From Mesorhizobium escarrei (GTDB lineage Bacteria > Pseudomonadota > Alphaproteobacteria > Rhizobiales > Rhizobiaceae), in the NCBI RefSeq assembly GCF_935825525.1, contig NZ_CAKXZT010000149.1, positions 62,001-126,000 of the forward strand: DNA of 64,000 bases, in the 5' to 3' direction. Below the pieces are notes generated by a model. It was not told the DNA's origin and did not search any database. It saw nothing but the letters and a program-made list of their open reading frames with translations. Position 1 is the stretch's first letter. Every line of letters begins with the position of its first letter. The position numbers were made by a program, and so were the translations under genes. Positions 1 through 64,000 of the stretch are shown in pieces.

Positions 1-218
1 CGATGGCGCAGCTTCCGAAAATTCCAAAAGGCTGCGGGACGAGGGCATCGCCGCCCGTTTAAGCTCCGGCCAAAGATCATTGAAGTCGGGATGAATGCGC
101 CACGCTCTCCGTTGATCTGTTTCTGACAGTCGACCGCTCCAAACGGCCTCTCAAGGGGCTGATCTGGCCGAAGGCCGGCTGCGCCTCGACCGCCTATGCC
201 GCAACGGCGCGATTACTA
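1..218. other. No gene recognised; left flank of mobile region
   Basis: No reading frame here has recognisable protein content. The sequence leads into a non-coding block (about 196-300) that recurs upstream of the first DUF736 gene at about 1917-2022, so this stretch is probably leader or spacer sequence of the conjugative-element remnant, later separated from it by the IS110 insertion. That interpretation is inferred from the repeat only. Confidence 0.4.
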
Positions 219-300
219 CTTTCTTCCCCTGGGCTGCGCCCATTCCTCGCGAAACAACAAAGTCGGTCTCGCGCCATCCTACGCTGGCGCTGCGGCCCGC
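219..300 (+). repeat. Conserved non-coding block, copy A
   Basis: This stretch aligns by eye, at roughly 75-80% identity with a few single-base gaps, with 1940-2022. Shared landmarks include a run reading ttcttcccctg, then attcctcgcg, acaacaa, and a cgctg-gcgctgcgg tail. Copy B sits directly in front of a DUF736 gene. Copy A is followed by the IS110 transposase. It could be a leader, a structured RNA, or simply the 5' part of a lost DUF736 unit. Confidence 0.6.
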
Positions 301-421
301 AAGCGGGTGCGGCGTCGGTCGCCTTCGGCCTGTGGATCGCCATCGAGATCCTATGAGTAATGGCGGCGACCTGCTCTGATGCAGCGGGTATTGTTTGGCC
401 GTTGTGGAAAGGAGCAAGAAG

Positions 422-1554
422 ATGACGCAAGGCGGTATACAAGAAAATGGAGTGCGCAAAGAACTTGAGGCGATCTTCATATCGGTAGAGTTGAGCAAGA
501 AGACCTGGCTAGTCACCTCGATCTCGCCGGGAGCTGGCGAGAGGCTATCGCGCCATACCATCCCCGGCGGGGATATTGCCGGGCTCCTCGACCGCCTTGG
601 TCAACTGAAGCGCAAGGCTCGTGACCGAACTGGACGGGATTATCCGTTCATCATCATCCAGGAGGCTGGGCTCGACGGCTTCTGGGTCCACCGGGTTCTA
701 GAGGCGGAAGGCCATGAAAGCCATGTCGTCGATGCGGCGTCGATTGCAACATCGCGGCGTAAGCGGCGGGTCAAGACGGATCGGCTTGACGGGGAAACGC
801 TTATCCGGGCGCTGCTGGCGTTTGGGCGTGGCGAACCGCGGGTCTGCTCCATGCTACGCGTGCCAACCCCCGATGAGGAGGATCGCCGCCGCATCGTACG
901 GGAACGCAAGGTGTTGATGGAGGAACGTATCCGGCACAGCAACCGGATCAAGGGTCTTCTCTTCTCACAGGGCATCTCCGGCTACGATCCTCTACGGCGT
1001 GATCGTCGCGATCCGCTGGAGACACTGCGCACTGGCGACGGGGGAAGCGCCAGGTTGTGCGCGAGCTCGACCGGATGGAACTGCTGCTCGATCAGATCAA
1101 GGCAGTCGAGGCGGAACGGGACGCCATGCTCGCCGAAGAACGCCAATCGTCTCGAGAGGCGGTTATGTTATCGAAAGTCGTCGGCATCGGACCGGAGTTT
1201 GCGGCCGTGCTGTGGGGTGAAGGCTTGTTCCGGTGCTTCGACAATCGCCGGCAGGTGGCGGCCTATGCCGGCCTTGCGCCGACGCCATGGCAAAGCGGGT
1301 CGATCGACCGGGAACAGGGGATCGGAAAGTCCGGGAATCCGCGCCTGCGATCGACGCTGCTGGAAATGGCGTGGCTCTGGTTGCGGCACCAGCCCGCCTC
1401 GGCGCTCAGCCGCTGGTTCAACGAGCGAGTCGCCCAGAATGGCGGACGCTTCAAGAAGGTCATGATCACCGCATTGGCCCGCAAGCTCGTGGTGGCCCTG
1501 TGGAAATACGTCCGCGCCGGCGTGGTGATCGAAGGAGCGTTTGTCAGACCATGA
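422..1554 (+). pseudogene. IS110-family transposase, frameshifted
   Basis: This is a DEDD-type recombinase of an IS110-family insertion sequence. The N-terminal half, read from ATG 422 after the Shine-Dalgarno AAAGGAG (408-414), carries the RuvC-like core: an IIQEAGLDGFW stretch with the second acidic residue and a KTDRLDGE stretch with the last two. The C-terminal Transposase_20 half is in a different frame from about 1057 and shows VGIGPEFAAVLW, FDNRRQVAAYAGLAPTPW and GKSGNPRLR. The frame change lies between about 1040 and 1057, where related proteins (from memory) have about a dozen residues between a TGDGRPLP-like stretch and RELDRLELLLDQ. A small out-of-frame deletion of about 20 nt would explain both the shortening and the shift. 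The element is therefore probably immobile unless helped in trans. Exact ends were not resolved. Confidence 0.85.
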
Positions 1555-1939
1555 CGATCTGACCGCATTCCAGTTCGGCCAGGGCCTGATCAGCCCGCCG
1601 GAACCAGGGTGGACGACCGCATTGCGGCATGGCTTTGACGCCGTCATCGAGACTGGTCTCGTCCTCCTGAGCCCTTGCCGCCGCAGGCGGGATTATGGTG
1701 CAGCTGCTCGAGCGCCGACCGGATGTGAGGTTGATACGTGCAAACGCGCGGATCAGGAATGGGCTCAGACCTCAGGTTCACGTGGCGGCTGGGATCGCGC
1801 TGCTTGTGCCAAATGCATGGCTGAAGGGCCGATGGCCAGCATCGTTCTCGGTGAGACTGATGCTGAAATCCGCCCTATACGGCCTCTCTTCTGGCTGGTC
1901 TGGCGCCGATCGGGCCTCTGCCTGCAACGGCTTCGCCGA
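1555..1939. other. Right flank of IS110 element and DUF736 leader; no gene
   Basis: About 550 bp separate the transposase stop from the first DUF736 start. The first 150-200 bp are probably the non-coding right part of the insertion sequence, because they continue its style and hold no other gene. The rest leads into the repeated block at 1940-2022. No convincing coding frame was seen. IS110-family elements encode a guide (bridge/seek) RNA in a non-coding end, so either this stretch or the short one before 422 could contain it; the sequence alone does not decide which. Confidence 0.4.
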
Positions 1940-2022
1940 CCTTCTTCCCCTGCGGCTTTGCCGCATTCCTCGCGGGACAACAAGCTCGGCTGCCGCCGTC
2001 CTCCGCTGACGCTGCGGTCCAC
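1940..2022 (+). repeat. Conserved non-coding block, copy B, upstream of DUF736
   Basis: This is the second copy of the block at 219-300, with weaker similarity reaching back to about 1917 (copy A from about 196). It ends about 85 bp before the ATG of the first DUF736 gene. A regulatory or structured-RNA role for the DUF736 gene is possible. Only the two-copy similarity and position are seen directly. Confidence 0.6.
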
Positions 2023-2106
2023 AGGATGCAGTCGGCCCGATCGTCGCCGCACGACCGCTATCGAGGCCGCACAGGGCGGCTTCGGCAACCAGTCAGGAGA
2101 ACGACA

Positions 2107-2433
2107 ATGGCTACCATCGGTAACTTCCAGCAGTCCAGCGACAACGAGTTCAACGGCGAGATCGTCACCCTCTCCCTTCAGGCCAAGAAGGTCCGTATCG
2201 TTCCCGATACGCGCTCCAGCGGCGAAAACGCCCCCAGCCACCGGGTCTTTATCGGCCGTATCGAGATCGGTGCCGCCTGGTCCAAGCAGTCCAATGAGGG
2301 CCGCAACTACCTGGGTCTCAAGCTCGACGATCCCAGCTTCACCGCCCCGATCTACGCCAACCTAGTCGAGGGTGAGGACGGTCAGGGCTACAGCCTCATC
2401 TGGTCACGACCGAACCGTCGCAACGGCGACTGA
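2107..2433 (+). CDS. DUF736 family protein, copy 1
   Basis: This is a 108-residue cytoplasmic protein of the DUF736 family, whose members accompany integrative conjugative elements and plasmids of Proteobacteria; the molecular role is unknown. The MATIGNF start, the ENAPSHRVFIGRIEIGAAW core and the YLGLKLDDPSF-APIYANL segment are the family hallmarks. ATG 2107 was chosen over an upstream start at 2026 because it matches the two paralogues in this window and follows a CAGGAGAACGACA ribosome site. It ends in front of a perfect hairpin (2445-2473). It is about 70-75% identical to copy 2 and far less similar to copy 3. Confidence 0.93.
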   Translation: MATIGNFQQSSDNEFNGEIVTLSLQAKKVRIVPDTRSSGENAPSHRVFIGRIEIGAAWSKQSNEGRNYLGLKLDDPSFTAPIYANLVEGEDGQGYSLIWSRPNRRNGD

Positions 2434-2444
2434 ACAACTTCGAT

Positions 2445-2473
2445 ATGACGCCCCGTATCCGGCGGGGCGTCAT
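2445..2473 (+). terminator. Perfect 11-bp hairpin after DUF736 copy 1
   Basis: ATGACGCCCCG (2445-2455) pairs perfectly with CGGGGCGTCAT (2463-2473) around a 7-base loop, starting 11 bases past the stop. No U-run follows, so it may act as a weak or Rho-assisted terminator or as a 3' stabiliser. Confidence 0.7.
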
Positions 2474-2578
2474 TCAGAAACCGGCCACTCAGCAGCTCAG
2501 AACCACAGCTTGACGAGTGGTTCCTCATGTGAGGCCGCAATGGTGCGGGCTCGGAATCAGTGATCAAGGAGAACTATC

Positions 2579-2908
2579 ATGGCGACCATCGGCACCTTCA
2601 AAAGCACTGGCAACAACGAGTTCATCGGCGACATCGTTACCCTCTCGGTCCAAGCCAAGAACGTCCGCATTGTCCACGTGGCCAATCGCCCCGGCGAAAA
2701 CGCCCCCAGCCACCGTGTCTTTATCGGCCGGGTCGAGATCGGGGCTGCCTGGTCAAAGCAGTCGAACGAGGGCCGCGACTATCTCGGCCTGAAGCTAGAC
2801 GATCCGAGCTTCACCGCCCCGATCTACGCCAACCTCTTCGACGACGAAGAAGGCGAAGGCTACAGTCTAATCTGGTCCCGCCTCAGCGGCCGCCGCAACG
2901 TGGACTAA
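2579..2908 (+). CDS. DUF736 family protein, copy 2
   Basis: This 109-residue paralogue of the preceding gene shares the MATIGTF start, ENAPSHRVFIGRVEIGAAWSKQ core and YLGLKLDDPSFTAPIYANL segment. The ribosome site is CAAGGAGAACTATC just before ATG 2579. Differences from copy 1 are concentrated in residues 10-40 and the C-terminal tail, which here is longer and acidic (DDEEGEGY). Adjacent tandem paralogues, each with its own hairpin, suggest independent transcription units or a duplicated gene-plus-terminator cassette. Function is unknown. Confidence 0.93.
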   Translation: MATIGTFKSTGNNEFIGDIVTLSVQAKNVRIVHVANRPGENAPSHRVFIGRVEIGAAWSKQSNEGRDYLGLKLDDPSFTAPIYANLFDDEEGEGYSLIWSRLSGRRNVD

Positions 2909-2921
2909 ACCGCCTGAGCAA

Positions 2922-2945
2922 CCCCGCCCGGAACACCGGGCGGGG
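2922..2945 (+). terminator. Perfect 10-bp GC hairpin after DUF736 copy 2
   Basis: CCCCGCCCGG (2922-2931) pairs with CCGGGCGGGG (2936-2945) around the tetraloop AACA. A short pyrimidine stretch follows. It begins 13 bases after the stop and is a good terminator candidate. Confidence 0.75.
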
Positions 2946-3090
2946 CCACTCCTTTCATGGCCTGCGACAAGGAACGGGATGAACGAATTCTTCTTACTTT
3001 GTAACGCGCGACAGCCGCCTGTCGGTGCCGCCTCAGATTGCGTGCACTGAGTATTCTCTACAAAACGCATTCAAACGAAGGAAATTGTCT

Positions 3091-3357
3091 TTGCTTAAAC
3101 CGCTTCTCGATCCCGATGTCGCCGACGTTGCACCAGATGCCCCAATCCTGACCGGCTATGATGAGGAGCGGCTGCTCACCTATATCCGCCTGTTCGACGC
3201 GGCGGCCGAAGAAGCAGACTGGCGAGAGGCCGCCAGGATTGTTCTTCACATCGATCCGGAGCGGGCGTTTAGGTGATGGGAGACCCATCTTGCCCGCGCC
3301 CTTTGGATGACGACGGACGGCTACCGTCATCTTGTGGCAGGCGGTGCGCGCACTAAA
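3091..3357 (+). pseudogene. DUF2285-like small DNA-binding protein, nonsense copy
   Basis: This is a near-duplicate of 3869-4147. It begins at TTG 3091 where the other copy has ATG, preceded by a GAAGGA site, and encodes the same LKPLLDPDVADVAPD...ILTGYDEERLLTYIRL stretch. Two lesions are visible on comparison: loss of 12 bp that encode DREP, and a serine codon TCA changed to TGA (3274-3276). Downstream the frame still reads WETHLARALWMTTDGYRHL, so the decay is recent. The truncated product would lack the C-terminal third. The XRE gene on the other strand lies between the two copies. Confidence 0.8.
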
Positions 3358-3497
3358 CATGGTCGCCCGCCCGCGATCCGAGACGCTCCACATAAAGCAG
3401 ATTTCACCAACTTGGAAACCAGCAAGATCATCGTCAAGACGTACAGAGGTGAGCTACCCGTCCGCGGCATCGTGGATTCGTCATGACCGCGCACGCC

Positions 3498-3761
3498 TTA
3501 ATGATTTCTGGCGGGCATACCCGGAATCACCCTTGCTACCTCATCTAGAACCTCGTGAGGATCAAATCCAATTGTCTCAGCCAGATCGAGGAACTCGACC
3601 ACATCCAGGCGCCGTCCCCCTGATTCGATGGCTGCGACTACCGATTGATATCGATCTATCGCTTTGGCCAGTTCAGCTTGGCTCAGGCCTGCTGCTTTGC
3701 GCTTGTCCACGATCAATTGGATAAGTCGCAAATGTCTTGGCGACCGAAGTGTCTTCTGCAT
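3498..3761 (-). CDS. Small XRE-family helix-turn-helix regulator
   Basis: This 87-residue cytoplasmic DNA-binding protein is essentially one HTH_3/Cro-CI domain. Helix-turn-helix features are visible as RKAAGLSQAELAKAI (about residues 22-36) followed by YQSVVAAIESGGRRLDVVEFLDLAETIG. It is transcribed opposite to its neighbours and sits between the two DUF2285-like copies. In this class of conjugative elements such small Xre proteins commonly accompany the DUF2285 genes as transcriptional regulators; the target is not visible here. The start is uncertain because no strong ribosome site precedes the ATG. Confidence 0.85.
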   Translation of the reverse strand: MQKTLRSPRHLRLIQLIVDKRKAAGLSQAELAKAIDRYQSVVAAIESGGRRLDVVEFLDLAETIGFDPHEVLDEVARVIPGMPARNH

Positions 3762-3868
3762 TCGCTGCCGGTCCTTGACGAAACCGGCAGATCAATTAAA
3801 TGGAAATCCAGATAATCAGAAAATCTGGTTGCGCGGCCGTTGCTGCTTTCGCGAATTTTTGGCGGACT

Positions 3869-4147
3869 ATGCTTAAACCACTGCTCGATCCCGATGTCGC
3901 CGACGTTGCGCCGGATAGCCCGATACTGACCGGTTATGACGAGGAGCGGCTGCTCACCTATATCCGCCTGCTCGACGCGGCGGCCGAAGATGCGGACTGG
4001 CGAGAGGTCGCCAGGATTGTTCTTCACATTGATCCGGACCGGGAGCCGGAGCGGGCGTTCAGGTCATGGGAGACCCATCTTGCCCGCGCCCGTTGGATGA
4101 CGACGGACGGCTACCGTTATCTCCTGGCTGGCGGTGCACCACACTGA
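3869..4147 (+). CDS. DUF2285-like small DNA-binding protein (intact copy)
   Basis: A 92-residue protein with the layout of the RovC-like/DUF2285 DNA-binding domain: LTYIRLLDAAAEDADWREVARIVL forms the first helices and ARWMTTDGYRYLLAGG is the typical GYR-LL ending. The ATG at 3869 corresponds to the point where similarity with the broken upstream copy begins; an in-frame start at 3800 would add 23 residues with no counterpart there. The likely role is transcriptional control of the conjugative element, inferred from family and context. No strong ribosome site is visible before either start. Confidence 0.82.
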   Translation: MLKPLLDPDVADVAPDSPILTGYDEERLLTYIRLLDAAAEDADWREVARIVLHIDPDREPERAFRSWETHLARARWMTTDGYRYLLAGGAPH

Positions 4148-4267
4148 TCGCCGCTGCCCTTTTGCCATGATTTGCTGAATCAGCACAGCGGTTTGTCGAC
4201 TCTCCAACTACCCAACGCCCGTGTCGCCTTGGATGTTTAATTCCGAGGTCCTCAACCAGATGAGGGC

Positions 4268-5084
4268 ATGCGGAGAGGACTTGGAACGTTGCAGGGTAAT
4301 TGGACCAGTCCGGCAGCCTACGCGCACATGAGCGGCTACGAAGCTGCCGAGTTCGCTACTGAGTATTTGGTCCGGAACGACGCTTTTGTCGCCGAATGTA
4401 GCGAGCTTGCGTCGCGCGGCACACATAATGGAGAACTTCTCGGTCCGCCTGACTTCGCCGCTCGTTGGGGTGCGCGATTTCAGGATTACAGGCGATGACC
4501 TCCCGCTTGCTGAGAACATCGTCTGGACTGAGCGGGCTTTCCCGCGTGTGCTCCGAGGCACGACCATGCCTGCCGTTGTCAGCTTTTCGCATCGAACAGT
4601 TCAACTTCCCGAGTTTGGCAATTTCCACGCGTGGCAGCAGGCCAAAGAGTTTGTGGTTCTTTGGCCGACATCGGGGTCAACGCACAGGCTGATTGCCGAA
4701 ACTCGTAAGGATTCGCCTAGCATCAACGCCATCGTTCTGCCGCTCGACGGCGCGTTCGCCACGCGGATCGATGCGGCACGTCGGTTCTGGCGGGCGCTGA
4801 GCGGTCGTTCGCTCGGTCCGCCCTTTGGCGCGCTGCCGCAACAGACCAAGATCAGGCATGTCCTCAATTTGCGCGCGCATGATGGTCGCCGCGCGGGTGC
4901 AACTTACCGCCAGATCGCGGAAATGCTGTTGTCGCGAGAGCCGATCGCGCCGCGCGATTGGCGCGATCATCATCTTCGCCACAAAACCCGGGCGATTCTG
5001 CGCCGCGCAGATCGTTTGGTCGCTGGCGGCTATCGCGATCTTCTCTTCTATCCCCATAGCCGCGATCGGAACTCCGACTGCTGA
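4268..5084 (+). pseudogene. DUF6499/DUF2285 regulator, frameshifted
   Basis: Two overlapping frames together make one typical regulator of conjugative elements. The first (from about 4268) reads SPAAYAHMSGYEAAEFATEY and FAARWGARF, the N-terminal transcriptional-regulator domain (DUF6499), and stops at 4496-4498. The second, entered at about 4480-4500, continues through a middle region to a C-terminal DUF2285 domain: GATYRQIAEMLL, then ILRRADRLVAGGYRDLLFYP. A single-base indel near 4480-4500 explains this. As written the protein is split, unless the base call is wrong or the site slips. Family members sit just upstream of alpA in such elements, as here. Confidence 0.75.
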
Positions 5085-5219
5085 CGTCCTTCCTCGCAGG
5101 GGTAGCCAAAACGCAGCCCCCGATCTTTGCCCTCCCTCGCCCTTTCTCATTTCGACGATCCTCCATTTCGCGCGTCCCGGCAGGCCAGGACGACAGCAGA
5201 ACCGAATGGAGATCGAGCG

Positions 5220-5510
5220 ATGTCGAAGGGTCCCGCGGACGCGCCCCAAAAATACCTACGAACCAAGGAGGCAGCACCTATCGTCGGGCTTTGCGCCCGA
5301 ACACTGGAGAAGCACCGGACCTACGGCACCGGCCCAAACTATCGCAAAGTCGGCGGCCGCGTCCTCTATGACATCGACGACCTGCATGCCTGGATCGCGC
5401 TTGGCGCACGCACCTCCACGAGCGATACGACCGCGACCGTTGTTCCGCCGGCCAAGCCGCATGCGGCGCGTGCGCCAGCCTATGCCGGTAGACGCAATCA
5501 CACCTGCTGA
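5220..5510 (+). CDS. AlpA-like helix-turn-helix DNA-binding protein
   Basis: A 96-residue MerR-like HTH_17 (AlpA/excisionase-type) protein. YLRTKEAAPIVGLCARTLEKHR is the helix-turn-helix; GTGPNYRKVGGRVLYDIDDLHAWI is the typical wing and following strand. The start at 5220 is chosen because it follows a GGAG site and places the domain at the usual distance from the N-terminus. Such proteins control excision or early genes in integrative elements. It is followed within a few bases by the repA scar, matching the usual alpA-repA order. Confidence 0.9.
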   Translation: MSKGPADAPQKYLRTKEAAPIVGLCARTLEKHRTYGTGPNYRKVGGRVLYDIDDLHAWIALGARTSTSDTTATVVPPAKPHAARAPAYAGRRNHTC

Positions 5511-5522
5511 CCTGCAGGGGTG

Positions 5523-5690
5523 ATGGCAATGCGGCATCGGTCGACCGACGAGCAGAAAACTGAGCTGTTTCAGGCGCGGGCCAGCGAAACCGCGCCGCGC
5601 AACGCGCGGGACCTGATGTTCTGGCCGTTGTTCTTGGTCGCCTCACCCCATCACGAACCTTGGCTATTGAGCCACCGCAATGAGCCATGA
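5523..5690 (+). pseudogene. repA-like start joined to probable DUF2840 tail (deletion scar)
   Basis: This 55-codon frame starts like the RepA-type replication initiator found after alpA in these elements: ETAPRNARDLMFWPLFLVA matches the usual APR-A-DLM-PFF-L signature at about residues 22-40. Then it abruptly becomes PHHEPWLLSHRNEP and stops. The stop overlaps the ATG of the next gene (ATGA, 5687-5690), which is how DUF2840 normally joins the TraF peptidase gene. The simplest reading is an in-frame deletion that removed most of repA, all of parA and most of DUF2840. The RepA part is a recognised motif; the DUF2840 part is inferred from position and a short tail. Confidence 0.6.
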
Positions 5691-6226
5691 GTATGCGCCC
5701 AGCGATCATTGCCGCGATGCTCGGAGGCTCGGTCCTGGTCGCCGCGCCAGCGTGGATCGACCAACGACCGAGATTCATCTGGAATGCATCGGCGAGCGTT
5801 CCCATCGGGCTTTATCGTGTCGAGCCGGCCAAAGAGATCGGTGTTGCCGATCTGGCCGCAGTCATGCCGCCGGAGCCGCTGGCGAGCTTCCTGGCCAAAC
5901 GCGGATATCTGCCGAAGAGCGTGCCTCTCCTGAAGCGCGTGCTGGCACTCGCAGGTGCGACGGTCTGTCGGCAAGGCACAGCCATCATCGTCAACGGCGT
6001 GAGCTTTGGAGATGCGCGCGAGCGTGACAGTCGTTGCCGACAGCTGCCCGTCTGGCAGGGCTGCCGTATCATTGCTGATGGCGAAGCCTTCTTCATGAAC
6101 CGGGATGCGGCCGACAGTTTTGACAGCCGCTATTTCGGGCCGCTCCCGCTCAATTCGGTCATCGGTCGCGCGATCCCGGTCTTGACGACCGACCGCACCT
6201 CTTCGGCGTCGAATCCTAGCGGCTGA
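5687..6226 (+). CDS. traF: S26-family signal peptidase, TraF-like
   Basis: A 179-residue inner-membrane serine peptidase of the TraF/LepB (S26) family, which matures pilin or related proteins in conjugation. It has an N-terminal hydrophobic anchor (residues about 4-24), the Ser-containing box SVPIGLYRV and the Lys box PLLKRVLALAG, and a C-terminal DSFDSRYFGPLP motif. Its ATG overlaps the preceding stop. All catalytic landmarks are present, so it is probably functional even though its usual upstream partners are deleted. Confidence 0.92.
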   Translation: MSMRPAIIAAMLGGSVLVAAPAWIDQRPRFIWNASASVPIGLYRVEPAKEIGVADLAAVMPPEPLASFLAKRGYLPKSVPLLKRVLALAGATVCRQGTAIIVNGVSFGDARERDSRCRQLPVWQGCRIIADGEAFFMNRDAADSFDSRYFGPLPLNSVIGRAIPVLTTDRTSSASNPSG

Positions 6227-6293
6227 CCGGCTCCCGGGGAGCCGTGACGGCTCCCACAAACCTCTCATCAAAGCTCATGAAAGGAGCACTGCA

Positions 6294-6620
6294 ATGACCC
6301 AGATCGGTACCTTCACCCGCAACGAAGACGGCTTCTTCGGCAACATCTCTACGCTGGCGCTCGACGTGAAACTTGCCATCCTGCCTGCCGAGAAATCGGA
6401 TGCCGAGAACGCGCCCGACCATCGCGTCTTCTGCGAAGGCATGGAGGTGGGCGCTGCATGGGATCGTAACGGGGAGAAGGCCGGCGCCTATCTCTCGGTT
6501 GCGATTGACGATCCGTCTTTCACTCAACCGATCCGCGCCAATCTGTTCCAGTCCGACGCCGACAAGGACGCCTGGAACCTTCATTGGAGCCGGCCGTCGA
6601 AGCGCGATGAGAGAGGCTGA
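6294..6620 (+). CDS. DUF736 family protein, copy 3 (divergent)
   Basis: A 108-residue DUF736 protein with the MTQIGTFTR start, ENAPDHRVF core and IDDPSFTQPIRANLF segment. It is preceded by a GAAAGGAG ribosome site. It is much less similar to copies 1 and 2 than they are to each other and lacks the repeated leader block, so it is an old paralogue rather than a recent duplicate. The position between traF and the lytic transglycosylase is the usual one for this module. Function is unknown. Confidence 0.92.
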   Translation: MTQIGTFTRNEDGFFGNISTLALDVKLAILPAEKSDAENAPDHRVFCEGMEVGAAWDRNGEKAGAYLSVAIDDPSFTQPIRANLFQSDADKDAWNLHWSRPSKRDERG

Positions 6621-6624
6621 TTGG

Positions 6625-7713
6625 ATGCTCCGATTGCGCCTCAACGAGCCTTTCGCGTCCAACCCTTTGATAGGTCGGCCACCGATCAAACCCGCCGACC
6701 TAATCGCCCATCAAGGGGCTGCCGCACGCCGCCAAGCTCAAGGGCAACCGGGCGCTTCTCCCTCGTTTTGGACGCGCACTGCCTCACAGTTTGGGGGAAG
6801 CTGGTTCGGCCGGCGAGGCCCTGACCTTGACGGAAGCGAGCACGGTGGCAGGTTGTTGGCGCATCGGGACGACGGTATTTACGCTGTCATCTTCCAAGGC
6901 ATCACAGCGCTTTCTGCATGCGTCATACTTACCGTTTCAGTGTCCGCCGTTTGCGCAGAACCTCCCACGCACGGTGAACGGCCGGCGCGCTCCAACAGCA
7001 AGACCTCGTCCTATAATCGCTGGTCGACGCATATCCGGGAGGCCGCGAAACGATTTGCCATTCCCGAGCGCTTGCTTCGCGCCGTCATGCATGTCGAGAG
7101 CGCTGGTGATGTTCATGCGCTGTCGAGCAAGGGCGCGATGGGCCTGATGCAGATCATGCCGGGGACTTGGAAGGAACTTCGCATGAAGCATCATCTCGGC
7201 GAGGATCCTTATCAGCCGCGCGACAACATTCTTGCCGGTGCTGGCTACCTTCGTGAGCTGCTCGACCGGTTTGGTCGCAACGGCTTCCTCGCTGCCTATA
7301 ATGCCGGACCCGGACGTTACGAAGAGCATCTTTTGACCGGCCGCCCGCTGCCGCGTGAGACGATCGACTACGTCAGGAAACTCGCCCCGCTGATCAGAGG
7401 TGCTGTGTCCATTTCGCCGCACACTCGACAAGGAACAAACAGGGCGAGTGCACTCGAAGGGGCAATTTTCGTGCAAAGCAGCGACATCCGGAATGTCGTC
7501 GCGTCGCATGGCGACGGTGATGCAGATGTTGCCGCAAAGACGATCTTCACGGCGATCCGTTCGCCTAGCATGCAGTCGCCGGTGGGTGTTGCTGTCACTG
7601 ACCTCACTGCGCTCGAGCCGCAGCTGGATAGTCTGCCCTTCCAAGCTATGTTCGAGCCGAGATCCTCCAACAGAAGCCTATTTGCACAGCATTTTTCCGA
7701 GACACCTCGATGA
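6625..7713 (+). CDS. Lytic transglycosylase (conjugation-associated)
   Basis: A soluble lytic transglycosylase (SLT, GH23 fold) that locally opens peptidoglycan for a transfer apparatus. The catalytic segment is clear: LLRAVMHVESAGD with the catalytic Glu, SSKGAMGLMQIMPGTW, then FLAAYNAGPGRYEE. A hydrophobic stretch followed by SVSAVCAEPP looks like a signal peptide, but it lies about 95-115 residues into the frame. Translation may therefore begin at a TTG near 6853 rather than ATG 6625 (GAGAGG site) or 6607; the intervening residues look non-native. The C-terminal 120 residues after the domain have no recognised motif. Confidence 0.85.
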   Translation: MLRLRLNEPFASNPLIGRPPIKPADLIAHQGAAARRQAQGQPGASPSFWTRTASQFGGSWFGRRGPDLDGSEHGGRLLAHRDDGIYAVIFQGITALSACVILTVSVSAVCAEPPTHGERPARSNSKTSSYNRWSTHIREAAKRFAIPERLLRAVMHVESAGDVHALSSKGAMGLMQIMPGTWKELRMKHHLGEDPYQPRDNILAGAGYLRELLDRFGRNGFLAAYNAGPGRYEEHLLTGRPLPRETIDYVRKLAPLIRGAVSISPHTRQGTNRASALEGAIFVQSSDIRNVVASHGDGDADVAAKTIFTAIRSPSMQSPVGVAVTDLTALEPQLDSLPFQAMFEPRSSNRSLFAQHFSETPR

Positions 7714-7818
7714 TCGGCGCGTTCCTGGTCAATCGCATTCCGACCGGTTTCGTCGCGGAAATTGCGACGGGACGGGTGGCCGCAGATGAGGTGAATACGG
7801 GCGGCAGGATAAAGAGCC

Positions 7819-7910
7819 GCGATGTGCGGTCTGGTCGAAATGGCGGGAGCGTAAGGGTTTCAGAGGCCACTAAGCGATGTGCGAGGATTTTGCGCGATGT
7901 GCGCCATCGC
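7819..7910. other. Candidate oriT: three 10-bp repeats and a hairpin
   Basis: GCGATGTGCG occurs exactly three times in 85 bp, at 7819-7828, 7874-7883 and 7894-7903. The last copy forms a hairpin: GCGATG (7894-7899), loop TGCGC, CATCGC (7905-7910). The block sits just before the relaxase gene, where nic sites and relaxase-binding repeats commonly lie. A rightward frame at 7710-7973 crosses it but has no recognisable content and is not called. The oriT assignment is inferred. Confidence 0.5.
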
Positions 7911-7959
7911 CACTTTCTGCATTTTTCCGATGGAAGCTGCACCTCGCGGGGAAATAGCC

Positions 7960-9696
7960 TTGAACCGAGATGAAGACTTCCGTGTCCGCCCTGGCCGTAT
8001 CCGCTCTCGCGCTAGCCAGCGTGCACGACCATTCACTTTTCAGGCGCTCGCGGCTGCACAGCGTGCCGGTGGGACCGTTTCACGCACAGGCCATTTGGCC
8101 TCGCCGCGCCACTCCACTTTTGGACGTGGCCGGACGGCGAGCATCCGCGCCAATCGCCTCATCACCAGCCACTCGCGCGGCGTCGTCGTCAAAGCGCGCG
8201 TCGTCCGGCAGTTCAGGAGCTCGGGGAGGCTCGCCGCTCATCTCAAATATCTCCGCCGCGAGGGTGTGACGCGCGACGGCAACGCAGCGAAGATGTTTGG
8301 TCCTGAAACGGACGAGACTGATCACGATGCCTTCTGCGATCGATGCAAGGACGACCGGCATCATTTCCGTTTCATCGTCTCACCTGATGACGCCACCGAG
8401 CTCGGTGACCTCAAGAGTTTCGCACGCAACCTTATGGGCGACCTGCAGCGCGATCTCGGCACCAAACTTGACTGGGTCGGCGTCGACCACTGGAACACCC
8501 AACATCCGCACGTTCATATCCTCGTTCGCGGTGTCGCCGACGATGGCGAGAATCTCGTCATCTCGCGCGACTATATCCGCCAGGGCATGCGCGACCGCGC
8601 AGGCGACATCCTTACCCAGACGCTAGGGCCTCGGACGGACCATGAAATCCGCCGGACGATCGAGCAGCAGCTTGAGACTGAGCGCTGGACACAGCTCGAC
8701 CGCCAGCTTGCCCGCGACACGGATCGTGATGGGATCATCGATCTGGCGCCGCATCCGGAGAGCCCGCCGGACGAGTTCCTGACAATCAAGGTTGGGCGGC
8801 TGCGTCGGCTCGAAAGCCTGGGCCTCGCCAACGAGATCCGTCCTGGCCAGTGGATGATGGCCGAAGATGCCGAGACGACCCTGCGCTCGCTCGGCGAACG
8901 AGGCGATATCATCAAGCGCGTCCACCGCAGTCTCGCCCGGCACGGCATCGACAGGGGAACATCGGACTATGTTCTCGCGGCCGAGCAGATCGAAACGCCA
9001 GTCGTCGGACGGCTACTCGAACGTGGCCTGGATGACGAATTGCGCGGTTCGGCCTATGCCGTTGTCGACGGTGTCGATGGAAGGACACATCACATCGGTT
9101 TTCATGATCTCGATGCAACTGGAGACTCCGCGCCGGGCTCGATCGTGGAGTTGCGCCGTCACGAAGATACGAAGGGCCGTGTCGCACTCGCCGTCCACTC
9201 CGACCTTTCGATCGAGGAACAGATCCACGCTTCCGGCGCGACCTGGCTCGACCGACAACTCATCGCGCAAGAGCCAGCCGAGCTCGGCGATGGCGGCTTC
9301 GGCGGGGACGTAAGGCAGGCGCTGAAAAATCGTGCCAATCACCTAGTCGAGCAGGGTCTGGCCTGGCGGGAGGGACAGCGCGTTATCATTGCGCGGAACT
9401 TGATCGACATGCTGCGCGATCGTGAAGTTGAGACGCTCGGCATGCAGCTCGCTGGCGAGACCGGCCTGTCGTTCACGACGGCCGCAGATGGCGATCATGT
9501 GAGCGGCATCTACCGGCGGCGTTTCTCGCTCGCTTCCGGCCGCTTCGCGATGATCGATGACGGGCTCGGCTTTAGGCTCGTGCCCTGGTCGCCGTCGCTC
9601 GAACAGAGATTTGGCAATCATCTTTCTGGGGTGACGCGTTCCGATGGCGGCGGTGTGGATTGGGACTTCGGAAGGAAGCGCGGCGTCGGGCTGTAA
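7960..9696 (+). CDS. DUF3363/VirD2-like conjugative relaxase
   Basis: A 578-residue mobilisation nuclease that would nick oriT and pilot DNA into a recipient. The HUH-type metal site is visible as TQHPHVHILVRG (about residues 185-196). Upstream lies HHFRFIVSPDD and downstream ISRDYIRQGMRDRA, followed by a long DUF3363 C-terminal region. The start is taken at TTG 7960 because LNRDEDFRVRPGRIR is the usual N-terminus of the family and a GGGGA site precedes it; ATG 7930 is the alternative. No coupling protein (TraG/VirD4) or trb genes follow; the next gene is a chromosomal-type transporter on the other strand. Confidence 0.9.
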   Translation: MNRDEDFRVRPGRIRSRASQRARPFTFQALAAAQRAGGTVSRTGHLASPRHSTFGRGRTASIRANRLITSHSRGVVVKARVVRQFRSSGRLAAHLKYLRREGVTRDGNAAKMFGPETDETDHDAFCDRCKDDRHHFRFIVSPDDATELGDLKSFARNLMGDLQRDLGTKLDWVGVDHWNTQHPHVHILVRGVADDGENLVISRDYIRQGMRDRAGDILTQTLGPRTDHEIRRTIEQQLETERWTQLDRQLARDTDRDGIIDLAPHPESPPDEFLTIKVGRLRRLESLGLANEIRPGQWMMAEDAETTLRSLGERGDIIKRVHRSLARHGIDRGTSDYVLAAEQIETPVVGRLLERGLDDELRGSAYAVVDGVDGRTHHIGFHDLDATGDSAPGSIVELRRHEDTKGRVALAVHSDLSIEEQIHASGATWLDRQLIAQEPAELGDGGFGGDVRQALKNRANHLVEQGLAWREGQRVIIARNLIDMLRDREVETLGMQLAGETGLSFTTAADGDHVSGIYRRRFSLASGRFAMIDDGLGFRLVPWSPSLEQRFGNHLSGVTRSDGGGVDWDFGRKRGVGL

Positions 9697-9951
9697 AGCT
9701 CGCAACTGCCGCGCAAATTAAGGGGTGCTCTGTCTGGAATGCCAGTTCAAGGCACTCTTGATTGTCTCCATCGCAGGAATCATGCTGGTGTCGACGTTGG
9801 GTCCTGAGAGTCGCGTGGGCCCTACCCTTCAGGGTTTGTGGTCAGACAGGTAGTAACCCACCTACCCGCAATGAAACGTCTCCCATCTCCCGGGAAGGGC
9901 CAGTGGTTGGCTGGAACCGACCACCATCCGCTGCAGTCCTGACTGATCGCG
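9697..9951. other. Non-coding junction between element remnant and opp operon
   Basis: No gene is seen in these 255 bp. They separate the last conjugation gene from the 3' end of the oppDF gene, and so probably hold the right limit of the mobile remnant. No tRNA or obvious attachment repeat was recognised. Confidence 0.5.
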
Positions 9952-11571
9952 TTACGCGCTCAAGCGAAACCGTGTGACGTCGATGGCCGCGGCCATCAGC
10001 GTCTGCGTGTAGGCAGCTTGCGGATTGCTGAAGATCGCCTCGGTCGGACCTTCCTCGACTATCTTGCCCTGCTTCATGACGATGATGTAGTCGGACATGG
10101 CGCGCACGACGGCAAGGTCGTGGCTGATGAACAGGTAGGACAGTTCGTGATCGGCCTGCAGCTTGCGCAGCAGTTCGACGATCTGCTTCTGGACGGAACG
10201 GTCAAGCGCCGACGTCGGCTCGTCGAGGACGACCACCTTGGGCTTGAGGATCATCGCCCGCGCGATGGCAATGCGCTGGCGCTGGCCGCCGGAGAATTCG
10301 TGCGGGTATCGATTGCGCGCATTCGGATCGAGCCCAACTTCGCGCAGGGCGTCGACGGCGCGCAGATCGCGCTGCCTGCCCGACAGGGTCGGCTCATGCA
10401 CCAGAAGTCCTTCGGTGATGACCTGGCCGACGGTCATGCGCGGCGACAGTGAACCGAACGGGTCCTGGAAGACCAGCTGCAACTCACGCCGCAGCGGCCG
10501 CATGGCCTTACGGTCGGCGGCGGAAATATCGCGATCGCCAAAGCGGATGAAGCCGTCGCTTGGAAGCAGACGCAGCAAGGCCCGGCCGAGTGTCGACTTT
10601 CCCGAACCGGATTCGCCGACGATGCCTATGGTCTGATTTCGTTTCAGCCGGATCGAAATGTGGTCGACTGCGCGCAGGATCAGCGGCTCTCCGGCAAGAA
10701 ACCCGCCGCCGATCTTGAAGGTCACTTCGACATTCCTGCCTTCGAGCAGGACGGGCGCATTTAGCGGTGGCGGCGCCTTGATTCCGGTCGGCTCGGCGGC
10801 CAACAGCATCTTGGTATAGGCATGCTGCGGATTGACGAAGATCGCTTCCGCTTCGCCCTCCTCGACGACTTCGCCGTAGCGCATGACATAAACGCGGTCG
10901 GCAAGGCGCCGGACAATGCCGAGATCGTGGGTAATGAAGACAATCGCCATGCCGAGCTTGCGCTGCAGCTCCGCGAGCAGCATGAGAATCTGCGCCTGGA
11001 TGGTGACGTCGAGCGCCGTCGTCGGTTCGTCTGCAATCAGTATGTCGGGGTCGTTGGCCAGCGCCATGGCGATCATGACCCGCTGTCGCTGGCCACCCGA
11101 CAATTCGTGCGGATAGGATTTCATCCGCCGCTCGGGATCGGGAATATGGACCAGCCGCAAGAGCTTGAGCGCCTCTTCGCGTGCTTGCGCAGCGCCAAGC
11201 CCACGATGCCGGCGGATCGGTTCGATCAGTTGGTTGCCGATCGAATAGAGCGGATCGAGCGAGGTCATCGGCTCCTGGAAGATCATGCTGATCTTGCGGC
11301 CGCGGACTTGGTTGAGCTCGGACTTGCTTAGGGTCAAAAGGTTGCGGCCGCGATAGTCGACGACGCCCGTCGCCTCGCCGTTCGAGGCCAGCAGGCTCAT
11401 CGCCGCCATCATCGTCTGGCTTTTGCCGGAACCGGATTCGCCGACCACGGCAACGGTTTCGCCTGCATTGACGTGGATGTTGATGCCCTTGACCGCCTCG
11501 ACCACACCGTCAAGCGTGCGGAAGCGGACGCGAAGATCCTTGACGCTGAGGATGGTTTCGGAAGTGTCCAT
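9952..11571 (-). CDS. Peptide ABC transporter, fused double ATPase (OppDF)
   Basis: A 539-residue cytoplasmic ATPase with two complete ABC domains in tandem, powering oligopeptide uptake. Domain 1 has Walker A GESGSGKS at about residues 40-48, signature LSGGQRQR and Walker B ILIADEP. Domain 2 has Walker [10 protein letters not shown] at about residues 318-326, signature FSGGQRQR and VVLDEP. The linkers resemble the oligopeptide C-terminal extension ([10 protein letters not shown]). It starts 1 bp after the oppC stop and is the last gene of the leftward oppA-B-C-DF operon. The two-in-one layout is the YejF-like arrangement common in rhizobia. Confidence 0.93.
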
Positions 11572-11572
11572 C

Positions 11573-12694
11573 TCAACGATCCCTGGGGTCGAGCGCGTCG
11601 CGCAGGCCGTCGCCGACGAAATTCAGCGCGAACAGCGTCGAGACAAGGAAAAAGGCTGGGAACAAAAGCAGCCAGTTGGCGGTGCCGATGTTCTTGGCGC
11701 CGGTCGAGATCAGCACGCCCCAGCTGGTCATCGGTTCCTGCACGCCGAGCCCGAGGAAGGACAGGAAACTCTCCAGGATGATGACCTGCGGCACCAGCAG
11801 CGTCATGTAGATGACCACTGGGCCAAGCAGGTTGGGAATGACGTGGCGGATCAGGATGCCGCGCTGACCGACGCCCATCGCCTCCGCCGCCTGGACATAT
11901 TCCTGCCGCCGGATAGACAGCGCCTGGCCGCGCACGATGCGCGCCATGTCGAGCCACAGCACGGCGCCGACCGCCAGGAACATCAGCACGAAGTTCCGAC
12001 CGAAGAACACCACCAGCATAATGACGAAGAAAATGAACGGCAGCGAATAGAGCACATCGACAATACGCATCATCACCTCGTCTATCCTGCCGCCGGCAAG
12101 GCCAGCCGCAGCGCCGTAGAGCACGCCGATGACGCCCGCCACGACCCCGGCGAGCAGGCCGATGGCCAGCGAGATGCGCCCGGCCATCAGCGTCCGCGAC
12201 AGGAGATCGCGGCCGGTATTGTCGGTGCCGAACAGGAAATACTGCTGCCTGATTGAAGCGCTCATCACCGCTTCAAGGCCGTCAGCCGATTTGCTCTCTA
12301 TCTTGGTGTTGTCGAAGGCATCGGAACGGTCGAGGTAGCGGACATTGCGGTCGTCGATCGGCTTGCGCGATGTGACGGTGACGAAGATGCGATTGTCTTC
12401 CTGCCGCCACTGCTTGATGTCGACACGCATGCGCTTGATCGCCTCGTTGAGCGCGGTTTCTATCTTGTCGGGCTTCGGATAGGCCGACAAGCTCGGCGGC
12501 ATGCGCACATAGTCGGCGTAGATGGTGGTGTATCGATGCGGCACCAAAGAGGGTCCGAACACGCTGAGGATCGCGATGAAGGCAAGATAATACAGGCTGA
12601 ACATGGCGGCGCGGTTGGCCTTGAGGCGGGCCCAGGCATCGCCCCACAGGGAACGGCCAACGACGGCCGGAGCGGTGGCTGCGATGTCAGTCAT
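11573..12694 (-). CDS. Peptide ABC transporter permease (OppC/DppC type)
   Basis: An inner-membrane permease of 373 residues. It has one N-terminal membrane helix, a periplasmic insert of about 120 residues (residues 45-165) unusual in length but seen in the OppC/YejE group, then five helices and the EAA loop EYVQAAEAMGVGQRGILIRHVIPN. The start at 12694 (MTDIAATAP) overlaps the oppB stop by eight bases; the longer frame to 12721 would overlap oppB by 35. It pairs with OppB to form the translocation pore. Confidence 0.92.
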   Translation of the reverse strand: MTDIAATAPAVVGRSLWGDAWARLKANRAAMFSLYYLAFIAILSVFGPSLVPHRYTTIYADYVRMPPSLSAYPKPDKIETALNEAIKRMRVDIKQWRQEDNRIFVTVTSRKPIDDRNVRYLDRSDAFDNTKIESKSADGLEAVMSASIRQQYFLFGTDNTGRDLLSRTLMAGRISLAIGLLAGVVAGVIGVLYGAAAGLAGGRIDEVMMRIVDVLYSLPFIFFVIMLVVFFGRNFVLMFLAVGAVLWLDMARIVRGQALSIRRQEYVQAAEAMGVGQRGILIRHVIPNLLGPVVIYMTLLVPQVIILESFLSFLGLGVQEPMTSWGVLISTGAKNIGTANWLLLFPAFFLVSTLFALNFVGDGLRDALDPRDR

Positions 12695-13610
12695 AGCGCA
12701 CCCTCGGATCGACGAAGGCATACATGACGTCGACGATCAGGTTGAAGACGATGGTGAACAGCGCGATGACCACCACGGTGCCCATGACCAGCGTGTAGTC
12801 ACGGTTGAGCGCGGCCTCGACGAAATAGCGGCCGATGCCGGGAATGGAAAAGATCGTCTCGACGATGATCGAGCCGGTGAGCAGTGCCGCCGCCGCCGGG
12901 CCGGTGAAGGAGACGATCGGCAATATGGCGCCGCGCAGCGCATGCTTTACAACTACCGACCAGTCCGACAGGCCGAGCGCACGTGCGGTGCGAATGTGGT
13001 GCGAGCGCAATGATTCGATCATCGAGCCACGCATCAGGCGGGCGACGATGGCGATCTGCGGCAAGGCGAGGGTCAGCACAGGACCGATCTTGTTGAGCAG
13101 GGCCCCGTCGCCCCAGCCGCCGATCGGCAGCAGTCTCCAGGTCAGACCGAACAGAAGCTGGATAACCGGGGCGATGACGAAGGTCGGAATGGTGCTGCCG
13201 GCGGTCGCCAGAGCGATCACCGAGTAGTCGGCAAGCTTGTTCTGGTTGAGCGCGGCAATGGTGCCGAGCAGGCCGCCGAGCAGCAACGCCAGGATCAGGG
13301 CCGAGGCGCCGATCTGGATCGAAACGGGCAGGCCCCTGGCAAACAATTCGCCGACAGTGAAATCCGGCATGTTGTAGCTCGGACCGAAATTGCCGCGCAG
13401 CAGATTGCCGAGATAGTGGACATATTGCAGCCAGAGCGGGTCGTTGAGACCGAACTGCGCTTCGAGATTGGCCTTGATCTCGGGGCTCAGGCCCCGCTCC
13501 TGATTGAACGGGCCGCCAGGCGCAACGCGTATCAGGAAGAACGCCATGGTCACGATGACCAAAAGCGTCGGGATGGCGGTCAGGAGCCGCCGGAATACGT
13601 AACGCAGCAT
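12687..13610 (-). CDS. Peptide ABC transporter permease (OppB/DppB type)
   Basis: A 307-residue inner-membrane permease with the classic OppB opening MLRYVFRRLLTAIPTLLVIVTMAFFLIR-written here only in part-and a PGGPF loop, followed by six membrane helices and the EAA motif around RTARALGLSDWSVVVKHALRGAILP. It ends with PRVRYD. It is the second gene of the operon, about 150 bp after oppA, with a hairpin in between that may lower its expression relative to the binding protein. Confidence 0.92.
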   Translation of the reverse strand: MLRYVFRRLLTAIPTLLVIVTMAFFLIRVAPGGPFNQERGLSPEIKANLEAQFGLNDPLWLQYVHYLGNLLRGNFGPSYNMPDFTVGELFARGLPVSIQIGASALILALLLGGLLGTIAALNQNKLADYSVIALATAGSTIPTFVIAPVIQLLFGLTWRLLPIGGWGDGALLNKIGPVLTLALPQIAIVARLMRGSMIESLRSHHIRTARALGLSDWSVVVKHALRGAILPIVSFTGPAAAALLTGSIIVETIFSIPGIGRYFVEAALNRDYTLVMGTVVVIALFTIVFNLIVDVMYAFVDPRVRYD

Positions 13611-13699
13611 CGGTTCCCCGCTTTGCTAGCAAACCGGGACCGCCGCCCCTAACGCATAACCCCGAACCGAAGTTCGGAAACGATCAGGCGTAAATCAAA

Positions 13700-13726
13700 G
13701 CGTCCTTTGCGCGCCCCGAAGGACGC
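13700..13726 (-). terminator. Intra-operon hairpin between oppA and oppB
   Basis: GCGTCCTT (13700-13707) pairs with AAGGACGC (13719-13726) across an 11-base loop. It lies just after the oppA stop and before oppB. Such hairpins behind binding-protein genes typically stabilise or partially end the message so the binding protein is made in excess; that role is inferred. Confidence 0.5.
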
Positions 13727-13763
13727 GCGGCGCTGTAAGGGAGCGGCAGTCCGGCCAAGGAGA

Positions 13764-15356
13764 TCAGTCCTTGGAGATGAAGCGGGACGGATGCACGTCC
13801 ATAACGTTATCCTCGAAGCCATGAAGCTTCGGAGAAACGATATCCTTGTAGCTATAGTAGAGAAGCGGGATGTTGCCGACCTCATCGACTAGGATGCGCT
13901 CGGCCTCGGCGAGTTCTTTCATGCGCACTTCGGGCTTGCCGCCGGCGGCGGCCGCCTCGTCCATGGCCTTATCGAATTCCGGGCTGTTGTAGTTCGAATA
14001 GTTGTTGCCGCTTGCCTTGCGGGAGATGCCGAGGAAGGTTTCCGGATCCTTGTAATCCGCAATCCAGCCGACACGCGCCACGTCGTAGTCGCCCTTCTGC
14101 TCAAGGAAGGAGTAGTGGGTCTTGGTGTCGGTGTTGAGCAGCGTGATTTCGACGCCGAGCGGCTTCAACTGCTCCTGGATGGCGACTGCAGTGTTCTTAT
14201 GGTTTTCCGACGTGTTGTAGCGGATTTCCATCTTCAGCGGTTTCTCGGGCGTATAGCCAAGCTTCTCGAGTACCTTCTTGGCCTCATCCTCGCGGTCGAT
14301 CTGCGACATGTCCGCGTATTTGGCCATTGCCGGCGTATAGCCCTCAACGCCTGGAGGTACCATCGAATAGCCGGGCAGCATTGAGTTCTGCCAGACTTTT
14401 TCGGCAAGGAAATCGCGGTCGACTGCCATGGAGATGGCATTGCGCAGTTCGACGTTGTCCCACGGAGCCTTGTCGGTCTTGATCGAAAAATAGTAGGTGC
14501 CGAGGTAAGGCCCAACGCGAATCTGATCGCCAAACTTGGCCTTGAGGTCGGCGAGCTGCTCGGTCGGGAGGTCGTCATAGCTGTCGAGTTCGCCGGCCTC
14601 GAAGCGCTTTATCGCCGACGAACGATCTTCGGTCGGGATGTAGTTGACGACGTCGAGCTTGACGCTCGCAGCATCCCAGAATTTCGGATTCTTGACCAGT
14701 TTGATGTGGTCGTTGGGAACCCACTCCGCCAGGGTAAAGGGGCCGTTGGAGACCAGATTGCCCGGCTTGATCCAATCGGCGCCGAGCTTGTCAATGGACG
14801 CCTTGCTGACCGGATAGGTCGCCTGGTGGGTCAGCATTTCAAGGAAATAGGGCGTGGGCGCCTTCAGTGTCACTTCCAGAGTGTTTGCGTCAATTGCCTT
14901 GACGCCCATCTCCTCCGGCTTCGCCTTCTTGGTGTTCACCTCCTCGGCGTTCTTCACGGGATAGAGCATCGAAGCGTATTCGGCGCCAGTGGCCGGATCT
15001 TCCAATCGATGAAAAGCGTAGACGAAGTCATCTGCCGTGACCGGGCTACCATCCGACCAGACGCCGTCCTTGCGCAGCTTGAAGGTATAGACGGTGCCGT
15101 CGTCCGATACTGTCCAGCTTTCGGCGGCGCCCGGAATGACGTTCGCCTTCTGGTCTTGCATGACCAGCCCCTGGAACAGGTCACGCAAAACAGCGGCTTC
15201 GTATATTGTCGAAGTCTTGTGCGGGTCGAGCGACTCCGATTCGGCAGCGGTACCTCTGTTGTAGACGACTTCGGCGAAGGCCGGTGTGTAGAACGTGCCG
15301 GCGGCCAAAGCCATCGTTGTGGCGAACAGCGTCGCCTTCAGCATGTTTTTCAGCAT
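13764..15356 (-). CDS. Oligopeptide-binding periplasmic protein (OppA type)
   Basis: A 530-residue solute-binding protein of SBP family 5. A Sec signal peptide covers about residues 1-28 (TLFATTMALAAGTFYTPAFA). Mature family hallmarks include AESESLDPHKTS, LFQGLVMQD and AESWTVSDDGTVYTFKLRKDGVWSDG. ATG 15356 follows a GGGAGAACTTC ribosome site. As first gene of the operon it captures peptides in the periplasm for OppBC-DF. A second ATG five codons in is possible. No CpG or codon oddities stand out. Confidence 0.95.
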   Translation of the reverse strand: MLKNMLKATLFATTMALAAGTFYTPAFAEVVYNRGTAAESESLDPHKTSTIYEAAVLRDLFQGLVMQDQKANVIPGAAESWTVSDDGTVYTFKLRKDGVWSDGSPVTADDFVYAFHRLEDPATGAEYASMLYPVKNAEEVNTKKAKPEEMGVKAIDANTLEVTLKAPTPYFLEMLTHQATYPVSKASIDKLGADWIKPGNLVSNGPFTLAEWVPNDHIKLVKNPKFWDAASVKLDVVNYIPTEDRSSAIKRFEAGELDSYDDLPTEQLADLKAKFGDQIRVGPYLGTYYFSIKTDKAPWDNVELRNAISMAVDRDFLAEKVWQNSMLPGYSMVPPGVEGYTPAMAKYADMSQIDREDEAKKVLEKLGYTPEKPLKMEIRYNTSENHKNTAVAIQEQLKPLGVEITLLNTDTKTHYSFLEQKGDYDVARVGWIADYKDPETFLGISRKASGNNYSNYNSPEFDKAMDEAAAAGGKPEVRMKELAEAERILVDEVGNIPLLYYSYKDIVSPKLHGFEDNVMDVHPSRFISKD

Positions 15357-15691
15357 GAAGTTCTCCCTGTCGAGGCGGCCGTTCAGCTGCGCCTCTTGAG
15401 TGTTGACGCCCCGAAACCGATTCGCTGGCTCCTTTGAGCGCGCCGCCGGTTCCCTTTCCGGCAGCTGGTGGCCAAACAGTAACGTGGTGATTTTTTATTT
15501 CAACAGACTCGTGAGGTCACCCTAAGTAAGGCGCAGCGACAGCCACTGAGCGATCGGCGAAACAGCAGTCGAACCCGTGGCCCGAGCCTATTAGCTTCTG
15601 CTGTCGATGTTGCGGATGCTTTCGCTCTTGGCGGATCGCTGTTCGTCAGGCCGGAACGACTTCTGATGCAGCCTACGGCTGCCCGCAGACG
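15357..15691. other. opp promoter region; nothing else recognised
   Basis: About 340 bp upstream of oppA carry no recognised gene. The promoter for the leftward opp operon should lie in the proximal 150 bp, but no confident -35/-10 pair was assigned. Confidence 0.4.
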
Positions 15692-15950
15692 ATGTTCGAG
15701 GTTGCCTTCAACAGCCGCCAGTGTGCGCGGCGCGCCTGTCGGAAGGCCGAAAGGGGGCCAAAATTCTTCGGCCATCCGCTTCGCGCCAGACTTGCCTCGT
15801 CGGCCGAGGTCGACGAGCGCTATGCGCAAAAGCAGCTCGGCCACGCCTCGGCCGAGCGATGCTACGCAGATACCAGCGCCGACGTGACCGGTTCCGCGTC
15901 GATCTCACCAAGGCCTCGGGTTGTAAGCGACAGAATGCCCCTACCGTTAC
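15692..15950 (+). pseudogene. Possible tyrosine-recombinase C-terminal scrap
   Basis: A short frame contains VDERYAQKQLGHASAERCYAD, which looks like the C-terminal box of phage-type integrases (a QLGHAS stretch followed by a Tyr). No start, no upstream catalytic domain and no clean stop accompany it. If real, it is the last piece of an integrase, possibly related to the element remnant 6 kb to the left. The call rests on one motif only. Confidence 0.3.
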
Positions 15951-16429
15951 GCGCCAAACAGCCGCCGGTCCCAGTAGACGGGCTGGTGCAGACTTGTCTG
16001 GATCTTTGAAAACTCCGGATGCGCCGGATTGATCAGCACATTGCAATCGAGACGCGCCACGACACTCGGTACCAGCAGGATGACGCTACGCCGTTCTGAA
16101 CACCAGGTTTCACCAAATCCCTTGCTCACCGTCGCCGGCATCGTGTCCCAGCCGGGCAGTGACGGCTGGGAAAAGACCTCGTAGCTCAGTCCGCGCGGGA
16201 TTGTGATTTCGATGTAGTGCTGGTTGGGCGGCAGTCGGCCGCTGCCATGCACCAGCTTTTCCAACAGGGCCGTCGAATAGTGCTCGCTGGTGTAAATGAG
16301 AGGACTTCCGGGCGTGTTCCACCGCCCAGGCGCGATTGTCGAGCCGGTCGCGTCGAAGATCGGGTAGGTGCCGGCGGGGTCGCCGATGCGGAAGGACGAT
16401 ATGGTGCGATCGAGAGTCTGCGCCGTCAC
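15947..16429 (-). CDS. RES-domain toxin (NAD-degrading)
   Basis: A 160-residue RES-family protein; characterised members deplete NAD and arrest growth. The motif is visible as GRWNTPGSPLIYTSEHYSTALLE (about residues 35-57), containing the family Arg and Tyr, with the conserved Glu, and a Ser-rich ERRSVILLVPSVV stretch further on. The GTG start overlaps the antitoxin stop (GTGA), so the two are translationally coupled. Length and motifs look complete. Confidence 0.9.
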   Translation of the reverse strand: MTAQTLDRTISSFRIGDPAGTYPIFDATGSTIAPGRWNTPGSPLIYTSEHYSTALLEKLVHGSGRLPPNQHYIEITIPRGLSYEVFSQPSLPGWDTMPATVSKGFGETWCSERRSVILLVPSVVARLDCNVLINPAHPEFSKIQTSLHQPVYWDRRLFGA

Positions 16430-16857
16430 GCAGCACTGCCGTACTTCAGACCTGCGAGAATATCGACCACCATTTCGGCACCGAACTCGCTCATGATAAC
16501 GACGTCGATCGGTCGCTTGTCCTCAATCATCGGGTGCGGCCGAAACAAGAAATCCCGCGCTTCCTCTTCCTTCTGCCAGACATCGACAGCAAGACCCCAG
16601 ACGCGCGCGACGCGGGCCAATCGTGTGCCCTCGTCCGACGAGAGACGATGTACCGCCTTGCGCCGCTCATAGGTCGCCTTGGGGATCAGCCGATATTTGA
16701 ACTGAGCATCGCCAGGCGCCAGAAGATGCGCAACGCGCTCGAGCGCCCCGATGGGAAGTCCATTCTCGATCCGGGAGATCAGCCCGAAAGGCGACCGCGC
16801 CGCCACCTCTTTAATGGGCAGCCCCAACACGTCGGCGACATTTCCGAACGCTAGCAT
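16426..16857 (-). CDS. Xre/MbcA-type antitoxin partner of RES toxin
   Basis: A 143-residue antitoxin of the Xre/MbcA/ParS class. The N-terminal part (DVLGLPIKEVAARSPFGLISRIENGLP) is the Xre-like DNA-binding half. The C-terminal part (about residues 80-143) is the toxin-binding DUF2384-like half, with EEEARDFLFRPHPMI and GAEMVVDILAGL. ATG 16857 is chosen because GGAG lies six bases upstream; earlier in-frame ATGs (16869, 16908) lie inside or before the promoter/operator. It should repress its own operon through the palindrome at 16872-16899. Confidence 0.88.
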   Translation of the reverse strand: MLAFGNVADVLGLPIKEVAARSPFGLISRIENGLPIGALERVAHLLAPGDAQFKYRLIPKATYERRKAVHRLSSDEGTRLARVARVWGLAVDVWQKEEEARDFLFRPHPMIEDKRPIDVVIMSEFGAEMVVDILAGLKYGSAA

Positions 16858-16871
16858 TTCACTCTCCATTC

Positions 16872-16912
16872 CATGTGAGGCAGAATATAGCCTCACATGA
16901 TGCGTCATGCAA
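16872..16912 (-). promoter_or_regulatory. Promoter and perfect palindromic operator of RES/Xre operon
   Basis: On the minus strand TTGCAT (16907-16912) and TATATT (16884-16889) are separated by exactly 17 bp. A perfect 10-bp inverted repeat, CATGTGAGGC / GCCTCACATG (16872-16881 and 16890-16899), brackets the -10 box with an 8-base spacer. This is a textbook layout for autorepression by the antitoxin. Confidence 0.8.
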
Positions 16913-16998
16913 GTCACCCGTTCGATCTGCAGCCTGTCTGCGGGTGCCAACCGAGAAGGCGAGGGCAGGGATTTTTCGGTCGGCATTGCCAGTCACGA

Positions 16999-17760
16999 TC
17001 ATGCGAATACCGGTCCGAACCCGGTGGTTGCGACGATGCAGTCGCGCCCGCTGTTCTTTGCCACATAGAGATTCTGATCAGCGCGCAGCAGGATGTCGTT
17101 CAAGGTTTGGCCTGGTCCGTGCACGCAAATCCCGATGCTGACGGTGATTTCCCGGTCTTCGATGCCGACTGCCCGTCTGACACCGCGCATGTTCTGTCTG
17201 ATGCGCTCGGCTACTTCCAATGTCTTGTCGCGGCCAGCTTCGACGAGGAACACAGCGAACTCCTCGCCGCCGATGCGCGCCGCCAAGTCGCTTTCCCGAA
17301 TCGAGCTGCGAATAACGCCGCCCATCTCCTGGAGGACAGCATCACCGATGGCATGACCAAAGGTGTCGTTGATGGATTTGAAATGATCGGCGTCGATGAA
17401 CAGTACGGCGCCTTCCTTGAAGGCCTCCGAACCAACGATTGCCTCGGCCTCCTCAAAGAAGGTTTTCCTGTTGGCGAGGCTTGTGAGGTGGTCGATGCGT
17501 GCTGCCCGGTCGAGCTTGGCGGCAATCAAGGCGAGCTTCAACTGTTGTCTCAGGAAGAAATAGCCGAGCGGAAATCCAACCGCGACGGTGATGACCGTTG
17601 TCAAAAACAAGTCCAAGAGGAGGCGGTCGGCAAAGAAGATACTATAGAAAACGAGCGTGAGTGTATCCGCACCGATGATGGCTGCCAGAACCACGACGCA
17701 GGTCTGCCTGAAAAGCGAGAGCTTCCCGAAGCGTGTCAGGAGATAATGTGATGCCGTCAT
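16999..17760 (-). CDS. Diguanylate cyclase (GGDEF), membrane-bound
   Basis: A 253-residue enzyme making cyclic-di-GMP from two GTP. Two membrane helices (about residues 18-44 and 50-71) precede a complete GGDEF domain: DHLTSLANRKTF, FIDADHFKSIND, and the active-site GGEEF at residues 164-168. An RxxD product-inhibition site (RESD, 155-158) lies five residues before it, so feedback inhibition is expected. There is no large sensory domain, only the short membrane part. It stands alone; the nearest gene is the RES/Xre pair. Confidence 0.94.
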   Translation of the reverse strand: MTASHYLLTRFGKLSLFRQTCVVVLAAIIGADTLTLVFYSIFFADRLLLDLFLTTVITVAVGFPLGYFFLRQQLKLALIAAKLDRAARIDHLTSLANRKTFFEEAEAIVGSEAFKEGAVLFIDADHFKSINDTFGHAIGDAVLQEMGGVIRSSIRESDLAARIGGEEFAVFLVEAGRDKTLEVAERIRQNMRGVRRAVGIEDREITVSIGICVHGPGQTLNDILLRADQNLYVAKNSGRDCIVATTGFGPVFA

Positions 17761-18472
17761 TCCGCCAACTGCCTTCGGGTAACCCTAACCCGTGAGTGGT
17801 AAACACAAGTTACAGCTAGCGGCAGCAATTTTGACACAACCCGCACGTCAGATCCTACACACCTCGAGGGACGGGCCCTCAGCGGATCGCATGATATTGA
17901 TGCGGGTCAATTGGTTCCCTTACTATCGAAACCCTATACCTCAGGTCGTGGTCGATGGGATCGACGGTTTTCTCTGCTACGAGCAGGTGAACCCCACGTC
18001 TTGGCGGAGAACCGGCATTCTGGCGGCGTTGAGCAACCTGTTTGGGGTGACGCCGATCGCTTAAGATCATGACCCCAGAGCCGGTCGCTGCGGCTCTGCT
18101 CCACAATCGAACAACAACGGCTTGGGTTGTTAAGACGGCGACCCTCGCAGTTCTGAAATCCCCTGAGGTGCAGACCGCTGACTTCAGAGGCGGCCTGAGG
18201 GCTGGTGTGAAATCGCGCAGAACAGTGCCCCAGGCACCGGCCCGCTCAAGTGTTTGACAGCAACGGGTCGAGAGTTGTCGCCCCGGCCAGAGTTCGCCGG
18301 GGATGGTTGAACATGCATGGAATTGGTCTAGCTCCGTTTTCGCCGCTTCAAGGATTTGTTTCCGCAAGAAATCTGTCGTCGATTCCACTTTGCCACAATG
18401 TCTTAAGCCGCCTTTAAGCAACCACGGGTTACTTCTTTTGCGGGCTTTGGTATGTCCCGATAGGCGAAGGAC
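17761..18472. other. Long stretch without a recognised gene
   Basis: About 710 bp between the divergent GGDEF and TadE genes. Frames at 17792-18064 (+) and 17879-18421 (-) are open, but neither resembles a known family and both lack good ribosome sites. A hairpin, CAGAGCCG (18076-18083) with CGGCTCTG (18091-18098), lies in the middle. The last 150 bp should hold the tadE promoter. Confidence 0.5.
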
Positions 18473-18931
18473 ATGAACAGCAGAGAAACTAAGACAATCT
18501 CTAGGACGCGGCGTAAATTGCGCCAGTTTAGAGAGCGGTCCGGAACTTCCGCGATTGAGTTCGCGCTGCTTTCGCCGATTTTTATCTTCCTTTTACTCGG
18601 AATGGTTGCATATGGAATCTATTTTGGTGCAAGCCACTCGGTGCAGCAAATCGCAGCGGACGCCGCACGCACGGCGATTGCCGGGCTGAACGAAGGTGAG
18701 CGCCAGGCCCTGGTGACCAGTTTCGTCAACAACAATGCCGGCGGATACCCCTTCGTTCAGTCCGACAAGCTGACCTATCAGGCCAAGGACAGCACGGCCG
18801 ACGGAAACCAGTTCGTCGTGTCCATACAATATGATGCCCGCAACCTGCCGGTCTGGAATCTGTTCCCGGCACTGCCCATGCCTGGCACCACGATCTCACG
18901 CCAGTCGACAATCCGGGTTGGAGGCATCTGA
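18473..18931 (+). CDS. TadE-like pilus assembly protein
   Basis: A 152-residue pseudopilin-like protein of the TadE family. The defining feature is GTSAIEFALLSPIFIFLLLGMVAYG (about residues 25-49): a Gly before the cleavage point, a Glu five residues on, then a membrane helix, which is a prepilin-peptidase type signal. The remaining 100 residues are predicted extracytoplasmic. ATG 18473 follows GCGAAGGAC. The tadG-like gene begins directly after its stop. Confidence 0.9.
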   Translation: MNSRETKTISRTRRKLRQFRERSGTSAIEFALLSPIFIFLLLGMVAYGIYFGASHSVQQIAADAARTAIAGLNEGERQALVTSFVNNNAGGYPFVQSDKLTYQAKDSTADGNQFVVSIQYDARNLPVWNLFPALPMPGTTISRQSTIRVGGI

Positions 18932-20716
18932 ATGTCGGAACCTTTGCTGGGAAGGATCGGCTGGGCCGCCCGCTCGATGCTTGGCGACCTGACGGCAAAC
19001 TTCGCCGTCATGACGGCGCTGTGCGCACCGTTCGCGCTGGCGCTGGCTGCTTTCGCCATTGATGAAGGCTCGATCTATGTGGAGCGCCGGGAGGCTCAGT
19101 CGCTGGTCGATCTTGCGGCAATCACCGCCGCCTCCAACATCAACAACATTGAGGCCGCGGTGGTGACCACGCTCGGCGACAACGGAATGCCGGGTATCGT
19201 TGTTCAGAAGGCAGGGCAGACGATCGCCCCTGCCCTCGGAAAAACTATCGTGTCGGTCACCCCCGGCCGATATTCAGCAGAGTCGTCGCTCGGCGTCGAC
19301 ACGCGCTTCGAGGCCGGCAAAACGCCCTACAACGCCGTCCATGTCGCGCTCAAAAAGATTCCTGCCCGCTACTTTGCGAGTTCCCTCATTCCTACGCCGG
19401 TGATCGGCACTGAAGCTACCGCCAGCGTTGCGCCGCAGGCGATGTTCTCGATCGGGTCGAGACTCCTGAGCCTCAATGGCGGCATCCTGAACTCGCTTCT
19501 CAGCGGCCTTCTGGGCGGCAACATTTCACTCAGCGTCATGGACTACAACGCTCTGATCGCAGCCGACGTGAACCTGCTTTCGTTCATCGATGCCCTTGCC
19601 GTTGAGATGCAGCTGACGGGTGTCAGCTATTCGGAGGTGCTGGCTTCCAAAGCGACGGTGGGCCAGATAGCGACCGCCATGGCTAATGTTTCACCCGTTG
19701 GCAGCACCAGCAAGCTGGCTTTGCAGACAATCGCGTCAAGGACCACCAACACAGTCAAGATACCGCTCAATCATCTTGTCGATCTTGGATCAATGGGCCG
19801 GTTGGGCCTCGGGCAAAAGTCGCCCGGTTTTTCGGTCGACGCCAGCGCCATGGGCATGCTGACAACCGCCGCTGCACTGGCCAACGGCTCGAAGCAGGTC
19901 GAGCTCAATCTCGGAGCCACCATTCCGGGGCTTCTCTCCACCACGCTTGCTATTGCAATCGGCGAACCTGCACAATTCTCGCCATGGCTGACAATCGGCG
20001 AGAAGGGCGCCGTGGTGCGTACGGCGCAGACGCGGATTAAGCTGGTTGCGTCCGTCGGCGGCGGCAATGCGAATCTCGGTGGCGGCATCAGCCTGCTGGC
20101 CGTCAAACTGCCGCTTCATGTCGAGGTGGCCTCTGCCGAAGCCAAGCTGACCGACATCAGCTGCCCGACGGGGCACCCCGACAGTTTGAAAGTTACCATT
20201 GCCGCACGTCCGGGCCTTGCCTCGCTGCACCTTGGCGCCAGCGATGCCGATAACAGCCCCTCCGCCTTCGCCGATTTCAGCGACCCACAGTCGTTTCAAA
20301 ATGCCGAAATCGCGCAGGTCAGCGTGAAGCTTCTGTTTCTCACCCTCAATCTGATCGGCGTGAATGGTTCTGCAGCCGTTGAGATCGCCAACACCGATCC
20401 GACGATCTTGACCTTCAACAGCACCGACATCGCAAGCAAGACGATAAAGACCGCCTCCACGAAAAACCTGACGCAATCTCTCACCACGTCGCTGGTCAAC
20501 AATCTGTCGCTTTCGGTCAGTGCGCTGGGCCTCGGGCTTGATGTAACCGCCTTGCTTGGAACCGTGAAGCCGGCAGTGGTGGCGCTGCTGAACGGCGTGA
20601 CGGCGCCTGTCGATGACTTGGTTTACAACGTGCTTGGGGCGCTGGGCGTGCGCGTCGGCGAGGCCGATGTCCGGGTCATGGGCGCGACCTGCGGGCGCTC
20701 TGTGCTTGTTCAATGA
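18932..20716 (+). CDS. TadG-like pilus assembly protein
   Basis: A 594-residue protein with an N-terminal TadE/TadG-type anchor: LTANFAVMTALCAPFALALAAFAID, then YVERREAQSLVDLAAITAAS, the usual Flp-locus TadG start. The long remainder (residues 100-594) is rich in Ser, Ala, Leu and Gly, with repeated short hydrophobic segments and two Cys near the ends, and is predicted to be exported. No von Willebrand-type MIDAS motif is evident, unlike many TadG proteins. It is coupled to tadE (ATG directly after TGA) and ends 10 bp from the convergent alpha-glucosidase gene. The rest of a tad cluster is not present here. Confidence 0.8.
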   Translation: MSEPLLGRIGWAARSMLGDLTANFAVMTALCAPFALALAAFAIDEGSIYVERREAQSLVDLAAITAASNINNIEAAVVTTLGDNGMPGIVVQKAGQTIAPALGKTIVSVTPGRYSAESSLGVDTRFEAGKTPYNAVHVALKKIPARYFASSLIPTPVIGTEATASVAPQAMFSIGSRLLSLNGGILNSLLSGLLGGNISLSVMDYNALIAADVNLLSFIDALAVEMQLTGVSYSEVLASKATVGQIATAMANVSPVGSTSKLALQTIASRTTNTVKIPLNHLVDLGSMGRLGLGQKSPGFSVDASAMGMLTTAAALANGSKQVELNLGATIPGLLSTTLAIAIGEPAQFSPWLTIGEKGAVVRTAQTRIKLVASVGGGNANLGGGISLLAVKLPLHVEVASAEAKLTDISCPTGHPDSLKVTIAARPGLASLHLGASDADNSPSAFADFSDPQSFQNAEIAQVSVKLLFLTLNLIGVNGSAAVEIANTDPTILTFNSTDIASKTIKTASTKNLTQSLTTSLVNNLSLSVSALGLGLDVTALLGTVKPAVVALLNGVTAPVDDLVYNVLGALGVRVGEADVRVMGATCGRSVLVQ

Positions 20717-20726
20717 GCTAGAGAGA

Positions 20727-22352
20727 TCAGCCGGCTCGTCCGAGAAAGCAGCCCAAGGGCGGCAGCGACAGAATTTTTTCCTGCAAGGCAGCACCAGCGC
20801 CAAGGTAGTTCGTTTTTGCGACATCGATACCCTGCGGCAACGGCCAGTTGGCCGGCTCCTCGGCGAAGTTGAAAACGCACAGCAGCTTCTCGCCGCCGCC
20901 TTCGCGAATGAAGGCAAGCACATCGCTCTCGGCATCGAGAAAGCAGATCGAACCCTGTACCAGAGCCGCATGCTGCTTGCGCAAGGCCAGCATCGCCCGG
21001 TAGCTGGCCAGAACTGACTTTTCCTCGCCGTTCTGGATATCGACCGCGCGGGCGCGATGGCTTTCCGGGATTGGAAGCCACGGCCTGCCGGTTGAAAACC
21101 CGGCATTGTCAAGGCCGGCTTCCCAGACCATTGGTGTGCGGCAGCCATCCCTGCCCTTGAAGCCGGGCCAGAAGCGGATGCCATAGGGATCGCGCAGATC
21201 CTCGAACGCCAATTCCGCCTCCTCCAGCCCGAGCTCCTCACCCTGATAGAGGCAGATCGATCCACGCAGGCATGACAGCAGCGCGATGGAGAACTGCGCC
21301 ATCCTGTCCGGATCGCCGCCGTGCCTCGTCCATCGCGTCACATGGCGAACGACATCGTGGTTGGAAAACGCCCAGCAGACCCAGCCGTCGGAGACTGCAC
21401 TCTCGAACGCTTCGACGCATCCACGCACGTGTGCGGCCGAGAATTGCGGACCGAGCAGGTCGAAAGTGTAGCACATGTCGAGCTTGTCGCCGCCGCCGGT
21501 GTAGGCGGCGAGCGTCTGCAACGAGCGGGTTTCGTCGCCGACCTCGCCGACAGCGGCGCGGCTTTCATATTCGTCGAGCAGCGCCCGAAACCGCTTGAGG
21601 AAAGCCAGGTTTTCGGGCTGCGTCTTGTCGAACAAATGCTCCTGATAGAGGTAGGGATTGGTTTCGGTGTTGGTGCCTGCGACGCTTGACGCCAGGGGCG
21701 GGTTGCTGCGCAGCCAGCGGTCATGGACATAGTAGTTGACCGTATCGAGCCGAAACCCGTCGACGCCGCGCTCCAGCCAAAACCGCACCGTTTCCAGCAC
21801 GGCGTCCTGAACCTCCGGATTGTGGAAATTGAGGTCCGGCTGCGAGGCGAGAAAATTGTGCATGTAATATTGCCTGCGGGTCGCGTCCCACTCCCAGGCG
21901 GGGCCGCCGAAGACCGACAGCCAGTTGTTGGGCGCGGTGCCGTCAGGTTTCGGATCGGCCCAGACATACCAGTCCGCCTTGGGATTATCGCGGCTCGCGC
22001 GGCTTTCGACGAACCATTCGTGCCGGTCGGACGAATGCGACAGAACCTGGTCGATAATGACTTTCAGGCCGAGACGGTGAGCCTCGGCAACCACTGCGTC
22101 GAAATCCTCCGATGTGCCGAACATCGGATCGACGGCTGTATAGTCGGATACGTCGTAGCCCATATCGGCCATCGGCGACTTGAAGAAGGGCGACAGCCAG
22201 ACGGCGTCGGCGCCAAGCGATGCGACATGGGCCAGCCTCGATGTGATACCACGCAGATCGCCACTGCCGTCCCCCGTCGTGTCCTGGAAGGAGCGCGGGT
22301 AGATCTGGTAGATGACGCAGCCGCGCCACCACTCGGCATGGTCACTTGCCAC
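20727..22352 (-). CDS. GH13 alpha-glucosidase
   Basis: A 541-residue intracellular exo-alpha-glucosidase of GH13 (oligo-1,6-glucosidase/AglA-like group), cutting glucose from short alpha-glucans. The N-terminal WWRGCVIYQIYPRSFQDT is typical. Catalytic residues are Asp203 (GFRLDTVNYY), Glu270 (AVGEVGDE) and Asp332 (SNHDVVRH). No signal peptide. The start overlaps the end of glgX by 11 bp, so it is the last gene of the glycogen operon, probably finishing the breakdown of maltodextrins released by GlgP and GlgX. Confidence 0.94.
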   Translation of the reverse strand: MASDHAEWWRGCVIYQIYPRSFQDTTGDGSGDLRGITSRLAHVASLGADAVWLSPFFKSPMADMGYDVSDYTAVDPMFGTSEDFDAVVAEAHRLGLKVIIDQVLSHSSDRHEWFVESRASRDNPKADWYVWADPKPDGTAPNNWLSVFGGPAWEWDATRRQYYMHNFLASQPDLNFHNPEVQDAVLETVRFWLERGVDGFRLDTVNYYVHDRWLRSNPPLASSVAGTNTETNPYLYQEHLFDKTQPENLAFLKRFRALLDEYESRAAVGEVGDETRSLQTLAAYTGGGDKLDMCYTFDLLGPQFSAAHVRGCVEAFESAVSDGWVCWAFSNHDVVRHVTRWTRHGGDPDRMAQFSIALLSCLRGSICLYQGEELGLEEAELAFEDLRDPYGIRFWPGFKGRDGCRTPMVWEAGLDNAGFSTGRPWLPIPESHRARAVDIQNGEEKSVLASYRAMLALRKQHAALVQGSICFLDAESDVLAFIREGGGEKLLCVFNFAEEPANWPLPQGIDVAKTNYLGAGAALQEKILSLPPLGCFLGRAG

Positions 22353-24402
22353 TCGGATTCTCCTTTATCTGAACCAGCGCGGCTTCGTGTTCGATCATGA
22401 AGATCACCGTTCGCCCCGGCACCGGCCGTGAAATTCCGGCCGCGCCGCCCGGTGTTTCGATGGCTGGCTCCCAGCGAAATCCGTCGCGCTCCGGCAGCGT
22501 GAACATACACGCCCGGCGATCGCCATTGATGACCGCGGCAAGGCGGCAATCATCGCCGCCGAGCATCAAGACCAGGCGGTACCGCGCCGGATCGTGCCAG
22601 CCTGCCTCGTCGAGCGGCGTGCCGGTTTCAGTGAGCCAGACGACGTCCGTTATTTCTGACCCGGCGAGCGGCTCTCCAGTCAGGAAGCGCGTGTCGGAAA
22701 GCGCCGGCACGGAACGACGCATCGCGGCGAGTAAAACGGCGCATTGTTCCAGCGCCTGATCGCGGCCGGACCAGTCGAGCCAGGTGATCTCGTTGTCCTG
22801 CGCATAGGCGTTGTTGTTGCCCTTCTGGGTGCGGCCGAATTCGTCTCCGGCCGTCAGCATGATCGTGCCGCGTGAGGCAAACAGCGTGGCTAGCAGCGCA
22901 CATCGGTCATCGAAACGTGCCGTAATGATCGCCCGGTCGCAGGTCTCGCCCTCGACGCTATTGTTCCAGGACAGGTTGTCGTCGTGGCCATCGCGGTTCT
23001 GCTCGCCATTGGCCTCATTGTGCTTGTGCTCATAGGCAACAATGTCGGCCAGCGGCATGCCGTCATGCGCGGCGATGAAATTGATGCTGCGGCTTGTCTG
23101 CTGGCCTGGCTTGGCAAACACGTCGGAAGAGCCGGCAAGCCGGGTGGCGAGCGCGCCGACCATGCCGCTATCGCCGCGCCAGAACCGGCGGATGTCGTCG
23201 CGATATTTGTCGTTCCATTCGAGGAAGGGCGGCGGAAAATTGCCAAGCTGATAGCCGTCCGGGCCGATGTCCCAAGGCTCGGCGATGAGCACCCTGCCAC
23301 CAAGGGCCGGGTCGTTCCGAATAGCCATGAGCAGTGGCGCAGCCGCGTCGAACGCGCCATCGACCCGCCCCAGAATGGGCGCCAGATCGAAGCGGAAACC
23401 ATCGAGGCCGGCATGGCAGACAAAGTGACGAAGCGTGTCGAGGACCATTTCCCGGACGATCGGATGATCGCAAGCGACGGTGTTGCCGGTACCGGTGTCG
23501 TTGATCAAGCTGCCGTCCGGCCAATGCCGGTAGTAGGCGCGGCTGTCGAGGCCGCGCAGCGACAGCGTCGGCCCCAGCCTGTCGCTTTCGCCGGTGTGGT
23601 TGAAGACAAGATCGAGGATGACGCCGATGCCGGCCCCACGCAGCGCGGCAACCGTCTGCCGCAATTCCGCGAGGCCGCCTGGCGCCAGGCGCGGATCGAG
23701 CGCCATGAAGGTCACGGGATTGTAGCCCCAGGCATTGCGCAGCCCGAGCGGGGGCAAATGCCGCTCGTCGATCGATGCCGTCACCGGCATCAGTTCGACC
23801 GCCCCGACTCCGAGTTTTTTCAGGTGCTCGACGATAGCCGGATGGGCAAGCGCTGCAATCGTCCCGCGCTGGTGCTTCGGGATGTCCGGATGCAGCATGG
23901 TGAAGGCGCGCACCGGCACTTCATAGATCAGGCCACCGGGCTGGAACAGCGGCGGCAAGGCAGGCACCGGCTGCGGCAGGGTGGCGGCAATCACCTTCGG
24001 CAGCAGCGGCGCAGTGTCCGTGCCATCGCCCCGGCGCGCGGCGAGCCTGATATCATAGACATAGGGCCTGTCGATTTCGACGGCATAGGGGTCGACCAGC
24101 AGCTTGTCGGGATCGAACCAAAGCCCAATCTCTGGCGCATACTCGCCATCGGCGCGAAACCCGTATCGGGTGCCGGCAGCGAGGCCGGCAACGAAAAGCG
24201 TGTGAATGCCCTCGCCTTCCGGCTGGAGTTCGAGCCGGTCGATCTCCCTCTCTCCCTGCTCATCGAAGATCGAGACCCAGAGCCGGCTGGCTGCAGACGA
24301 CCATGCGGCAAAGCGAATGCCGTCTTTCTCGACAAGTCCGCCAAATCGCAGCCGATACGGCCGCTTACCGGCCGGTATCCTGTCTTCCTGTTTGACCATC
24401 AT
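22342..24402 (-). CDS. glgX: Glycogen debranching enzyme GlgX
   Basis: A cytoplasmic isoamylase-type GH13 enzyme of 686 residues that hydrolyses alpha-1,6 branches of phosphorylase-trimmed glycogen. An N-terminal CBM48 domain (about residues 15-120) leads into the barrel; catalytic residues are Asp339 (GFRFDLAP), Glu375 (LIAEPWD) and Asp447 (AAHDG). Start ATG 24402 (or the next codon, 24399) is chosen by its GGAAAGG site; an upstream frame to 24543 would overlap pgm and looks non-coding. It lies 70 bp after pgm. Confidence 0.94.
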
Positions 24403-24472
24403 CCTTTCCGAAAACCGGCTCCCACTTTTGGCTGACGCGGACCGTCGGTTCGGGATCATGGTCTGGATGGCA

Positions 24473-26104
<1,632 letters not shown>

Positions 26105-27550
26105 TCAGACAGCCCTTTTCGAATGCAGCAAGCGATAGAGTTCGAGGTATTTTTCTGCGCTTTTATCCCATGACACATCCGCCTTCATGCCTTGCCGCTG
26201 CATCGACGTCCAGACCGTAGGGTTGGCGTGCGCCGCGACCAGCCGGCGGATGGCGTGCAGCAAGGCGCCGGCATCGGCGGGCGCGAACTGGAAGCCGGTC
26301 GCCACACCTGCCGAAACGGCCGCTTCATTGGCGTCGATGATGGTGTCGGCAAGACCGCCGGTGCGGGCGACGACCGGCACGCAGCCATAGCGCAGGCCGT
26401 AAAGCTGCGTCAGTCCGCAAGGCTCGAAGCGCGACGGGATGACGATGGCGTCACAGCCGCCCTGCATGGTGTGGGAAAGCGCCTCGTCATAACCGACGAC
26501 GACGCCGATGCGCCCGCGATGGCGGGCGGCGGCGGCCAGCATCGCGCCTTCGAGGCCGGCGTCGCCCGACCCCAGTATCGCCAGGCGCGCACCCCTCGCA
26601 ACAATCCCGTCGACGACCGCTGCCAGTATGTCCATTCCCTTCTGCCAGGTGAGCCGGCTGATGACGCAGACGATCGGACTGTCGTCGCGGTCAAGGTTGA
26701 ACCGATCCTCGACGGCGGTCCGGTTGGGATGCCGCGCCTTCAACGTCTTGGCCGTGTAGTTGGAGACCAGATGCTTGTCGGTTTCAGGGTTCCATATCTC
26801 GGTGTCGATGCCGTTGACGATGCCATAGAGATCGACGGACCGCATGTTGATGAGGCCATCGAGCCCCATGCCGAATTCCGGCGAGCGGATCTCCTGCGCA
26901 TAGGTCGGGCTGACTGTGGTGATGGCCCAGGCGGCCTGCAGGCCGGCCTTGAGGAAACCGACGCCGCCATAATATTCGACGCCGTCGAGCGCCATGGCCG
27001 CCGCCGGCAAACCGAGTTCGCCAAAGATGCCGGCGCCGAACTGGCCCTGGAAAGCGAGATTGTGGACGGTGATCATCGACGGCGTGCCGACCGCCTTGCC
27101 GTAGCGCATATAGGCCAGCGTCATCGCCGACTGCCAGTCATGGGCATGGACGATGTCCGGCTGGTAGCCCGAAACGGCGCCGCCGGCGATGTCGCCGCCA
27201 ACCTGGCTCAGGGCCGCGAAACGCCGCCAATTGTCCGGCCAGTCGGCGCCGGTGGCATTGCCATAGGGGCCGCCGGGGCGATGGAACAGATGCGGCGCGT
27301 CGAGCACGAACAGGTCGAGCCCGGCGATCTGGACGGCATGGACCGAAGCCTTGCCGCCTTGCAGCAGCGGATAGTGATGAACGGGTTTTTTCTTCTTGAA
27401 GGCATCCATCACCTGGGGATAGCCGGGAACAAGTGTTCGCATCGTCACGCCCTTGCCGGCGAGCGCGACGGGTAATGCGCCGGTCACGTCGGCAAGCCCG
27501 CCAGTCTTGATCAGAGGAAATATTTCGGGCGTGACCGACAGGACCTGCAT
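26105..27550 (-). CDS. glgA: Glycogen synthase GlgA
   Basis: A 481-residue GT5 ADP-glucose-dependent glycogen synthase that lengthens alpha-1,4 chains. The ADP-glucose site KTGGLADV is at residues 15-22; HAHDWQSA, then the C-terminal Rossmann half with [30 protein letters not shown] and RTGGLADT are all present. It begins directly after the glgC stop with no spacer, indicating translational coupling. Confidence 0.96.
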
Positions 27551-28819
27551 TCACGACAATCCCAGTTTGTCGATCATGGCCTGCGTGACGAGGCAGATGC
27601 CCTTTTCGGAAACGCGAAAGCGCTTGGCGTCGAGGACGGGATCCTCGCCGACCACGAGCCCTTCGGGAATCCTGACGCCATGATCGATCACCACACGCTT
27701 CAATCTCGCGCTGCGGCCGACCTGGCAGTCGGGCAGCATGACGACGTCCTCGAGCGTCGAATAGGAATTGATGCGTGCGCCCGTGAAGATCAGGCTCCGC
27801 TTCAGCGACGCGCCTGAGACAATGCAATCGCCCGAGACGAGCGACGATACCGCCGAGCCACGGCGGCCATCCTCGTCATGCACGAACTTTGCCGGCGGCT
27901 TCAGCTCGGCATAGGTCCAGATCGGCCAGTCGCGGTCGTAGAGGTCGAGCTCCGGCGTGATGTCGGTCAGGTCGATATTGGCTTCCCAATAGGCGTCGAC
28001 TGTCCCGACATCGCGCCAGTAGGCTTCGTTCTCGGCGGTCGAGCGCACGCAGGATTTGGCGAAGCGATGGGCGATCGCCTTCCCGTGCTCGACGACATAG
28101 GGGATGATGTCCTTGCCGAAGTCACGGCTTGAGCCCGGTTCGGCCGCGTCGCGGCGCAATTGCTCCATCAGGAAGTTGGTCTTGAATACGTAGATGCCCA
28201 TCGAAGCCAGGGCAAAATCCGGCTTGTCGGGAATGCCGGGCGGATCGGCGGGTTTCTCGATGAAGGAGATGATGGTGTCCTTCTTGTCGACATGCATGAC
28301 GCCGAATCCGGTCGCCTCCATGCGCGGCACTTCGAGGCAGCCAACGGTGACGTCGGCGCCGGCGTCGACATGCTGGCGAAGCATCAGCTCATAGTCCATC
28401 TTGTAGACGTGATCGCCGGCCAGGATGACCATGTATTCGGGCCCGTAGGCCTCGATGATGTCGATGTTCTGGTAGACGGCATCGGCCGTGCCCTCATACC
28501 ATTGCGTTTCCGATACGCGTTGGCTGGCCGGCAGGATATCGAAGCTCTCATTACGCTCGGGCCGCAGGAAGTTCCAGCCGCGCTGCAGGTGGCGGATCAG
28601 CGAATGCGCCTTGTACTGGGTGGCAACGCCGAGGCGGCGAATACCGGAATTGATCGCATTGGAGAGCGCAAAATCTATGATGCGCGTCTTGCCGCCGAAA
28701 TAGACCGCGGGCTTGGCGCGCCGGTCGGTCAATTCCTTGAGGCGGCTGCCACGACCGCCGGCCAGAACATAGGCCATGGCATCGCGCGCCAGCGGCTGCG
28801 TCCGTTTTATATCTGCCAT
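27551..28819 (-). CDS. glgC: Glucose-1-phosphate adenylyltransferase GlgC
   Basis: A 422-residue ADP-glucose pyrophosphorylase catalysing the committed step of glycogen synthesis. The N-terminal nucleotide-binding motif is [15 protein letters not shown]. The activator/substrate region [22 protein letters not shown] and the catalytic [10 protein letters not shown] follow. A left-handed beta-helix with SGASLKRS and [12 protein letters not shown] closes the protein. Allosteric control by sugar phosphates is expected from the family. It lies 35 bp after glgB. Confidence 0.96.
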
Positions 28820-28854
28820 TTTTGTCCTCCCAAGTTACGCGCTGCGAGACATCG

Positions 28855-31068
28855 CTAGTCCGGAGCAAATTCGAGCATGATCGTCGACAGCGGCGGCAAC
28901 AGCATCGTCGCCGAGATGCCTCCTCCTTCCGCCCGAGCCTCGACAGCGCCGCCATTGCCCTTGCCGGAACCGCCATAGTCGGTGGCGTCGGTGTTGATGA
29001 TCTCGCGCCAACGTCCGGCCATTGGCAACGGCACGCGATAATCGTCACGCGGCACCGGTGTAAAATTGGAGATGACGGCGACCGGGTTTCCGCCCGGCGC
29101 GCTGCGCAGCCAGGCAAAGACAGAGTTGGCGCTGTCGTCGACGATCAGCCAGGAAAAGCCCTCCGGCTCGCAATCGCGCGCATGCAGGGCCGGGCGCGAG
29201 CGGTAGAGATAGTTGAGATCGCGCACCGTCTGCCAGACGCCGCGGTGGGGCCCGAAATCGAGCAGGCTCCAGTCGAGTGCGCGCGCCTCGCTCCACTCGC
29301 GGCGCTGGGCGAATTCCTGCCCCATGAACAACAGCTTCTTGCCGGGGTAGCCCCACATGAAGGCGTAGTATGCGCGCAGTGTTGCGAATTTCTGCCAGTC
29401 GTCGCCGGCCATCTTGCTAAGCAGCGTCCCCTTGCCGTGCACGACCTCGTCATGGGAGAGCGGCAGCACGAAATTCTCTGAGAAGGCGTAGACCAGACCG
29501 AAGGTGATGTCGCCGTGGTGATGCTTGCGAAAAATCGGCTCTTTGGAGAAATACTCCAGCGTGTCGTGCATGAAGCCCATGTTCCACTTGAAGCCGAAAC
29601 CCAGCCCGCCCTCATGCACCGGCTGCGAAACTTTTGGCCATGAGGTCGATTCCTCGGCGATCGTCATCACGCCGGGATGATGGCCGTAGACTTCCTTGTT
29701 CATCCTCTGGAGGAAGCTGACCGCCTCAAGGTTTTCGCGCCCGCCTTTTTCGTTAGGGATCCATTCGCCGGCCTTGCGCGAATAGTCGAGGTAGAGCATC
29801 GAGGCGACGGCATCGACGCGCAAACCGTCGACATGGTATTTCTCGGCCCAAAACAGCGCGTTATTGACCAGGAACGAGACCACCTCGCGCCGGCCGAAAT
29901 TGTAGATCGCGGTGTTCCAGTCGGGATGGAAGCCCTTGCGCGGGTCGGCATGCTCATAGAGCGCGGTGCCGTCGAAATTGGCCAGCCCATGCGCGTCCAC
30001 CGGAAAGTGCGCCGGCACCCAGTCTAAGATGACGCCGATGCCGGCGCGGTGGGCGCCGTCGACGAACCGGGCAAAACCGTCCGGATCGCCGAAGCGGGCC
30101 GACGGCGCGTAGAGACCCGTCGTCTGGTAGCCCCATGACGGGTCATAGGGATGTTCGGAGATCGGCATGAATTCGATATGGGTGAAGCCGGTGTCGACGA
30201 CGTAGGGGATCAGCCGGCCGGCAAGCTCGTCCCATGACAGGAAGCTGCCGTCGTCGTGAAGCTGCCAGGAGCCGGCATGCACCTCATAGATCGACACCGC
30301 CTCGCGGCGGGGGTCGGCGTTGCGCCAGTAGTTGCGGTGCGCCTCGTCACCCCATTCATGCGCCGGCGGAAGCGCCGTCACCGAAGCGGTGGCCGGGCGC
30401 AGTTCCGACTTGAAGGCGAACGGATCGGCCTTCAGCGGGAGTCTCACGCCATCGGGCCCGATGATCTCGTATTTGTATGGCCGTCCGGCGCCGATGTCGG
30501 GAATGAACAACTCCCAGATACCGGTGTCGCGGCGGACGCGCATCGCATGCCTGCGGCCGTCCCATTCGTTGAAATCGCCGACCACCGAAACGCGCCTTGC
30601 ATTGGGTGCCCAGACGGCGAAATGCACGCCGGACGCACCCTCGTGATCGATGAGATGCGCACCGAGCTTGTCGAACAGCCTGAGATGAGAGCCTTCGGCG
30701 ATGTAATAGTCATCCAGCGGACCGAGTACCGGGCCGAACGAATAGGGATCGGTCAGCCACCAGTCACCGCCGGCATTGCGCGCGTGATAGCGCAGCGGCT
30801 GACGCTTTTTGAGCGACAGGTTGCCCTCGAAGAAGCCGCCTTCGTCGCGCCTGGAGAGTTCGCCGGCTTTCTTGCCGGTCAGCGTATAGGCAGTGACGAA
30901 CTCGGCATGGGGGACGAAACAGCGGGCGACAAAGCCCTTGTCAACCTCGTGCACACCGAGGACAGCGAAAGGATCACCATGCGTGCCGGCGACAATTGCC
31001 GCGACATCACCGGCTGACGCCTGTCCATCCGGCCCGCTTGTCGCAGCGGTCGTGCGCGGCTTCCTCAT
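28855..31068 (-). CDS. glgB: 1,4-alpha-glucan branching enzyme GlgB
   Basis: A 737-residue GH13 branching enzyme that forms alpha-1,6 links. Layout is complete: N-terminal domain N1 (residues 20-130), CBM48 (about 140-230 with SVVGDFNEWD), barrel with Asp419 (GLRVDAVASML) and Glu472 (MTIAEEST), and a C-terminal beta domain. The EVHAGSW and DWVPAHFP signatures are typical. It lies 58 bp after glgP and 35 bp before glgC. Confidence 0.96.
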   Translation of the reverse strand: MRKPRTTAATSGPDGQASAGDVAAIVAGTHGDPFAVLGVHEVDKGFVARCFVPHAEFVTAYTLTGKKAGELSRRDEGGFFEGNLSLKKRQPLRYHARNAGGDWWLTDPYSFGPVLGPLDDYYIAEGSHLRLFDKLGAHLIDHEGASGVHFAVWAPNARRVSVVGDFNEWDGRRHAMRVRRDTGIWELFIPDIGAGRPYKYEIIGPDGVRLPLKADPFAFKSELRPATASVTALPPAHEWGDEAHRNYWRNADPRREAVSIYEVHAGSWQLHDDGSFLSWDELAGRLIPYVVDTGFTHIEFMPISEHPYDPSWGYQTTGLYAPSARFGDPDGFARFVDGAHRAGIGVILDWVPAHFPVDAHGLANFDGTALYEHADPRKGFHPDWNTAIYNFGRREVVSFLVNNALFWAEKYHVDGLRVDAVASMLYLDYSRKAGEWIPNEKGGRENLEAVSFLQRMNKEVYGHHPGVMTIAEESTSWPKVSQPVHEGGLGFGFKWNMGFMHDTLEYFSKEPIFRKHHHGDITFGLVYAFSENFVLPLSHDEVVHGKGTLLSKMAGDDWQKFATLRAYYAFMWGYPGKKLLFMGQEFAQRREWSEARALDWSLLDFGPHRGVWQTVRDLNYLYRSRPALHARDCEPEGFSWLIVDDSANSVFAWLRSAPGGNPVAVISNFTPVPRDDYRVPLPMAGRWREIINTDATDYGGSGKGNGGAVEARAEGGGISATMLLPPLSTIMLEFAPD

Positions 31069-31126
31069 CAGGCAGTGACCCTCCCCGGCACCCGGACCAC
31101 ATTGTTCGTGGCCTCATGCAATCACA

Positions 31127-33589
31127 TCAAACGGGCACGTTCCAGATTTCTTTCGCATATTGGCGGATCGTGCGGTCGGACGAGAACCAGCCGACGCGGG
31201 CGACATTGCGGATTGCCTTGGCGTACCAATCCGGGCTGTTGCGCCAGACGGCGTCGACATCGCGCTGGGTTGAGGCGTAGGCATCGAAATCCGCCGCGAC
31301 CATGAACCAGTCGCTCTGATAGAGGCCGTTCATCAGGTCGCGATAGCGTTCCGGATCGACAGGCGAAAAGACGCCCGATGAAACGGCAGCCACGGCCTGC
31401 GCCAGTTCGGGAGAGGATTCGATCACCGATCGCGGGTCGTAGCCGTTGCTGCGCCGCTCGGCGACCTCTTCGGTGGTCAGGCCGAAAATGAAGATGTTGT
31501 CGTCGCCGACGCATTCCTTGATCTCGACATTGGCGCCGTCGAGCGTGCCGATGGTCAGCGCACCGTTCAGCGCGAATTTCATGTTGCCGGTGCCGGAGGC
31601 TTCCATGCCGGCGGTCGATATCTGCTCTGAAAGATCGGCGGCCGGCATCATGATCTCGGCCAGGCTCACATTGTAGTTCGGCAAGAACACCACTTTGAGA
31701 AGGCTGCGAACGGCCGGGTCGCGGTTGATGACCTTGGCGACGTCGTTGGCGAGTTTGATGATCAGCTTGGCGTTGTGGTAGCTGGGCGCCGCCTTGCCGC
31801 CGAAGAACTTGACGCGTGGCATCCAGTTGCGCTCGGGATGGGAGCGGATCTGGTCGTAGAGCGCGACTGTTTCGAGGATGTTGAGGAGTTGGCGCTTGTA
31901 TTCGTGGATGCGCTTGATCTGGATGTCGAACAGCGCCGAGGGATCGACCTTGATGCCGAGGCGGTCGGCGACGAGATTGGCAAGTTTGACCTTGTTTGCC
32001 CGCTTGACTGCCGCGAACTTGTCGCGGAAGGCGGCGTCGTCGGCAAAGGCATCGAGCTCCTTGATCGCGTCTATATCGTCGAGAAAGCGGTCTCCGATCG
32101 CCTCGCGGGTAAGCGCGGTGAGACCGGGATTGCACTGGATCAGCCAGCGCCGCGGCGTGATGCCGTTGGTCTTGTTGTTGATACGGTCGGGATAGAGCCG
32201 GTGGAGTTCGGCAAACACCGTTTCCTTCATCAGCTCGGTGTGAAGGGCAGAGACGCCGTTGATCGAGTGCGAGCCGACAAAGGCCAGATTGCCCATGCGC
32301 ACCCGGCGCTCGCCGTTTTCCTGTATCAGCGAGATCTGGCTGATCTGCTCGTCAGAAAACTGGTCGGAGGCGCGCGCCTCCAGCAGCACTTCCGCGTTGA
32401 TGGCGTAGACGATCTGCATATGGCGCGGCAACAGCCGCTCGAACAGCGGCACCGGCCAGCTTTCGAGCGCTTCGGGAAGCAGCGTGTGGTTGGTGTAGCC
32501 GAAGGTGCGCTTGGTGATGCTCCAGGCCTCGTCGAAATCCATGCCGTGGACATCCATCAACAGGCGCAGCAGCTCGGCCACTGCGATGGCCGGATGGGTG
32601 TCGTTCAGATGGATCGCCGCTTTGTCGGGCAGCGACTGCAGGTCGCCATACTGGCTGAGATGACGCTGAATGATGTCCTGCAACGATGCGGTGGAAAAGA
32701 AATACTCTTGCCTGAGCCGCAGCTCCTGACCGGCCTTGTGGGAATCAGCAGGGTAAAGGACGCGCGACAAGGCATCGGCCTTGTTGCTTTCGGCGAGCGC
32801 GCCGATGTGGTCGCCGGCGTTGAACTTGTCAAGCAGGATCGGATCGATCGGCATGCCGGACCAGAGCCGCAGCGTGTTGACGCGGTTGGCCCGCCAGCCA
32901 ACCACCGGTGTATCGTAGGCAACCGCCAGAACGTGTTCGATCGGCTTCCAGACGTGGCGCTCAAGCCTGCCGTCCTTTGAGGTGATCGATTCCACCGAGC
33001 CGCCGAAGCCGACCTCGAAGGCGCGTTCGCGCCGCTCGAACTCCCAGGGGTTGCCGTGATCGAGCCAGGTTTCGGGCAGCTCAACCTGCCAGCCGTCATG
33101 GATCTCCTGACGAAACATGCCGTTGGCGTAACGAATGCCATAGCCATGCGCGGGGATGTCGACGGTTGCCATGCTTTCCATGAAGCAGGCGGCGAGCCGG
33201 CCGAGACCGCCATTGCCAAGCGCTGCATCTGGTTCGAGGGCCGCGATGAGGTCAAGGTCGACGCCCAGAGACCGCAGCGCTTCACGCATATTGTCCATCA
33301 GACCGAGATTGGAGAAGGCGTCGCGCATCAGGCGGCCGATGAGGAATTCCAGTGATAGGTAATAGACGCGCTTTTCCTGATGGGCGTAGGCCTCTTGCGT
33401 CGCCTGCATCCAATGATCGACGATATGGTCGCGCACGACCTTGATCGAGGCGGTGAGCCAGTCGTATTGCGTCGCGACGCTGGTACCCTTGCCGAGCCTG
33501 TATTTGAGGGCCTTCAAGACTTCGTCGGCAAGCGCCTTGGGATCGGAGTTTTCGAGAATGGGAGCTTCGGTTGTCATCGCGCGCGTCAT
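31127..33589 (-). CDS. glgP: Glycogen phosphorylase GlgP
   Basis: An 820-residue GT35 phosphorylase releasing glucose-1-phosphate from glycogen ends. Recognisable segments are YYLSLEFLIGRLMRD near residue 75, NGGLGRLAACFMES (about 130), and the pyridoxal-phosphate site ASGTGNMKFALNGALTIGT (about 660-680) with its Lys. GAGAGG stands a few bases before the ATG at 33589; a second ATG four codons in is possible. It is the first gene of the leftward glycogen unit, so the operon promoter should be in the 33,590-33,715 region. Confidence 0.95.
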   Translation of the reverse strand: MTRAMTTEAPILENSDPKALADEVLKALKYRLGKGTSVATQYDWLTASIKVVRDHIVDHWMQATQEAYAHQEKRVYYLSLEFLIGRLMRDAFSNLGLMDNMREALRSLGVDLDLIAALEPDAALGNGGLGRLAACFMESMATVDIPAHGYGIRYANGMFRQEIHDGWQVELPETWLDHGNPWEFERRERAFEVGFGGSVESITSKDGRLERHVWKPIEHVLAVAYDTPVVGWRANRVNTLRLWSGMPIDPILLDKFNAGDHIGALAESNKADALSRVLYPADSHKAGQELRLRQEYFFSTASLQDIIQRHLSQYGDLQSLPDKAAIHLNDTHPAIAVAELLRLLMDVHGMDFDEAWSITKRTFGYTNHTLLPEALESWPVPLFERLLPRHMQIVYAINAEVLLEARASDQFSDEQISQISLIQENGERRVRMGNLAFVGSHSINGVSALHTELMKETVFAELHRLYPDRINNKTNGITPRRWLIQCNPGLTALTREAIGDRFLDDIDAIKELDAFADDAAFRDKFAAVKRANKVKLANLVADRLGIKVDPSALFDIQIKRIHEYKRQLLNILETVALYDQIRSHPERNWMPRVKFFGGKAAPSYHNAKLIIKLANDVAKVINRDPAVRSLLKVVFLPNYNVSLAEIMMPAADLSEQISTAGMEASGTGNMKFALNGALTIGTLDGANVEIKECVGDDNIFIFGLTTEEVAERRSNGYDPRSVIESSPELAQAVAAVSSGVFSPVDPERYRDLMNGLYQSDWFMVAADFDAYASTQRDVDAVWRNSPDWYAKAIRNVARVGWFSSDRTIRQYAKEIWNVPV

Positions 33590-33715
33590 GCTGCCTCTCG
33601 TGCGGTTGCCATGATCATACCGGCTTTCACCATTCCTCCCAGCCCATGCTATCGCATATTGTTAAGCGTTCAATCGAGTTAGATTGCCGCGGAGAAGCTT
33701 ACTCAACGGCAATTA
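33590..33715. other. Upstream region of the glycogen operon
   Basis: This short stretch is noticeably more AT-rich than the genes on either side and is the expected site of the glgP promoter. No confident promoter boxes or operator were assigned. Confidence 0.4.
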
Positions 33716-33766
33716 GAACTTAAAGCGCATCGCGTTTGGGCGGCCTATGCGACGCGCCTTAAGTTC
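33716..33766. repeat. Long imperfect hairpin (intergenic palindrome 1)
   Basis: GAACTTAA (33716-33723) pairs with TTAAGTTC (33759-33766). Inside this, GCGC and TCGC pair with GCGC and GCGA, separated by single mismatches, to give a stem of about 16 pairs around a 15-base loop. It lies between glgP and the frc operon end and may act as a terminator or be an intergenic repeat element. Confidence 0.6.
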
Positions 33767-33775
33767 TTGCTTATG

Positions 33776-33847
33776 TGCATGTCGTCATCCCAAAACCGCT
33801 GCGCACCCTCGGTTCACGCCCGAGGGCATGCCTTTGGGCGACATGCA
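33776..33847. repeat. Intergenic palindromic element abutting frcA stop
   Basis: TGCATGTCG (33776-33784) and CGACATGCA (33839-33847) form a perfect 9-bp inverted repeat around a 54-base interior that is itself rich in short complements (CCCTCGG/CCGAGGG around 33807-33826). Its right edge touches the frcA stop codon at 33848. Form and place match the mosaic palindromic repeats of rhizobial intergenic DNA, and it may serve as the frc terminator. The element family was not confirmed. Confidence 0.65.
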
Positions 33848-34630
33848 TCAGGCCGCCAGTGCCGCCTCCGGCGGAAGCTTCGCTCCGGTCATGAAGGCGA
33901 CGGCGTCGGACATCGTATATTGCTTGGGATCGATGACGCAGAGGCGACGGCCCAGCCGATGGATATGAATGCGGTCGGCCACCTCGAAGACATGTGGCAT
34001 GTTGTGCGAAATCAGCACGATCGGCAGGCCGCGCTTCTTCACGTCGAGGATCAGTTCGAGCACGCGGCGGCTCTCCTTGACGCCTAACGCCGCCGTCGGC
34101 TCATCCATGATAACCATTTTCGAGCCGAAGGCGGCGGCGCGCGCCACCGCCACGCCTTGGCGTTGGCCGCCCGACAGCGTTTCCACGGCCTGGCTGATGT
34201 TCTGGATGGTCATCAGGCCAAGTTCGGTGAGCTTGTCGCGGGCGCGCTTTTCCATTGCCGGGCGGTCGAGCATGCGCAGCCAGTCGCCCAGAAAACCCGG
34301 TTTGCGGATCTCGCGACCGAGGAACATATTGTCGGCGATCGACAGGGCCGGCGACAGCGCCAGGTTCTGATAAACGGTTTCGATGCCGGCTTCACGGGCC
34401 TCGATGGGCGACTTGAAGAGCACCTGCTTGCCGTCCAACTCGATGATCCCCTCGTCCGGGACAACGGCGCCCGAGATCGCCTTGATCAGCGTCGACTTGC
34501 CGGCGCCATTGTCGCCGATCACGGCCAGGATTTCTCCCGGATAGAGATCGAAGTCGCAGCTGTTCAGTGCGGTAACGCGGCCGTAGCGCTTGACGAGGCC
34601 GCGCGCGGTGAGGATGGGCTCCTGGGTCAT
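33848..34630 (-). CDS. frcA: Sugar ABC transporter ATPase (FrcA-like)
   Basis: A 260-residue ATPase of the single-domain sugar-import class (CUT2 group), for fructose and possibly ribose or mannose. Walker A is GDNGAGKST (about residues 37-45), the signature LSGGQRQGVAVARA, Walker B VIMDEPTAALG and the His-switch VLISHNM. The start at 34630 (MTQEPILTARG) is the natural one, immediately after the permease stop; a longer frame to 35056 overlaps the permease and is not coding. Unlike RbsA it has one ABC domain, as FrcA does. Confidence 0.92.
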   Translation of the reverse strand: MTQEPILTARGLVKRYGRVTALNSCDFDLYPGEILAVIGDNGAGKSTLIKAISGAVVPDEGIIELDGKQVLFKSPIEAREAGIETVYQNLALSPALSIADNMFLGREIRKPGFLGDWLRMLDRPAMEKRARDKLTELGLMTIQNISQAVETLSGGQRQGVAVARAAAFGSKMVIMDEPTAALGVKESRRVLELILDVKKRGLPIVLISHNMPHVFEVADRIHIHRLGRRLCVIDPKQYTMSDAVAFMTGAKLPPEAALAA

Positions 34631-34632
34631 GG

Positions 34633-35709
34633 TTACACCGAAACCTTTCTGATCCACTGGTCGATCGCCACGGCGCCGATGATCAGCACACCGGTGAGCA
34701 GCACTTTCCATTGCGGATCGGCGCCCAGCATGTTGAGGCCCATCGAAACGACGCCAACGATCATCGCGCCGAACAGCGTGCCCAAAATCGAGCCGCGCCC
34801 GCCGAAGAGGGAAATGCCGCCGATCACCGTCGCGGTGATCGCCTGCAAATTGTAGTCGGTGACGGCGGCGGACGGCGAGATCGAGCCGTTGCGGCCGATG
34901 GAGACCCAGGCAGCGAAAGCGGCGATCAGCCCGGCAAGCGTGTAGACCGAAATCAGCACCTTCTTGGTCTGGATGCCCGACAGCTTCGCCGCTTCCGGAT
35001 CGTCGCCGACAGCGTAGACATGACGGCCCCATGCGGTGTGATTGAGCACGTACCACAAGAACAGCACCAACACGACCATGGCAATGACACCGAACGTCAG
35101 CACCGCCGTGCCGACCTTGAAGTTCAGGCCGAACAGATGCAGCAGCGGCGCCTGGACGTCGACGTCGGCGTCACGGATCGTCTCATTGGCCGAATAGATG
35201 AAGTTCGTGGCCATGACGATGTTCCAGGTGCCGAGCGTGACGATGAAAGGCGGCAGCTTCATGTAGGCGACCAGCAGCCCGTTGAGCAGCCCGCAGGCCC
35301 CGCCGGCGGCAAGCCCGATCACCACGGCAAGCAAGGTCGGCAGACCATAGGTGACCGCGCAATTGCCCATGATCACGGCCGAAATGACCATGATCACGCC
35401 GATTGACAGGTCGATGCCGGCTGTCAGGATGACCAGCGTCTGCGCGGCTCCGAGAATACCAACGATGGCGATCTGCTGGAGGATCAGCGTCAGCGTGTAA
35501 GACGAAAAGAACCGTCCTCCGATGGTGACGCCGAAGACAGCGATCGACAGAACCAGCACGATCAGCGGCACCGCAGCCGGAGTGGAATGCAGGAAATGCT
35601 GGATGCGCTTGACGAGCGACGTGCCATGCTCGTCAAAAGCAGCAACGCTTGTCTCGCTGTTCGCGAGAGCCTTTTCGAATTCCTGAACCTGAGACATGTT
35701 TCCTCCCAT
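34633..35709 (-). CDS. frcC: Sugar ABC transporter permease (FrcC-like)
   Basis: A 358-residue permease of the RbsC/FrcC family with about ten membrane helices. Diagnostic segments include TLVILTAGIDLSIGVIMVISAV, GLLNGLLVAYMKLPPFIVTLGT and GRHVYAVGDDPEAAKLSGI (EAA-like loop). The N-terminal 45 residues are polar and cytoplasmic. The gene starts 145 bp after frcB and its stop almost touches frcA. A start a few codons later (MSQVQEF, 35697) is possible. Confidence 0.92.
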   Translation of the reverse strand: MGGNMSQVQEFEKALANSETSVAAFDEHGTSLVKRIQHFLHSTPAAVPLIVLVLSIAVFGVTIGGRFFSSYTLTLILQQIAIVGILGAAQTLVILTAGIDLSIGVIMVISAVIMGNCAVTYGLPTLLAVVIGLAAGGACGLLNGLLVAYMKLPPFIVTLGTWNIVMATNFIYSANETIRDADVDVQAPLLHLFGLNFKVGTAVLTFGVIAMVVLVLFLWYVLNHTAWGRHVYAVGDDPEAAKLSGIQTKKVLISVYTLAGLIAAFAAWVSIGRNGSISPSAAVTDYNLQAITATVIGGISLFGGRGSILGTLFGAMIVGVVSMGLNMLGADPQWKVLLTGVLIIGAVAIDQWIRKVSV

Positions 35710-35854
35710 GAGGCTTCAGCCACGCGCCGACGCCCGTCCAACCATTCCCGATCTGCCGTCGGTATTGTTCGCGCTTGCGATTACCGCATCGTCCACCCGA
35801 AGCGGCCGGGGATCAAGCCCCGGCCGATCAGTCCTGTTGCCTGTCAGACCGGCA

Positions 35855-36889
35855 TCAGCCCCAGCACTTGGCGAGGCCTTCCTTGGTGTCGATGGACTTC
35901 ACGCCCTCTGCGGGCTTGTCGGTCACGAGGTTGACGCCGGTGTCGAAGAAATCCTTGCCTTCGGTCGGCTTGGGTTTTGTCCCGTCCTTGGCGTAAGCGG
36001 CGATCGCTTCGATGCCGAGTGCCGCCATCTGCAGCGGATATTGCTGTGAGGTCGCACCGATCACGCCCTCGGCGACCGACTTCACGCCGGGGCAGCCGCC
36101 GTCAACCGACACGATCAGCACATTGCCTTCGAGGCCCACGGCCTTGAGCGCCTGGTAGGCGCCGACGGCTGCCGGCTCGTTGATGGTGTGGATGACGTTG
36201 ATGCCGGGGTCCTTCTGGAGAAGGTTCTCCATGGCCTTGCGGCCGCCTTCTTCGTTGCCGTTGGTGACGTCGTGGCCGACGATACGCGGATCGTCCTCAT
36301 CGCCGATCTTGTTGGGGTCCTTCACGTCGATGCCGTAGCCCATCATGAAGCCCTGGTCGCGCAGCACGTCGACCGTCGGCTGCGAGGGGGTCAGGTCGAG
36401 GAAGCCGATCTTGGCATCCTTCGCCTTGTCGCCGAGTGTCGCCGCGGCCCACGCGCCGATCAGCTTTCCAGCCTCCAGATTGTCGGTTGCGAAGGTCGCG
36501 TCGGCGGCGTCGAGCGGATCAAGCGGCGTGTCCAGCGCGATCACGAGCAGACCGGCGTCACGTGCCTTCTTCACCGCCGGGACGATGCCCTTGGTGTCCG
36601 ACGCGGTGATCAGGATGCCCTTGGCGCCGTCGGCGATGCAGCTTTCGATCGCCGCCACCTGGCTTTCGCTGTCGCCGTCGATCTTGCCGGCGTAGGCTTT
36701 GAGGTCGACGCCAAGTTCTTTAGCCTTGGCAGACGCGCCTTCTTTCATTTTGACGAAGAACGGGTTGGTATCGGTCTTGGTGATCAGGCAGGCGCCGACA
36801 TCGGCGGCGGACGCAGCCGAGGTGAACGCCATGAGGCCCAGTCCGGCCGCGGCAAAAACGGTGGATCTTAGCAGTGCTGTCTTGGTCAC
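35855..36889 (-). CDS. frcB: Periplasmic sugar-binding protein (FrcB-like)
   Basis: A 344-residue periplasmic-binding protein of the Peripla_BP_4 family. The signal peptide is [19 protein letters not shown] (about residues 10-28). Ligand-pocket segments [35 protein letters not shown] and [14 protein letters not shown] are preserved. It ends in a Trp-Gly (CWG) tail. GTG 36889 follows a GGGAGGAAAATC site, preferred over the longer frame to 37012 because signal and site both agree. It captures sugar for FrcC/FrcA. Confidence 0.93.
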
Positions 36890-37006
36890 GATTTTCCTCC
36901 CAGGGGAACGAGTTCGGATGCCGGCCAACCGGCATCTGCACAAAGCATCCAGACGACTTCTCCCGGCGTGGACGCTTGCCCCAAGAGAATACCAGACTGA
37001 GGTTTC

Positions 37007-37065
37007 TGTCAATAATTAAATCACTCTTATTTATTATTGACAGCGTGGCGCCGGTCACTCATTCT
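37007..37065. promoter_or_regulatory. Divergent frcB / ROK promoters sharing a palindromic operator
   Basis: TGTCAATAAT (37007-37016) and ATTATTGACA (37033-37042) form a perfect inverted repeat. Each arm contains TTGACA, the -35 box of a promoter pointing away: rightward TTGACA (37037-37042), 17 bp, then CATTCT (37060-37065) for the ROK gene; leftward TTGACA (37012-37007) and a TATTCT-like box about 15-17 bp on for frcB. A repressor bound here would block both promoters at once. Confidence 0.75.
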
Positions 37066-37103
37066 GGCCAAAAGCATTGTGGAAAACGACGGGAGGAGAA
37101 GGG

Positions 37104-38330
37104 GTGGAGACCGGCATCACGAGGCACGGTTCGCCCGAGGCAGCCAAAAGCCGCATTCACCGCGGCACCAACCAGAGCGGCATGCGGGACCACAATGAGC
37201 GGCTGGTGCTGTCGCTGGTGCGTCAGCACGGCAGCCTGGCGAAGTCCGACATTGCGCGCATGACCGGACTTTCGGCCCAGACGGTTTCGGTCATCATGCG
37301 CGAGCTCGAGGAGGACAACCTTCTTGTCCGCCAGGCGCCGCTGCGCGGCAAGATCGGCCAACCTTCCATTCCGATGGCGCTCAATCCCGATGGCGCTTAT
37401 TTCATCGGCCTGAAGATCGGCCGTCGCAGCGCCGAACTCGTGCTGATCGATTTTCTCGGCAATGTGCGCTCGATGCTGCAGCATTCCTACCGCTATCCGG
37501 CACCACGCGAGACGGTCGAATTCGTCACCTCCGGCATGAAGACGATGCGCGGCGAACTCACCCCGGCGCAGGACAAGCGCATTGCCGGACTTGGCATCGC
37601 CATGCCGTTCGAATTGTGGAGCTGGGCCGATACGGCAGGTGCGCCGCGCGAAGTCATGGACGAATGGCGCCACCGAGACATCCGCGCCGACATCCAGGCA
37701 CAGTGCGAATTCCCGGTCTACCTGCAAAATGACGCCACCTCTGCCTGCGGCGCCGAACTGGTGTTCGGCAAAGCGGGTACAGCACGCGACTTCATCTATT
37801 TCTATATCGGTGCCTTCGCCGGCGGCGGCATCGTGCTGAACGGTCACCTGTTCGGCGGACCGACCGGCAATGCCGGCGCGCTGGGTTCGATGCCGGTGCC
37901 TGGACCGGACGGCAAGCCGACCCAATTGATCGACGTGGCGTCGATCGCCATGCTGGAAAAGGCACTCAACGCGCGCGGCGTCGAAGCCTCACATCTGTGG
38001 ACGTCACCGGAGGATTGGGGCGAAATCGGCGTCGAGCTCGACGTTTGGATCGCCCGCGCCTCGCAGGCGCTCGCCTATGCCATTGTGGCTGCGTCATCGG
38101 TTATCGATTTCGAGGCGGCGGTGATCGACGGATGGATGCCGAAGGCCGTGCGGCGCCGGCTCGTCGATGCCGTTATCGATGCTATCGGCAAGATTGACGG
38201 TGAAGGCCTGAAGCTTCCGGCCGTGCGCGAGGGGACTGTCGGCATTCATGCACGTGCCCTGGGCGGTGCCAGCCTGCCGCTTTCCGAGCGCTTCCTCATC
38301 GGCTCGACCACGATTTCCAGGAGTGCCTGA
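37104..38330 (+). CDS. ROK-family transcriptional repressor
   Basis: A 408-residue regulator: an N-terminal winged helix (NERLVLSLVRQHGSLAKSDIARMTGLSAQTVSVIMRELE, written only in part: AKSDIARMTGLSAQTVSVI), followed by a ROK sugar-kinase-like domain. QNDATSACGAELVFG and GAFAGGGIVLNGHLFGG resemble ROK motifs; the Cys-rich zinc-binding box typical of ROK kinases is not evident. GTG 37104 follows GGGAGGAGAAGGG. By position it should control frcBCA and its own operon via the palindrome at 37007-37042, releasing it when a sugar or sugar phosphate binds. Confidence 0.93.
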   Translation: METGITRHGSPEAAKSRIHRGTNQSGMRDHNERLVLSLVRQHGSLAKSDIARMTGLSAQTVSVIMRELEEDNLLVRQAPLRGKIGQPSIPMALNPDGAYFIGLKIGRRSAELVLIDFLGNVRSMLQHSYRYPAPRETVEFVTSGMKTMRGELTPAQDKRIAGLGIAMPFELWSWADTAGAPREVMDEWRHRDIRADIQAQCEFPVYLQNDATSACGAELVFGKAGTARDFIYFYIGAFAGGGIVLNGHLFGGPTGNAGALGSMPVPGPDGKPTQLIDVASIAMLEKALNARGVEASHLWTSPEDWGEIGVELDVWIARASQALAYAIVAASSVIDFEAAVIDGWMPKAVRRRLVDAVIDAIGKIDGEGLKLPAVREGTVGIHARALGGASLPLSERFLIGSTTISRSA

Positions 38331-38333
38331 GCG

Positions 38334-38780
38334 ATGCTGATCGGAATCCCGGTGCTGCTCGGTCCACAGCTGCTGGCGACGCTGCGTGCCATGGGTCATG
38401 GCGATGAGATCGCCCTTGTCGACGGAAACTACCCGGCGAAAGAGCAGGCACAGCGGCTCATCCGCGCCGACGGTCATCATCTCGTTCCGATGCTCGACGC
38501 CATCCTCAGCGTATTGCCTGTCGACGACGCAGTGCCAGAGGCGCTGTTTCGCGCCTCGGTCAAGGGTGATCCCCTGCTTGCCGATCCCGTTCATCACGAG
38601 ATGGAGGCGATCTGCGCCAAGCGTGCTCCGGGCCGCAGGGTGGTTGCGCTTGCCGGCGCCGACTTTTATCAACGGGTCAGGTCCGCACACGCGATCGTCG
38701 CGACAAGCGAGCCGCGGCTCTACGCCAACATCATCATCCGCAAGGGTGTGATCTATCCGCCGGAGAACAGGAAATCATGA
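38334..38780 (+). CDS. RbsD/FucU-family sugar mutarotase
   Basis: A 148-residue RbsD/FucU-type protein that speeds anomer or ring-form exchange of a monosaccharide after import. MLIGIPVLLGPQLLATLRAMGHGDEIALVDGNYPA contains the conserved active-site His and Asp (GHGDEI). The C-terminal ATSEPRLYANIIIRKGV carries the family Tyr-x-Asn. It starts three bases after the ROK stop and overlaps the kinase by four (ATGA), so it belongs to the rightward unit. Confidence 0.92.
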   Translation: MLIGIPVLLGPQLLATLRAMGHGDEIALVDGNYPAKEQAQRLIRADGHHLVPMLDAILSVLPVDDAVPEALFRASVKGDPLLADPVHHEMEAICAKRAPGRRVVALAGADFYQRVRSAHAIVATSEPRLYANIIIRKGVIYPPENRKS

Positions 38781-39700
38781 TCCTCTGTTGCGGCGAAGCC
38801 CTGATCGACATGCTGCCACGCACCACGACGCAGGGCGAGCCGGCCTTTGCGCCCTATGTCGGCGGCGCGGTGTTCAACACGGCAATAGCGCTCGGCCGGC
38901 TGGGAGCACCCGCCGGTTTCTTTTCCGGCCTGTCGTCGGATCTGTTCGGCGGCCAGTTCAGGGAGGCGCTGGGGGCAAGCAAGGTCAGCTCCACCTATGC
39001 GCACACATCGCCCCGGCCGACGACGCTTGCCTTCGTGCGGCTGGACGACGGCCAGGCGACCTATACGTTCTACGACGAAAACACCGCTGGACGGATGCTG
39101 ACCATCGACGATCTGCCGAAACTCGGCAGCGAGATCGAAGCCATGCTGTTCGGCGCCATCAGTCTGATCTCGGAGCCGGCCGGATCCGCTTATGAGGAAT
39201 TCATGCGGCGGGAGCACAGTCGCCGCGTCATGATGCTCGACCCCAACATCCGGCCCAATTTCATACCGGACAAGGCCAAGCATCTCAGGCGCATCCGCTC
39301 AATGATGGCCATGGCCGACATTGTGAAACTGTCGGACGAGGACCTCAACTGGTTCGGCGAAGCCGGCTCGCACGAGGACGTCGTCCGCAACTGGCTGGAG
39401 CGCGGCCCGACACTGATCGTTGTTACCCATGGCAGCGAAGGCGCCGTCGGCTACACCAGGGATCACAAGGTCACGGTCGTGCCGGACAAGGTCGAGGTGG
39501 TCGATACGGTCGGCGCCGGCGACACGTTCAACGCCGGAATCCTGGCCTCGCTGCACGAGCAAGGGCTGCTGTCGAAGGAGGCGATCGCCAATCTGTCGGA
39601 AGACGCCATCCACAGGGCGCTGGCGCTTGGCGCCAAGGCTGCGGCGGTAACCGTGTCGCGGGCCGGCGCCAATCCGCCCTGGCGGCATGAAATCGCCTGA
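38777..39700 (+). CDS. frcK: PfkB-family sugar kinase (fructokinase type)
   Basis: A 307-residue ribokinase-superfamily kinase, most likely phosphorylating fructose entering via Frc. Family patterns are CCGEALIDMLP, GGAVFNTAIALGRLGAPAGFF, DPNIRPNF, VKLSDEDLNWF and the catalytic DTVGAGDTFNAGIL with its anion-hole GAGD and base Asp. The ATG overlaps the mutarotase stop. The name FrcK rests on the neighbouring transporter, not on a known substrate. Confidence 0.88.
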   Translation: MILCCGEALIDMLPRTTTQGEPAFAPYVGGAVFNTAIALGRLGAPAGFFSGLSSDLFGGQFREALGASKVSSTYAHTSPRPTTLAFVRLDDGQATYTFYDENTAGRMLTIDDLPKLGSEIEAMLFGAISLISEPAGSAYEEFMRREHSRRVMMLDPNIRPNFIPDKAKHLRRIRSMMAMADIVKLSDEDLNWFGEAGSHEDVVRNWLERGPTLIVVTHGSEGAVGYTRDHKVTVVPDKVEVVDTVGAGDTFNAGILASLHEQGLLSKEAIANLSEDAIHRALALGAKAAAVTVSRAGANPPWRHEIA

Positions 39701-39955
39701 TTGGACGGCGATGCGCTGAAGACGCGCAGGACGTCAATCACTTTATGTTTCGCCCAGCCGAGCGCGTGCGACACGAAGGCCGTATCGTGCGCAACAAAGC
39801 CCCGGATTTCCGGCGTCTGATGGGGACCTGTCGGACTGACAGGTAACAGGCTGCGACATTTGAGCAATTCGTGGTTTGGTCCGTGCAGCTTTCTCGGCCG
39901 CGCCAAGTCTGATACCAGCGGCCGGTTATCTGGCTAGTCCCGTTTTGAGGCCGAC
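39701..39955. other. Non-coding stretch with a small hairpin
   Basis: No gene is seen. A perfect 7-bp hairpin, ACCTGTC (39826-39832) with GACAGGT (39838-39844), may end the kinase message. The last 60 bp should carry the promoter and ribosome site (TGAGG) of the aminotransferase gene. Confidence 0.45.
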
Positions 39956-41098
39956 ATGCATTTCATCGATCTAGGCGCGCAACGCGAACGAATCCGCGAC
40001 AGGCTGAAGGCAGCCATCGACCGCGTCGTCGACGAGGGGCGCTATATTCTGGGACCTGAGGTCACTGAATTCGAAAACAAGCTCGCCGCCTATATCGGCA
40101 CCAAGCATGTCGTCGCCTGCGCCAACGGCACCGACGCACTGCTGTTGCCGCTGTTTGCGGCCGGCATCGGCCCAGGTGACGCGGTGTTCGTGCCGAGCTT
40201 CACCTTCGCCGCCACGGCGGAAGTGGTGGCGCTGGCCAAGGCCGAGCCGGTTTTCGTCGATGTCGACCCCCAGACCTATAATATTGACATCGCCAGCCTT
40301 GAGGCGGCCATCGCCATGATCAAGGCGGAAGGCCGGCTGAAGCCAAAGGCGATCATTCCCGTCGACCTGTTCGGGCTCGCCGCCGATTACGAGGCGATCA
40401 TGGCCATCGCCAACCGCGAAGGGCTGATGGTGATCGAGGATGCCGCGCAGGCGATCGGCGGCTCGATCGACGGCAAGATGCTGGGTTCGTTCGGAGCGGT
40501 CGGATCGACCAGCTTCTACCCGGCAAAACCGCTCGGCTGCTATGGTGACGGCGGCGCGATGTTCACCAACGACGATGCGCTGGCCGAGCAACTTCGCTCG
40601 TTCGCCTTCCACGGCAAAGGCGAAACCCAATATGACAATGTCCGCGTCGGCATCAATTCGCGGCTCGATACTCTGCAGGCGGCGATCCTGATCGAGAAGC
40701 TGGCCATTCTCGAAGACGAGATGGTCGCCCGTCAAGCGGTCGCCAACCGGTATGCCGAAGGCCTCGGCGACATCGTCAAGGCGGCGCGCAACCTGGACGG
40801 CGGCCGTTCGGCTTGGGCGCAATATGCCATCGAGACGCCGAAGCGCGACGGGCTGAAGGCGTATCTCGGGGAAAAAGGCATCCCGTCGGTGATCTATTAC
40901 GTGAAGCCCTTGCACAGCCAGATCGCCTACCGCGATTATCCGCGCACGCCGACAGGTCTTGCCGTTTCGGAGGAGCTGCCGAAGCATATCCTATGCCTGC
41001 CCATGCATCCCTATCTGAGCGAGGCCGACCAGGACCGGATCATCGAAACGGTCCGTAACTATATCGGCTCGAATTCGGCGCAAATCGCCGCAGCATAG
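39956..41098 (+). CDS. DegT/DnrJ/EryC1-type sugar aminotransferase
   Basis: A 380-residue PLP-dependent aminotransferase acting on nucleotide-linked keto-sugars to make amino sugars for surface polysaccharide. Lys191 in TSFYPAKPLGCYGDGG is the PLP Lys; EDAAQAIGG carries the ring-stacking and Asp residues; FVPSFTFAATAEV and GINSRLDTLQAAIL are typical. It is a single rightward gene facing the leftward vapB and sulfate genes, about 5 kb from the polysaccharide locus proper. Confidence 0.92.
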   Translation: MHFIDLGAQRERIRDRLKAAIDRVVDEGRYILGPEVTEFENKLAAYIGTKHVVACANGTDALLLPLFAAGIGPGDAVFVPSFTFAATAEVVALAKAEPVFVDVDPQTYNIDIASLEAAIAMIKAEGRLKPKAIIPVDLFGLAADYEAIMAIANREGLMVIEDAAQAIGGSIDGKMLGSFGAVGSTSFYPAKPLGCYGDGGAMFTNDDALAEQLRSFAFHGKGETQYDNVRVGINSRLDTLQAAILIEKLAILEDEMVARQAVANRYAEGLGDIVKAARNLDGGRSAWAQYAIETPKRDGLKAYLGEKGIPSVIYYVKPLHSQIAYRDYPRTPTGLAVSEELPKHILCLPMHPYLSEADQDRIIETVRNYIGSNSAQIAAA

Positions 41099-41109
41099 AG
41101 CCTGACACG

Positions 41110-41148
41110 CGCGATCGCCGGTATATCCCCAGCGCTACGCCGATCGCG
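41110..41148 (+). terminator. Possible terminator after aminotransferase
   Basis: CGCGATCG (41110-41117) pairs perfectly with CGATCGCG (41141-41148) across 23 bases; flanking bases add imperfect pairing. It begins about a dozen bases past the stop. No U-run is visible. Confidence 0.35.
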
Positions 41149-41189
41149 TGCGGTATCAACAAAGTCAGGCTGCCTCGCGCGTAGAGTTG

Positions 41190-41333
41190 CGAAACAGCCC
41201 AACTGTTCCCTCCCCCGACAAATGTGATCGGCCGTGGCTGGCGCGCGGCATCGAGCGCCGCCGCAAGGTAAGGTCCTCGGCCTCAGGCTCTTCCGTCACC
41301 AATGGCGATGATTGCAGACGCATCGACGAACAT
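41190..41333 (-). pseudogene. vapC: VapC-type PIN toxin fragment, frameshifted
   Basis: On the minus strand, directly overlapping the vapB stop (TGATG), an ATG opens MFVDASAIIAIGD, the unmistakable start of VapC PIN-domain RNases with the first catalytic Asp. It hits a stop 17 codons on. Reading in the other frames recovers VTEEPEAEDL, then ALDAARQPRPITFV, so at least two indels occurred, and the rest of the domain is missing. The toxin is dead. Confidence 0.75.
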
Positions 41334-41572
41334 CAGTAGTCACGGCTGAGGTCATCGAAAAATGCCTTGTCCGCCGCAAGGCCGGTGTCCGGATAGGCCG
41401 CGATCTTCGCCCGCAAAGGCTTCAGCCGCTCCCACAGAGGGATCGCCTCCTCGGCACGGCGCAATTCGTTCTCCAGGGCTAGCTTCACGGCAGCCGTCTT
41501 GTTCAAGCGCGTGCGCGCGGCCAGCTTTTCGGCAAGCCTGTTTACCTCTTCACTACGAATGTTGAGCGGCAT
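41333..41572 (-). CDS. vapB: VapB-like antitoxin (orphaned)
   Basis: A 79-residue antitoxin of the VapB/Rv0623 group: PLNIRSEEVNRLAEKLAARTRLNKTAAVKLALENEL is the ribbon-helix-helix-like DNA-binding part (given only in part), and the C-terminal half (LWERLKPLRAKI, DKAFFDDLSRDY) is the toxin-binding tail. A strong AGGAG site precedes ATG 41572. Its partner at 41190-41333 is broken, so it may persist as an orphan repressor. Confidence 0.88.
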   Translation of the reverse strand: MPLNIRSEEVNRLAEKLAARTRLNKTAAVKLALENELRRAEEAIPLWERLKPLRAKIAAYPDTGLAADKAFFDDLSRDY

Positions 41573-41869
41573 TAGCCAATTCTCCTGTGTGTAGACGACA
41601 CCCGTTCATCAGGACAGCATAAGGTTTTTTGCCGTCTGGCCGCTGCCGCCCGCGTATCTCGCCAAGCGCAAGGACATTCTTGCCATGCGCGAGGAGCTCT
41701 TCCAGGTTGTTGCGAGCGGCACGGTAGGATCCCGGTCCAACTCCGCATGCCGCCTGCCCAGGCGTACCGCCGGGTTCGAAGGAAAGCAACGACCTGCGCA
41801 GCGATCCTGTGCTGCCGTAGCTTTTGAGGATCGTCCGCCCGACCCTGCAAGCCAGCGACACAATCATCG
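41573..41869. other. No intact gene; possible quinone-oxidoreductase scrap
   Basis: Nearly 300 bp between vapB and cysQ. On the plus strand YLAKRKDILAMREELFQVV (about 41650-41710) resembles the C-terminal end of a quinone oxidoreductase, but nothing before or after supports a gene. Other frames are uninformative. Confidence 0.3.
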
Positions 41870-42706
41870 TCAGGTTGGCCGGGCCACCTTGCCGCTAGCA
41901 ATGAAATGCGGATTGGCGAAATCCTCGTCGTCGCTCTGGTTACGCTTGCCATAGGCCAGCGGCTTACCGTCAAGCGTGTGCGTCATGCCGCCGGCGGCAC
42001 GCAACACCGCGTCACCCGCCGCGGTGTCCCATTCCATGGTGCGGCCGAAGCGCGGATAGACGTCGGCCTCGGCTCCGGCGACAAGACAGAATTTCAGCGA
42101 CGAGCCGACCGAGACGATCTCGGCAGCGCCCACCGTGCGGATATAGGCTTCAGTCTCGGGCGTATTGTGGGACCGGCTGGCGACGACGGTCAGTGGCGCC
42201 ACGCCCGCCCTCACCGAGATCGGCCGACGGCCGACGATCTGGTAGTCGCCATTGACTTCAATTGCCTCAGCCCTGCCCGGCCGGCCGGAAAAGAAGCGTC
42301 CGGTGCATGGCGCAAAGACGACACCGATCTCCGGCACGCCGTGGCGAACGAGCGCGATGTTGACGGTGAAGTCGGTCCTGCGGTTGACGAATTCCTTGGT
42401 GCCGTCGAGTGGATCCACCAGGAAGAAGGCGTCGTCGAGATCCGGCGGCACGATGCCGGCCGATGCCTCTTCCTCAGCCACGCAAGGGATATAGGGGAAC
42501 GCAGCGCGCAGCCCGGCGAGAATGATCTTTTCGCTCTGGCGATCGGCTTCGGTCACTGGCGAGTTGTCTGATTTCTGGTCGACTGCGCAGCCGGCATCAA
42601 AAACTCGCATCACCTCCCGCCCCGCCGCCAGGGCGAGGCGCTCGAACAAGCCGAGCATCGCTTCGTCTTCAGATACCGCCGCCGCTATCATATTGGTTTT
42701 CGGCAA
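41870..42706 (-). CDS. cysQ: 3'(2'),5'-bisphosphate nucleotidase CysQ
   Basis: A 278-residue metal-dependent phosphatase of the inositol-monophosphatase fold that converts PAP (or PAPS) to AMP, clearing the product of sulfotransfer. Motifs are AEEEAS (metal ligands, about residue 78), [12 protein letters not shown] (about 98-109) and [16 protein letters not shown] near the C-terminus. The frame overlaps the end of cysNC by 38 bp; ATG at 42658 ([10 protein letters not shown]) is an alternative start without overlap. It is third in the cysD-cysNC-cysQ unit. Confidence 0.92.
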
Positions 42707-44606
42707 TGTCGCGCTCGTTCAGCCAGAGTTCCAGGGCCTCTACCATCTCCTCGGCGGACTTGCCGAGCGTCTTGAGATGGATTTCGGGGTTTTCCGGGGC
42801 TTCGTACGGTGAATCGACGCCGGTGAAATTTTTGATTTCGCCATTCAACGCCCGCGCATAGAGGCCCTTCGGATCGCGTCTGGCGCATTCCTCAAAGGGT
42901 GTGTCGACAAACACCTCGACGAATTCACCGGTGGCCATCAATTCTCTCGCCATGCGCCGCTCGGCGCTGAATGGCGAAATGAAGGAAACAATGACGATCA
43001 GCCCGGCATCGGCCATCAGGCGCGCCACTTCGGCCACGCGGCGAATGTTTTCGACGCGGTCGGCGTCGGTGAAGCCAAGATCGCGATTGAGGCCGTGGCG
43101 GACATTATCGCCGTCCAGGATGTAGGTATGCCGGCCGGTGGCGAACAGCTTCTTCTCGAAAAGGTTGGCGATCGTCGACTTGCCCGACCCCGAGAGCCCG
43201 GTGAACCAGAACACGGCAGGCCGCTGGTTCTTCAGATCGGCGCGGCCATGCTTGCCGACATCGAGCGATTGCCAGTGGATGTTTTCGGCGCGGCGCAGCG
43301 AATGCAGGACCATGCCGGCGCCGACCGTGGCGTTGGTGATACGGTCGATCAAGATGAAGGCGCCGGTCGTGCGATTCTCGGAGAACGTATCGAAGGCGAT
43401 CGGCGCTCGCGTCGAGACATTGCAAATGCCGACCTCGTTCATTTCCAGCGACTTGGCCGCCTCATGGGCAAAGTCGTTGACGTTGACGCGGTATTTCAGG
43501 TCGGTGACGGTTGCGCTGGCCTGATCGGTTTCCGTCCGCAGGATATAGGAACGGCCCGGCAGCAGCGCGTGCTCGTCGAACCAGACGATGTTGGCGGCGA
43601 ACTGGTCGGCGACCTGCGGCCGCGCCGCCGGCGACACCAGCATGTTGCCGCGCGAGACCTCGACCTCGTCGTCGAGGACAAGGGTGATGGCCTGGCCAGC
43701 CACCGCCTGGCTCAGATCGCCGCCGTGCGAGACAATGCGCCTGACATGAGCGGACTTGCCGGATTTGGCGACAACGACTTCGTCGCCCGGTGAGACCGAA
43801 CCGGATGCGATCGTGCCGGCAAAACCGCGAAAATCGAGATTGGGGCGATTCACATACTGCACCGGAAAACGGAACGGCAGTTCGACAACGGCTTCATCGA
43901 CCGACACGGTTTCCAGGTGTTCAATCAGCGTCGGGCCGGAATACCATTCTGTTCTATCGGAAGGGGCCGTAACGTTGTCACCATAGCGGGCCGACATCGG
44001 AATGGACACGATCGACTGAAAACCGAGTTCACGTGAGAACTGCGCGTAGTCTGCGACGATCCGTTCGAACACGGCCTGGTCGAAGCCAACGAGATCGATC
44101 TTGTTGACGGCGAGCACGATGTGCCGGATGCCGAGCAGCGAGGCGATGATCGAGTGGCGCCTGGTCTGGCGCAGCACGCCCTGCCGGGCGTCGATCAGCA
44201 CGATGGCCAGATCGGCGGTCGACGCGCCCGTCGCCATATTGCGCGTGTACTGTTCGTGGCCGGGCGTGTCGGCAACGATGAATTTGCGTTTTGGCGTGGC
44301 AAAAAAGCGATAGGCGACATCGATGGTAATGCCCTGCTCGCGCTCGGCCTCGAGGCCATCGACCAGCAGCGCGAAATCGATGTCGTCGCCCGTCGTCCCA
44401 TGCTTGCGCGAATCGCGCTCGAGCGCGGCAAGCTGGTCCTCGAAAATCTGCTTGGTGTCCGAAAGCAGGCGCCCGATCAGCGTCGACTTGCCATCGTCGA
44501 CGGAACCGCAGGTCAGGAAGCGCAGCAGCGACTTTCGTTCCTGCACCGCCAGATAGTCACGAATGCCGTCGGTGGGGGCGAGGCTCTTGGCCATGATGTG
44601 GCGCAT
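42669..44606 (-). CDS. cysNC: Sulfate adenylyltransferase large subunit / APS kinase fusion (CysNC)
   Basis: A 645-residue bifunctional NodQ-like protein. The N-terminal GTPase (residues about 25-440), the regulatory half of ATP sulfurylase, has [20 protein letters not shown] and NKIDLVG. The C-terminal APS kinase (from about 460) has GLSGSGKST (about 469-477) and [15 protein letters not shown], and makes PAPS. It starts two bases after the cysD stop. With CysD and CysQ it provides and balances PAPS, needed for sulfate reduction or for sulfating cell-surface or Nod sugars. Confidence 0.95.
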
Positions 44607-44608
44607 GC

Positions 44609-45514
44609 TCAGAAATACCCCTCGCGCTTCTTCTTTTCCATCGAGCCGGCTTCATCACGGTCGATCAGGCGGCCCTGCCGTTCGGATGTGCGCGCCGTGA
44701 GCATTTCGCCAACAATGGCCTCCAGCGTGTCGGCGTCCGATTCGATCGCACCGGTCAGCGGATAGCAGCCGAGCGTGCGGAACCGTACCAGCCGGTTCTC
44801 CACCGTCTCGCCGGGACGCAACTCCATGCGGTCGTCATCCCTCAGAATGAGCATGCCGTCACGTTCGACGACCGGCCGCTCCTTGGCAAAATAGAGCGGC
44901 ACGATCGGGATCTCTTCCTGGAGAATGTACTGCCAGATATCGAGTTCGGTCCAGTTCGACAACGGAAACACCCGGATCGATTCACCGGTCGCGATGCGGG
45001 TATTGAATATCTTCCACATCTCCGGCCGCTGGTTCTTCGGGTCCCAGACGTGCTGGGCATTGCGGAAAGAGAAGATCCGCTCCTTGGCGCGCGATTTCTC
45101 CTCGTCGCGCCGCGCCCCGCCGAAGGCTGCATCGAAGCTGTATTTATCGAGCGCCTGTCGCAGCGCCACGGTCTTCATCACATGCGTATGGGTGTTCGAG
45201 CCATGGTCGAAGGGATTGATATTATCGCGCACACCATCGCCGTTGACATGGACCAGGAGATCGAAGCCGAGCTTCTGCGCCATCTGATCGCGAAAGGCGA
45301 TCATCTCGCGGAATTTCCAGGTTGTGTCGACGTGGAGAAAGGGAAAGGGCGGCTTGGCCGGATAAAACGCCTTCATCGCAAGATGCATCAGCACGGAGGA
45401 ATCCTTGCCGACCGAATAGAGCATGACCGGCTTGGCGAAGGTCGCTGCAACCTCGCGAAAGATATGGATGGATTCGGCTTCAAGCCGCTGCAGATGCGTT
45501 AGCGCGATGTTCAT
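44609..45514 (-). CDS. cysD: Sulfate adenylyltransferase small subunit CysD
   Basis: A 301-residue PP-loop ATP-sulfurylase subunit that forms APS from ATP and sulfate. The PP-loop is [22 protein letters not shown] (in part, SVGKDSSV at about residues 32-39); [23 protein letters not shown] and [15 protein letters not shown] are conserved. ATG 45514 gives the usual length of the family; the frame continues to 45598 without good support. First gene of the leftward sulfate-activation unit. Confidence 0.95.
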
Positions 45515-45758
45515 GGACTTTAAGCGTTCTCTCGTGCCGCCCAGATCTTGCATCGATGCATCAGGCGCAATTTTGCAGCGGCCCGGTTCAAGCTTCACTT
45601 CTGGACGATGTTCTTTCGTGCAGGCGTTCTAGCAGATCGCCATTGTCTATAACAATGCAAGACAAGCCTGCGCTGGAGTGGTTCGAGAATGAATTTTCCA
45701 CGCAGGGACCAGAACTCGGAAATTCCTGCTCAGATCGCAGAACCGTCGCCAGGAGGCG
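45515..45758. other. Upstream region of cysD; no gene
   Basis: About 240 bp between cysD and the end of the polysaccharide ligase gene. The cysD promoter should be here. No terminator or riboswitch-like structure was recognised. Confidence 0.4.
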
Positions 45759-47072
45759 CTAGGACGGCGTTCCGATGGGGACAAGTAATTTGTCACCGTT
45801 GTGGTCGATCTCGATCAATTCACTCTTCTGGCGGGCTGCAAATCCTTTGTGGAAGATAATGGCGTTCATAAAGGCAAACGTCATTGCAAGCGCTTCGGTC
45901 CGCAACGGATAATCAACCAGTGAATGAATGAGAAGAAAGGAAACCGAGAGGAATGCCGCCTTCTGGAGCGGATCACGGCGAATTCTAGAAAGCGCAACAA
46001 ACAGCACGACGAAATACAACACCATCAATATAATGGCAGGAATTCCTCCTTCGAAGGCTATTTCAAGATAATCATTGTGAGCATGGTTAACATACTTCTT
46101 AAAGATCATCTCCTCGTTCTCGTATATCTGATAGGCCTTTTGAAAGCTTCCAAATCCGACACCCGTTGCCAAATTGTCTTGGATTCCTTCAACAGTGGTA
46201 CGCGCAAATTCTCCTCGTCCGAAAGCCGGATCGATCGCGTCGGCATCGATCTTCGTCCATGCGCCCACCGTGTAGGCTGAAAGTCCTATGAAAATCGCAA
46301 GGATGCTCCACCCACTTATCCTGGAGCGAGCCGAAAGAAAGACGACGGATAAGACGGTAATCGCCAACCCAATCAGAACACCGGCACGCGAACCGGCGGC
46401 CAAAAGCAGCAGCAAAAGCGTTATCAACCCGAGTGATCCGGACAAAAGGTGTCCACGGAACAGACCATAATAAACAATGAAGGGAATAGTAACAAAAAGC
46501 AAAGCTGAGAAATGATTCTGGTTGGCAAAAAGCCCAGCATTTATCGTAAAAGGCAGTAGTCCCTCTATGGCTATATCGGCAGAGAGTGAATATTGAATCG
46601 CTCCCGCCAAGCCGTTGCAAATGACACCCATAAAAAAGAACGGAAGAAGTGCGTGGACCTGCTCGGTGCGCAAACGCAACACGCTCAAGAAAAAAGCTGC
46701 TGACGCCACAAGATACAACAGACATTCGATCGTCCGCCCGACTCCGACACTGACGAAGCGGAAGCCACTTTCCCCGGCGAGCCATGGATCTCCGAGCAAC
46801 AGCTCTGGTCGCAAACCGTTGAATACCGCCGCAGGCAGCGGCACGACTTGAAAAATCACCAATGCCACAGCCAAGATAAGCAGCCACAGAACAGAACGGG
46901 GGATTGTCTGGTCAAAGGTCTGCGAAAAAACAAACGCGGCCGAGATGATTGCCACAATCTCAATCAGTGTGTCCGTATAAAGACCACTTGCAGTACCACC
47001 GCCGATCAGCAGAGATATAAACAAAACCGATCCGAGGAGATATTTATCCCATTCCGATGGCCGGTCGCTCAA
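45759..47072 (-). CDS. O-antigen ligase/polymerase-like membrane protein
   Basis: A 437-residue inner-membrane protein of the O-antigen ligase (Wzy/WaaL-like) family with about twelve hydrophobic helices and the family's large periplasmic loop near residues 290-340 (GVGFGSFQKAYQIYE followed by NHAHNDYLEIAFEGG, whose HNDYLE is diagnostic). No ATG lies near the start of similarity; TTG 47072 overlaps the upstream stop as TTGA and has GAGAG upstream. It probably polymerises or attaches the polysaccharide made by this locus and is its most distal gene. Confidence 0.85.
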   Translation of the reverse strand: MSDRPSEWDKYLLGSVLFISLLIGGGTASGLYTDTLIEIVAIISAAFVFSQTFDQTIPRSVLWLLILAVALVIFQVVPLPAAVFNGLRPELLLGDPWLAGESGFRFVSVGVGRTIECLLYLVASAAFFLSVLRLRTEQVHALLPFFFMGVICNGLAGAIQYSLSADIAIEGLLPFTINAGLFANQNHFSALLFVTIPFIVYYGLFRGHLLSGSLGLITLLLLLLAAGSRAGVLIGLAITVLSVVFLSARSRISGWSILAIFIGLSAYTVGAWTKIDADAIDPAFGRGEFARTTVEGIQDNLATGVGFGSFQKAYQIYENEEMIFKKYVNHAHNDYLEIAFEGGIPAIILMVLYFVVLFVALSRIRRDPLQKAAFLSVSFLLIHSLVDYPLRTEALAMTFAFMNAIIFHKGFAARQKSELIEIDHNGDKLLVPIGTPS

Positions 47073-48328
47073 GATGAAAGTCTCTCGATGCTCAATTTGT
47101 GCATTACCAATGTACCGACATATCGAAAGCGCCAGCTCTCGGCAATGGCGGCAGTCTCCAGCTTCAACAATTGCATGGGGCACCGACCAGGTCCAACCGA
47201 AAACTCCTGGCTCAGGGCCTGGCGATTGTATGTACCCTCTGGAATACTGAACCGCGCTATTTCGCTGGCCTGCCCCACGCATCTGATCGACCAGAACAAT
47301 TCCTTGGGAAGCTTCAAGGTCCTTGCAGAGGCGATCAGAGAAATCTTGTAGGAACCTGGAGGCAATTCAACATACTGTTGAAGAGCTGTGTTCTTAACCG
47401 GCGTATTCAGGAAGCGGACGATCGCTCCACTCTCGCCTTCGACCGCTTCTTCAGATGATACAAACTTTACTTCCATGCCCGACTGATCGCCGACCTGCCA
47501 ATCGAAAGGCTTGCCGCTCGACACCGGCTGAAAGGTGCTGTTGAAAATATATCCACCCAACTTCCGTTCTTCATCAGACAGGCTGAAAAGAAACAACCGA
47601 TATGCTGGTTCATATCGTTTCTGATTGATAAAACCATTGATCACAAAGGACAATTCGTTCGATTTTGGCGGTGCGCCTGATCCAGTCAAATCGAGCAACA
47701 GCCGGTTTGCGGAATCGAGCCCTTCGGGAGTTCTGCCGAGAGTGGCGAACAGACTGGTTCTCCAGGGCGCCTCTGCTTTGACGGCTGCCAGCACTGCCTG
47801 GTACCCGTCGGGGCTTGAAAGGATTGTTGGCAGGCCCTCGGCGACGGCCGGAAATCGATCTGGCCATCGCCTTAGCAATATATCAATCTCACCGGCAGCC
47901 TTTGCCAGATCGCCTATCTCGATCGAGTGGCCAATGGACCTTTGGAGCGCGTGGATTTCGGTCTTCGATAACTTTCGAGCTTGGTCGAAGAATTCATAGG
48001 CCTCTTCTTTTTTGCCCTCTCGGTATTTGATCTCGCCGATCAGACTGTAGAGCCGTGCGTCCGCAAGGTCAAAACGAAGCGCGCTTTCGGCCTTGGCAAG
48101 CAATGCGTCGAGATCGGGAGCATTGCTTGTATCGTTCAGGTCGTGAGTAATCTCGCCTATCAACGCATTGACGTTCAACGGATCCAGCGCGAGGGAAACG
48201 GTTGGTGTTTCGTTTTCAAGAAACCGACTTAGCCCGATCGACGAAGCCGCCAACACTAGAACGGATGCGGCGAACCAAACGCCTGAACGCCGTAGATTTC
48301 GCATAAGCGGGCTGGTCTGCTCCGTCAT
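47069..48328 (-). CDS. Membrane-anchored TPR-like protein of polysaccharide locus, function unknown
   Basis: A 419-residue protein with an N-terminal membrane anchor (VWFAASVLVLAASSIGLSRFL, about residues 16-36) and a helical, tetratricopeptide-like region (residues 60-150: ADARLYSLIGEIKYREGKKEEAYEFF). A second, beta-rich C-terminal half contains LPPGSYKISLIASAR, like a carbohydrate-binding or jelly-roll fold. ATG 48328 has GAGGG upstream. It overlaps the 3' end of the Wzc-like gene by about 113 bp in another frame, which is unusually long. Position between the Wzc kinase and the ligase suggests a role in assembly or export. Confidence 0.75.
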   Translation of the reverse strand: MTEQTSPLMRNLRRSGVWFAASVLVLAASSIGLSRFLENETPTVSLALDPLNVNALIGEITHDLNDTSNAPDLDALLAKAESALRFDLADARLYSLIGEIKYREGKKEEAYEFFDQARKLSKTEIHALQRSIGHSIEIGDLAKAAGEIDILLRRWPDRFPAVAEGLPTILSSPDGYQAVLAAVKAEAPWRTSLFATLGRTPEGLDSANRLLLDLTGSGAPPKSNELSFVINGFINQKRYEPAYRLFLFSLSDEERKLGGYIFNSTFQPVSSGKPFDWQVGDQSGMEVKFVSSEEAVEGESGAIVRFLNTPVKNTALQQYVELPPGSYKISLIASARTLKLPKELFWSIRCVGQASEIARFSIPEGTYNRQALSQEFSVGPGRCPMQLLKLETAAIAESWRFRYVGTLVMHKLSIERLSS

Positions 48329-50588
48329 CGACTTTGCCCTCAAGTTTCGGGGTTCCGTAGTCGTAATACTGGTAGTTCATGTATTTGTAGCCGTAGTTGT
48401 AATCGAACTTGTTCACTGCAAACTTCGACATCGCGGCTCCGACCACGTTCGCGCCGGCAGCTCGCAGGCGCTTCAACGCTGTCTTCGCCGACTTGCGCGT
48501 CACCTGATTGGTAGAAATGACCATCAATGTGCCCTCGGCAAGCCGGCTGAGGATGGGCGCATCTGAAAGGCCGACGATCGGCGGGGCATCGATTATGACG
48601 AGATCAAAGCGTTTGCCGAGATTGGTAACGATGAGTGCCATCTTCGGTGAAGAGAGCAGGTCAGCAGGGTTGGGTGGGATCGTTCCGGAAGTCAGAACGG
48701 TCACATTAGGATATTTTGTCGCCCTGAAAATGCTTGCCAGATCCTCCTTGCGGACGGTGTTCGTCAAGAGATTGCTCAGTCCGATTGTGTTGTCGAGACC
48801 AAACAGGCGGTGAAGATTGGGCTTTCGAAGATCGCCGTCGACAATGAGAACCCTGGCACCGAGCGCGGCAAAATCCTGTCCGAGCTTGAACGAGGTGGTC
48901 GACTTGCCCTCCGAGGGTTCCGAACTCGTGACCAGCAGCGATCGCGGCGCGCCTTCGGCGCCGGAGAACTGCAATGACGTTCGAAGCGAACGGTAGGCTT
49001 CGGACAGTCCCGATTTCTGATCGGCGATGCTGGCTATGAGTTCCCGGTCATCGACAAGCGGTAGGATGCCGAGCATCGCCAATCCCAGCTCCTTTTCGAT
49101 CTGCTCAGGATTGGTGAAGGTGTTGTTCAACAACTCAATTATGTAAATTATTGACGCGCTGAGCGCCAGGAAAAGAGCCAGAGCGACCGCAAGATTGACA
49201 CTCAGGCGTGGAGAATAAGGATTATTAGGCTGCGTCGCGAAATCGACAATTGCCGCACTTTGTGTCTTGAGTTCCGAGCTCACACCAACCTCGTTCAGCT
49301 TGGCAATCAAATTGTCATACTGAGAGCGGTTTGAATCTACTTCTCGCTTCAAGATGGTGTATTTAATGTTTTTGTCGTTGAAGATGACCTGCTGCGTCTC
49401 CATCTCGGCAAGTTTTGTCTTAAGGTCGGCCTCCTTGTTCTGAGCCTCCTGGTATTTCTGCCGCAGTGAATCGGTTATCGTCAAAACGCCGTTGTCATAA
49501 AGCCGCTGCAGTTCCTTGATCTGCGCCTGAAGCTGCTGCATCTCTGGAAAACCGGGCTTCAATATGCCCAGCTTCTGCTGATACTGGCTGGTCAAATCCG
49601 ACAGCTTCTCGGTGATTTTCTGCAGACCCTCGCTTTCCAAGACTGGGCCGAGGCTCGACCCCCGACCTTTGTCTATCTGGTCCACCATCCGCCCGGCATC
49701 GAGACGTTCCTGGATTGCTGTCGCGAGCGCGGTGTTGAGCGTCTCGATGTTCGACCCTATCAGCGATTTTTCTTCGCCGGTTATCGTGATGCCCGCATCC
49801 TTTGCATAGGCGACGAGTTCCTCTTCGGATTTCTGAAGCTTTTGCTTTACCTGCAGAACCTGTTCCTGGATGAACTGCCGTGCCAGGTCCGACGTCTCGC
49901 TAGTCTGATCGAGGCGTTGATCGATAAAACTTTGCGCGACCTGATTGGCTATGTCACTTGCATATTTCGGGTTCTGGTCGGCAAACGCAATCGACAGCAG
50001 GCTTGTGTTGCTGACCAGCGTGACCGTGAGGTCATTCATCACGCGACCGATGGCAATCTTCTCACGTTCCTCCGGGGTTTTCTCTTCTATGGAAGGCGCC
50101 TTTGAAATTCCGAACGCACGATAGAAAATATTGCTAGGCGAGAAGTTCGGGGTCGGAAACAGGAAATCCGGCTTTTCGCTGAGCCCCAGTTGGAATACTA
50201 CGCGCTGGGCCAAAGCCCGGCTTTTCAGCTTTTCACGGGCGGTTTGAAAGGCGCGCAGGTCGCTGCTTTCAGAAACCACTTCAATGTCCTGGAATACCTT
50301 GGCCGAAGGAACCAGCACTTCCAACTGCGTTGTTGCCAAATATTTTGGCGTCTGCATCATAGTAACAACCATGCCGGCAACCAGCCCGGCTGCCGCCATC
50401 ATCACTATCAGCCACCGATACTGGACAACATAAAACAGCAGCCTGAGGGGATTGAAGCGCTCGTCGTGCTCCGAATAATCGCGGCCATACGAGCTATAGT
50501 TTTGCGCACCGTCATAATACAGTTCGGCAGACAAGGCTTGGCCATGCCCTGGGCCTGCAATTTGATGCTGTCTATTGCGATCGAGCAT
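48216..50588 (-). CDS. Wzc-like chain-length determinant / tyrosine autokinase
   Basis: A 790-residue bacterial tyrosine kinase and co-polymerase. Order: cytoplasmic N-terminus, membrane helix near residues 58-77, a Wzz domain with long coiled coils (about 210-430), a second helix (about 470-490), and a C-terminal BY-kinase domain with Walker A SSEPSEGKST (about 555-564), Walker A' IVDGDLRKP (about 582) and Walker B VIIDAPP (about 663). A Tyr-rich autophosphorylation cluster (residues 729-744, eight Tyr) is followed by 45 further residues. It sets chain length and gates export with the Wza-like lipoprotein upstream. Confidence 0.93.
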   Translation of the reverse strand: MLDRNRQHQIAGPGHGQALSAELYYDGAQNYSSYGRDYSEHDERFNPLRLLFYVVQYRWLIVMMAAAGLVAGMVVTMMQTPKYLATTQLEVLVPSAKVFQDIEVVSESSDLRAFQTAREKLKSRALAQRVVFQLGLSEKPDFLFPTPNFSPSNIFYRAFGISKAPSIEEKTPEEREKIAIGRVMNDLTVTLVSNTSLLSIAFADQNPKYASDIANQVAQSFIDQRLDQTSETSDLARQFIQEQVLQVKQKLQKSEEELVAYAKDAGITITGEEKSLIGSNIETLNTALATAIQERLDAGRMVDQIDKGRGSSLGPVLESEGLQKITEKLSDLTSQYQQKLGILKPGFPEMQQLQAQIKELQRLYDNGVLTITDSLRQKYQEAQNKEADLKTKLAEMETQQVIFNDKNIKYTILKREVDSNRSQYDNLIAKLNEVGVSSELKTQSAAIVDFATQPNNPYSPRLSVNLAVALALFLALSASIIYIIELLNNTFTNPEQIEKELGLAMLGILPLVDDRELIASIADQKSGLSEAYRSLRTSLQFSGAEGAPRSLLVTSSEPSEGKSTTSFKLGQDFAALGARVLIVDGDLRKPNLHRLFGLDNTIGLSNLLTNTVRKEDLASIFRATKYPNVTVLTSGTIPPNPADLLSSPKMALIVTNLGKRFDLVIIDAPPIVGLSDAPILSRLAEGTLMVISTNQVTRKSAKTALKRLRAAGANVVGAAMSKFAVNKFDYNYGYKYMNYQYYDYGTPKLEGKVDDGADQPAYAKSTAFRRLVRRIRSSVGGFVDRAKSVS

Positions 50589-50634
50589 GGTGCGAGGTAA
50601 TCCTAGGTTTATCTGACCGGGCCGCGATTTACGG

Positions 50635-51420
50635 TCACGGAATCACAGCAATACGGGCTGCACTTGAGGCGACGCCGAGGGCGTCCTTGAGATTGTTTAT
50701 GGCAATTTTCGATTTCGAGGCGAAGACGACAATCTTGTCGCCACCAAAGATGCGTGGGTTGCGGCTCTTGCCGGCACGTATCTGCTCCACATTGTAATTC
50801 GCGACCAGGGTGTTTTGGCCGACATTGCGATAGACAAAGACTTTTTTTGCATCGCCAACGGCATTGAACCCGCCAGCAAGGGCGATCGCATCAATGAGAG
50901 AAGAATTGCTCGACACCGGAAAGATACCGGCCCTGGTGACTTCGCCATCGACGGTAACGCGCTGTCCGATCGATTCCTTGACGAAGACCGACACATCGGG
51001 CGACTGGAGATAGTTGGCGCCGTAAGCCGTTTCGATTTCCTGCTCCAACTGACGGACGGTCTTCCCTGCCGCGGTGACGGTTCCGATAAGTGGAAGCGAA
51101 ATTTGCCCGCCAGGGTCGACTTGAACGGTTCTGTTCAGATTGTCGACCTGGAACACATTTACCTCCAGCACATCGTTAGGCGACAAGGGCTGCTCGTTGC
51201 CGTTCTGGCTGTTTTGCGGCGCAGGCAGTTCCTTTACGACCTGCAGGGCGCCGCCGGCGGAGAGCGGCGCCGACGATGACGTCAGTTGCAGCGCATCGAC
51301 CGATGTCGGCGAAGACGATGATGTCGTCGACGAGGTGCTCGTGCAGGCAGACATCGAGAGCGAAGCGAGCAAGGCACATATCGCGCCCGTATAATTTTTT
51401 GCGAAATGAAACACGGCCAC
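50635..51420 (-). CDS. Wza-like polysaccharide export lipoprotein
   Basis: A 261-residue outer-membrane polysaccharide exporter (OPX). A lipoprotein signal ends in LLASLSMSAC (lipobox Cys at about residue 26). A Ser/Thr-rich linker follows, then the Poly_export domain LSPNDVLEVNVFQVDNLNRTVQVDPGGQISLPLIG (partly given) and a SLBB domain with RVTVDGEVTRAGIFPV. No C-terminal amphipathic helix as in E. coli Wza is evident. The GTG start shares one base with the phosphatase stop. Confidence 0.9.
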   Translation of the reverse strand: MAVFHFAKNYTGAICALLASLSMSACTSTSSTTSSSSPTSVDALQLTSSSAPLSAGGALQVVKELPAPQNSQNGNEQPLSPNDVLEVNVFQVDNLNRTVQVDPGGQISLPLIGTVTAAGKTVRQLEQEIETAYGANYLQSPDVSVFVKESIGQRVTVDGEVTRAGIFPVSSNSSLIDAIALAGGFNAVGDAKKVFVYRNVGQNTLVANYNVEQIRAGKSRNPRIFGGDKIVVFASKSKIAINNLKDALGVASSAARIAVIP

Positions 51421-52229
51421 TACGCTGCCCCACCCTTCAACAGGCGACCCAATCCTGCAAAGCGACCGAAATTGCCGGGGCTTGGCTTTTTCGAGCGTGC
51501 CTTTCCGACCGGCTCGAGGGGCCGGTTCGCCAATATCTCGCCTGGACGTTTCAACACCATATTGCGGGCCTCATCTTCCCCACATCGCTTCGCGGCAAGG
51601 GCAACCGCCTGCGAAAGCCCAGGGCGCCGGCGGGTAGCGCCGTGGGTGTCCGAAGCGATAATATCTACTCTACCCTCGTCAATCAGCTTTTCCGAATAGT
51701 AAAGCGCCGTGCGTCCAAAAGCACCAACAATCGAGTCTGCGGTAAGTTGAATTAGGCAACCCACTGCATTCAATTTCTCGACAACATCGTAATTCGTCTT
51801 GATCCAGGTTAGTCGCTCAGGATGGGTAAGAATCGGAACGAACCCGGCGTTTATGAGGCGCAGAGCCAAATCTTCCAGCTTTGGCGGCAAGACGTGGTGC
51901 GGCGGTTCGAATAGAAAATAACGCGACCTGTTCAAGGTCGGCACGCTATCCAGCGCCAATTGCTCCGGCAGATCCGGCGCTATATGCACATCGGCGCCGA
52001 CGTAAAGAGCAAGCGGTATTGCGGCGCGGCTCAGCGCCTGCTCCAACTCTTGAACCGCTCGGGAAATATTTGCCGATCCGTTTTCATACATGCCTGGTAC
52101 GATATGCGGCGTACACGCCATATGGGTCGTTCCGTCGGCTACCGCCAGCCGCGCCATTTCCAGCGATTCAGCAAGGCTGCGCGAGCCGTCGTCAAGACCA
52201 GGCAAGATATGGGAATGCAGGTCGATCAT
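51420..52229 (-). CDS. CpsB/CapC-type tyrosine-protein phosphatase (PHP fold)
   Basis: A 269-residue metal-dependent phosphatase of the CpsB/YwqE group. PHP motifs: IDLHSHILPGLDDG at the N-terminus, ACTPHI (about residue 40), ILTHPERL and IIASDTHG. Such enzymes remove phosphate from the Tyr cluster of Wzc-like kinases, so it probably counters the kinase two genes downstream. ATG 52229 is chosen because the fold begins there; the frame runs on to 52316. No additional transmembrane segment. Confidence 0.92.
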   Translation of the reverse strand: MIDLHSHILPGLDDGSRSLAESLEMARLAVADGTTHMACTPHIVPGMYENGSANISRAVQELEQALSRAAIPLALYVGADVHIAPDLPEQLALDSVPTLNRSRYFLFEPPHHVLPPKLEDLALRLINAGFVPILTHPERLTWIKTNYDVVEKLNAVGCLIQLTADSIVGAFGRTALYYSEKLIDEGRVDIIASDTHGATRRRPGLSQAVALAAKRCGEDEARNMVLKRPGEILANRPLEPVGKARSKKPSPGNFGRFAGLGRLLKGGAA

Positions 52230-52492
52230 TGACGTTTGTGGCCGCACTGGAGCAACGTGACGATTTCTCCCGAATAAAAGGTAAATGCGCCACCCGCACG
52301 ATAGCGAATGACGCATTCGTCAAATCCATGCAATGCGGTAGATGCCAAATCCAAGCTATTCGCTGACAGCGAGCGGTATGGTGGATGAATTCTATCAACA
52401 CCTCCTGCTCCAGCCAGCGCGCGAAGGCACTGCGGCACCGGCAATACGGCAGAGGCAGTCACACGCCCCTGCTATATTGTCTACTGGGCGAC
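52230..52492. other. Non-coding gap before the phosphatase gene
   Basis: No gene is recognised in these 263 bp. They include the likely promoter of the phosphatase-OPX-kinase unit. No clear -35/-10 pair was assigned. Confidence 0.4.
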
Positions 52493-52975
52493 TTAACGGC
52501 TGACGGGGTCGCCATCATCCTGCGTTGCAGCAAGGATAGCTGCCACACCAACCATGCCCCCAAAAATATACAGCGGAGTGTTGGACTGGTTGTTGTTGCC
52601 CGGGGGAACCTGAGCCGTATGCTCAGAGCCCAGCATTCTCACGCAGATATTGTTCTCGACACGGGAAATGTCGAGGCTTGAATTCGCCGGCACATCCAGG
52701 TTGCAGCCACCGACATTGACGGAAGCCGATCCCTTGGCACCGACCACTATGCGGCTGCCGAAATCCAGCGCATTTCCCGCTTTTGCCGTGCCATAGCCCG
52801 CGGCTTGCGAAACCATTACGTCGCCATTGGCCTGCCCGATGGAACCAATCGAACTCGCCGCCCCCTGATAGGGTGTCGTACAGGTGCACGACGCATCCTG
52901 AGCGAAAGACGAAACCGGGCCGAAACCGATCGTGGCGGCAAATCCGGCTAACGCAACTTTTACAGTGAGGTTCAT
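52493..52975 (-). CDS. Small exported protein with FecR-like core, function unknown
   Basis: A 160-residue protein. A signal peptide (VALAGFAATIGFGPVSSFAQ) is followed by a Cys pair (CTCTT), a beta-rich core (DFGSRIVVGAKGSASVNVG, NSSLDISRVENNICVRML) reminiscent of a FecR-type fold, and a C-terminal hydrophobic segment (IFGGMVGVAAILAATQ), so it could be anchored in the membrane. AAGGA precedes ATG 52975. It lies inside the polysaccharide locus. Confidence 0.75.
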   Translation of the reverse strand: MNLTVKVALAGFAATIGFGPVSSFAQDASCTCTTPYQGAASSIGSIGQANGDVMVSQAAGYGTAKAGNALDFGSRIVVGAKGSASVNVGGCNLDVPANSSLDISRVENNICVRMLGSEHTAQVPPGNNNQSNTPLYIFGGMVGVAAILAATQDDGDPVSR

Positions 52976-53286
52976 TCGTTTCGATCCTTTTTGTCCCGCC
53001 GCACCTCGGCCCCACCCGGGCACCAAGGTATTGATAAGCGCGTAACAGCTTTTAGCGTTGATTCCAACCTGCTTCGCAATTGCGAAATGATTTTTGGTTT
53101 CTCATGTGTTTCATTGGACACACTCCCTTGCCAGATTTGAATCTACCATTTTCGCGCCACTCTCTGGAAATTTCAGAAAACAAGTCTGTTCCTGGCCTTT
53201 GATGGCCATCGCGCCGATGCCTGTGATCGCACATTCTGTCTTTCATTTTATGACAGGGAGTTGACGAGGCCGTGAACAACGAACCC
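52976..53286. other. Non-coding stretch upstream of the exported protein
   Basis: About 310 bp with no recognised gene. It is moderately AT-rich and contains the likely promoter of the 52,493-52,975 gene. Confidence 0.4.
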
Positions 53287-53751
53287 TTATTGGCAAGCTT
53301 TGTAGGTCGAACCTGCCTGCGCCGGCTGTCCGCACAAGATGCCATTCTCTGCAAGTTTGGCGGCCAAATCCGCGCCATCGGACGTGAGGCATTGCACAAC
53401 GATGGCATCACCAAATTTTGAGGCGACATTGCCGTCGCAAGGCGTCCCCATGCCGACCGGCTTGCAAGTCAGGGCGAGCCCTTGGTAGTCCCGGCGCGCC
53501 GCATCCGTTACCATGGCACGCAGGGATTGAGGCTTGGTAAACGCCACGCCGCATAGCACAATTTTGCGGTTGGCGACGCGAAGATCATCAACCGCCTGGA
53601 TGAAAAGCTTGCCATCAAACGGCTCGATCGCCGCTTGTGGCTTTGGGGCTGGCGGACGACGAGGCGTTCCTTTTTCCACGATGATGGCAAAGAAGCCAAC
53701 CGCAAACGCCAGGGCAAGGAGTGCCAACAAGCTTATTTTCTTGAACGACAA
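53287..53751 (-). CDS. Exported protein with nuclease-like (SNase) fold, probably inactive
   Basis: A 154-residue protein: an N-terminal membrane or signal segment (ISLLALLALAFAVGFFAII) followed by a domain whose layout, IVLCGVAFTKP...YQGLALTCKPV...FGDAIVVQCLTSDGADLAAKLAENGILC, follows the staphylococcal-nuclease pattern. The usual catalytic Arg/Glu/Arg set is not evident, so a binding role is more likely than nuclease activity. Six Cys in the exported part suggest disulfides. Family assignment is inferred from pattern only. Confidence 0.7.
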   Translation of the reverse strand: MSFKKISLLALLALAFAVGFFAIIVEKGTPRRPPAPKPQAAIEPFDGKLFIQAVDDLRVANRKIVLCGVAFTKPQSLRAMVTDAARRDYQGLALTCKPVGMGTPCDGNVASKFGDAIVVQCLTSDGADLAAKLAENGILCGQPAQAGSTYKACQ

Positions 53752-53864
53752 AAATCCTCACTCCCGGCCAAGCACGTGTCTCTATCGCCTCTGGCGGAGA
53801 CGGCCGGACGACTCACGGTCGCCTGGTAGCATCCATTTCAATCGAAGAAATTCCGTCAACTGCT

Positions 53865-56105
53865 CTATCGTGCTTCGCCGGCGGTGCTGTCGAGATATTG
53901 GGTCAGCGCGCAAACCAGATGATAAAAAATGCTTGCCGGCACATCGGTCGCCAGCGAGCGGCCGCGCTCGTCGATTCGGTCTATCCACAGGCCGAGCGGT
54001 GCCGGATTGATGTGCCAACGGAACAGCCGGCTGACACGCGCTTCGATCTCGGGCTTGAGGTCAGGTCCGCCCGAACCGTCCAATGCAATCGCCGCCTTGA
54101 TCGCTTCGGCCTGAGGCCAACTGCGCGAGACACGGTCGAGCGGCAGACCTTGCCGCGAGACGGCGCCATAGGCGAGGCCGGTGGCGCGATTGAGGCCGTT
54201 GGCGACGGCCGAGGCATAGAGCTTTCTGGCAAAGCCGGTCAGTTCGCCCTGGCCAGTGCGCCCGGCGAAGTCGACCAGCAGCGAGGCCCATTCGAAATGG
54301 TGGCCGGGTTCCGTCCATGTACCTTTCTCGCCCTCCGCCTGCCTCCACTCGGCATCGAAATATTCGCCCAGCGTCCAGCTTTCCGGATCGAAGAAATGGC
54401 TGCGAAACAGATCGACGATGCGCGCGGCGCGGCGCAGGTAGGCGAGCTCGCCGGTCGCTTGATGCCAGGCCAGGAAAGCCTCGAGCAGATGCATGTGCGG
54501 GTTGGAACGGCGTTCGCCCTCGCCGCTCGACGTTTCGAGAAAGCCGGTCATGCGGTGATCCTCGAGATGCGCGTCGAGAAACGAAAACGTTTCTTCGGCA
54601 AGCCGCAATGCATCAGGATTGCCGACCATATGGGCATGCGCCAGCGCCAGCAGCACGCAGGAATGATCATAGGCATCCTCGGCTGCGTCGGCGACCGTGC
54701 CGTCGACATTGAACGTGCGCACCCAGCCGCCATTGTCGGTGCGGCCGTTCCTGGCCATGAATTCGAGGCCGTGGCCGATCAGCCGGTCGGCAGGCCCGTC
54801 CCAGCCGCGCGCCTTGGCGACAGCGAAGGCGTAGACTTGCCTGGCCATGGTGCGCATCCGCTTGGGCTTCTTCAGCGGTGTGGCGTCAAAACCGAGCGCC
54901 TCATGAAAACCGCCATGGCGCTCATCGACCCCAACCGTCGACCACAGCGGCACCGTCTCTTCAAACAGCCAGTGATGCACACGGCGCCGCCAGGCGCCGC
55001 TTTCGATGACGCGGTCACCGGCGGGCGTGAACCTGGTTTCCAGCCGGCCGCTCTTTTCGAGCTGCTCGACGATCTTCTTGACGTTCTGGCTGCGGCTGAC
55101 CGGGGCGACGAATGTGGCATCGGCGGTCGAGACGATGGCAATGTCCTTCAGGCCGATGGCCGAGAGCAGGCGACTGTCGCTGCGGATATAGGAGTTCTCG
55201 CAGTCGATGGCGACGACATCGCCGACGATGACATTGCCGTCTTTGTCGGACGGGCCGACATCGAGCAGTGATTGCCAGGAACCGAGATCGTTCCAGCGGA
55301 AGCCGGCCGGCACCATGGCGATATGGCTGGCACGCTCCATGATTGCATAGTCGATCGACGTCGAGGGAATGGCGGCGTAGAGCTCCAGAGGCATGTAGAG
55401 ACCAGAAAGATCTGACGTCGCCGCCTGGTAGGCAATTTCGGTGGCCTTCCAGATCTCGGGCTCGAAAGCCGTGAAGGCGTCGCGCATGGCCCTGGCGCGA
55501 AACAGGAAGATGCCGGTGTTCCAATAGAAATTACCCGCCGCCAGGTAATTCTGCGCGGTCGCGAGGTCCGGTTTCTCGACGAAACGCGAGACATCGCAGA
55601 TGCCATCGGTCTCGCCGGCGATCTCGATATAGCCGTAACCGGTTTCGGGGTGGCCGGGCTTGATGCCGAACACCACCAGCCGGCCCGCACGCGCAGCGCC
55701 GGCGCCGTTTTCCACGCTTTGCCAGAATTGCCGTGCGGTCGTAATTTCATGATCGGACGGCACCACCAGCACCAGGCTGTCGCCGAATTCGGAGAGGGTG
55801 CGCAGCGTCGCCAAGGCAACAGCGGCAGCGGTGTTGCGGCCGGTCGGCTCGAACAAGGGGCCGCCGCCGGAAAGGTCGATGCCGGCGAGGTCCGCATGGA
55901 CGCGGTCGGCATGCCGTTCCGAGGCAATCAGGAAGACCGGCGTTTCGCCGTCCGGCCGCGCCGTCAGCCGCCGCAACGTCTTGACCAGCATCGAGCCATC
56001 GCCGGAAAAATCATGGAACTGCTTGGGATTGTCCTCGCGCGACAGCGGCCACAGCCGTGAGCCAACGCCGCCGCTCATGACAAAACTGACGATTCGCTCG
56101 GTCAT
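53865..56105 (-). CDS. Mannose-1-phosphate guanylyltransferase fused to AGE-family epimerase/isomerase
   Basis: A 746-residue two-domain protein. The N-terminal ManC-like nucleotidyltransferase has VMSGGVGSRLWPLSREDNPKQF (residues 9-29), PSDHEI, and VEKPDLATAQNYL, making GDP-mannose from GTP and mannose-1-P. From about residue 355 the protein becomes an AGE-type (alpha/alpha)6 barrel with RQVYAFAVAKARGW, PHMHLLEAFLAW and WPQAEAIKAAIAL, typical of mannose-6-P isomerase or N-acylglucosamine epimerase. It could supply its own mannose-phosphate. ATG 56105 follows AGGGATGCCCAA. The usual cupin isomerase domain of ManC-ManA fusions is replaced by the AGE domain. Confidence 0.9.
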   Translation of the reverse strand: MTERIVSFVMSGGVGSRLWPLSREDNPKQFHDFSGDGSMLVKTLRRLTARPDGETPVFLIASERHADRVHADLAGIDLSGGGPLFEPTGRNTAAAVALATLRTLSEFGDSLVLVVPSDHEITTARQFWQSVENGAGAARAGRLVVFGIKPGHPETGYGYIEIAGETDGICDVSRFVEKPDLATAQNYLAAGNFYWNTGIFLFRARAMRDAFTAFEPEIWKATEIAYQAATSDLSGLYMPLELYAAIPSTSIDYAIMERASHIAMVPAGFRWNDLGSWQSLLDVGPSDKDGNVIVGDVVAIDCENSYIRSDSRLLSAIGLKDIAIVSTADATFVAPVSRSQNVKKIVEQLEKSGRLETRFTPAGDRVIESGAWRRRVHHWLFEETVPLWSTVGVDERHGGFHEALGFDATPLKKPKRMRTMARQVYAFAVAKARGWDGPADRLIGHGLEFMARNGRTDNGGWVRTFNVDGTVADAAEDAYDHSCVLLALAHAHMVGNPDALRLAEETFSFLDAHLEDHRMTGFLETSSGEGERRSNPHMHLLEAFLAWHQATGELAYLRRAARIVDLFRSHFFDPESWTLGEYFDAEWRQAEGEKGTWTEPGHHFEWASLLVDFAGRTGQGELTGFARKLYASAVANGLNRATGLAYGAVSRQGLPLDRVSRSWPQAEAIKAAIALDGSGGPDLKPEIEARVSRLFRWHINPAPLGLWIDRIDERGRSLATDVPASIFYHLVCALTQYLDSTAGEAR

Positions 56106-56225
56106 TTGGGCATCCCTGCAGAGAGCTAGGTCGTATTGAATCACCTGCGCGCGCAGTCCGCACAGGATGCGCTCCTTCACAAGCTCCGCCGCCAATCGTG
56201 CCGACTTCGAGTGACCCAAGCAGCA

Positions 56226-56846
56226 TCACTTAGGTTTTTGAGCAATCACGATCATACTCTTCGCAAGCGCGGGGATACGTCCCACCCGTTCGAAACGTGA
56301 GACTTTCAAGCCGACTTCTTTGAGAAGTATGCCAAGGGTCCGGATGGACCAAAACTTGATATGACCACCATCCCACAGCGCCCAGAAATGGGCATCCATT
56401 CGGCCGGTCACAGCTAATGCCAAGTTCTTGATATAGCCGTGATAAGGCGTCGAAATGACGGCCGTACCTCCTGGATTGAGGAGCTCGTAAACATTCCTGG
56501 CAAACGCTCTCGGGTCGTAGAGATGTTCCACGACCTCAAGACTAAGAACCATGTCGAAGGTGCCATAGCGAGCGCGAAGATCATCATAAGCGGAACCGCT
56601 TTCAATCCTGATCTCCGGATAAGCTTTATTGGCCACGGCTACAGCAGATATTGATGGATCTATTCCGGTGACTTCACACCTGCCACTGAGGTGCTTCGCG
56701 ACACTTCCATTACCGCAACCAAGGTCAAATATGGTAGCGGGAGAAAATTCTTTAACGATTCTATCGACAGCCGGCAGCAAAATGTTATGTGAATCGTTTG
56801 TCTCATGAGAGTCATAGAGATATTCCAGATTCTTTTCTTGGCTCAT
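56226..56846 (-). CDS. SAM-dependent methyltransferase (class I)
   Basis: A 206-residue methyltransferase with the SAM-binding loop IFDLGCGNGSVAKHL (about residues 39-53), acidic IDPS and LSLEVVEHLYDP, a pattern often found in polysaccharide loci. It has no membrane segment. AGGGGATTCAA precedes ATG 56846. It probably methylates a sugar or a lipid-linked intermediate; target unknown. Confidence 0.88.
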   Translation of the reverse strand: MSQEKNLEYLYDSHETNDSHNILLPAVDRIVKEFSPATIFDLGCGNGSVAKHLSGRCEVTGIDPSISAVAVANKAYPEIRIESGSAYDDLRARYGTFDMVLSLEVVEHLYDPRAFARNVYELLNPGGTAVISTPYHGYIKNLALAVTGRMDAHFWALWDGGHIKFWSIRTLGILLKEVGLKVSRFERVGRIPALAKSMIVIAQKPK

Positions 56847-56870
56847 TTGAATCCCCTAGAGATGGTACCA

Positions 56871-57800
56871 TTAATTTTCCTCGACAACGAGGCCGGTTCG
56901 ATCCTTAATAGCGTTGGCTACTGAAATCCCCTTTTGTTTTGCAAATTCTTCAATCTCGAAGACTTTGGCATCGACCAAGCCGCGATACCAAAGCCCCTGC
57001 AAGAAATGGAAATAGAACCCCGGTCTGCCATCAAGAAATCCAAGCCGTATCAAATAGCGGTAGAGGAAGTAGGCTATCACTCGAACGCCGGCGGGGGTGC
57101 GTAGATAAATCTTTTCCTTAAGAAAGCGTCGCGCCCGGGCCTGTGGGCTGGCGCCGGAAACCGGCAGTTTGTCTGCTTTTAGAAACTCGAATCGTGCATT
57201 CAGCAGATCGATAGCTTCCCGAGAAGCATATTGGTTATGCTTTGCCGTCCACCACGTTAGAGAATTCATATTGATGTCTGAGATTACGATGTCTGATTTT
57301 TGAACATTTCCGCTCACTATTACATGCTCGTCCATCCAGCGCTGCTCGCAGCGCCCACGGCCGTTGCGCCAAAGCCGAAGCTGCCAACTGGGCTCGATCG
57401 CCCCATATCTCATCCGGCGGCCAAGGAAATAAATTCTGCGCTGCACAAGTATGCCGTCGCAATCACGGTCAGCTTGCGAAACAACCTCGGAAAGCCGATG
57501 TGACGTTGCTGGATCCAGCACTTCGTCAGCGTCTATTCGCATGAGCCAGCCCCCCTTGCCAACAAGGGTGGAGATTCCGAAATTCAGTTGCGTCGCATAA
57601 TTGATCCAGGGATGACGAATTACCTCGGCACCAAGCTTTTCCGCTATCTCGACCGTTGTATCGGTCGACCCGCTGTCGATGACCGTAATGCTCTCTACCA
57701 GCTCCTTACAACTCTCTATACACCGGCCGATGTGAACCGACTCATTTAGAGTAAGAATAACTGCGTGAATTTTGACCGCTGCGTCGCTATCATCGCTCAT
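56871..57800 (-). CDS. Family 2 glycosyltransferase
   Basis: A 309-residue inverting GT2 with a GT-A fold: HAVILTLNESVHIGRCIESC, VIDSGSTDTTVEIAEKLGAEVI, and the DXD motif in LMRIDADEVLD. The WaaE/KdtX group has the same TL-NE start. It has a C-terminal basic, partly hydrophobic part (RTPAGVRVIAYFLYRYL) that may attach to the membrane. ATG 57800 is preferred to an upstream TTG (57830). It transfers a sugar in building the repeat unit. Confidence 0.9.
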   Translation of the reverse strand: MSDDSDAAVKIHAVILTLNESVHIGRCIESCKELVESITVIDSGSTDTTVEIAEKLGAEVIRHPWINYATQLNFGISTLVGKGGWLMRIDADEVLDPATSHRLSEVVSQADRDCDGILVQRRIYFLGRRMRYGAIEPSWQLRLWRNGRGRCEQRWMDEHVIVSGNVQKSDIVISDINMNSLTWWTAKHNQYASREAIDLLNARFEFLKADKLPVSGASPQARARRFLKEKIYLRTPAGVRVIAYFLYRYLIRLGFLDGRPGFYFHFLQGLWYRGLVDAKVFEIEEFAKQKGISVANAIKDRTGLVVEEN

Positions 57801-57832
57801 TTCCGAATAACCATTTGTGGCCTGGGCCAAGA

Positions 57833-58432
57833 CTAACGTGAACCTATCTGGCGGGCGGGATTGCCGGCTACTACAGTTCCATCAGGAACGTCCTTTGTGA
57901 CTACCGAACGCGCCCCCACAACGGCCCTACTCCCAACCCGCACACCGGGGCCAACGAAGGCCTCAGCCGCCACCCAGGCACCCGTCTCAATAAGTATCTC
58001 TCCAACGACAAGCGGGAAAGCTGGATCGCGAAAGTTATGCGTCGCGGCGCAAAGGTAAGCGCCTTGACTTACTGTCACGTGATCCTCGACCGTGATCGAC
58101 CCTACCGAGTAGCAATTCACTCTAGGCCCGAGGCTGCTCACATCCCCTAGACGCAAGTTCCAAGGTGCCCAAATCCGAGCAGATGGGTAGGGGTGAGCGC
58201 CCCTGCCTACAGTTGCGCCAAATAGCCGCAGGAGGAAGCACCGCCAACCATGAAATGCAGCAGGTGACCATCTGTACAAGGTGGCTTCTACAATCCGCCA
58301 AGCGAATCGTCTCGATTTATCTTTTAGATTTGGCGCGGGAACCGACTTTAGCCGAGTGCGCGGTGGGGTCGATGAGCGACCCGCAGCTAAATCAATCATT
58401 TGTGCAGTCTTGGTCGCAAGAGGGGAAATCAA
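57833..58432 (-). CDS. WcaF-type left-handed beta-helix acyltransferase
   Basis: A 199-residue hexapeptide-repeat acetyltransferase. Repeats of the IxxGxx type run from about residue 80 to the end: VSSLGPRVNCYSVGSITVEDHVTVSQGAYLCAATHNF (in part), then GAWVAAEAFVGPGVRVGSRAVVGARSVVTKDVP. H and N residues in the CAATHNFRDP loop fit the acetyl-CoA site. The TTG at 58432 has GAGGAT upstream and overlaps the FkbM stop as TTGA; ATG 58399 is the other candidate. It is expected to O-acetylate a polysaccharide unit. Confidence 0.87.
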   Translation of the reverse strand: MISPLATKTAQMIDLAAGRSSTPPRTRLKSVPAPNLKDKSRRFAWRIVEATLYRWSPAAFHGWRCFLLRLFGATVGRGAHPYPSARIWAPWNLRLGDVSSLGPRVNCYSVGSITVEDHVTVSQGAYLCAATHNFRDPAFPLVVGEILIETGAWVAAEAFVGPGVRVGSRAVVGARSVVTKDVPDGTVVAGNPARQIGSR

Positions 58433-59139
58433 CCAACGCTATCCTCCCCAGGCATCGTCGTCTTTAGGGCGAAACCGTATTCTTTTCCGCTTTCAGAAAC
58501 GTAGAAAATCTCGTAGCCGGCGGATTTTAGCTGTTTTACAGCCTCGCGCGTATCGTGGTCCGTTCGTCCGTACATTCCGTGATGAAATTCGACTAGTAGT
58601 TGAAATGGTCGATAACTCCCTGACAAAATGTCACGGAGTACCTTATACTCGAACCCTTCAATGTCCATTTTTACAATCTGTGGCTTGCCAAGCTTCAACT
58701 GCTCCACAATTGAACCGAGCCGCATTACTCTTGCCGCGACGGCATCTCCGACATTTTCACCGTGACTAGGGGCTTCGGAGAATGAAACGTGGGCCTCATT
58801 TTGAGGTGCGAAAAAACGCGCCTCTCCGTCGTAGTCTGAAATTCCCACAGGGTGAAATATAAGATTGGCGGAAGCGACCTGTTTTTGCATCCAGGCCTTA
58901 CTCTTTGGTGTCGGATCAAAAGCATGGACGAGACATCCAAATCGCGCAATTGCACCCAAATCGAAACTAATATCTTCCCCCACTCCAAATGATAGGATCG
59001 TAGATCCATAACGTGTATTCGCCAGCAACGGCCAGCCACCATATTTCGTACCGAGAAATACATATTTGTAATTACCATCGACCCGGTGAAGTGACGGCCT
59101 AAAAAACCTCATTAGGACTTTGCGAATTCCTTTCTTCAT
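58429..59139 (-). CDS. FkbM-family methyltransferase
   Basis: A 236-residue enzyme of the FkbM group, SAM-dependent O-methyltransferases found in surface-sugar loci. STILSFGVGEDISFDLGAIARFG, HAFDPTPKSKAWM, and IVKMDIEGFEYKVLRDIL carry the family pattern. ATG 59139 overlaps the stop of the preceding glycosyltransferase (ATGA). Confidence 0.87.
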   Translation of the reverse strand: MKKGIRKVLMRFFRPSLHRVDGNYKYVFLGTKYGGWPLLANTRYGSTILSFGVGEDISFDLGAIARFGCLVHAFDPTPKSKAWMQKQVASANLIFHPVGISDYDGEARFFAPQNEAHVSFSEAPSHGENVGDAVAARVMRLGSIVEQLKLGKPQIVKMDIEGFEYKVLRDILSGSYRPFQLLVEFHHGMYGRTDHDTREAVKQLKSAGYEIFYVSESGKEYGFALKTTMPGEDSVG

Positions 59140-60293
59140 GGAACTAACCTGTTTGAAATCGAACATTGATATACATCCAACATGCGCTTCGCGACCTTGG
59201 GCCAAAGGAATAGATTTTCGACAACCTTCACCGCTCTGTTCGCATAGATCTCGATCTCCGATCTGCCAATTTTAAGGAAATCTTCAAGATCACGCTGCAT
59301 CTCAACAGGTGATAGAGAGAGACGTTTCCCAGCCCCAAAATAAAAAATGATATCTAAATTACAAGCTGTAGTCATTAATACTGGCTTACCGTAGGATAGC
59401 GCCTCCAGAACCGATACAGGGACCCCTTCACTTTTAGATGGCAAAACAAAAGCATCGGCATTCCGAAATGCCGAATCTTTCATATCTCCGAATAATGGGC
59501 CGGTAAAAACAACAGTTTTCTCAATTCCAAGGGTTTTCACCAACGATTTAAGTTCTTGCTCATGGCCTCCTTGATCCCAGCCTGCGATTATTAGCCGCCA
59601 ACTAGCAGTTCCTTTGCGATCAGAAGTCGCTCGTGACCATGCACTTATGAAAGCTATGAGATTTTTCTTTGGATGAATGCGCCCCAGGAAGAGCATCACT
59701 TTAGCCTCCTCCGGAATTCTACCTTTCCATGGCGCCGCCTTACCCACGCCACCTTTTGGCAAATCGACTCCGTTGGGTACCACGTGTATGGGATTTTTTA
59801 TTCCGAATGCTCGAATCGCAGCCGCCTCAGGCTCACATAGTGCATGAAAAGCCGCCGCTTCTCTCAAATGCGCCGCTTCATACGCCTTCGTGACTAGATA
59901 CTTTTTCAGCCTGGAGTTTCTCACCGCCCAAGGGTCAAGCATACCATGTGGCGAAATGACGTAAGGTCTGCCGGTTCGATGAGACCACTGCAACACAGAC
60001 CGAGAATTGTGCATCCAAAGCCCGTGACTGTGAACTATGTCCGGCTTCCAATCTACCAGCGCCTGAGTCAGTCCGGGGCTGTAGCCTAATGCACGAGGAC
60101 CGATAGTCGGCAAAGCCACAGCCGGAGCACCAGTCCATTGGGCACGATCGGCATTCGACCACTCCGCGTCCATGAGCCCAAAAACTCGTACATCCGCTCC
60201 GAGCTTTTCTAGCTGGCGCGATAGGGACTGGAGAGCAGCAGACACCCCTCCACCTGTCCGTGACAAACTTGCTGAAACCATCGCCAGCTTCAT
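59136..60293 (-). CDS. Family 4 glycosyltransferase
   Basis: A 385-residue GT-B retaining glycosyltransferase. N-terminal SLSRTGGGVSAALQSLSRQLE, HSHGLWMHN; C-terminal LFLGRIHPKKNL and PSKSEGVPVSVLEALSYGKPV, with the donor-phosphate Glu-x7-Glu. ATG 60293 overlaps the preceding stop (ATGA). Substrate unknown; it builds the polysaccharide repeat. Confidence 0.92.
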   Translation of the reverse strand: MKLAMVSASLSRTGGGVSAALQSLSRQLEKLGADVRVFGLMDAEWSNADRAQWTGAPAVALPTIGPRALGYSPGLTQALVDWKPDIVHSHGLWMHNSRSVLQWSHRTGRPYVISPHGMLDPWAVRNSRLKKYLVTKAYEAAHLREAAAFHALCEPEAAAIRAFGIKNPIHVVPNGVDLPKGGVGKAAPWKGRIPEEAKVMLFLGRIHPKKNLIAFISAWSRATSDRKGTASWRLIIAGWDQGGHEQELKSLVKTLGIEKTVVFTGPLFGDMKDSAFRNADAFVLPSKSEGVPVSVLEALSYGKPVLMTTACNLDIIFYFGAGKRLSLSPVEMQRDLEDFLKIGRSEIEIYANRAVKVVENLFLWPKVAKRMLDVYQCSISNRLVP

Positions 60294-61402
60294 TGGGTCA
60301 CCTGATTCTCGACTTGTCTAACCAACTCGACAAATCGACTTGCCATATCTTCGGCATTAAAGGACGCTGATATGGTATCGACTGCTGCAATTGACATATC
60401 GGTTAGCCGCGCTGGGTCGCCCAGCACTGTCGCCACTACTCGAGCTAAGTCATCGACATCCCCGCGCCTGAACTCCATGCCATTAATGTCAGGCCGGAAT
60501 GCAGCGATTTCCGGCATATGGGCCCATCGGTTATCTGGCAGAATTGCCGGCAACCCATAGCTTAGACCGTGAATTAGACTTAGACCCACGCTGCCAGGGT
60601 ACACAAACGCTTTACACTGGTTCGCAATATGGCCTATCCTGGGTTCATCCGTAACTGCGCCGTACCAAGCAACGCGGCGGCCGATGCCTAACTCTTCAGC
60701 CAGCTTTAGCATTTCCGATTGCTTTGAGCCGTCGCCAATTACGTCGAGTGTTACCTCGGAGCAAATTGATTTAGATAAAGCCAGTAGGAGAAATTCTAAG
60801 TGCGCTTTTTCTTCCACCCTCCCGATAAAAAGGAGATCTCGATACCTGGAAGACGGCTCATATTTCTCGCGAACTTTAACGACCTCATCTGTATCAATGC
60901 CGTTATTCAACGCAGAAATCAACTTGTTTGAGAGTCGCCCCCTGGCGGAGTTGTTGTATTCTGCGATCTCTTGGTCGGTGTAAAATAGCACCGCATCTGC
61001 CAGCTGCATTATGGCCAACCGAAGCACTGCCCGCCAACCGCGGCTTGTTGAAGACCAGTAGTGGCCCCACCAGATCGTTCGCGCCCCAAGCATTTTAGCT
61101 TTCAAGAGGAGGGCTAGATTGGAGAGGCATCTCGGCGCGCCTGAAACCACCACAATGTCGCCTCGACCCATTGGAACCGATAATGCATCGGTCTGCCAAT
61201 AAAGGCCCGCCAGAAGATGCCTATAAATCCCTAGTGGGCGTTGCCATTCGCGCCCTGCCATCCCCACGCTTAAAACATCCAGGTCCGATCCCGATGAGAA
61301 GACTGAGAATCTGGGGCCGAGTCTCTTGGAAAGGCGATCGAAGATTCCGTACCGATATTTCGGAAGGGCCGGCTGGATTACGGTAACTCGGTTAGCGCTC
61401 AT
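60290..61402 (-). CDS. Family 4-like glycosyltransferase
   Basis: A 370-residue GT-B glycosyltransferase: VIQPALPKYRYGIFDRLSKRL, a central DLLFIGRVEEKAHLEFLL donor-site helix, then VYPGSVGLSLIHGLSYGLPAI. ATG 61402 is chosen because the longer frame to 61549 would run into the polymerase gene. Only 20 bp separate it from that stop. Confidence 0.88.
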   Translation of the reverse strand: MSANRVTVIQPALPKYRYGIFDRLSKRLGPRFSVFSSGSDLDVLSVGMAGREWQRPLGIYRHLLAGLYWQTDALSVPMGRGDIVVVSGAPRCLSNLALLLKAKMLGARTIWWGHYWSSTSRGWRAVLRLAIMQLADAVLFYTDQEIAEYNNSARGRLSNKLISALNNGIDTDEVVKVREKYEPSSRYRDLLFIGRVEEKAHLEFLLLALSKSICSEVTLDVIGDGSKQSEMLKLAEELGIGRRVAWYGAVTDEPRIGHIANQCKAFVYPGSVGLSLIHGLSYGLPAILPDNRWAHMPEIAAFRPDINGMEFRRGDVDDLARVVATVLGDPARLTDMSIAAVDTISASFNAEDMASRFVELVRQVENQVTQ

Positions 61403-61422
61403 AGGACGGACTTTCGATACCC

Positions 61423-62748
61423 CTATTGCGGGGATAGAAATTCGAGTGCCCCTTTTGGCCTCGGCATGAATGATCGTCTTTCCCATTTTGATCCATACCA
61501 AAAAGTAATGACCATAACGGACGCCACCCAGAAAGCCGAGTTGCCCCAAAGGCTTCCACTTCCAGCACTCGCAATTGCTTCTCTGATGAATAGAACCGCC
61601 GCAAAAACCGCGACGAGCGGGAACCTCCTCGACCGTATGACTCCTACGGTGGCTCGGATAGCCAGAAGAAGGTGAACAGCGAAAGGTATGGATCCCAACA
61701 CACCCAAAGCCATTAACGACTCCAAATAGATGTTGTGCGGGTAAAAATTTGAACGCATTTCAACCGCAAAACGACCGAAGGCCCAATCATCTGCGAATTG
61801 CTGCCACGCTCCGGCGAATAAAAGGGATCTCGTTTGGGTTGAACTGTCCGTTTCTGCGTCTATCGCGGAGAGTCGTTGAGACACAACGTCCACATACTCT
61901 GTTCCGAACAGCGCGAGCAAGGCGGCTATCACTACCGCCGCTCCTAAAAGAGTCACCAGCCGCCGTCGACCTTCCAAAAGCAGTGCATACAGCACGAGGG
62001 ATCCGCCCCCCGCCAAGTATGCTCCACGAGATCGCGCCCAAACAGCTACGGACAATAGAATTGGAACAAAGATCATCGCTTCGATCGTAAGCCGTCGAGA
62101 CCGCTTGAATGAGAGTAGATAATAGATAATGAAGCCAAAGGCCGTGTGGCCCATTGCAATCGGGTTTATCTTCTCGAGTGACAACCGTGACCCACCAATG
62201 ATCGTTAATTGCTGTCGGTTCAAGAACAAGCCAATTAGAAAAATGACGCAAAGCAGACTCATTGCTACGGAAAAATGCTCATCCGACATCTCGCGAAAGG
62301 TTCTTGATAACAGCAAAGCTGATAACACCCCACTCACCAAAAAGAAACCAAACACGATTCCGTTTCCCGGCTTTATCTCGATACCTAAAATAACAACGTT
62401 CTCAACAAGACGAAGGGAATACAATAGCACGAATATTATGAACGGATATAGAAACAAATACCTCTGCCCTTTTCCCGACCCTGAGAAAAAGAACGAAACA
62501 ACCACAATAGACGTTATAATCGCACGTGAGAATATTGACCCAAAATTTCCATCTGGGAAAAATCTGCTCACCAAGCCGCCGAACGCATAATAACCGAGCA
62601 CCGCCAAGGCAAATCCAGAGGCAGGAGAAACCAACGCCGACATGAGGGAAAACCGGCGTTGACGACCATTCGCATACCCGGAAGCTCTGCCCAGGAGCCT
62701 AGTTTCGGAGATGCCTCGACGTTGGCCACTCCGCTCACCTACATGCAT
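61423..62748 (-). CDS. Second O-antigen polymerase/ligase-like membrane protein
   Basis: A 441-residue membrane protein with about ten hydrophobic helices and a periplasmic loop near residues 310-360 containing RSNFYPHNIYLESLMALGVLG. The HN-YLE motif marks the O-antigen ligase family. SRGAYLAGG (about residue 270) is another family point. The gene is AT-rich relative to the left of the window. The real start may be ATG 62643. It is the likely polymerase of the repeat unit, since it sits beside the flippase and glycosyltransferases. Confidence 0.85.
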   Translation of the reverse strand: MHVGERSGQRRGISETRLLGRASGYANGRQRRFSLMSALVSPASGFALAVLGYYAFGGLVSRFFPDGNFGSIFSRAIITSIVVVSFFFSGSGKGQRYLFLYPFIIFVLLYSLRLVENVVILGIEIKPGNGIVFGFFLVSGVLSALLLSRTFREMSDEHFSVAMSLLCVIFLIGLFLNRQQLTIIGGSRLSLEKINPIAMGHTAFGFIIYYLLSFKRSRRLTIEAMIFVPILLSVAVWARSRGAYLAGGGSLVLYALLLEGRRRLVTLLGAAVVIAALLALFGTEYVDVVSQRLSAIDAETDSSTQTRSLLFAGAWQQFADDWAFGRFAVEMRSNFYPHNIYLESLMALGVLGSIPFAVHLLLAIRATVGVIRSRRFPLVAVFAAVLFIREAIASAGSGSLWGNSAFWVASVMVITFWYGSKWERRSFMPRPKGALEFLSPQ

Positions 62749-62760
62749 CGACTAAGCTCC

Positions 62761-64000
62761 CTACCGTCTGTGAAAAAAGCGCGCGCCAACCAAAATGCGA
62801 TACTTTTCCACCAGCGCCACACTCGTCTCGGAGAAAAACAAACCAGGGAAGAGAAACGTCGGCACTACAAACGCGCCACTAGCGAGGCAGGCGCTAGCCA
62901 AAGCCGACATCCATGGCGGAAGCAATTGCTGCAGGGCGACGTTAATTAAAAGACCGCCGGCTGAACAGCCACCCCACAACATCAGACAAGGTACCGTCTC
63001 GCGAAGCTCGCCTGAAAGACTTCTTCCTAGAATACTTGCGGTAAGCCACGCTCCGGGAACAACCATGGCTATCATAACGACACTAACGCAAACGGTGGCA
63101 CGTTCCAGAGAAACTGGCGCAAACATGAAAAGTGAAAGAAGCGATAGAGCAAGCATCACCAATTGGAGAGCGATCCTAACTCCTTGTCGGCCTGCAGATC
63201 TGGCAAGAATGGCGTTCGCCCTATCTAACCCGCGAAATGGTAAAACAGCCGCCATTATCTGAATCAATATCCCAGCGGGCTCCCAGGCCTTCCCAAAGAC
63301 TATTGGCGTCCATTCGCCTCCACAGATGATTATGAAAATCGATAGCGGCGCGCTAAACAGAAAAGTAATTATCTTCGTATTGCCGAATTCCCTTCCAACC
63401 GCCTTAATATCTTTTGCGCCAGATAAGCGTGGAAACGAAAATACGTCCATAGGAGTCAATATAAGATTGCCCGCTATTGTTCGTATGTTGCTAGCCCTCT
63501 GGTAAAAGCCTACGGCAGCCGTGCCGGCCACCCAACCCACGACCAGCCTATCTAGAGTCATTGCCGCGGTGTCTATCATCTTCAACCAAACATAGCTCCA
63601 AGAAAACAACAGCAAATCCTTCGCCTCCTGCCGGTGGTAAGCTATCTTTGGGCGAGTTGTGATCCACGAGCAGAACAACGTTGCGAGTTGGTAAGTTATC
63701 TGCCCCCCAACGAGCGCCCAAACGCCGAATCCTGCCAGTGCAGATACCAACGATACGACAACGTTTAATATTAATGATCCAATCTCGATTTTGGCTATTG
63801 CCTCAAATCTTTGATCCTTTTGAAGCAGCCCTCGTAAAACGGCCTGGAATGGTGCAACCAGGACAATTATTAGCAGCCATCTTGCAATATGAAGCTGATC
63901 TCCTGAGCCAGAAAACGATGCATATCGAGTTACTACCAGTAACATACAGCTCGTGCAAACAACGGAAGAAATTAAAGCGATAAAACTCGCTGTCGCAGCA
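62761..64000 (-). CDS. Polysaccharide flippase (Wzx/MATE-like), 5' end beyond window
   Basis: A membrane protein of the polysaccharide-flippase (MVF/MOP exporter) superfamily, at least 412 residues visible, with about eleven hydrophobic helices. The frame stays open to the right edge and reads SFIALISSVVCTSC before the first internal ATG at 63945, so the start is outside. LDRLVVGWVAGTAAVGFYQRASNIR and AILIQIMAAVLPFRGLDRANA-like stretches are typical of the group. It would carry lipid-linked repeat units across the inner membrane. Confidence 0.85.
   Translation of the reverse strand, partial: AATASFIALISSVVCTSCMLLVVTRYASFSGSGDQLHIARWLLIIVLVAPFQAVLRGLLQKDQRFEAIAKIEIGSLILNVVVSLVSALAGFGVWALVGGQITYQLATLFCSWITTRPKIAYHRQEAKDLLLFSWSYVWLKMIDTAAMTLDRLVVGWVAGTAAVGFYQRASNIRTIAGNLILTPMDVFSFPRLSGAKDIKAVGREFGNTKIITFLFSAPLSIFIIICGGEWTPIVFGKAWEPAGILIQIMAAVLPFRGLDRANAILARSAGRQGVRIALQLVMLALSLLSLFMFAPVSLERATVCVSVVMIAMVVPGAWLTASILGRSLSGELRETVPCLMLWGGCSAGGLLINVALQQLLPPWMSALASACLASGAFVVPTFLFPGLFFSETSVALVEKYRILVGARFFHRR

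Follow-up and report, generated by a model that had tools for sequence, protein, structure and literature searches.

A second PF04932 protein in the fixed module of a Mesorhizobium-type exopolysaccharide locus: a proposed O-oligosaccharyltransferase-type ligase

Why should one exopolysaccharide locus encode two proteins of the O-antigen ligase family (PF04932)? The question is raised by a gene cluster of a Mesorhizobium-type genome, most of which lies within the window, i.e. the whole stretch of 64,000 nucleotides that was analysed. A preliminary description of this DNA suggested that one of the two proteins serves polymerisation and the other attachment, and that three further proteins of the locus could be assembly factors. 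Here, we computed the gene content, modularity, co-inheritance, clade membership, motifs and predicted folds of the locus and of its relatives.

A complete Wzx/Wzy operon with additional genes

The locus is an ordinary, complete Wzx/Wzy exopolysaccharide operon plus extras, since the standard parts are present and the remaining genes lie past the window edge, which cuts the locus and leaves ∼8 kb more outside. The flippase, polymerase, PCP co-polymerase, OPX protein and priming transferase of a Wzx/Wzy-dependent locus were all found, and the flippase, OPX lipoprotein, Wzc kinase and CpsB phosphatase named in the preliminary description are all recognized by Pfam/TIGR models. All locus genes in the window are on the minus strand. 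The Wzx-type flippase gene (62761-64000; PF13440/PF01943) runs past the window, and the full gene (L008:762-2240) matches PF13440 with E=1.1e-49. Beyond the edge are the flippase remainder, a protein without known family, a pyruvyl transferase, two glycosyltransferases, a GDP-mannose dehydratase, a priming sugar transferase and a NusG-like gene.

Adjoining the flippase is the first PF04932 protein, LIG1 (61423-62748; E=1.1e-9), followed by two GT4 glycosyltransferases (60290-61549, PF00534; 59136-60293, PF13579/PF00534), an FkbM-type methyltransferase (58429-59205, PF05050), a hexapeptide acyltransferase (57833-58432) whose PF00132 score is slightly below the cut-off (24.9 versus 27 bits), a GT2 glycosyltransferase (56871-57830, PF00535), a methyltransferase (56226-56846, PF13489) and a mannose-1-phosphate guanylyltransferase fused to an AGE-family epimerase/isomerase (53865-56219; PF00483, PF22640, PF07221), the real start of which is probably downstream. 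Then come a Cys-rich accessory protein with an N-terminal hydrophobic anchor (53287-53751), a FecR-like exported protein (52493-52975), a CpsB/CapC PHP phosphatase (51420-52316; PF19567, E=1.5e-54) that may start downstream of its annotated position, an OPX export lipoprotein (50635-51420; PF02563 and SLBB, with a lipobox-like LSMSAC) and a Wzc-type polysaccharide co-polymerase with tyrosine autokinase (48216-50588), which is above the cut-offs of PF02706 and of the BY-kinase model TIGR01007 and slightly below that of PF13807. The last two genes encode a TPR protein, hereafter TPR-CBM (47069-48328), and the second PF04932 protein, LIG2 (45759-47072, 437 aa; E=7.3e-16). The TPR gene coordinates follow from an ATG kept in 32/32 related loci and imply an overlap of 113 nt with the 3′ end of wzc. 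The corrected LIG2 start codon, TTG in the window, overlaps the TPR stop in all 32 loci (TTG in 27 and GTG in 5); a LIG2 start at 47282 was rejected as an artefact of an overlapping frame.

Rhizobial Wzx/Wzy loci (PssL/PssT/PssP/PssN) have the same flippase, Wzy, Wzc-type PCP, OPX and priming transferase, to which the locus described here adds TPR-CBM, the FecR-like protein and LIG2. In the main text of a 2017 review (PMC5748678), neither 'TPR' nor 'tetratricopeptide' occurs. Some likeness exists to XrtA/PEP-CTERM clusters (PrsT TPR, PEP_O_lig), the OPX protein matching best the XrtA export model TIGR03027 and the TPR protein matching TIGR02917 weakly. However, these scores are far under the curated cut-offs and the FecR-like protein ends in an acidic tail. 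The exosortase model PF09721 has no match in the own genome and is present in 2 of 20 TPR-positive genomes.

LIG1 in a variable cassette, LIG2 in a fixed module

Both PF04932 assignments of the preliminary description hold, with 58.7 bits for LIG2 and 38.6 bits for LIG1 against a curated cut-off of 31.7 bits. As judged from related loci, the two proteins are of two kinds, LIG1 belonging to a variable cassette and LIG2 to a fixed module that also contains the FecR-like protein, CpsB, OPX, Wzc and the TPR protein. Among 32 Mesorhizobium loci located via the TPR gene, full-length LIG2 is present in all 32, Wzc in 30, OPX and the FecR-like protein in 29 each and CpsB in 27. LIG2 keeps 71-87% identity across 20 strains, whereas a LIG1 homologue is found in the cassette stretch of 7/20 strains with 24-54% identity and was not found there in the other 13. 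Variation with the sugar cassette, the mark of a Wzy, is thus seen for LIG1 and not for LIG2. In the tree, LIG1 clusters with LIG1-type genes from other cassettes, and it is probably a glycan-specific Wzy polymerase. Wzy proteins are described as enormously variable and able to discriminate linkages (PMC5748678). Other cassettes contain multi-TM proteins without known family; in three distant loci (L065, L092 and L096) a protein of this kind lies right next to a gene resembling a flippase, and of these three flippases two score below the Pfam cut-off.

The 20 TPR-linked PF04932 proteins form a single 22-row clade (support 100/99; one row relabelled). The TPR-link label changes twice on the tree, compared with a mean of 17.6 changes after shuffling, and none of 500 shuffles gave a value as low. 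Three motifs mark the clade, NxNH (21/22), HSxxDYP (20/22) and YPLRT (21/22), and none of the 47 PF04932 proteins outside the clade in these genomes has them. When the clade profile was compared with the PDB, the best relative was the oligosaccharyltransferase 9rmk (E=2.7e-8), followed by 7tpg (E=1.8e-5; 'putative cell surface polysaccharide polymerase/ligase'), which we take to be WaaL, in a ranking that is an unfair contest inasmuch as superfamily polymerases may be scarce in the PDB. No relative was found in the PDB with the profile of a WaaL-like clade. Apart from the LIG2 clade, a 13-row PF04932 clade has one member in each of 13/20 genomes (own copy C186:9002).

Residues that separate PglL from WaaL, and residues common to both, have been listed (PMC3643930). 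At the common positions (R224, R298 and H349 in Neisseria PglL numbering), the LIG2 clade has R in 17/20, R in 20/20 and H in 20/20. Five of the seven separating residues are identical (N180 in 19/20, G316 and G318 in 20/20, H400 in 18/20, P406 in 20/20) and two are conservatively replaced (Q178 by N in 19/20, E404 by D in 20/20), which falls short of strict identity. LIG2 is like PglL of Neisseria and Acinetobacter in its PF04932 core and in the equivalents of these kept residues, but unlike it in the two replacements, in three extra invariant residues (H187, R391 and T392), in its lack of a PF15864 match and in the position of its gene, within an operon for exopolysaccharide, together with Wzc/OPX and its TPR-CBM partner. 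With WaaL it has in common PF04932 and the catalytic Arg/His positions, and it differs by the PglL-type motifs. For the PglL_A model PF15864, the window LIG2 gave no match at E<=5 in a search whose filters remove most matches above 0.1. Other models were matched as well: TIGR00947 (IctB) by two of the 20 clade members (best 6.8e-8), TIGR03097 (PEP_O_lig) weakly by one, and PF11846 ('membrane-bound polymerase' C-terminus; best 0.01) weakly by seven. The proposed split between polymerisation and attachment gains comparative support, LIG2 being constant with oligosaccharyltransferase-type motifs and LIG1 variable without them.

A counter-case was observed in genome G050, where the sole PF04932 protein is of the LIG2 clade and adjoins the module, the two PF01943 flippases being far off. 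A crude scan of 60 kb gave no other polymerase candidate there, so that LIG2 could be the polymerase in that genome.

The TPR-CBM, FecR-like and Cys-rich proteins

The same genes recur together across related genomes, and the locus genes are therefore linked beyond chance. In 146 genomes of the genus, the three additional proteins singled out by the preliminary description are all tied to the polysaccharide locus rather than occurring independently of it. The TPR gene is present in 49 genomes; the FecR-like gene in 47 of these (always within 10 kb) and in 0/97 TPR-negative genomes; and the Cys-rich gene in 41, of which 40 are TPR-positive, 38 of those having it within 10 kb. Among 297 genomes of the order, the TPR-CBM family occurs in 32 (all E<=1.8e-44; next match 4.8e-10), LIG2-profile matches (E<=3.3e-20) in 30 and both in 29. 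A LIG2-profile match lies within 10 kb at 29/35 TPR loci of this sample; in G045 the two are on separate contigs, and in G099 no Wzc was found adjoining the pair.

TPR-CBM had been described as a membrane-anchored TPR-like protein. Besides the anchor and the TPR solenoid, its predicted structure (mean pLDDT 65.9, middling confidence) has a C-terminal beta-sandwich domain of CBM4-like fold, with putative sugar binding. This domain matches 1gui (Z 9.0, rmsd 2.9, 109 aligned), 4d0q (Z 8.6) and 4bj0 (Z 8.4). In Foldseek, CBM chains are at ranks 9, 10, 13-18 and 20-22, ranks 1-8 being AspH chains that match the whole model with TM 0.2. PF02018 (CBM_4_9) matches 1/24 family members (7.7e-4), not that of the window.

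The FecR-like protein is small and exported, as had been claimed, but the FecR label has no support in Pfam: 0/27 homologues match PF04773 at E<=1. It consists of a signal peptide, a small beta domain, a linker, a C-terminal hydrophobic segment and the acidic tail. Both by sequence profile (E=0.015) and by fold (Z 8.2, rmsd 2.3, 69 aligned; next Z 4.2), the core best matches the cell-surface anchoring domain 5ix9 (PDB molecule 'Antifreeze protein'), presumably a Marinomonas adhesin domain. It differs from 5ix9 in standing alone as a protein of ∼160 residues, in having a hydrophobic C-terminal segment and in lacking adhesin repeats. A putative anti-sigma factor (4m0h/4m0n) is a weak fold match (Z 3.9). 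The penultimate residue is Ser in 27/27 homologues, and Ser or Thr in 12/13 proteins from other genera; the G050 member has a Thr/Ser run in its linker. PglL genes are reported often to adjoin their target gene (PMC3643930), and in five distant loci (L071, L075, L076, L079 and L080) the FecR-like gene immediately precedes LIG2, in the same orientation. It is present in 12/19 TPR-positive genomes other than the own genome; the misses in G156, G009 and G130 concern short stretches only, and an iterated profile and tail scan did not find it in G278, G190, G124 and G099. It is a candidate acceptor or anchor.

The third protein is indeed Cys-rich, with six Cys invariant in 21 homologues, none of which matches an SNase model of Pfam (PF00565, E<=1), so that its 'SNase-like' label lacks profile support; the PDB gave no worthwhile match. 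Its gene is locus-bound in the genus but dispensable, because it is absent or partial in 12/32 related loci. A role as assembly factor is plausible for TPR-CBM, while the FecR-like protein would fit a substrate or anchor equally well.

A proposed role for LIG2 and its alternatives

We consider it reasonably, if not strongly, probable that this is a two-part Wzx/Wzy locus in which LIG2, as an O-oligosaccharyltransferase-type ligase, passes chains to a conserved acceptor, with TPR-CBM in chain binding and docking. What we infer in this scheme is that LIG2 transfers glycans, in which sequence the steps occur, what accepts the chain and how the proteins dock. With its glycosyltransferases, its flippase and LIG1 as Wzy, the variable cassette would make a strain-specific glycan, which the fixed module would take over after its synthesis. 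LIG2 would accept undecaprenyl-PP-linked chains or repeat units of any sugar composition and transfer them, on the periplasmic side, onto the conserved acceptor, possibly the FecR-like protein. In the inner membrane, the CBM-like domain of TPR-CBM would bind the chain and the TPR part would dock Wzc and/or LIG2. The Acinetobacter PglL pathway, which is reported to branch from capsule synthesis, is a precedent for a common Wzx/Wzy repeat-unit supply (PMC6333632). In a narrower version, which we regard as unlikely in this exact form, the module couples polysaccharide to protein: LIG2 would O-link the exopolysaccharide to the operon's FecR-like protein (linker or penultimate Ser/Thr) while TPR-CBM presents the chain, and the glycoprotein would hold the polysaccharide on the cell via its surface-anchor-like domain and hydrophobic tail. 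Co-occurrence in the genus, the position upstream of LIG2, the penultimate Ser/Thr and the Thr/Ser run in G050 favour this coupling, and it is rated lower because the FecR-like gene was not found in the four genomes given above.

Alternatively, LIG2 might be a second Wzy polymerase, redundant or serving another linkage or repeat unit, with TPR-CBM as a co-polymerase accessory, a reading that we hold to be possible but rather doubtful. Going by the title of Toh 2008, a reference of PMC11340318, the polymerase step is reportedly redundant in holdfast synthesis. The PF04932 set of G050 comprises the LIG2-clade protein only, and the one further PF04932 protein of G145 is in the WaaL-like clade, with no second polymerase candidate in the 60 kb read. 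PF04932, to which LIG2 belongs, also includes polymerases (cf. PMC4594306). Against this, LIG2 stays constant while cassettes and Wzy candidates change, a separate Wzy-like gene adjoins the flippase in several loci, and the PglL-type motifs occur in none of the 47 other PF04932 proteins checked.

A further reading, which seems improbable, has LIG2 join chains to lipid A-core or to some other lipid and so give a cell-bound capsule; in its favour, 7tpg is the second-best solved relative of the clade, and WaaL joins O-antigen to the LPS core (PMC3643930). Against it, LIG2 carries residues reported in PglL and not in WaaL (PMC3643930); moreover, the separate 13-row clade would be the better WaaL candidate. 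That the extra proteins are regulatory or export passengers, and the two PF04932 genes a product of chance duplication or cassette exchange, would suit the patchy Cys-rich gene. It seems very improbable in view of the near-perfect co-occurrence in the genus and order samples and of the different clades of LIG1 and LIG2, which speak against a recent duplication.

How Gram-negative capsules and exopolysaccharides are retained on the cell is unsettled, and a 2025 review calls for more study of how LPS contributes to capsule retention (PMC12220298). Polymers of this kind are described as important in the legume symbiosis of rhizobia (PMC5748678). The finding cautions that a PF04932 gene in an exopolysaccharide locus is not automatically 'the polymerase'. 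With LIG2, a TPR partner of sugar-binding fold and a candidate acceptor, there are defined genes and a covalent bond to seek. If true, the coupling to the FecR-like protein would mean that some Gram-negative bacteria, scattered across one order of Alphaproteobacteria, anchor an exopolysaccharide through a protein. The ligase reading of LIG2 suggests that the polysaccharide coat might be attached to a partner instead of just being released.

Operon organization and gene starts

The exopolysaccharide operon is encoded on the minus strand of a genome of 7.71 Mb, and its larger part lies inside the window. The 5' part, beyond the window, carries a NusG-like gene followed by genes for a priming sugar transferase (PF02397), a GDP-mannose 4,6-dehydratase, two glycosyltransferases, a pyruvyl transferase, a protein of no known family and then the flippase. 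The protein whose gene (L008:2308-3591, L008 being this locus with its flanks) separates those of the pyruvyl transferase and the flippase has 427 residues, looks exported and gave no Pfam match. Within the window, the order is LIG1 (61423-62748), two GT4 glycosyltransferases, a methyltransferase, an acyltransferase, a GT2 glycosyltransferase, a second methyltransferase, a ManC-AGE fusion (53865-56219, a mannose-1-phosphate guanylyltransferase fused to an AGE-family epimerase/isomerase domain), the Cys-rich gene (53287-53751), the FecR-like gene (52493-52975), CpsB, OPX, Wzc, the TPR gene (47069-48328) and LIG2 (45759-47072). Directly downstream of LIG2, on the same strand, lie cysD and cysNC (42669-45598), a neighbourhood that raises a possible link to a sulfated polysaccharide; cysD is also present in 12 of 32 related loci, within the stretches read. 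Upstream of the operon, L008:11250-12164 and 19052-19615 code for almost identical portions of a single metallo-hydrolase-like protein, a pattern as after a duplication. Searches of the window for Rfam families and for tRNAs gave no match.

The TPR protein served as query against the genome collection to obtain the related loci, and the 32 named relatives of its gene are without exception from Mesorhizobium. The ATG start of the TPR gene is conserved in all 32, and in L029 a stop codon stands just ahead of it. The gene overlaps the 3' end of wzc by 113 nt; these final 113 nt of wzc (48216-48328), past its Tyr-rich stretch, double as the TPR 5' end in another frame. The LIG2 start codon (TTG in 27 loci and GTG in 5) overlaps the TPR stop in 32/32 loci. 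From these conserved starts within the preceding genes, the packing of wzc, tpr and lig2 appears to be of the kind seen in translational coupling.

Distribution of the TPR-LIG2 pair and its neighbours

The Mesorhizobium TPR profile matched in 20 of the 297 genomes of the order, and a broader profile built from those 20 genomes (A5) gave true matches in 32/297 at E<=1.8e-44, well separated from generic TPR noise, which begins at 4.8e-10. Across 385 genomes sampled from the class, matches at E<=5.6e-50 came from three outside the order (G604, G391 and G340, the latter with two copies), and G650 was ambiguous (E 5.3e-19). An independent LIG2 profile detected 30 of the 297 genomes at E<=3.3e-20; both families occur in 29 genomes (Fisher p=1e-35, a statistic that ignores relatedness), and G048 has a LIG2 match without the TPR family. 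Among 35 TPR loci, a LIG2-profile match lies within 3 kb in 15, within 10 kb in 29 and at 25 kb in one more. The contigs of the other five have no LIG2 match; four of these belong to assemblies of at least 270 contigs, whereas the fifth, G045, has 30 contigs and cannot be explained by such fragmentation. For this count, the G139 TPR gene, split across two frames, was taken as one locus, and eight weak LIG2 rows (E 1e-14 and weaker) were left out, the only one near a TPR locus being the second piece of the already counted G099 gene.

Of the 20 genomes found first, 17 have a Wzc gene next to the TPR gene, and OPX and CpsB are present in most, though not all, of their loci. Where Wzc was not seen, the G009 contig is only 4.6 kb long, G130 was read over 3 kb only, and G099 has no Wzc beside its TPR-LIG2 pair across 40 kb. 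In the 32 Mesorhizobium loci, full-length genes (at least 80% of the query) were counted for LIG2 in 32, Wzc in 30, OPX and FecR-like in 29 each, CpsB in 27 and the Cys-rich protein in 20; ManC-AGE occurs in 9/32, within 10 kb stretches. In L025, L026 and L027 the window-type CpsB phosphatase is absent or partial while TPR and LIG2 are full-length, and the kinase of these loci would need a different phosphatase.

A further upstream stretch was read in 20 of the 32 strains (20 kb, except 8.25 kb for L022), so that the cassette may be missed in some. LIG2 is 71-87% identical to that of the window across these 20 strains, whereas a LIG1 homologue was found in only seven of the upstream stretches, at 24, 25, 27, 36, 41, 53 and 54% identity, and not in the other 13, some of which possibly do not reach the cassette. 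The cassettes of other strains encode multi-TM proteins without known family; ten such ORFs were scanned, giving one flippase, one weak PF04932 match below the cut-off (E 0.0072), one weak DUF2304 match and seven without any match. LIG1, which diverges or was not found among strains that keep LIG2, thus behaves like a glycan-specific Wzy, unlike LIG2.

Two kinds of PF04932 protein

The 20 TPR-positive genomes contain 80 PF04932 matches, of which 69 were taken and 11 left out; after removal of one 219-aa row (<300 aa), 68 rows entered the tree. All 20 TPR-linked proteins fall within a 22-row clade (support 100/99), whose remaining two rows come from the fragmented genome G156. LIG1 lies outside it, grouped (100/100) with two genes of LIG1 type. 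A further clade (13 rows, 100/100), represented once in each of 13 genomes, qualifies as a WaaL candidate solely through this distribution; long branches make other placements unsure. The row G036_C14_130488, 7.7 kb from a TPR gene, was relabelled from 'TPR-adjacent' to 'near', being the LIG1-type gene of a cassette; under the old label there are 21 TPR rows, with one outlier. In that genome (loci L069 and L070), a stretch of about 15 kb holds two TPR-LIG2 pairs, and a flippase-LIG1-GT4-GT4 cassette resembling that of the window is also present. We rejected a recent duplication as the origin of LIG1 and LIG2, as they belong to different clades and their profiles prove to be just remotely related (probability 94.8, E 5.1e-8). 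A role of LIG2 as housekeeping LPS ligase was set aside as well, since the one-per-genome clade fits it better.

A profile of 20 divergent LIG2-clade members (alignment A6) matched 9rmk, annotated as an oligosaccharyltransferase, best among PDB entries (E=2.7e-8), followed by 7tpg (1.8e-5), with no third structure at E<=1. This broader alignment was needed, a Mesorhizobium-only one giving nothing at E<=1. The LIG1 profile retrieved just one unrelated chain (E=0.92), and the WaaL-like clade profile no relative. According to Schulz et al. 2013 (PMC3643930), Neisseria PglL-type enzymes conserve certain residues that WaaL lacks. The 9rmk residues carry exactly the published numbers in the HMMER alignment (Q178, N180, G316, G318, H349, H400, E404 and P406), and this coincidence suggests that the numbering of 9rmk follows Neisseria PglL. 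The LIG2 clade shares N180 (19/20), G316, G318 and P406 (20/20 each) and H400 (18/20); however, Q178 is replaced by N in 19/20 and E404 by D in 20/20. Because of these two differing signature residues, and because the PF15864 model does not match LIG2, we do not class it as a PglL. Its clade is marked by the motifs NxNH (21/22), HSxxDYP (20/22) and YPLRT (21/22), each found in 0/47 of the remaining PF04932 proteins in these genomes; of these 47, looser patterns of the first motif matched one and of the second none. These counts cover 69 rows, the two G156 rows being assigned to the LIG2 clade and a weakly attached 14th row to the WaaL-like group. Weak matches among the 20 members, to IctB TIGR00947 in two, PEP_O_lig in one, PF11846 in seven and PF13425 in five, do not settle the activity of LIG2.

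We favour, with moderate confidence, a role of LIG2 as a transferase. That LIG2 is instead a polymerase, a second Wzy, appears rather unlikely to us, although two genomes speak for it. G050 has a single PF04932 protein in 6.9 Mb, belonging to the LIG2 clade, and the sole other PF04932 protein of G145 is WaaL-like by clade. If LIG2 is a ligase only, genomes of this type need a polymerase from another family, and a crude multi-TM scan found none nearby in either. Thus, LIG2 may polymerise in some hosts.

Exported proteins of the locus

The AlphaFold2 model of the TPR protein (mean pLDDT 65.9) has an N-terminal helix (7-27), helical repeats (50-258) and a beta-sandwich (265-416). By Foldseek and VIA-align, the helical part resembles TPR proteins, and the beta-sandwich resembles CBM4, CBM22, CBM16, CBM6 and hyaluronan-binding modules (1gui: Z 9.0, rmsd 2.9, 109 aligned); TPR repeats dominate the VIA-align lists, so that families missing from them carry no meaning. 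PF02018 (CBM_4_9) matches 1 of 24 family members (7.7e-4). Eight residues, including the cysteines C350 and C383, are invariant in 24 divergent members, and all are inside the beta-sandwich.

In the FecR-like model, pLDDT is 81-91 in the blocks of residues 31-120, with low values for linker and tail. One match stands out, the cell-surface anchoring domain 5ix9, both by Foldseek (TMt 0.69, E 0.012) and by VIA (Z 8.2, the runner-up reaching 4.2), and it also ranks first by sequence profile (E=0.015). The tail consists of a hydrophobic segment and acidic residues, and its penultimate residue is Ser in 27/27 proteins; Ser or Thr occupies this position in 12 of 13 FecR-like proteins from other genera, a count that excludes the two of L063 (G209), the same Mesorhizobium contig as L030. 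A pattern built from these tails matched almost only FecR-like proteins among 11,695 reading frames. An exosortase/PEP-CTERM sorting signal was considered and rejected: the window genome has no exosortase match, only 2/20 TPR-positive genomes have one, and the tail end is acidic. We retain the tail only as a conserved feature. Some Mesorhizobium loci (L024, L030, L033, L034, L036 and L038) have two tandem FecR-like paralogues, both with acidic tail and penultimate Ser; the window genome has one copy.

In the distant loci L071, L075, L076, L079 and L080, the FecR-like gene immediately precedes LIG2 on the same strand, with Wzc and TPR on the opposite one. As PglL genes commonly adjoin the gene of their target (PMC3643930), this position makes the FecR-like protein a candidate acceptor for LIG2, taken as a ligase. 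The FecR-like gene was found in 12 of the 19 TPR-positive genomes besides the window's. In the long stretches of G278, G190, G124 and G099, neither profile nor tail scan found it; the pair can thus exist without the FecR-like protein, or with an undetected acceptor, which weakens the acceptor reading.

The preliminary description had proposed that these exported proteins could be assembly factors, with co-occurrence as a check, and the counts among 146 genomes of the genus agree with a tie to this locus. The TPR gene occurs in 49 genomes and the FecR-like gene in 47, all TPR-positive and all within 10 kb; the Cys-rich gene occurs in 41, of which 40 are TPR-positive (Fisher p 2e-36 and 6e-26, respectively, statistics that ignore relatedness). 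Seven of 50 Cys-rich matches, some divergent, lie more than 30 kb from a TPR gene or elsewhere. The Cys-rich protein has an N-terminal hydrophobic anchor and six Cys invariant in 21 homologues, and gave no family match; its earlier designation as SNase-like found no support in profile or PDB searches and was dropped. Its gene is absent or partial in 12/32 related loci, among them L017, read with a transposase-like frame, and is therefore accessory.

Among the papers listed by our search of the open-access literature, judged by titles and abstract openings, none was about the TPR-CBM/LIG2 pair, which is not proof of its absence from print. The genes of the operon are real, and its two PF04932 proteins are of two kinds. 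The TPR-CBM protein and LIG2, mostly together with the FecR-like protein, form a unit that is conserved among Wzc-type loci of this order and brings known kinds of parts into a new combination.
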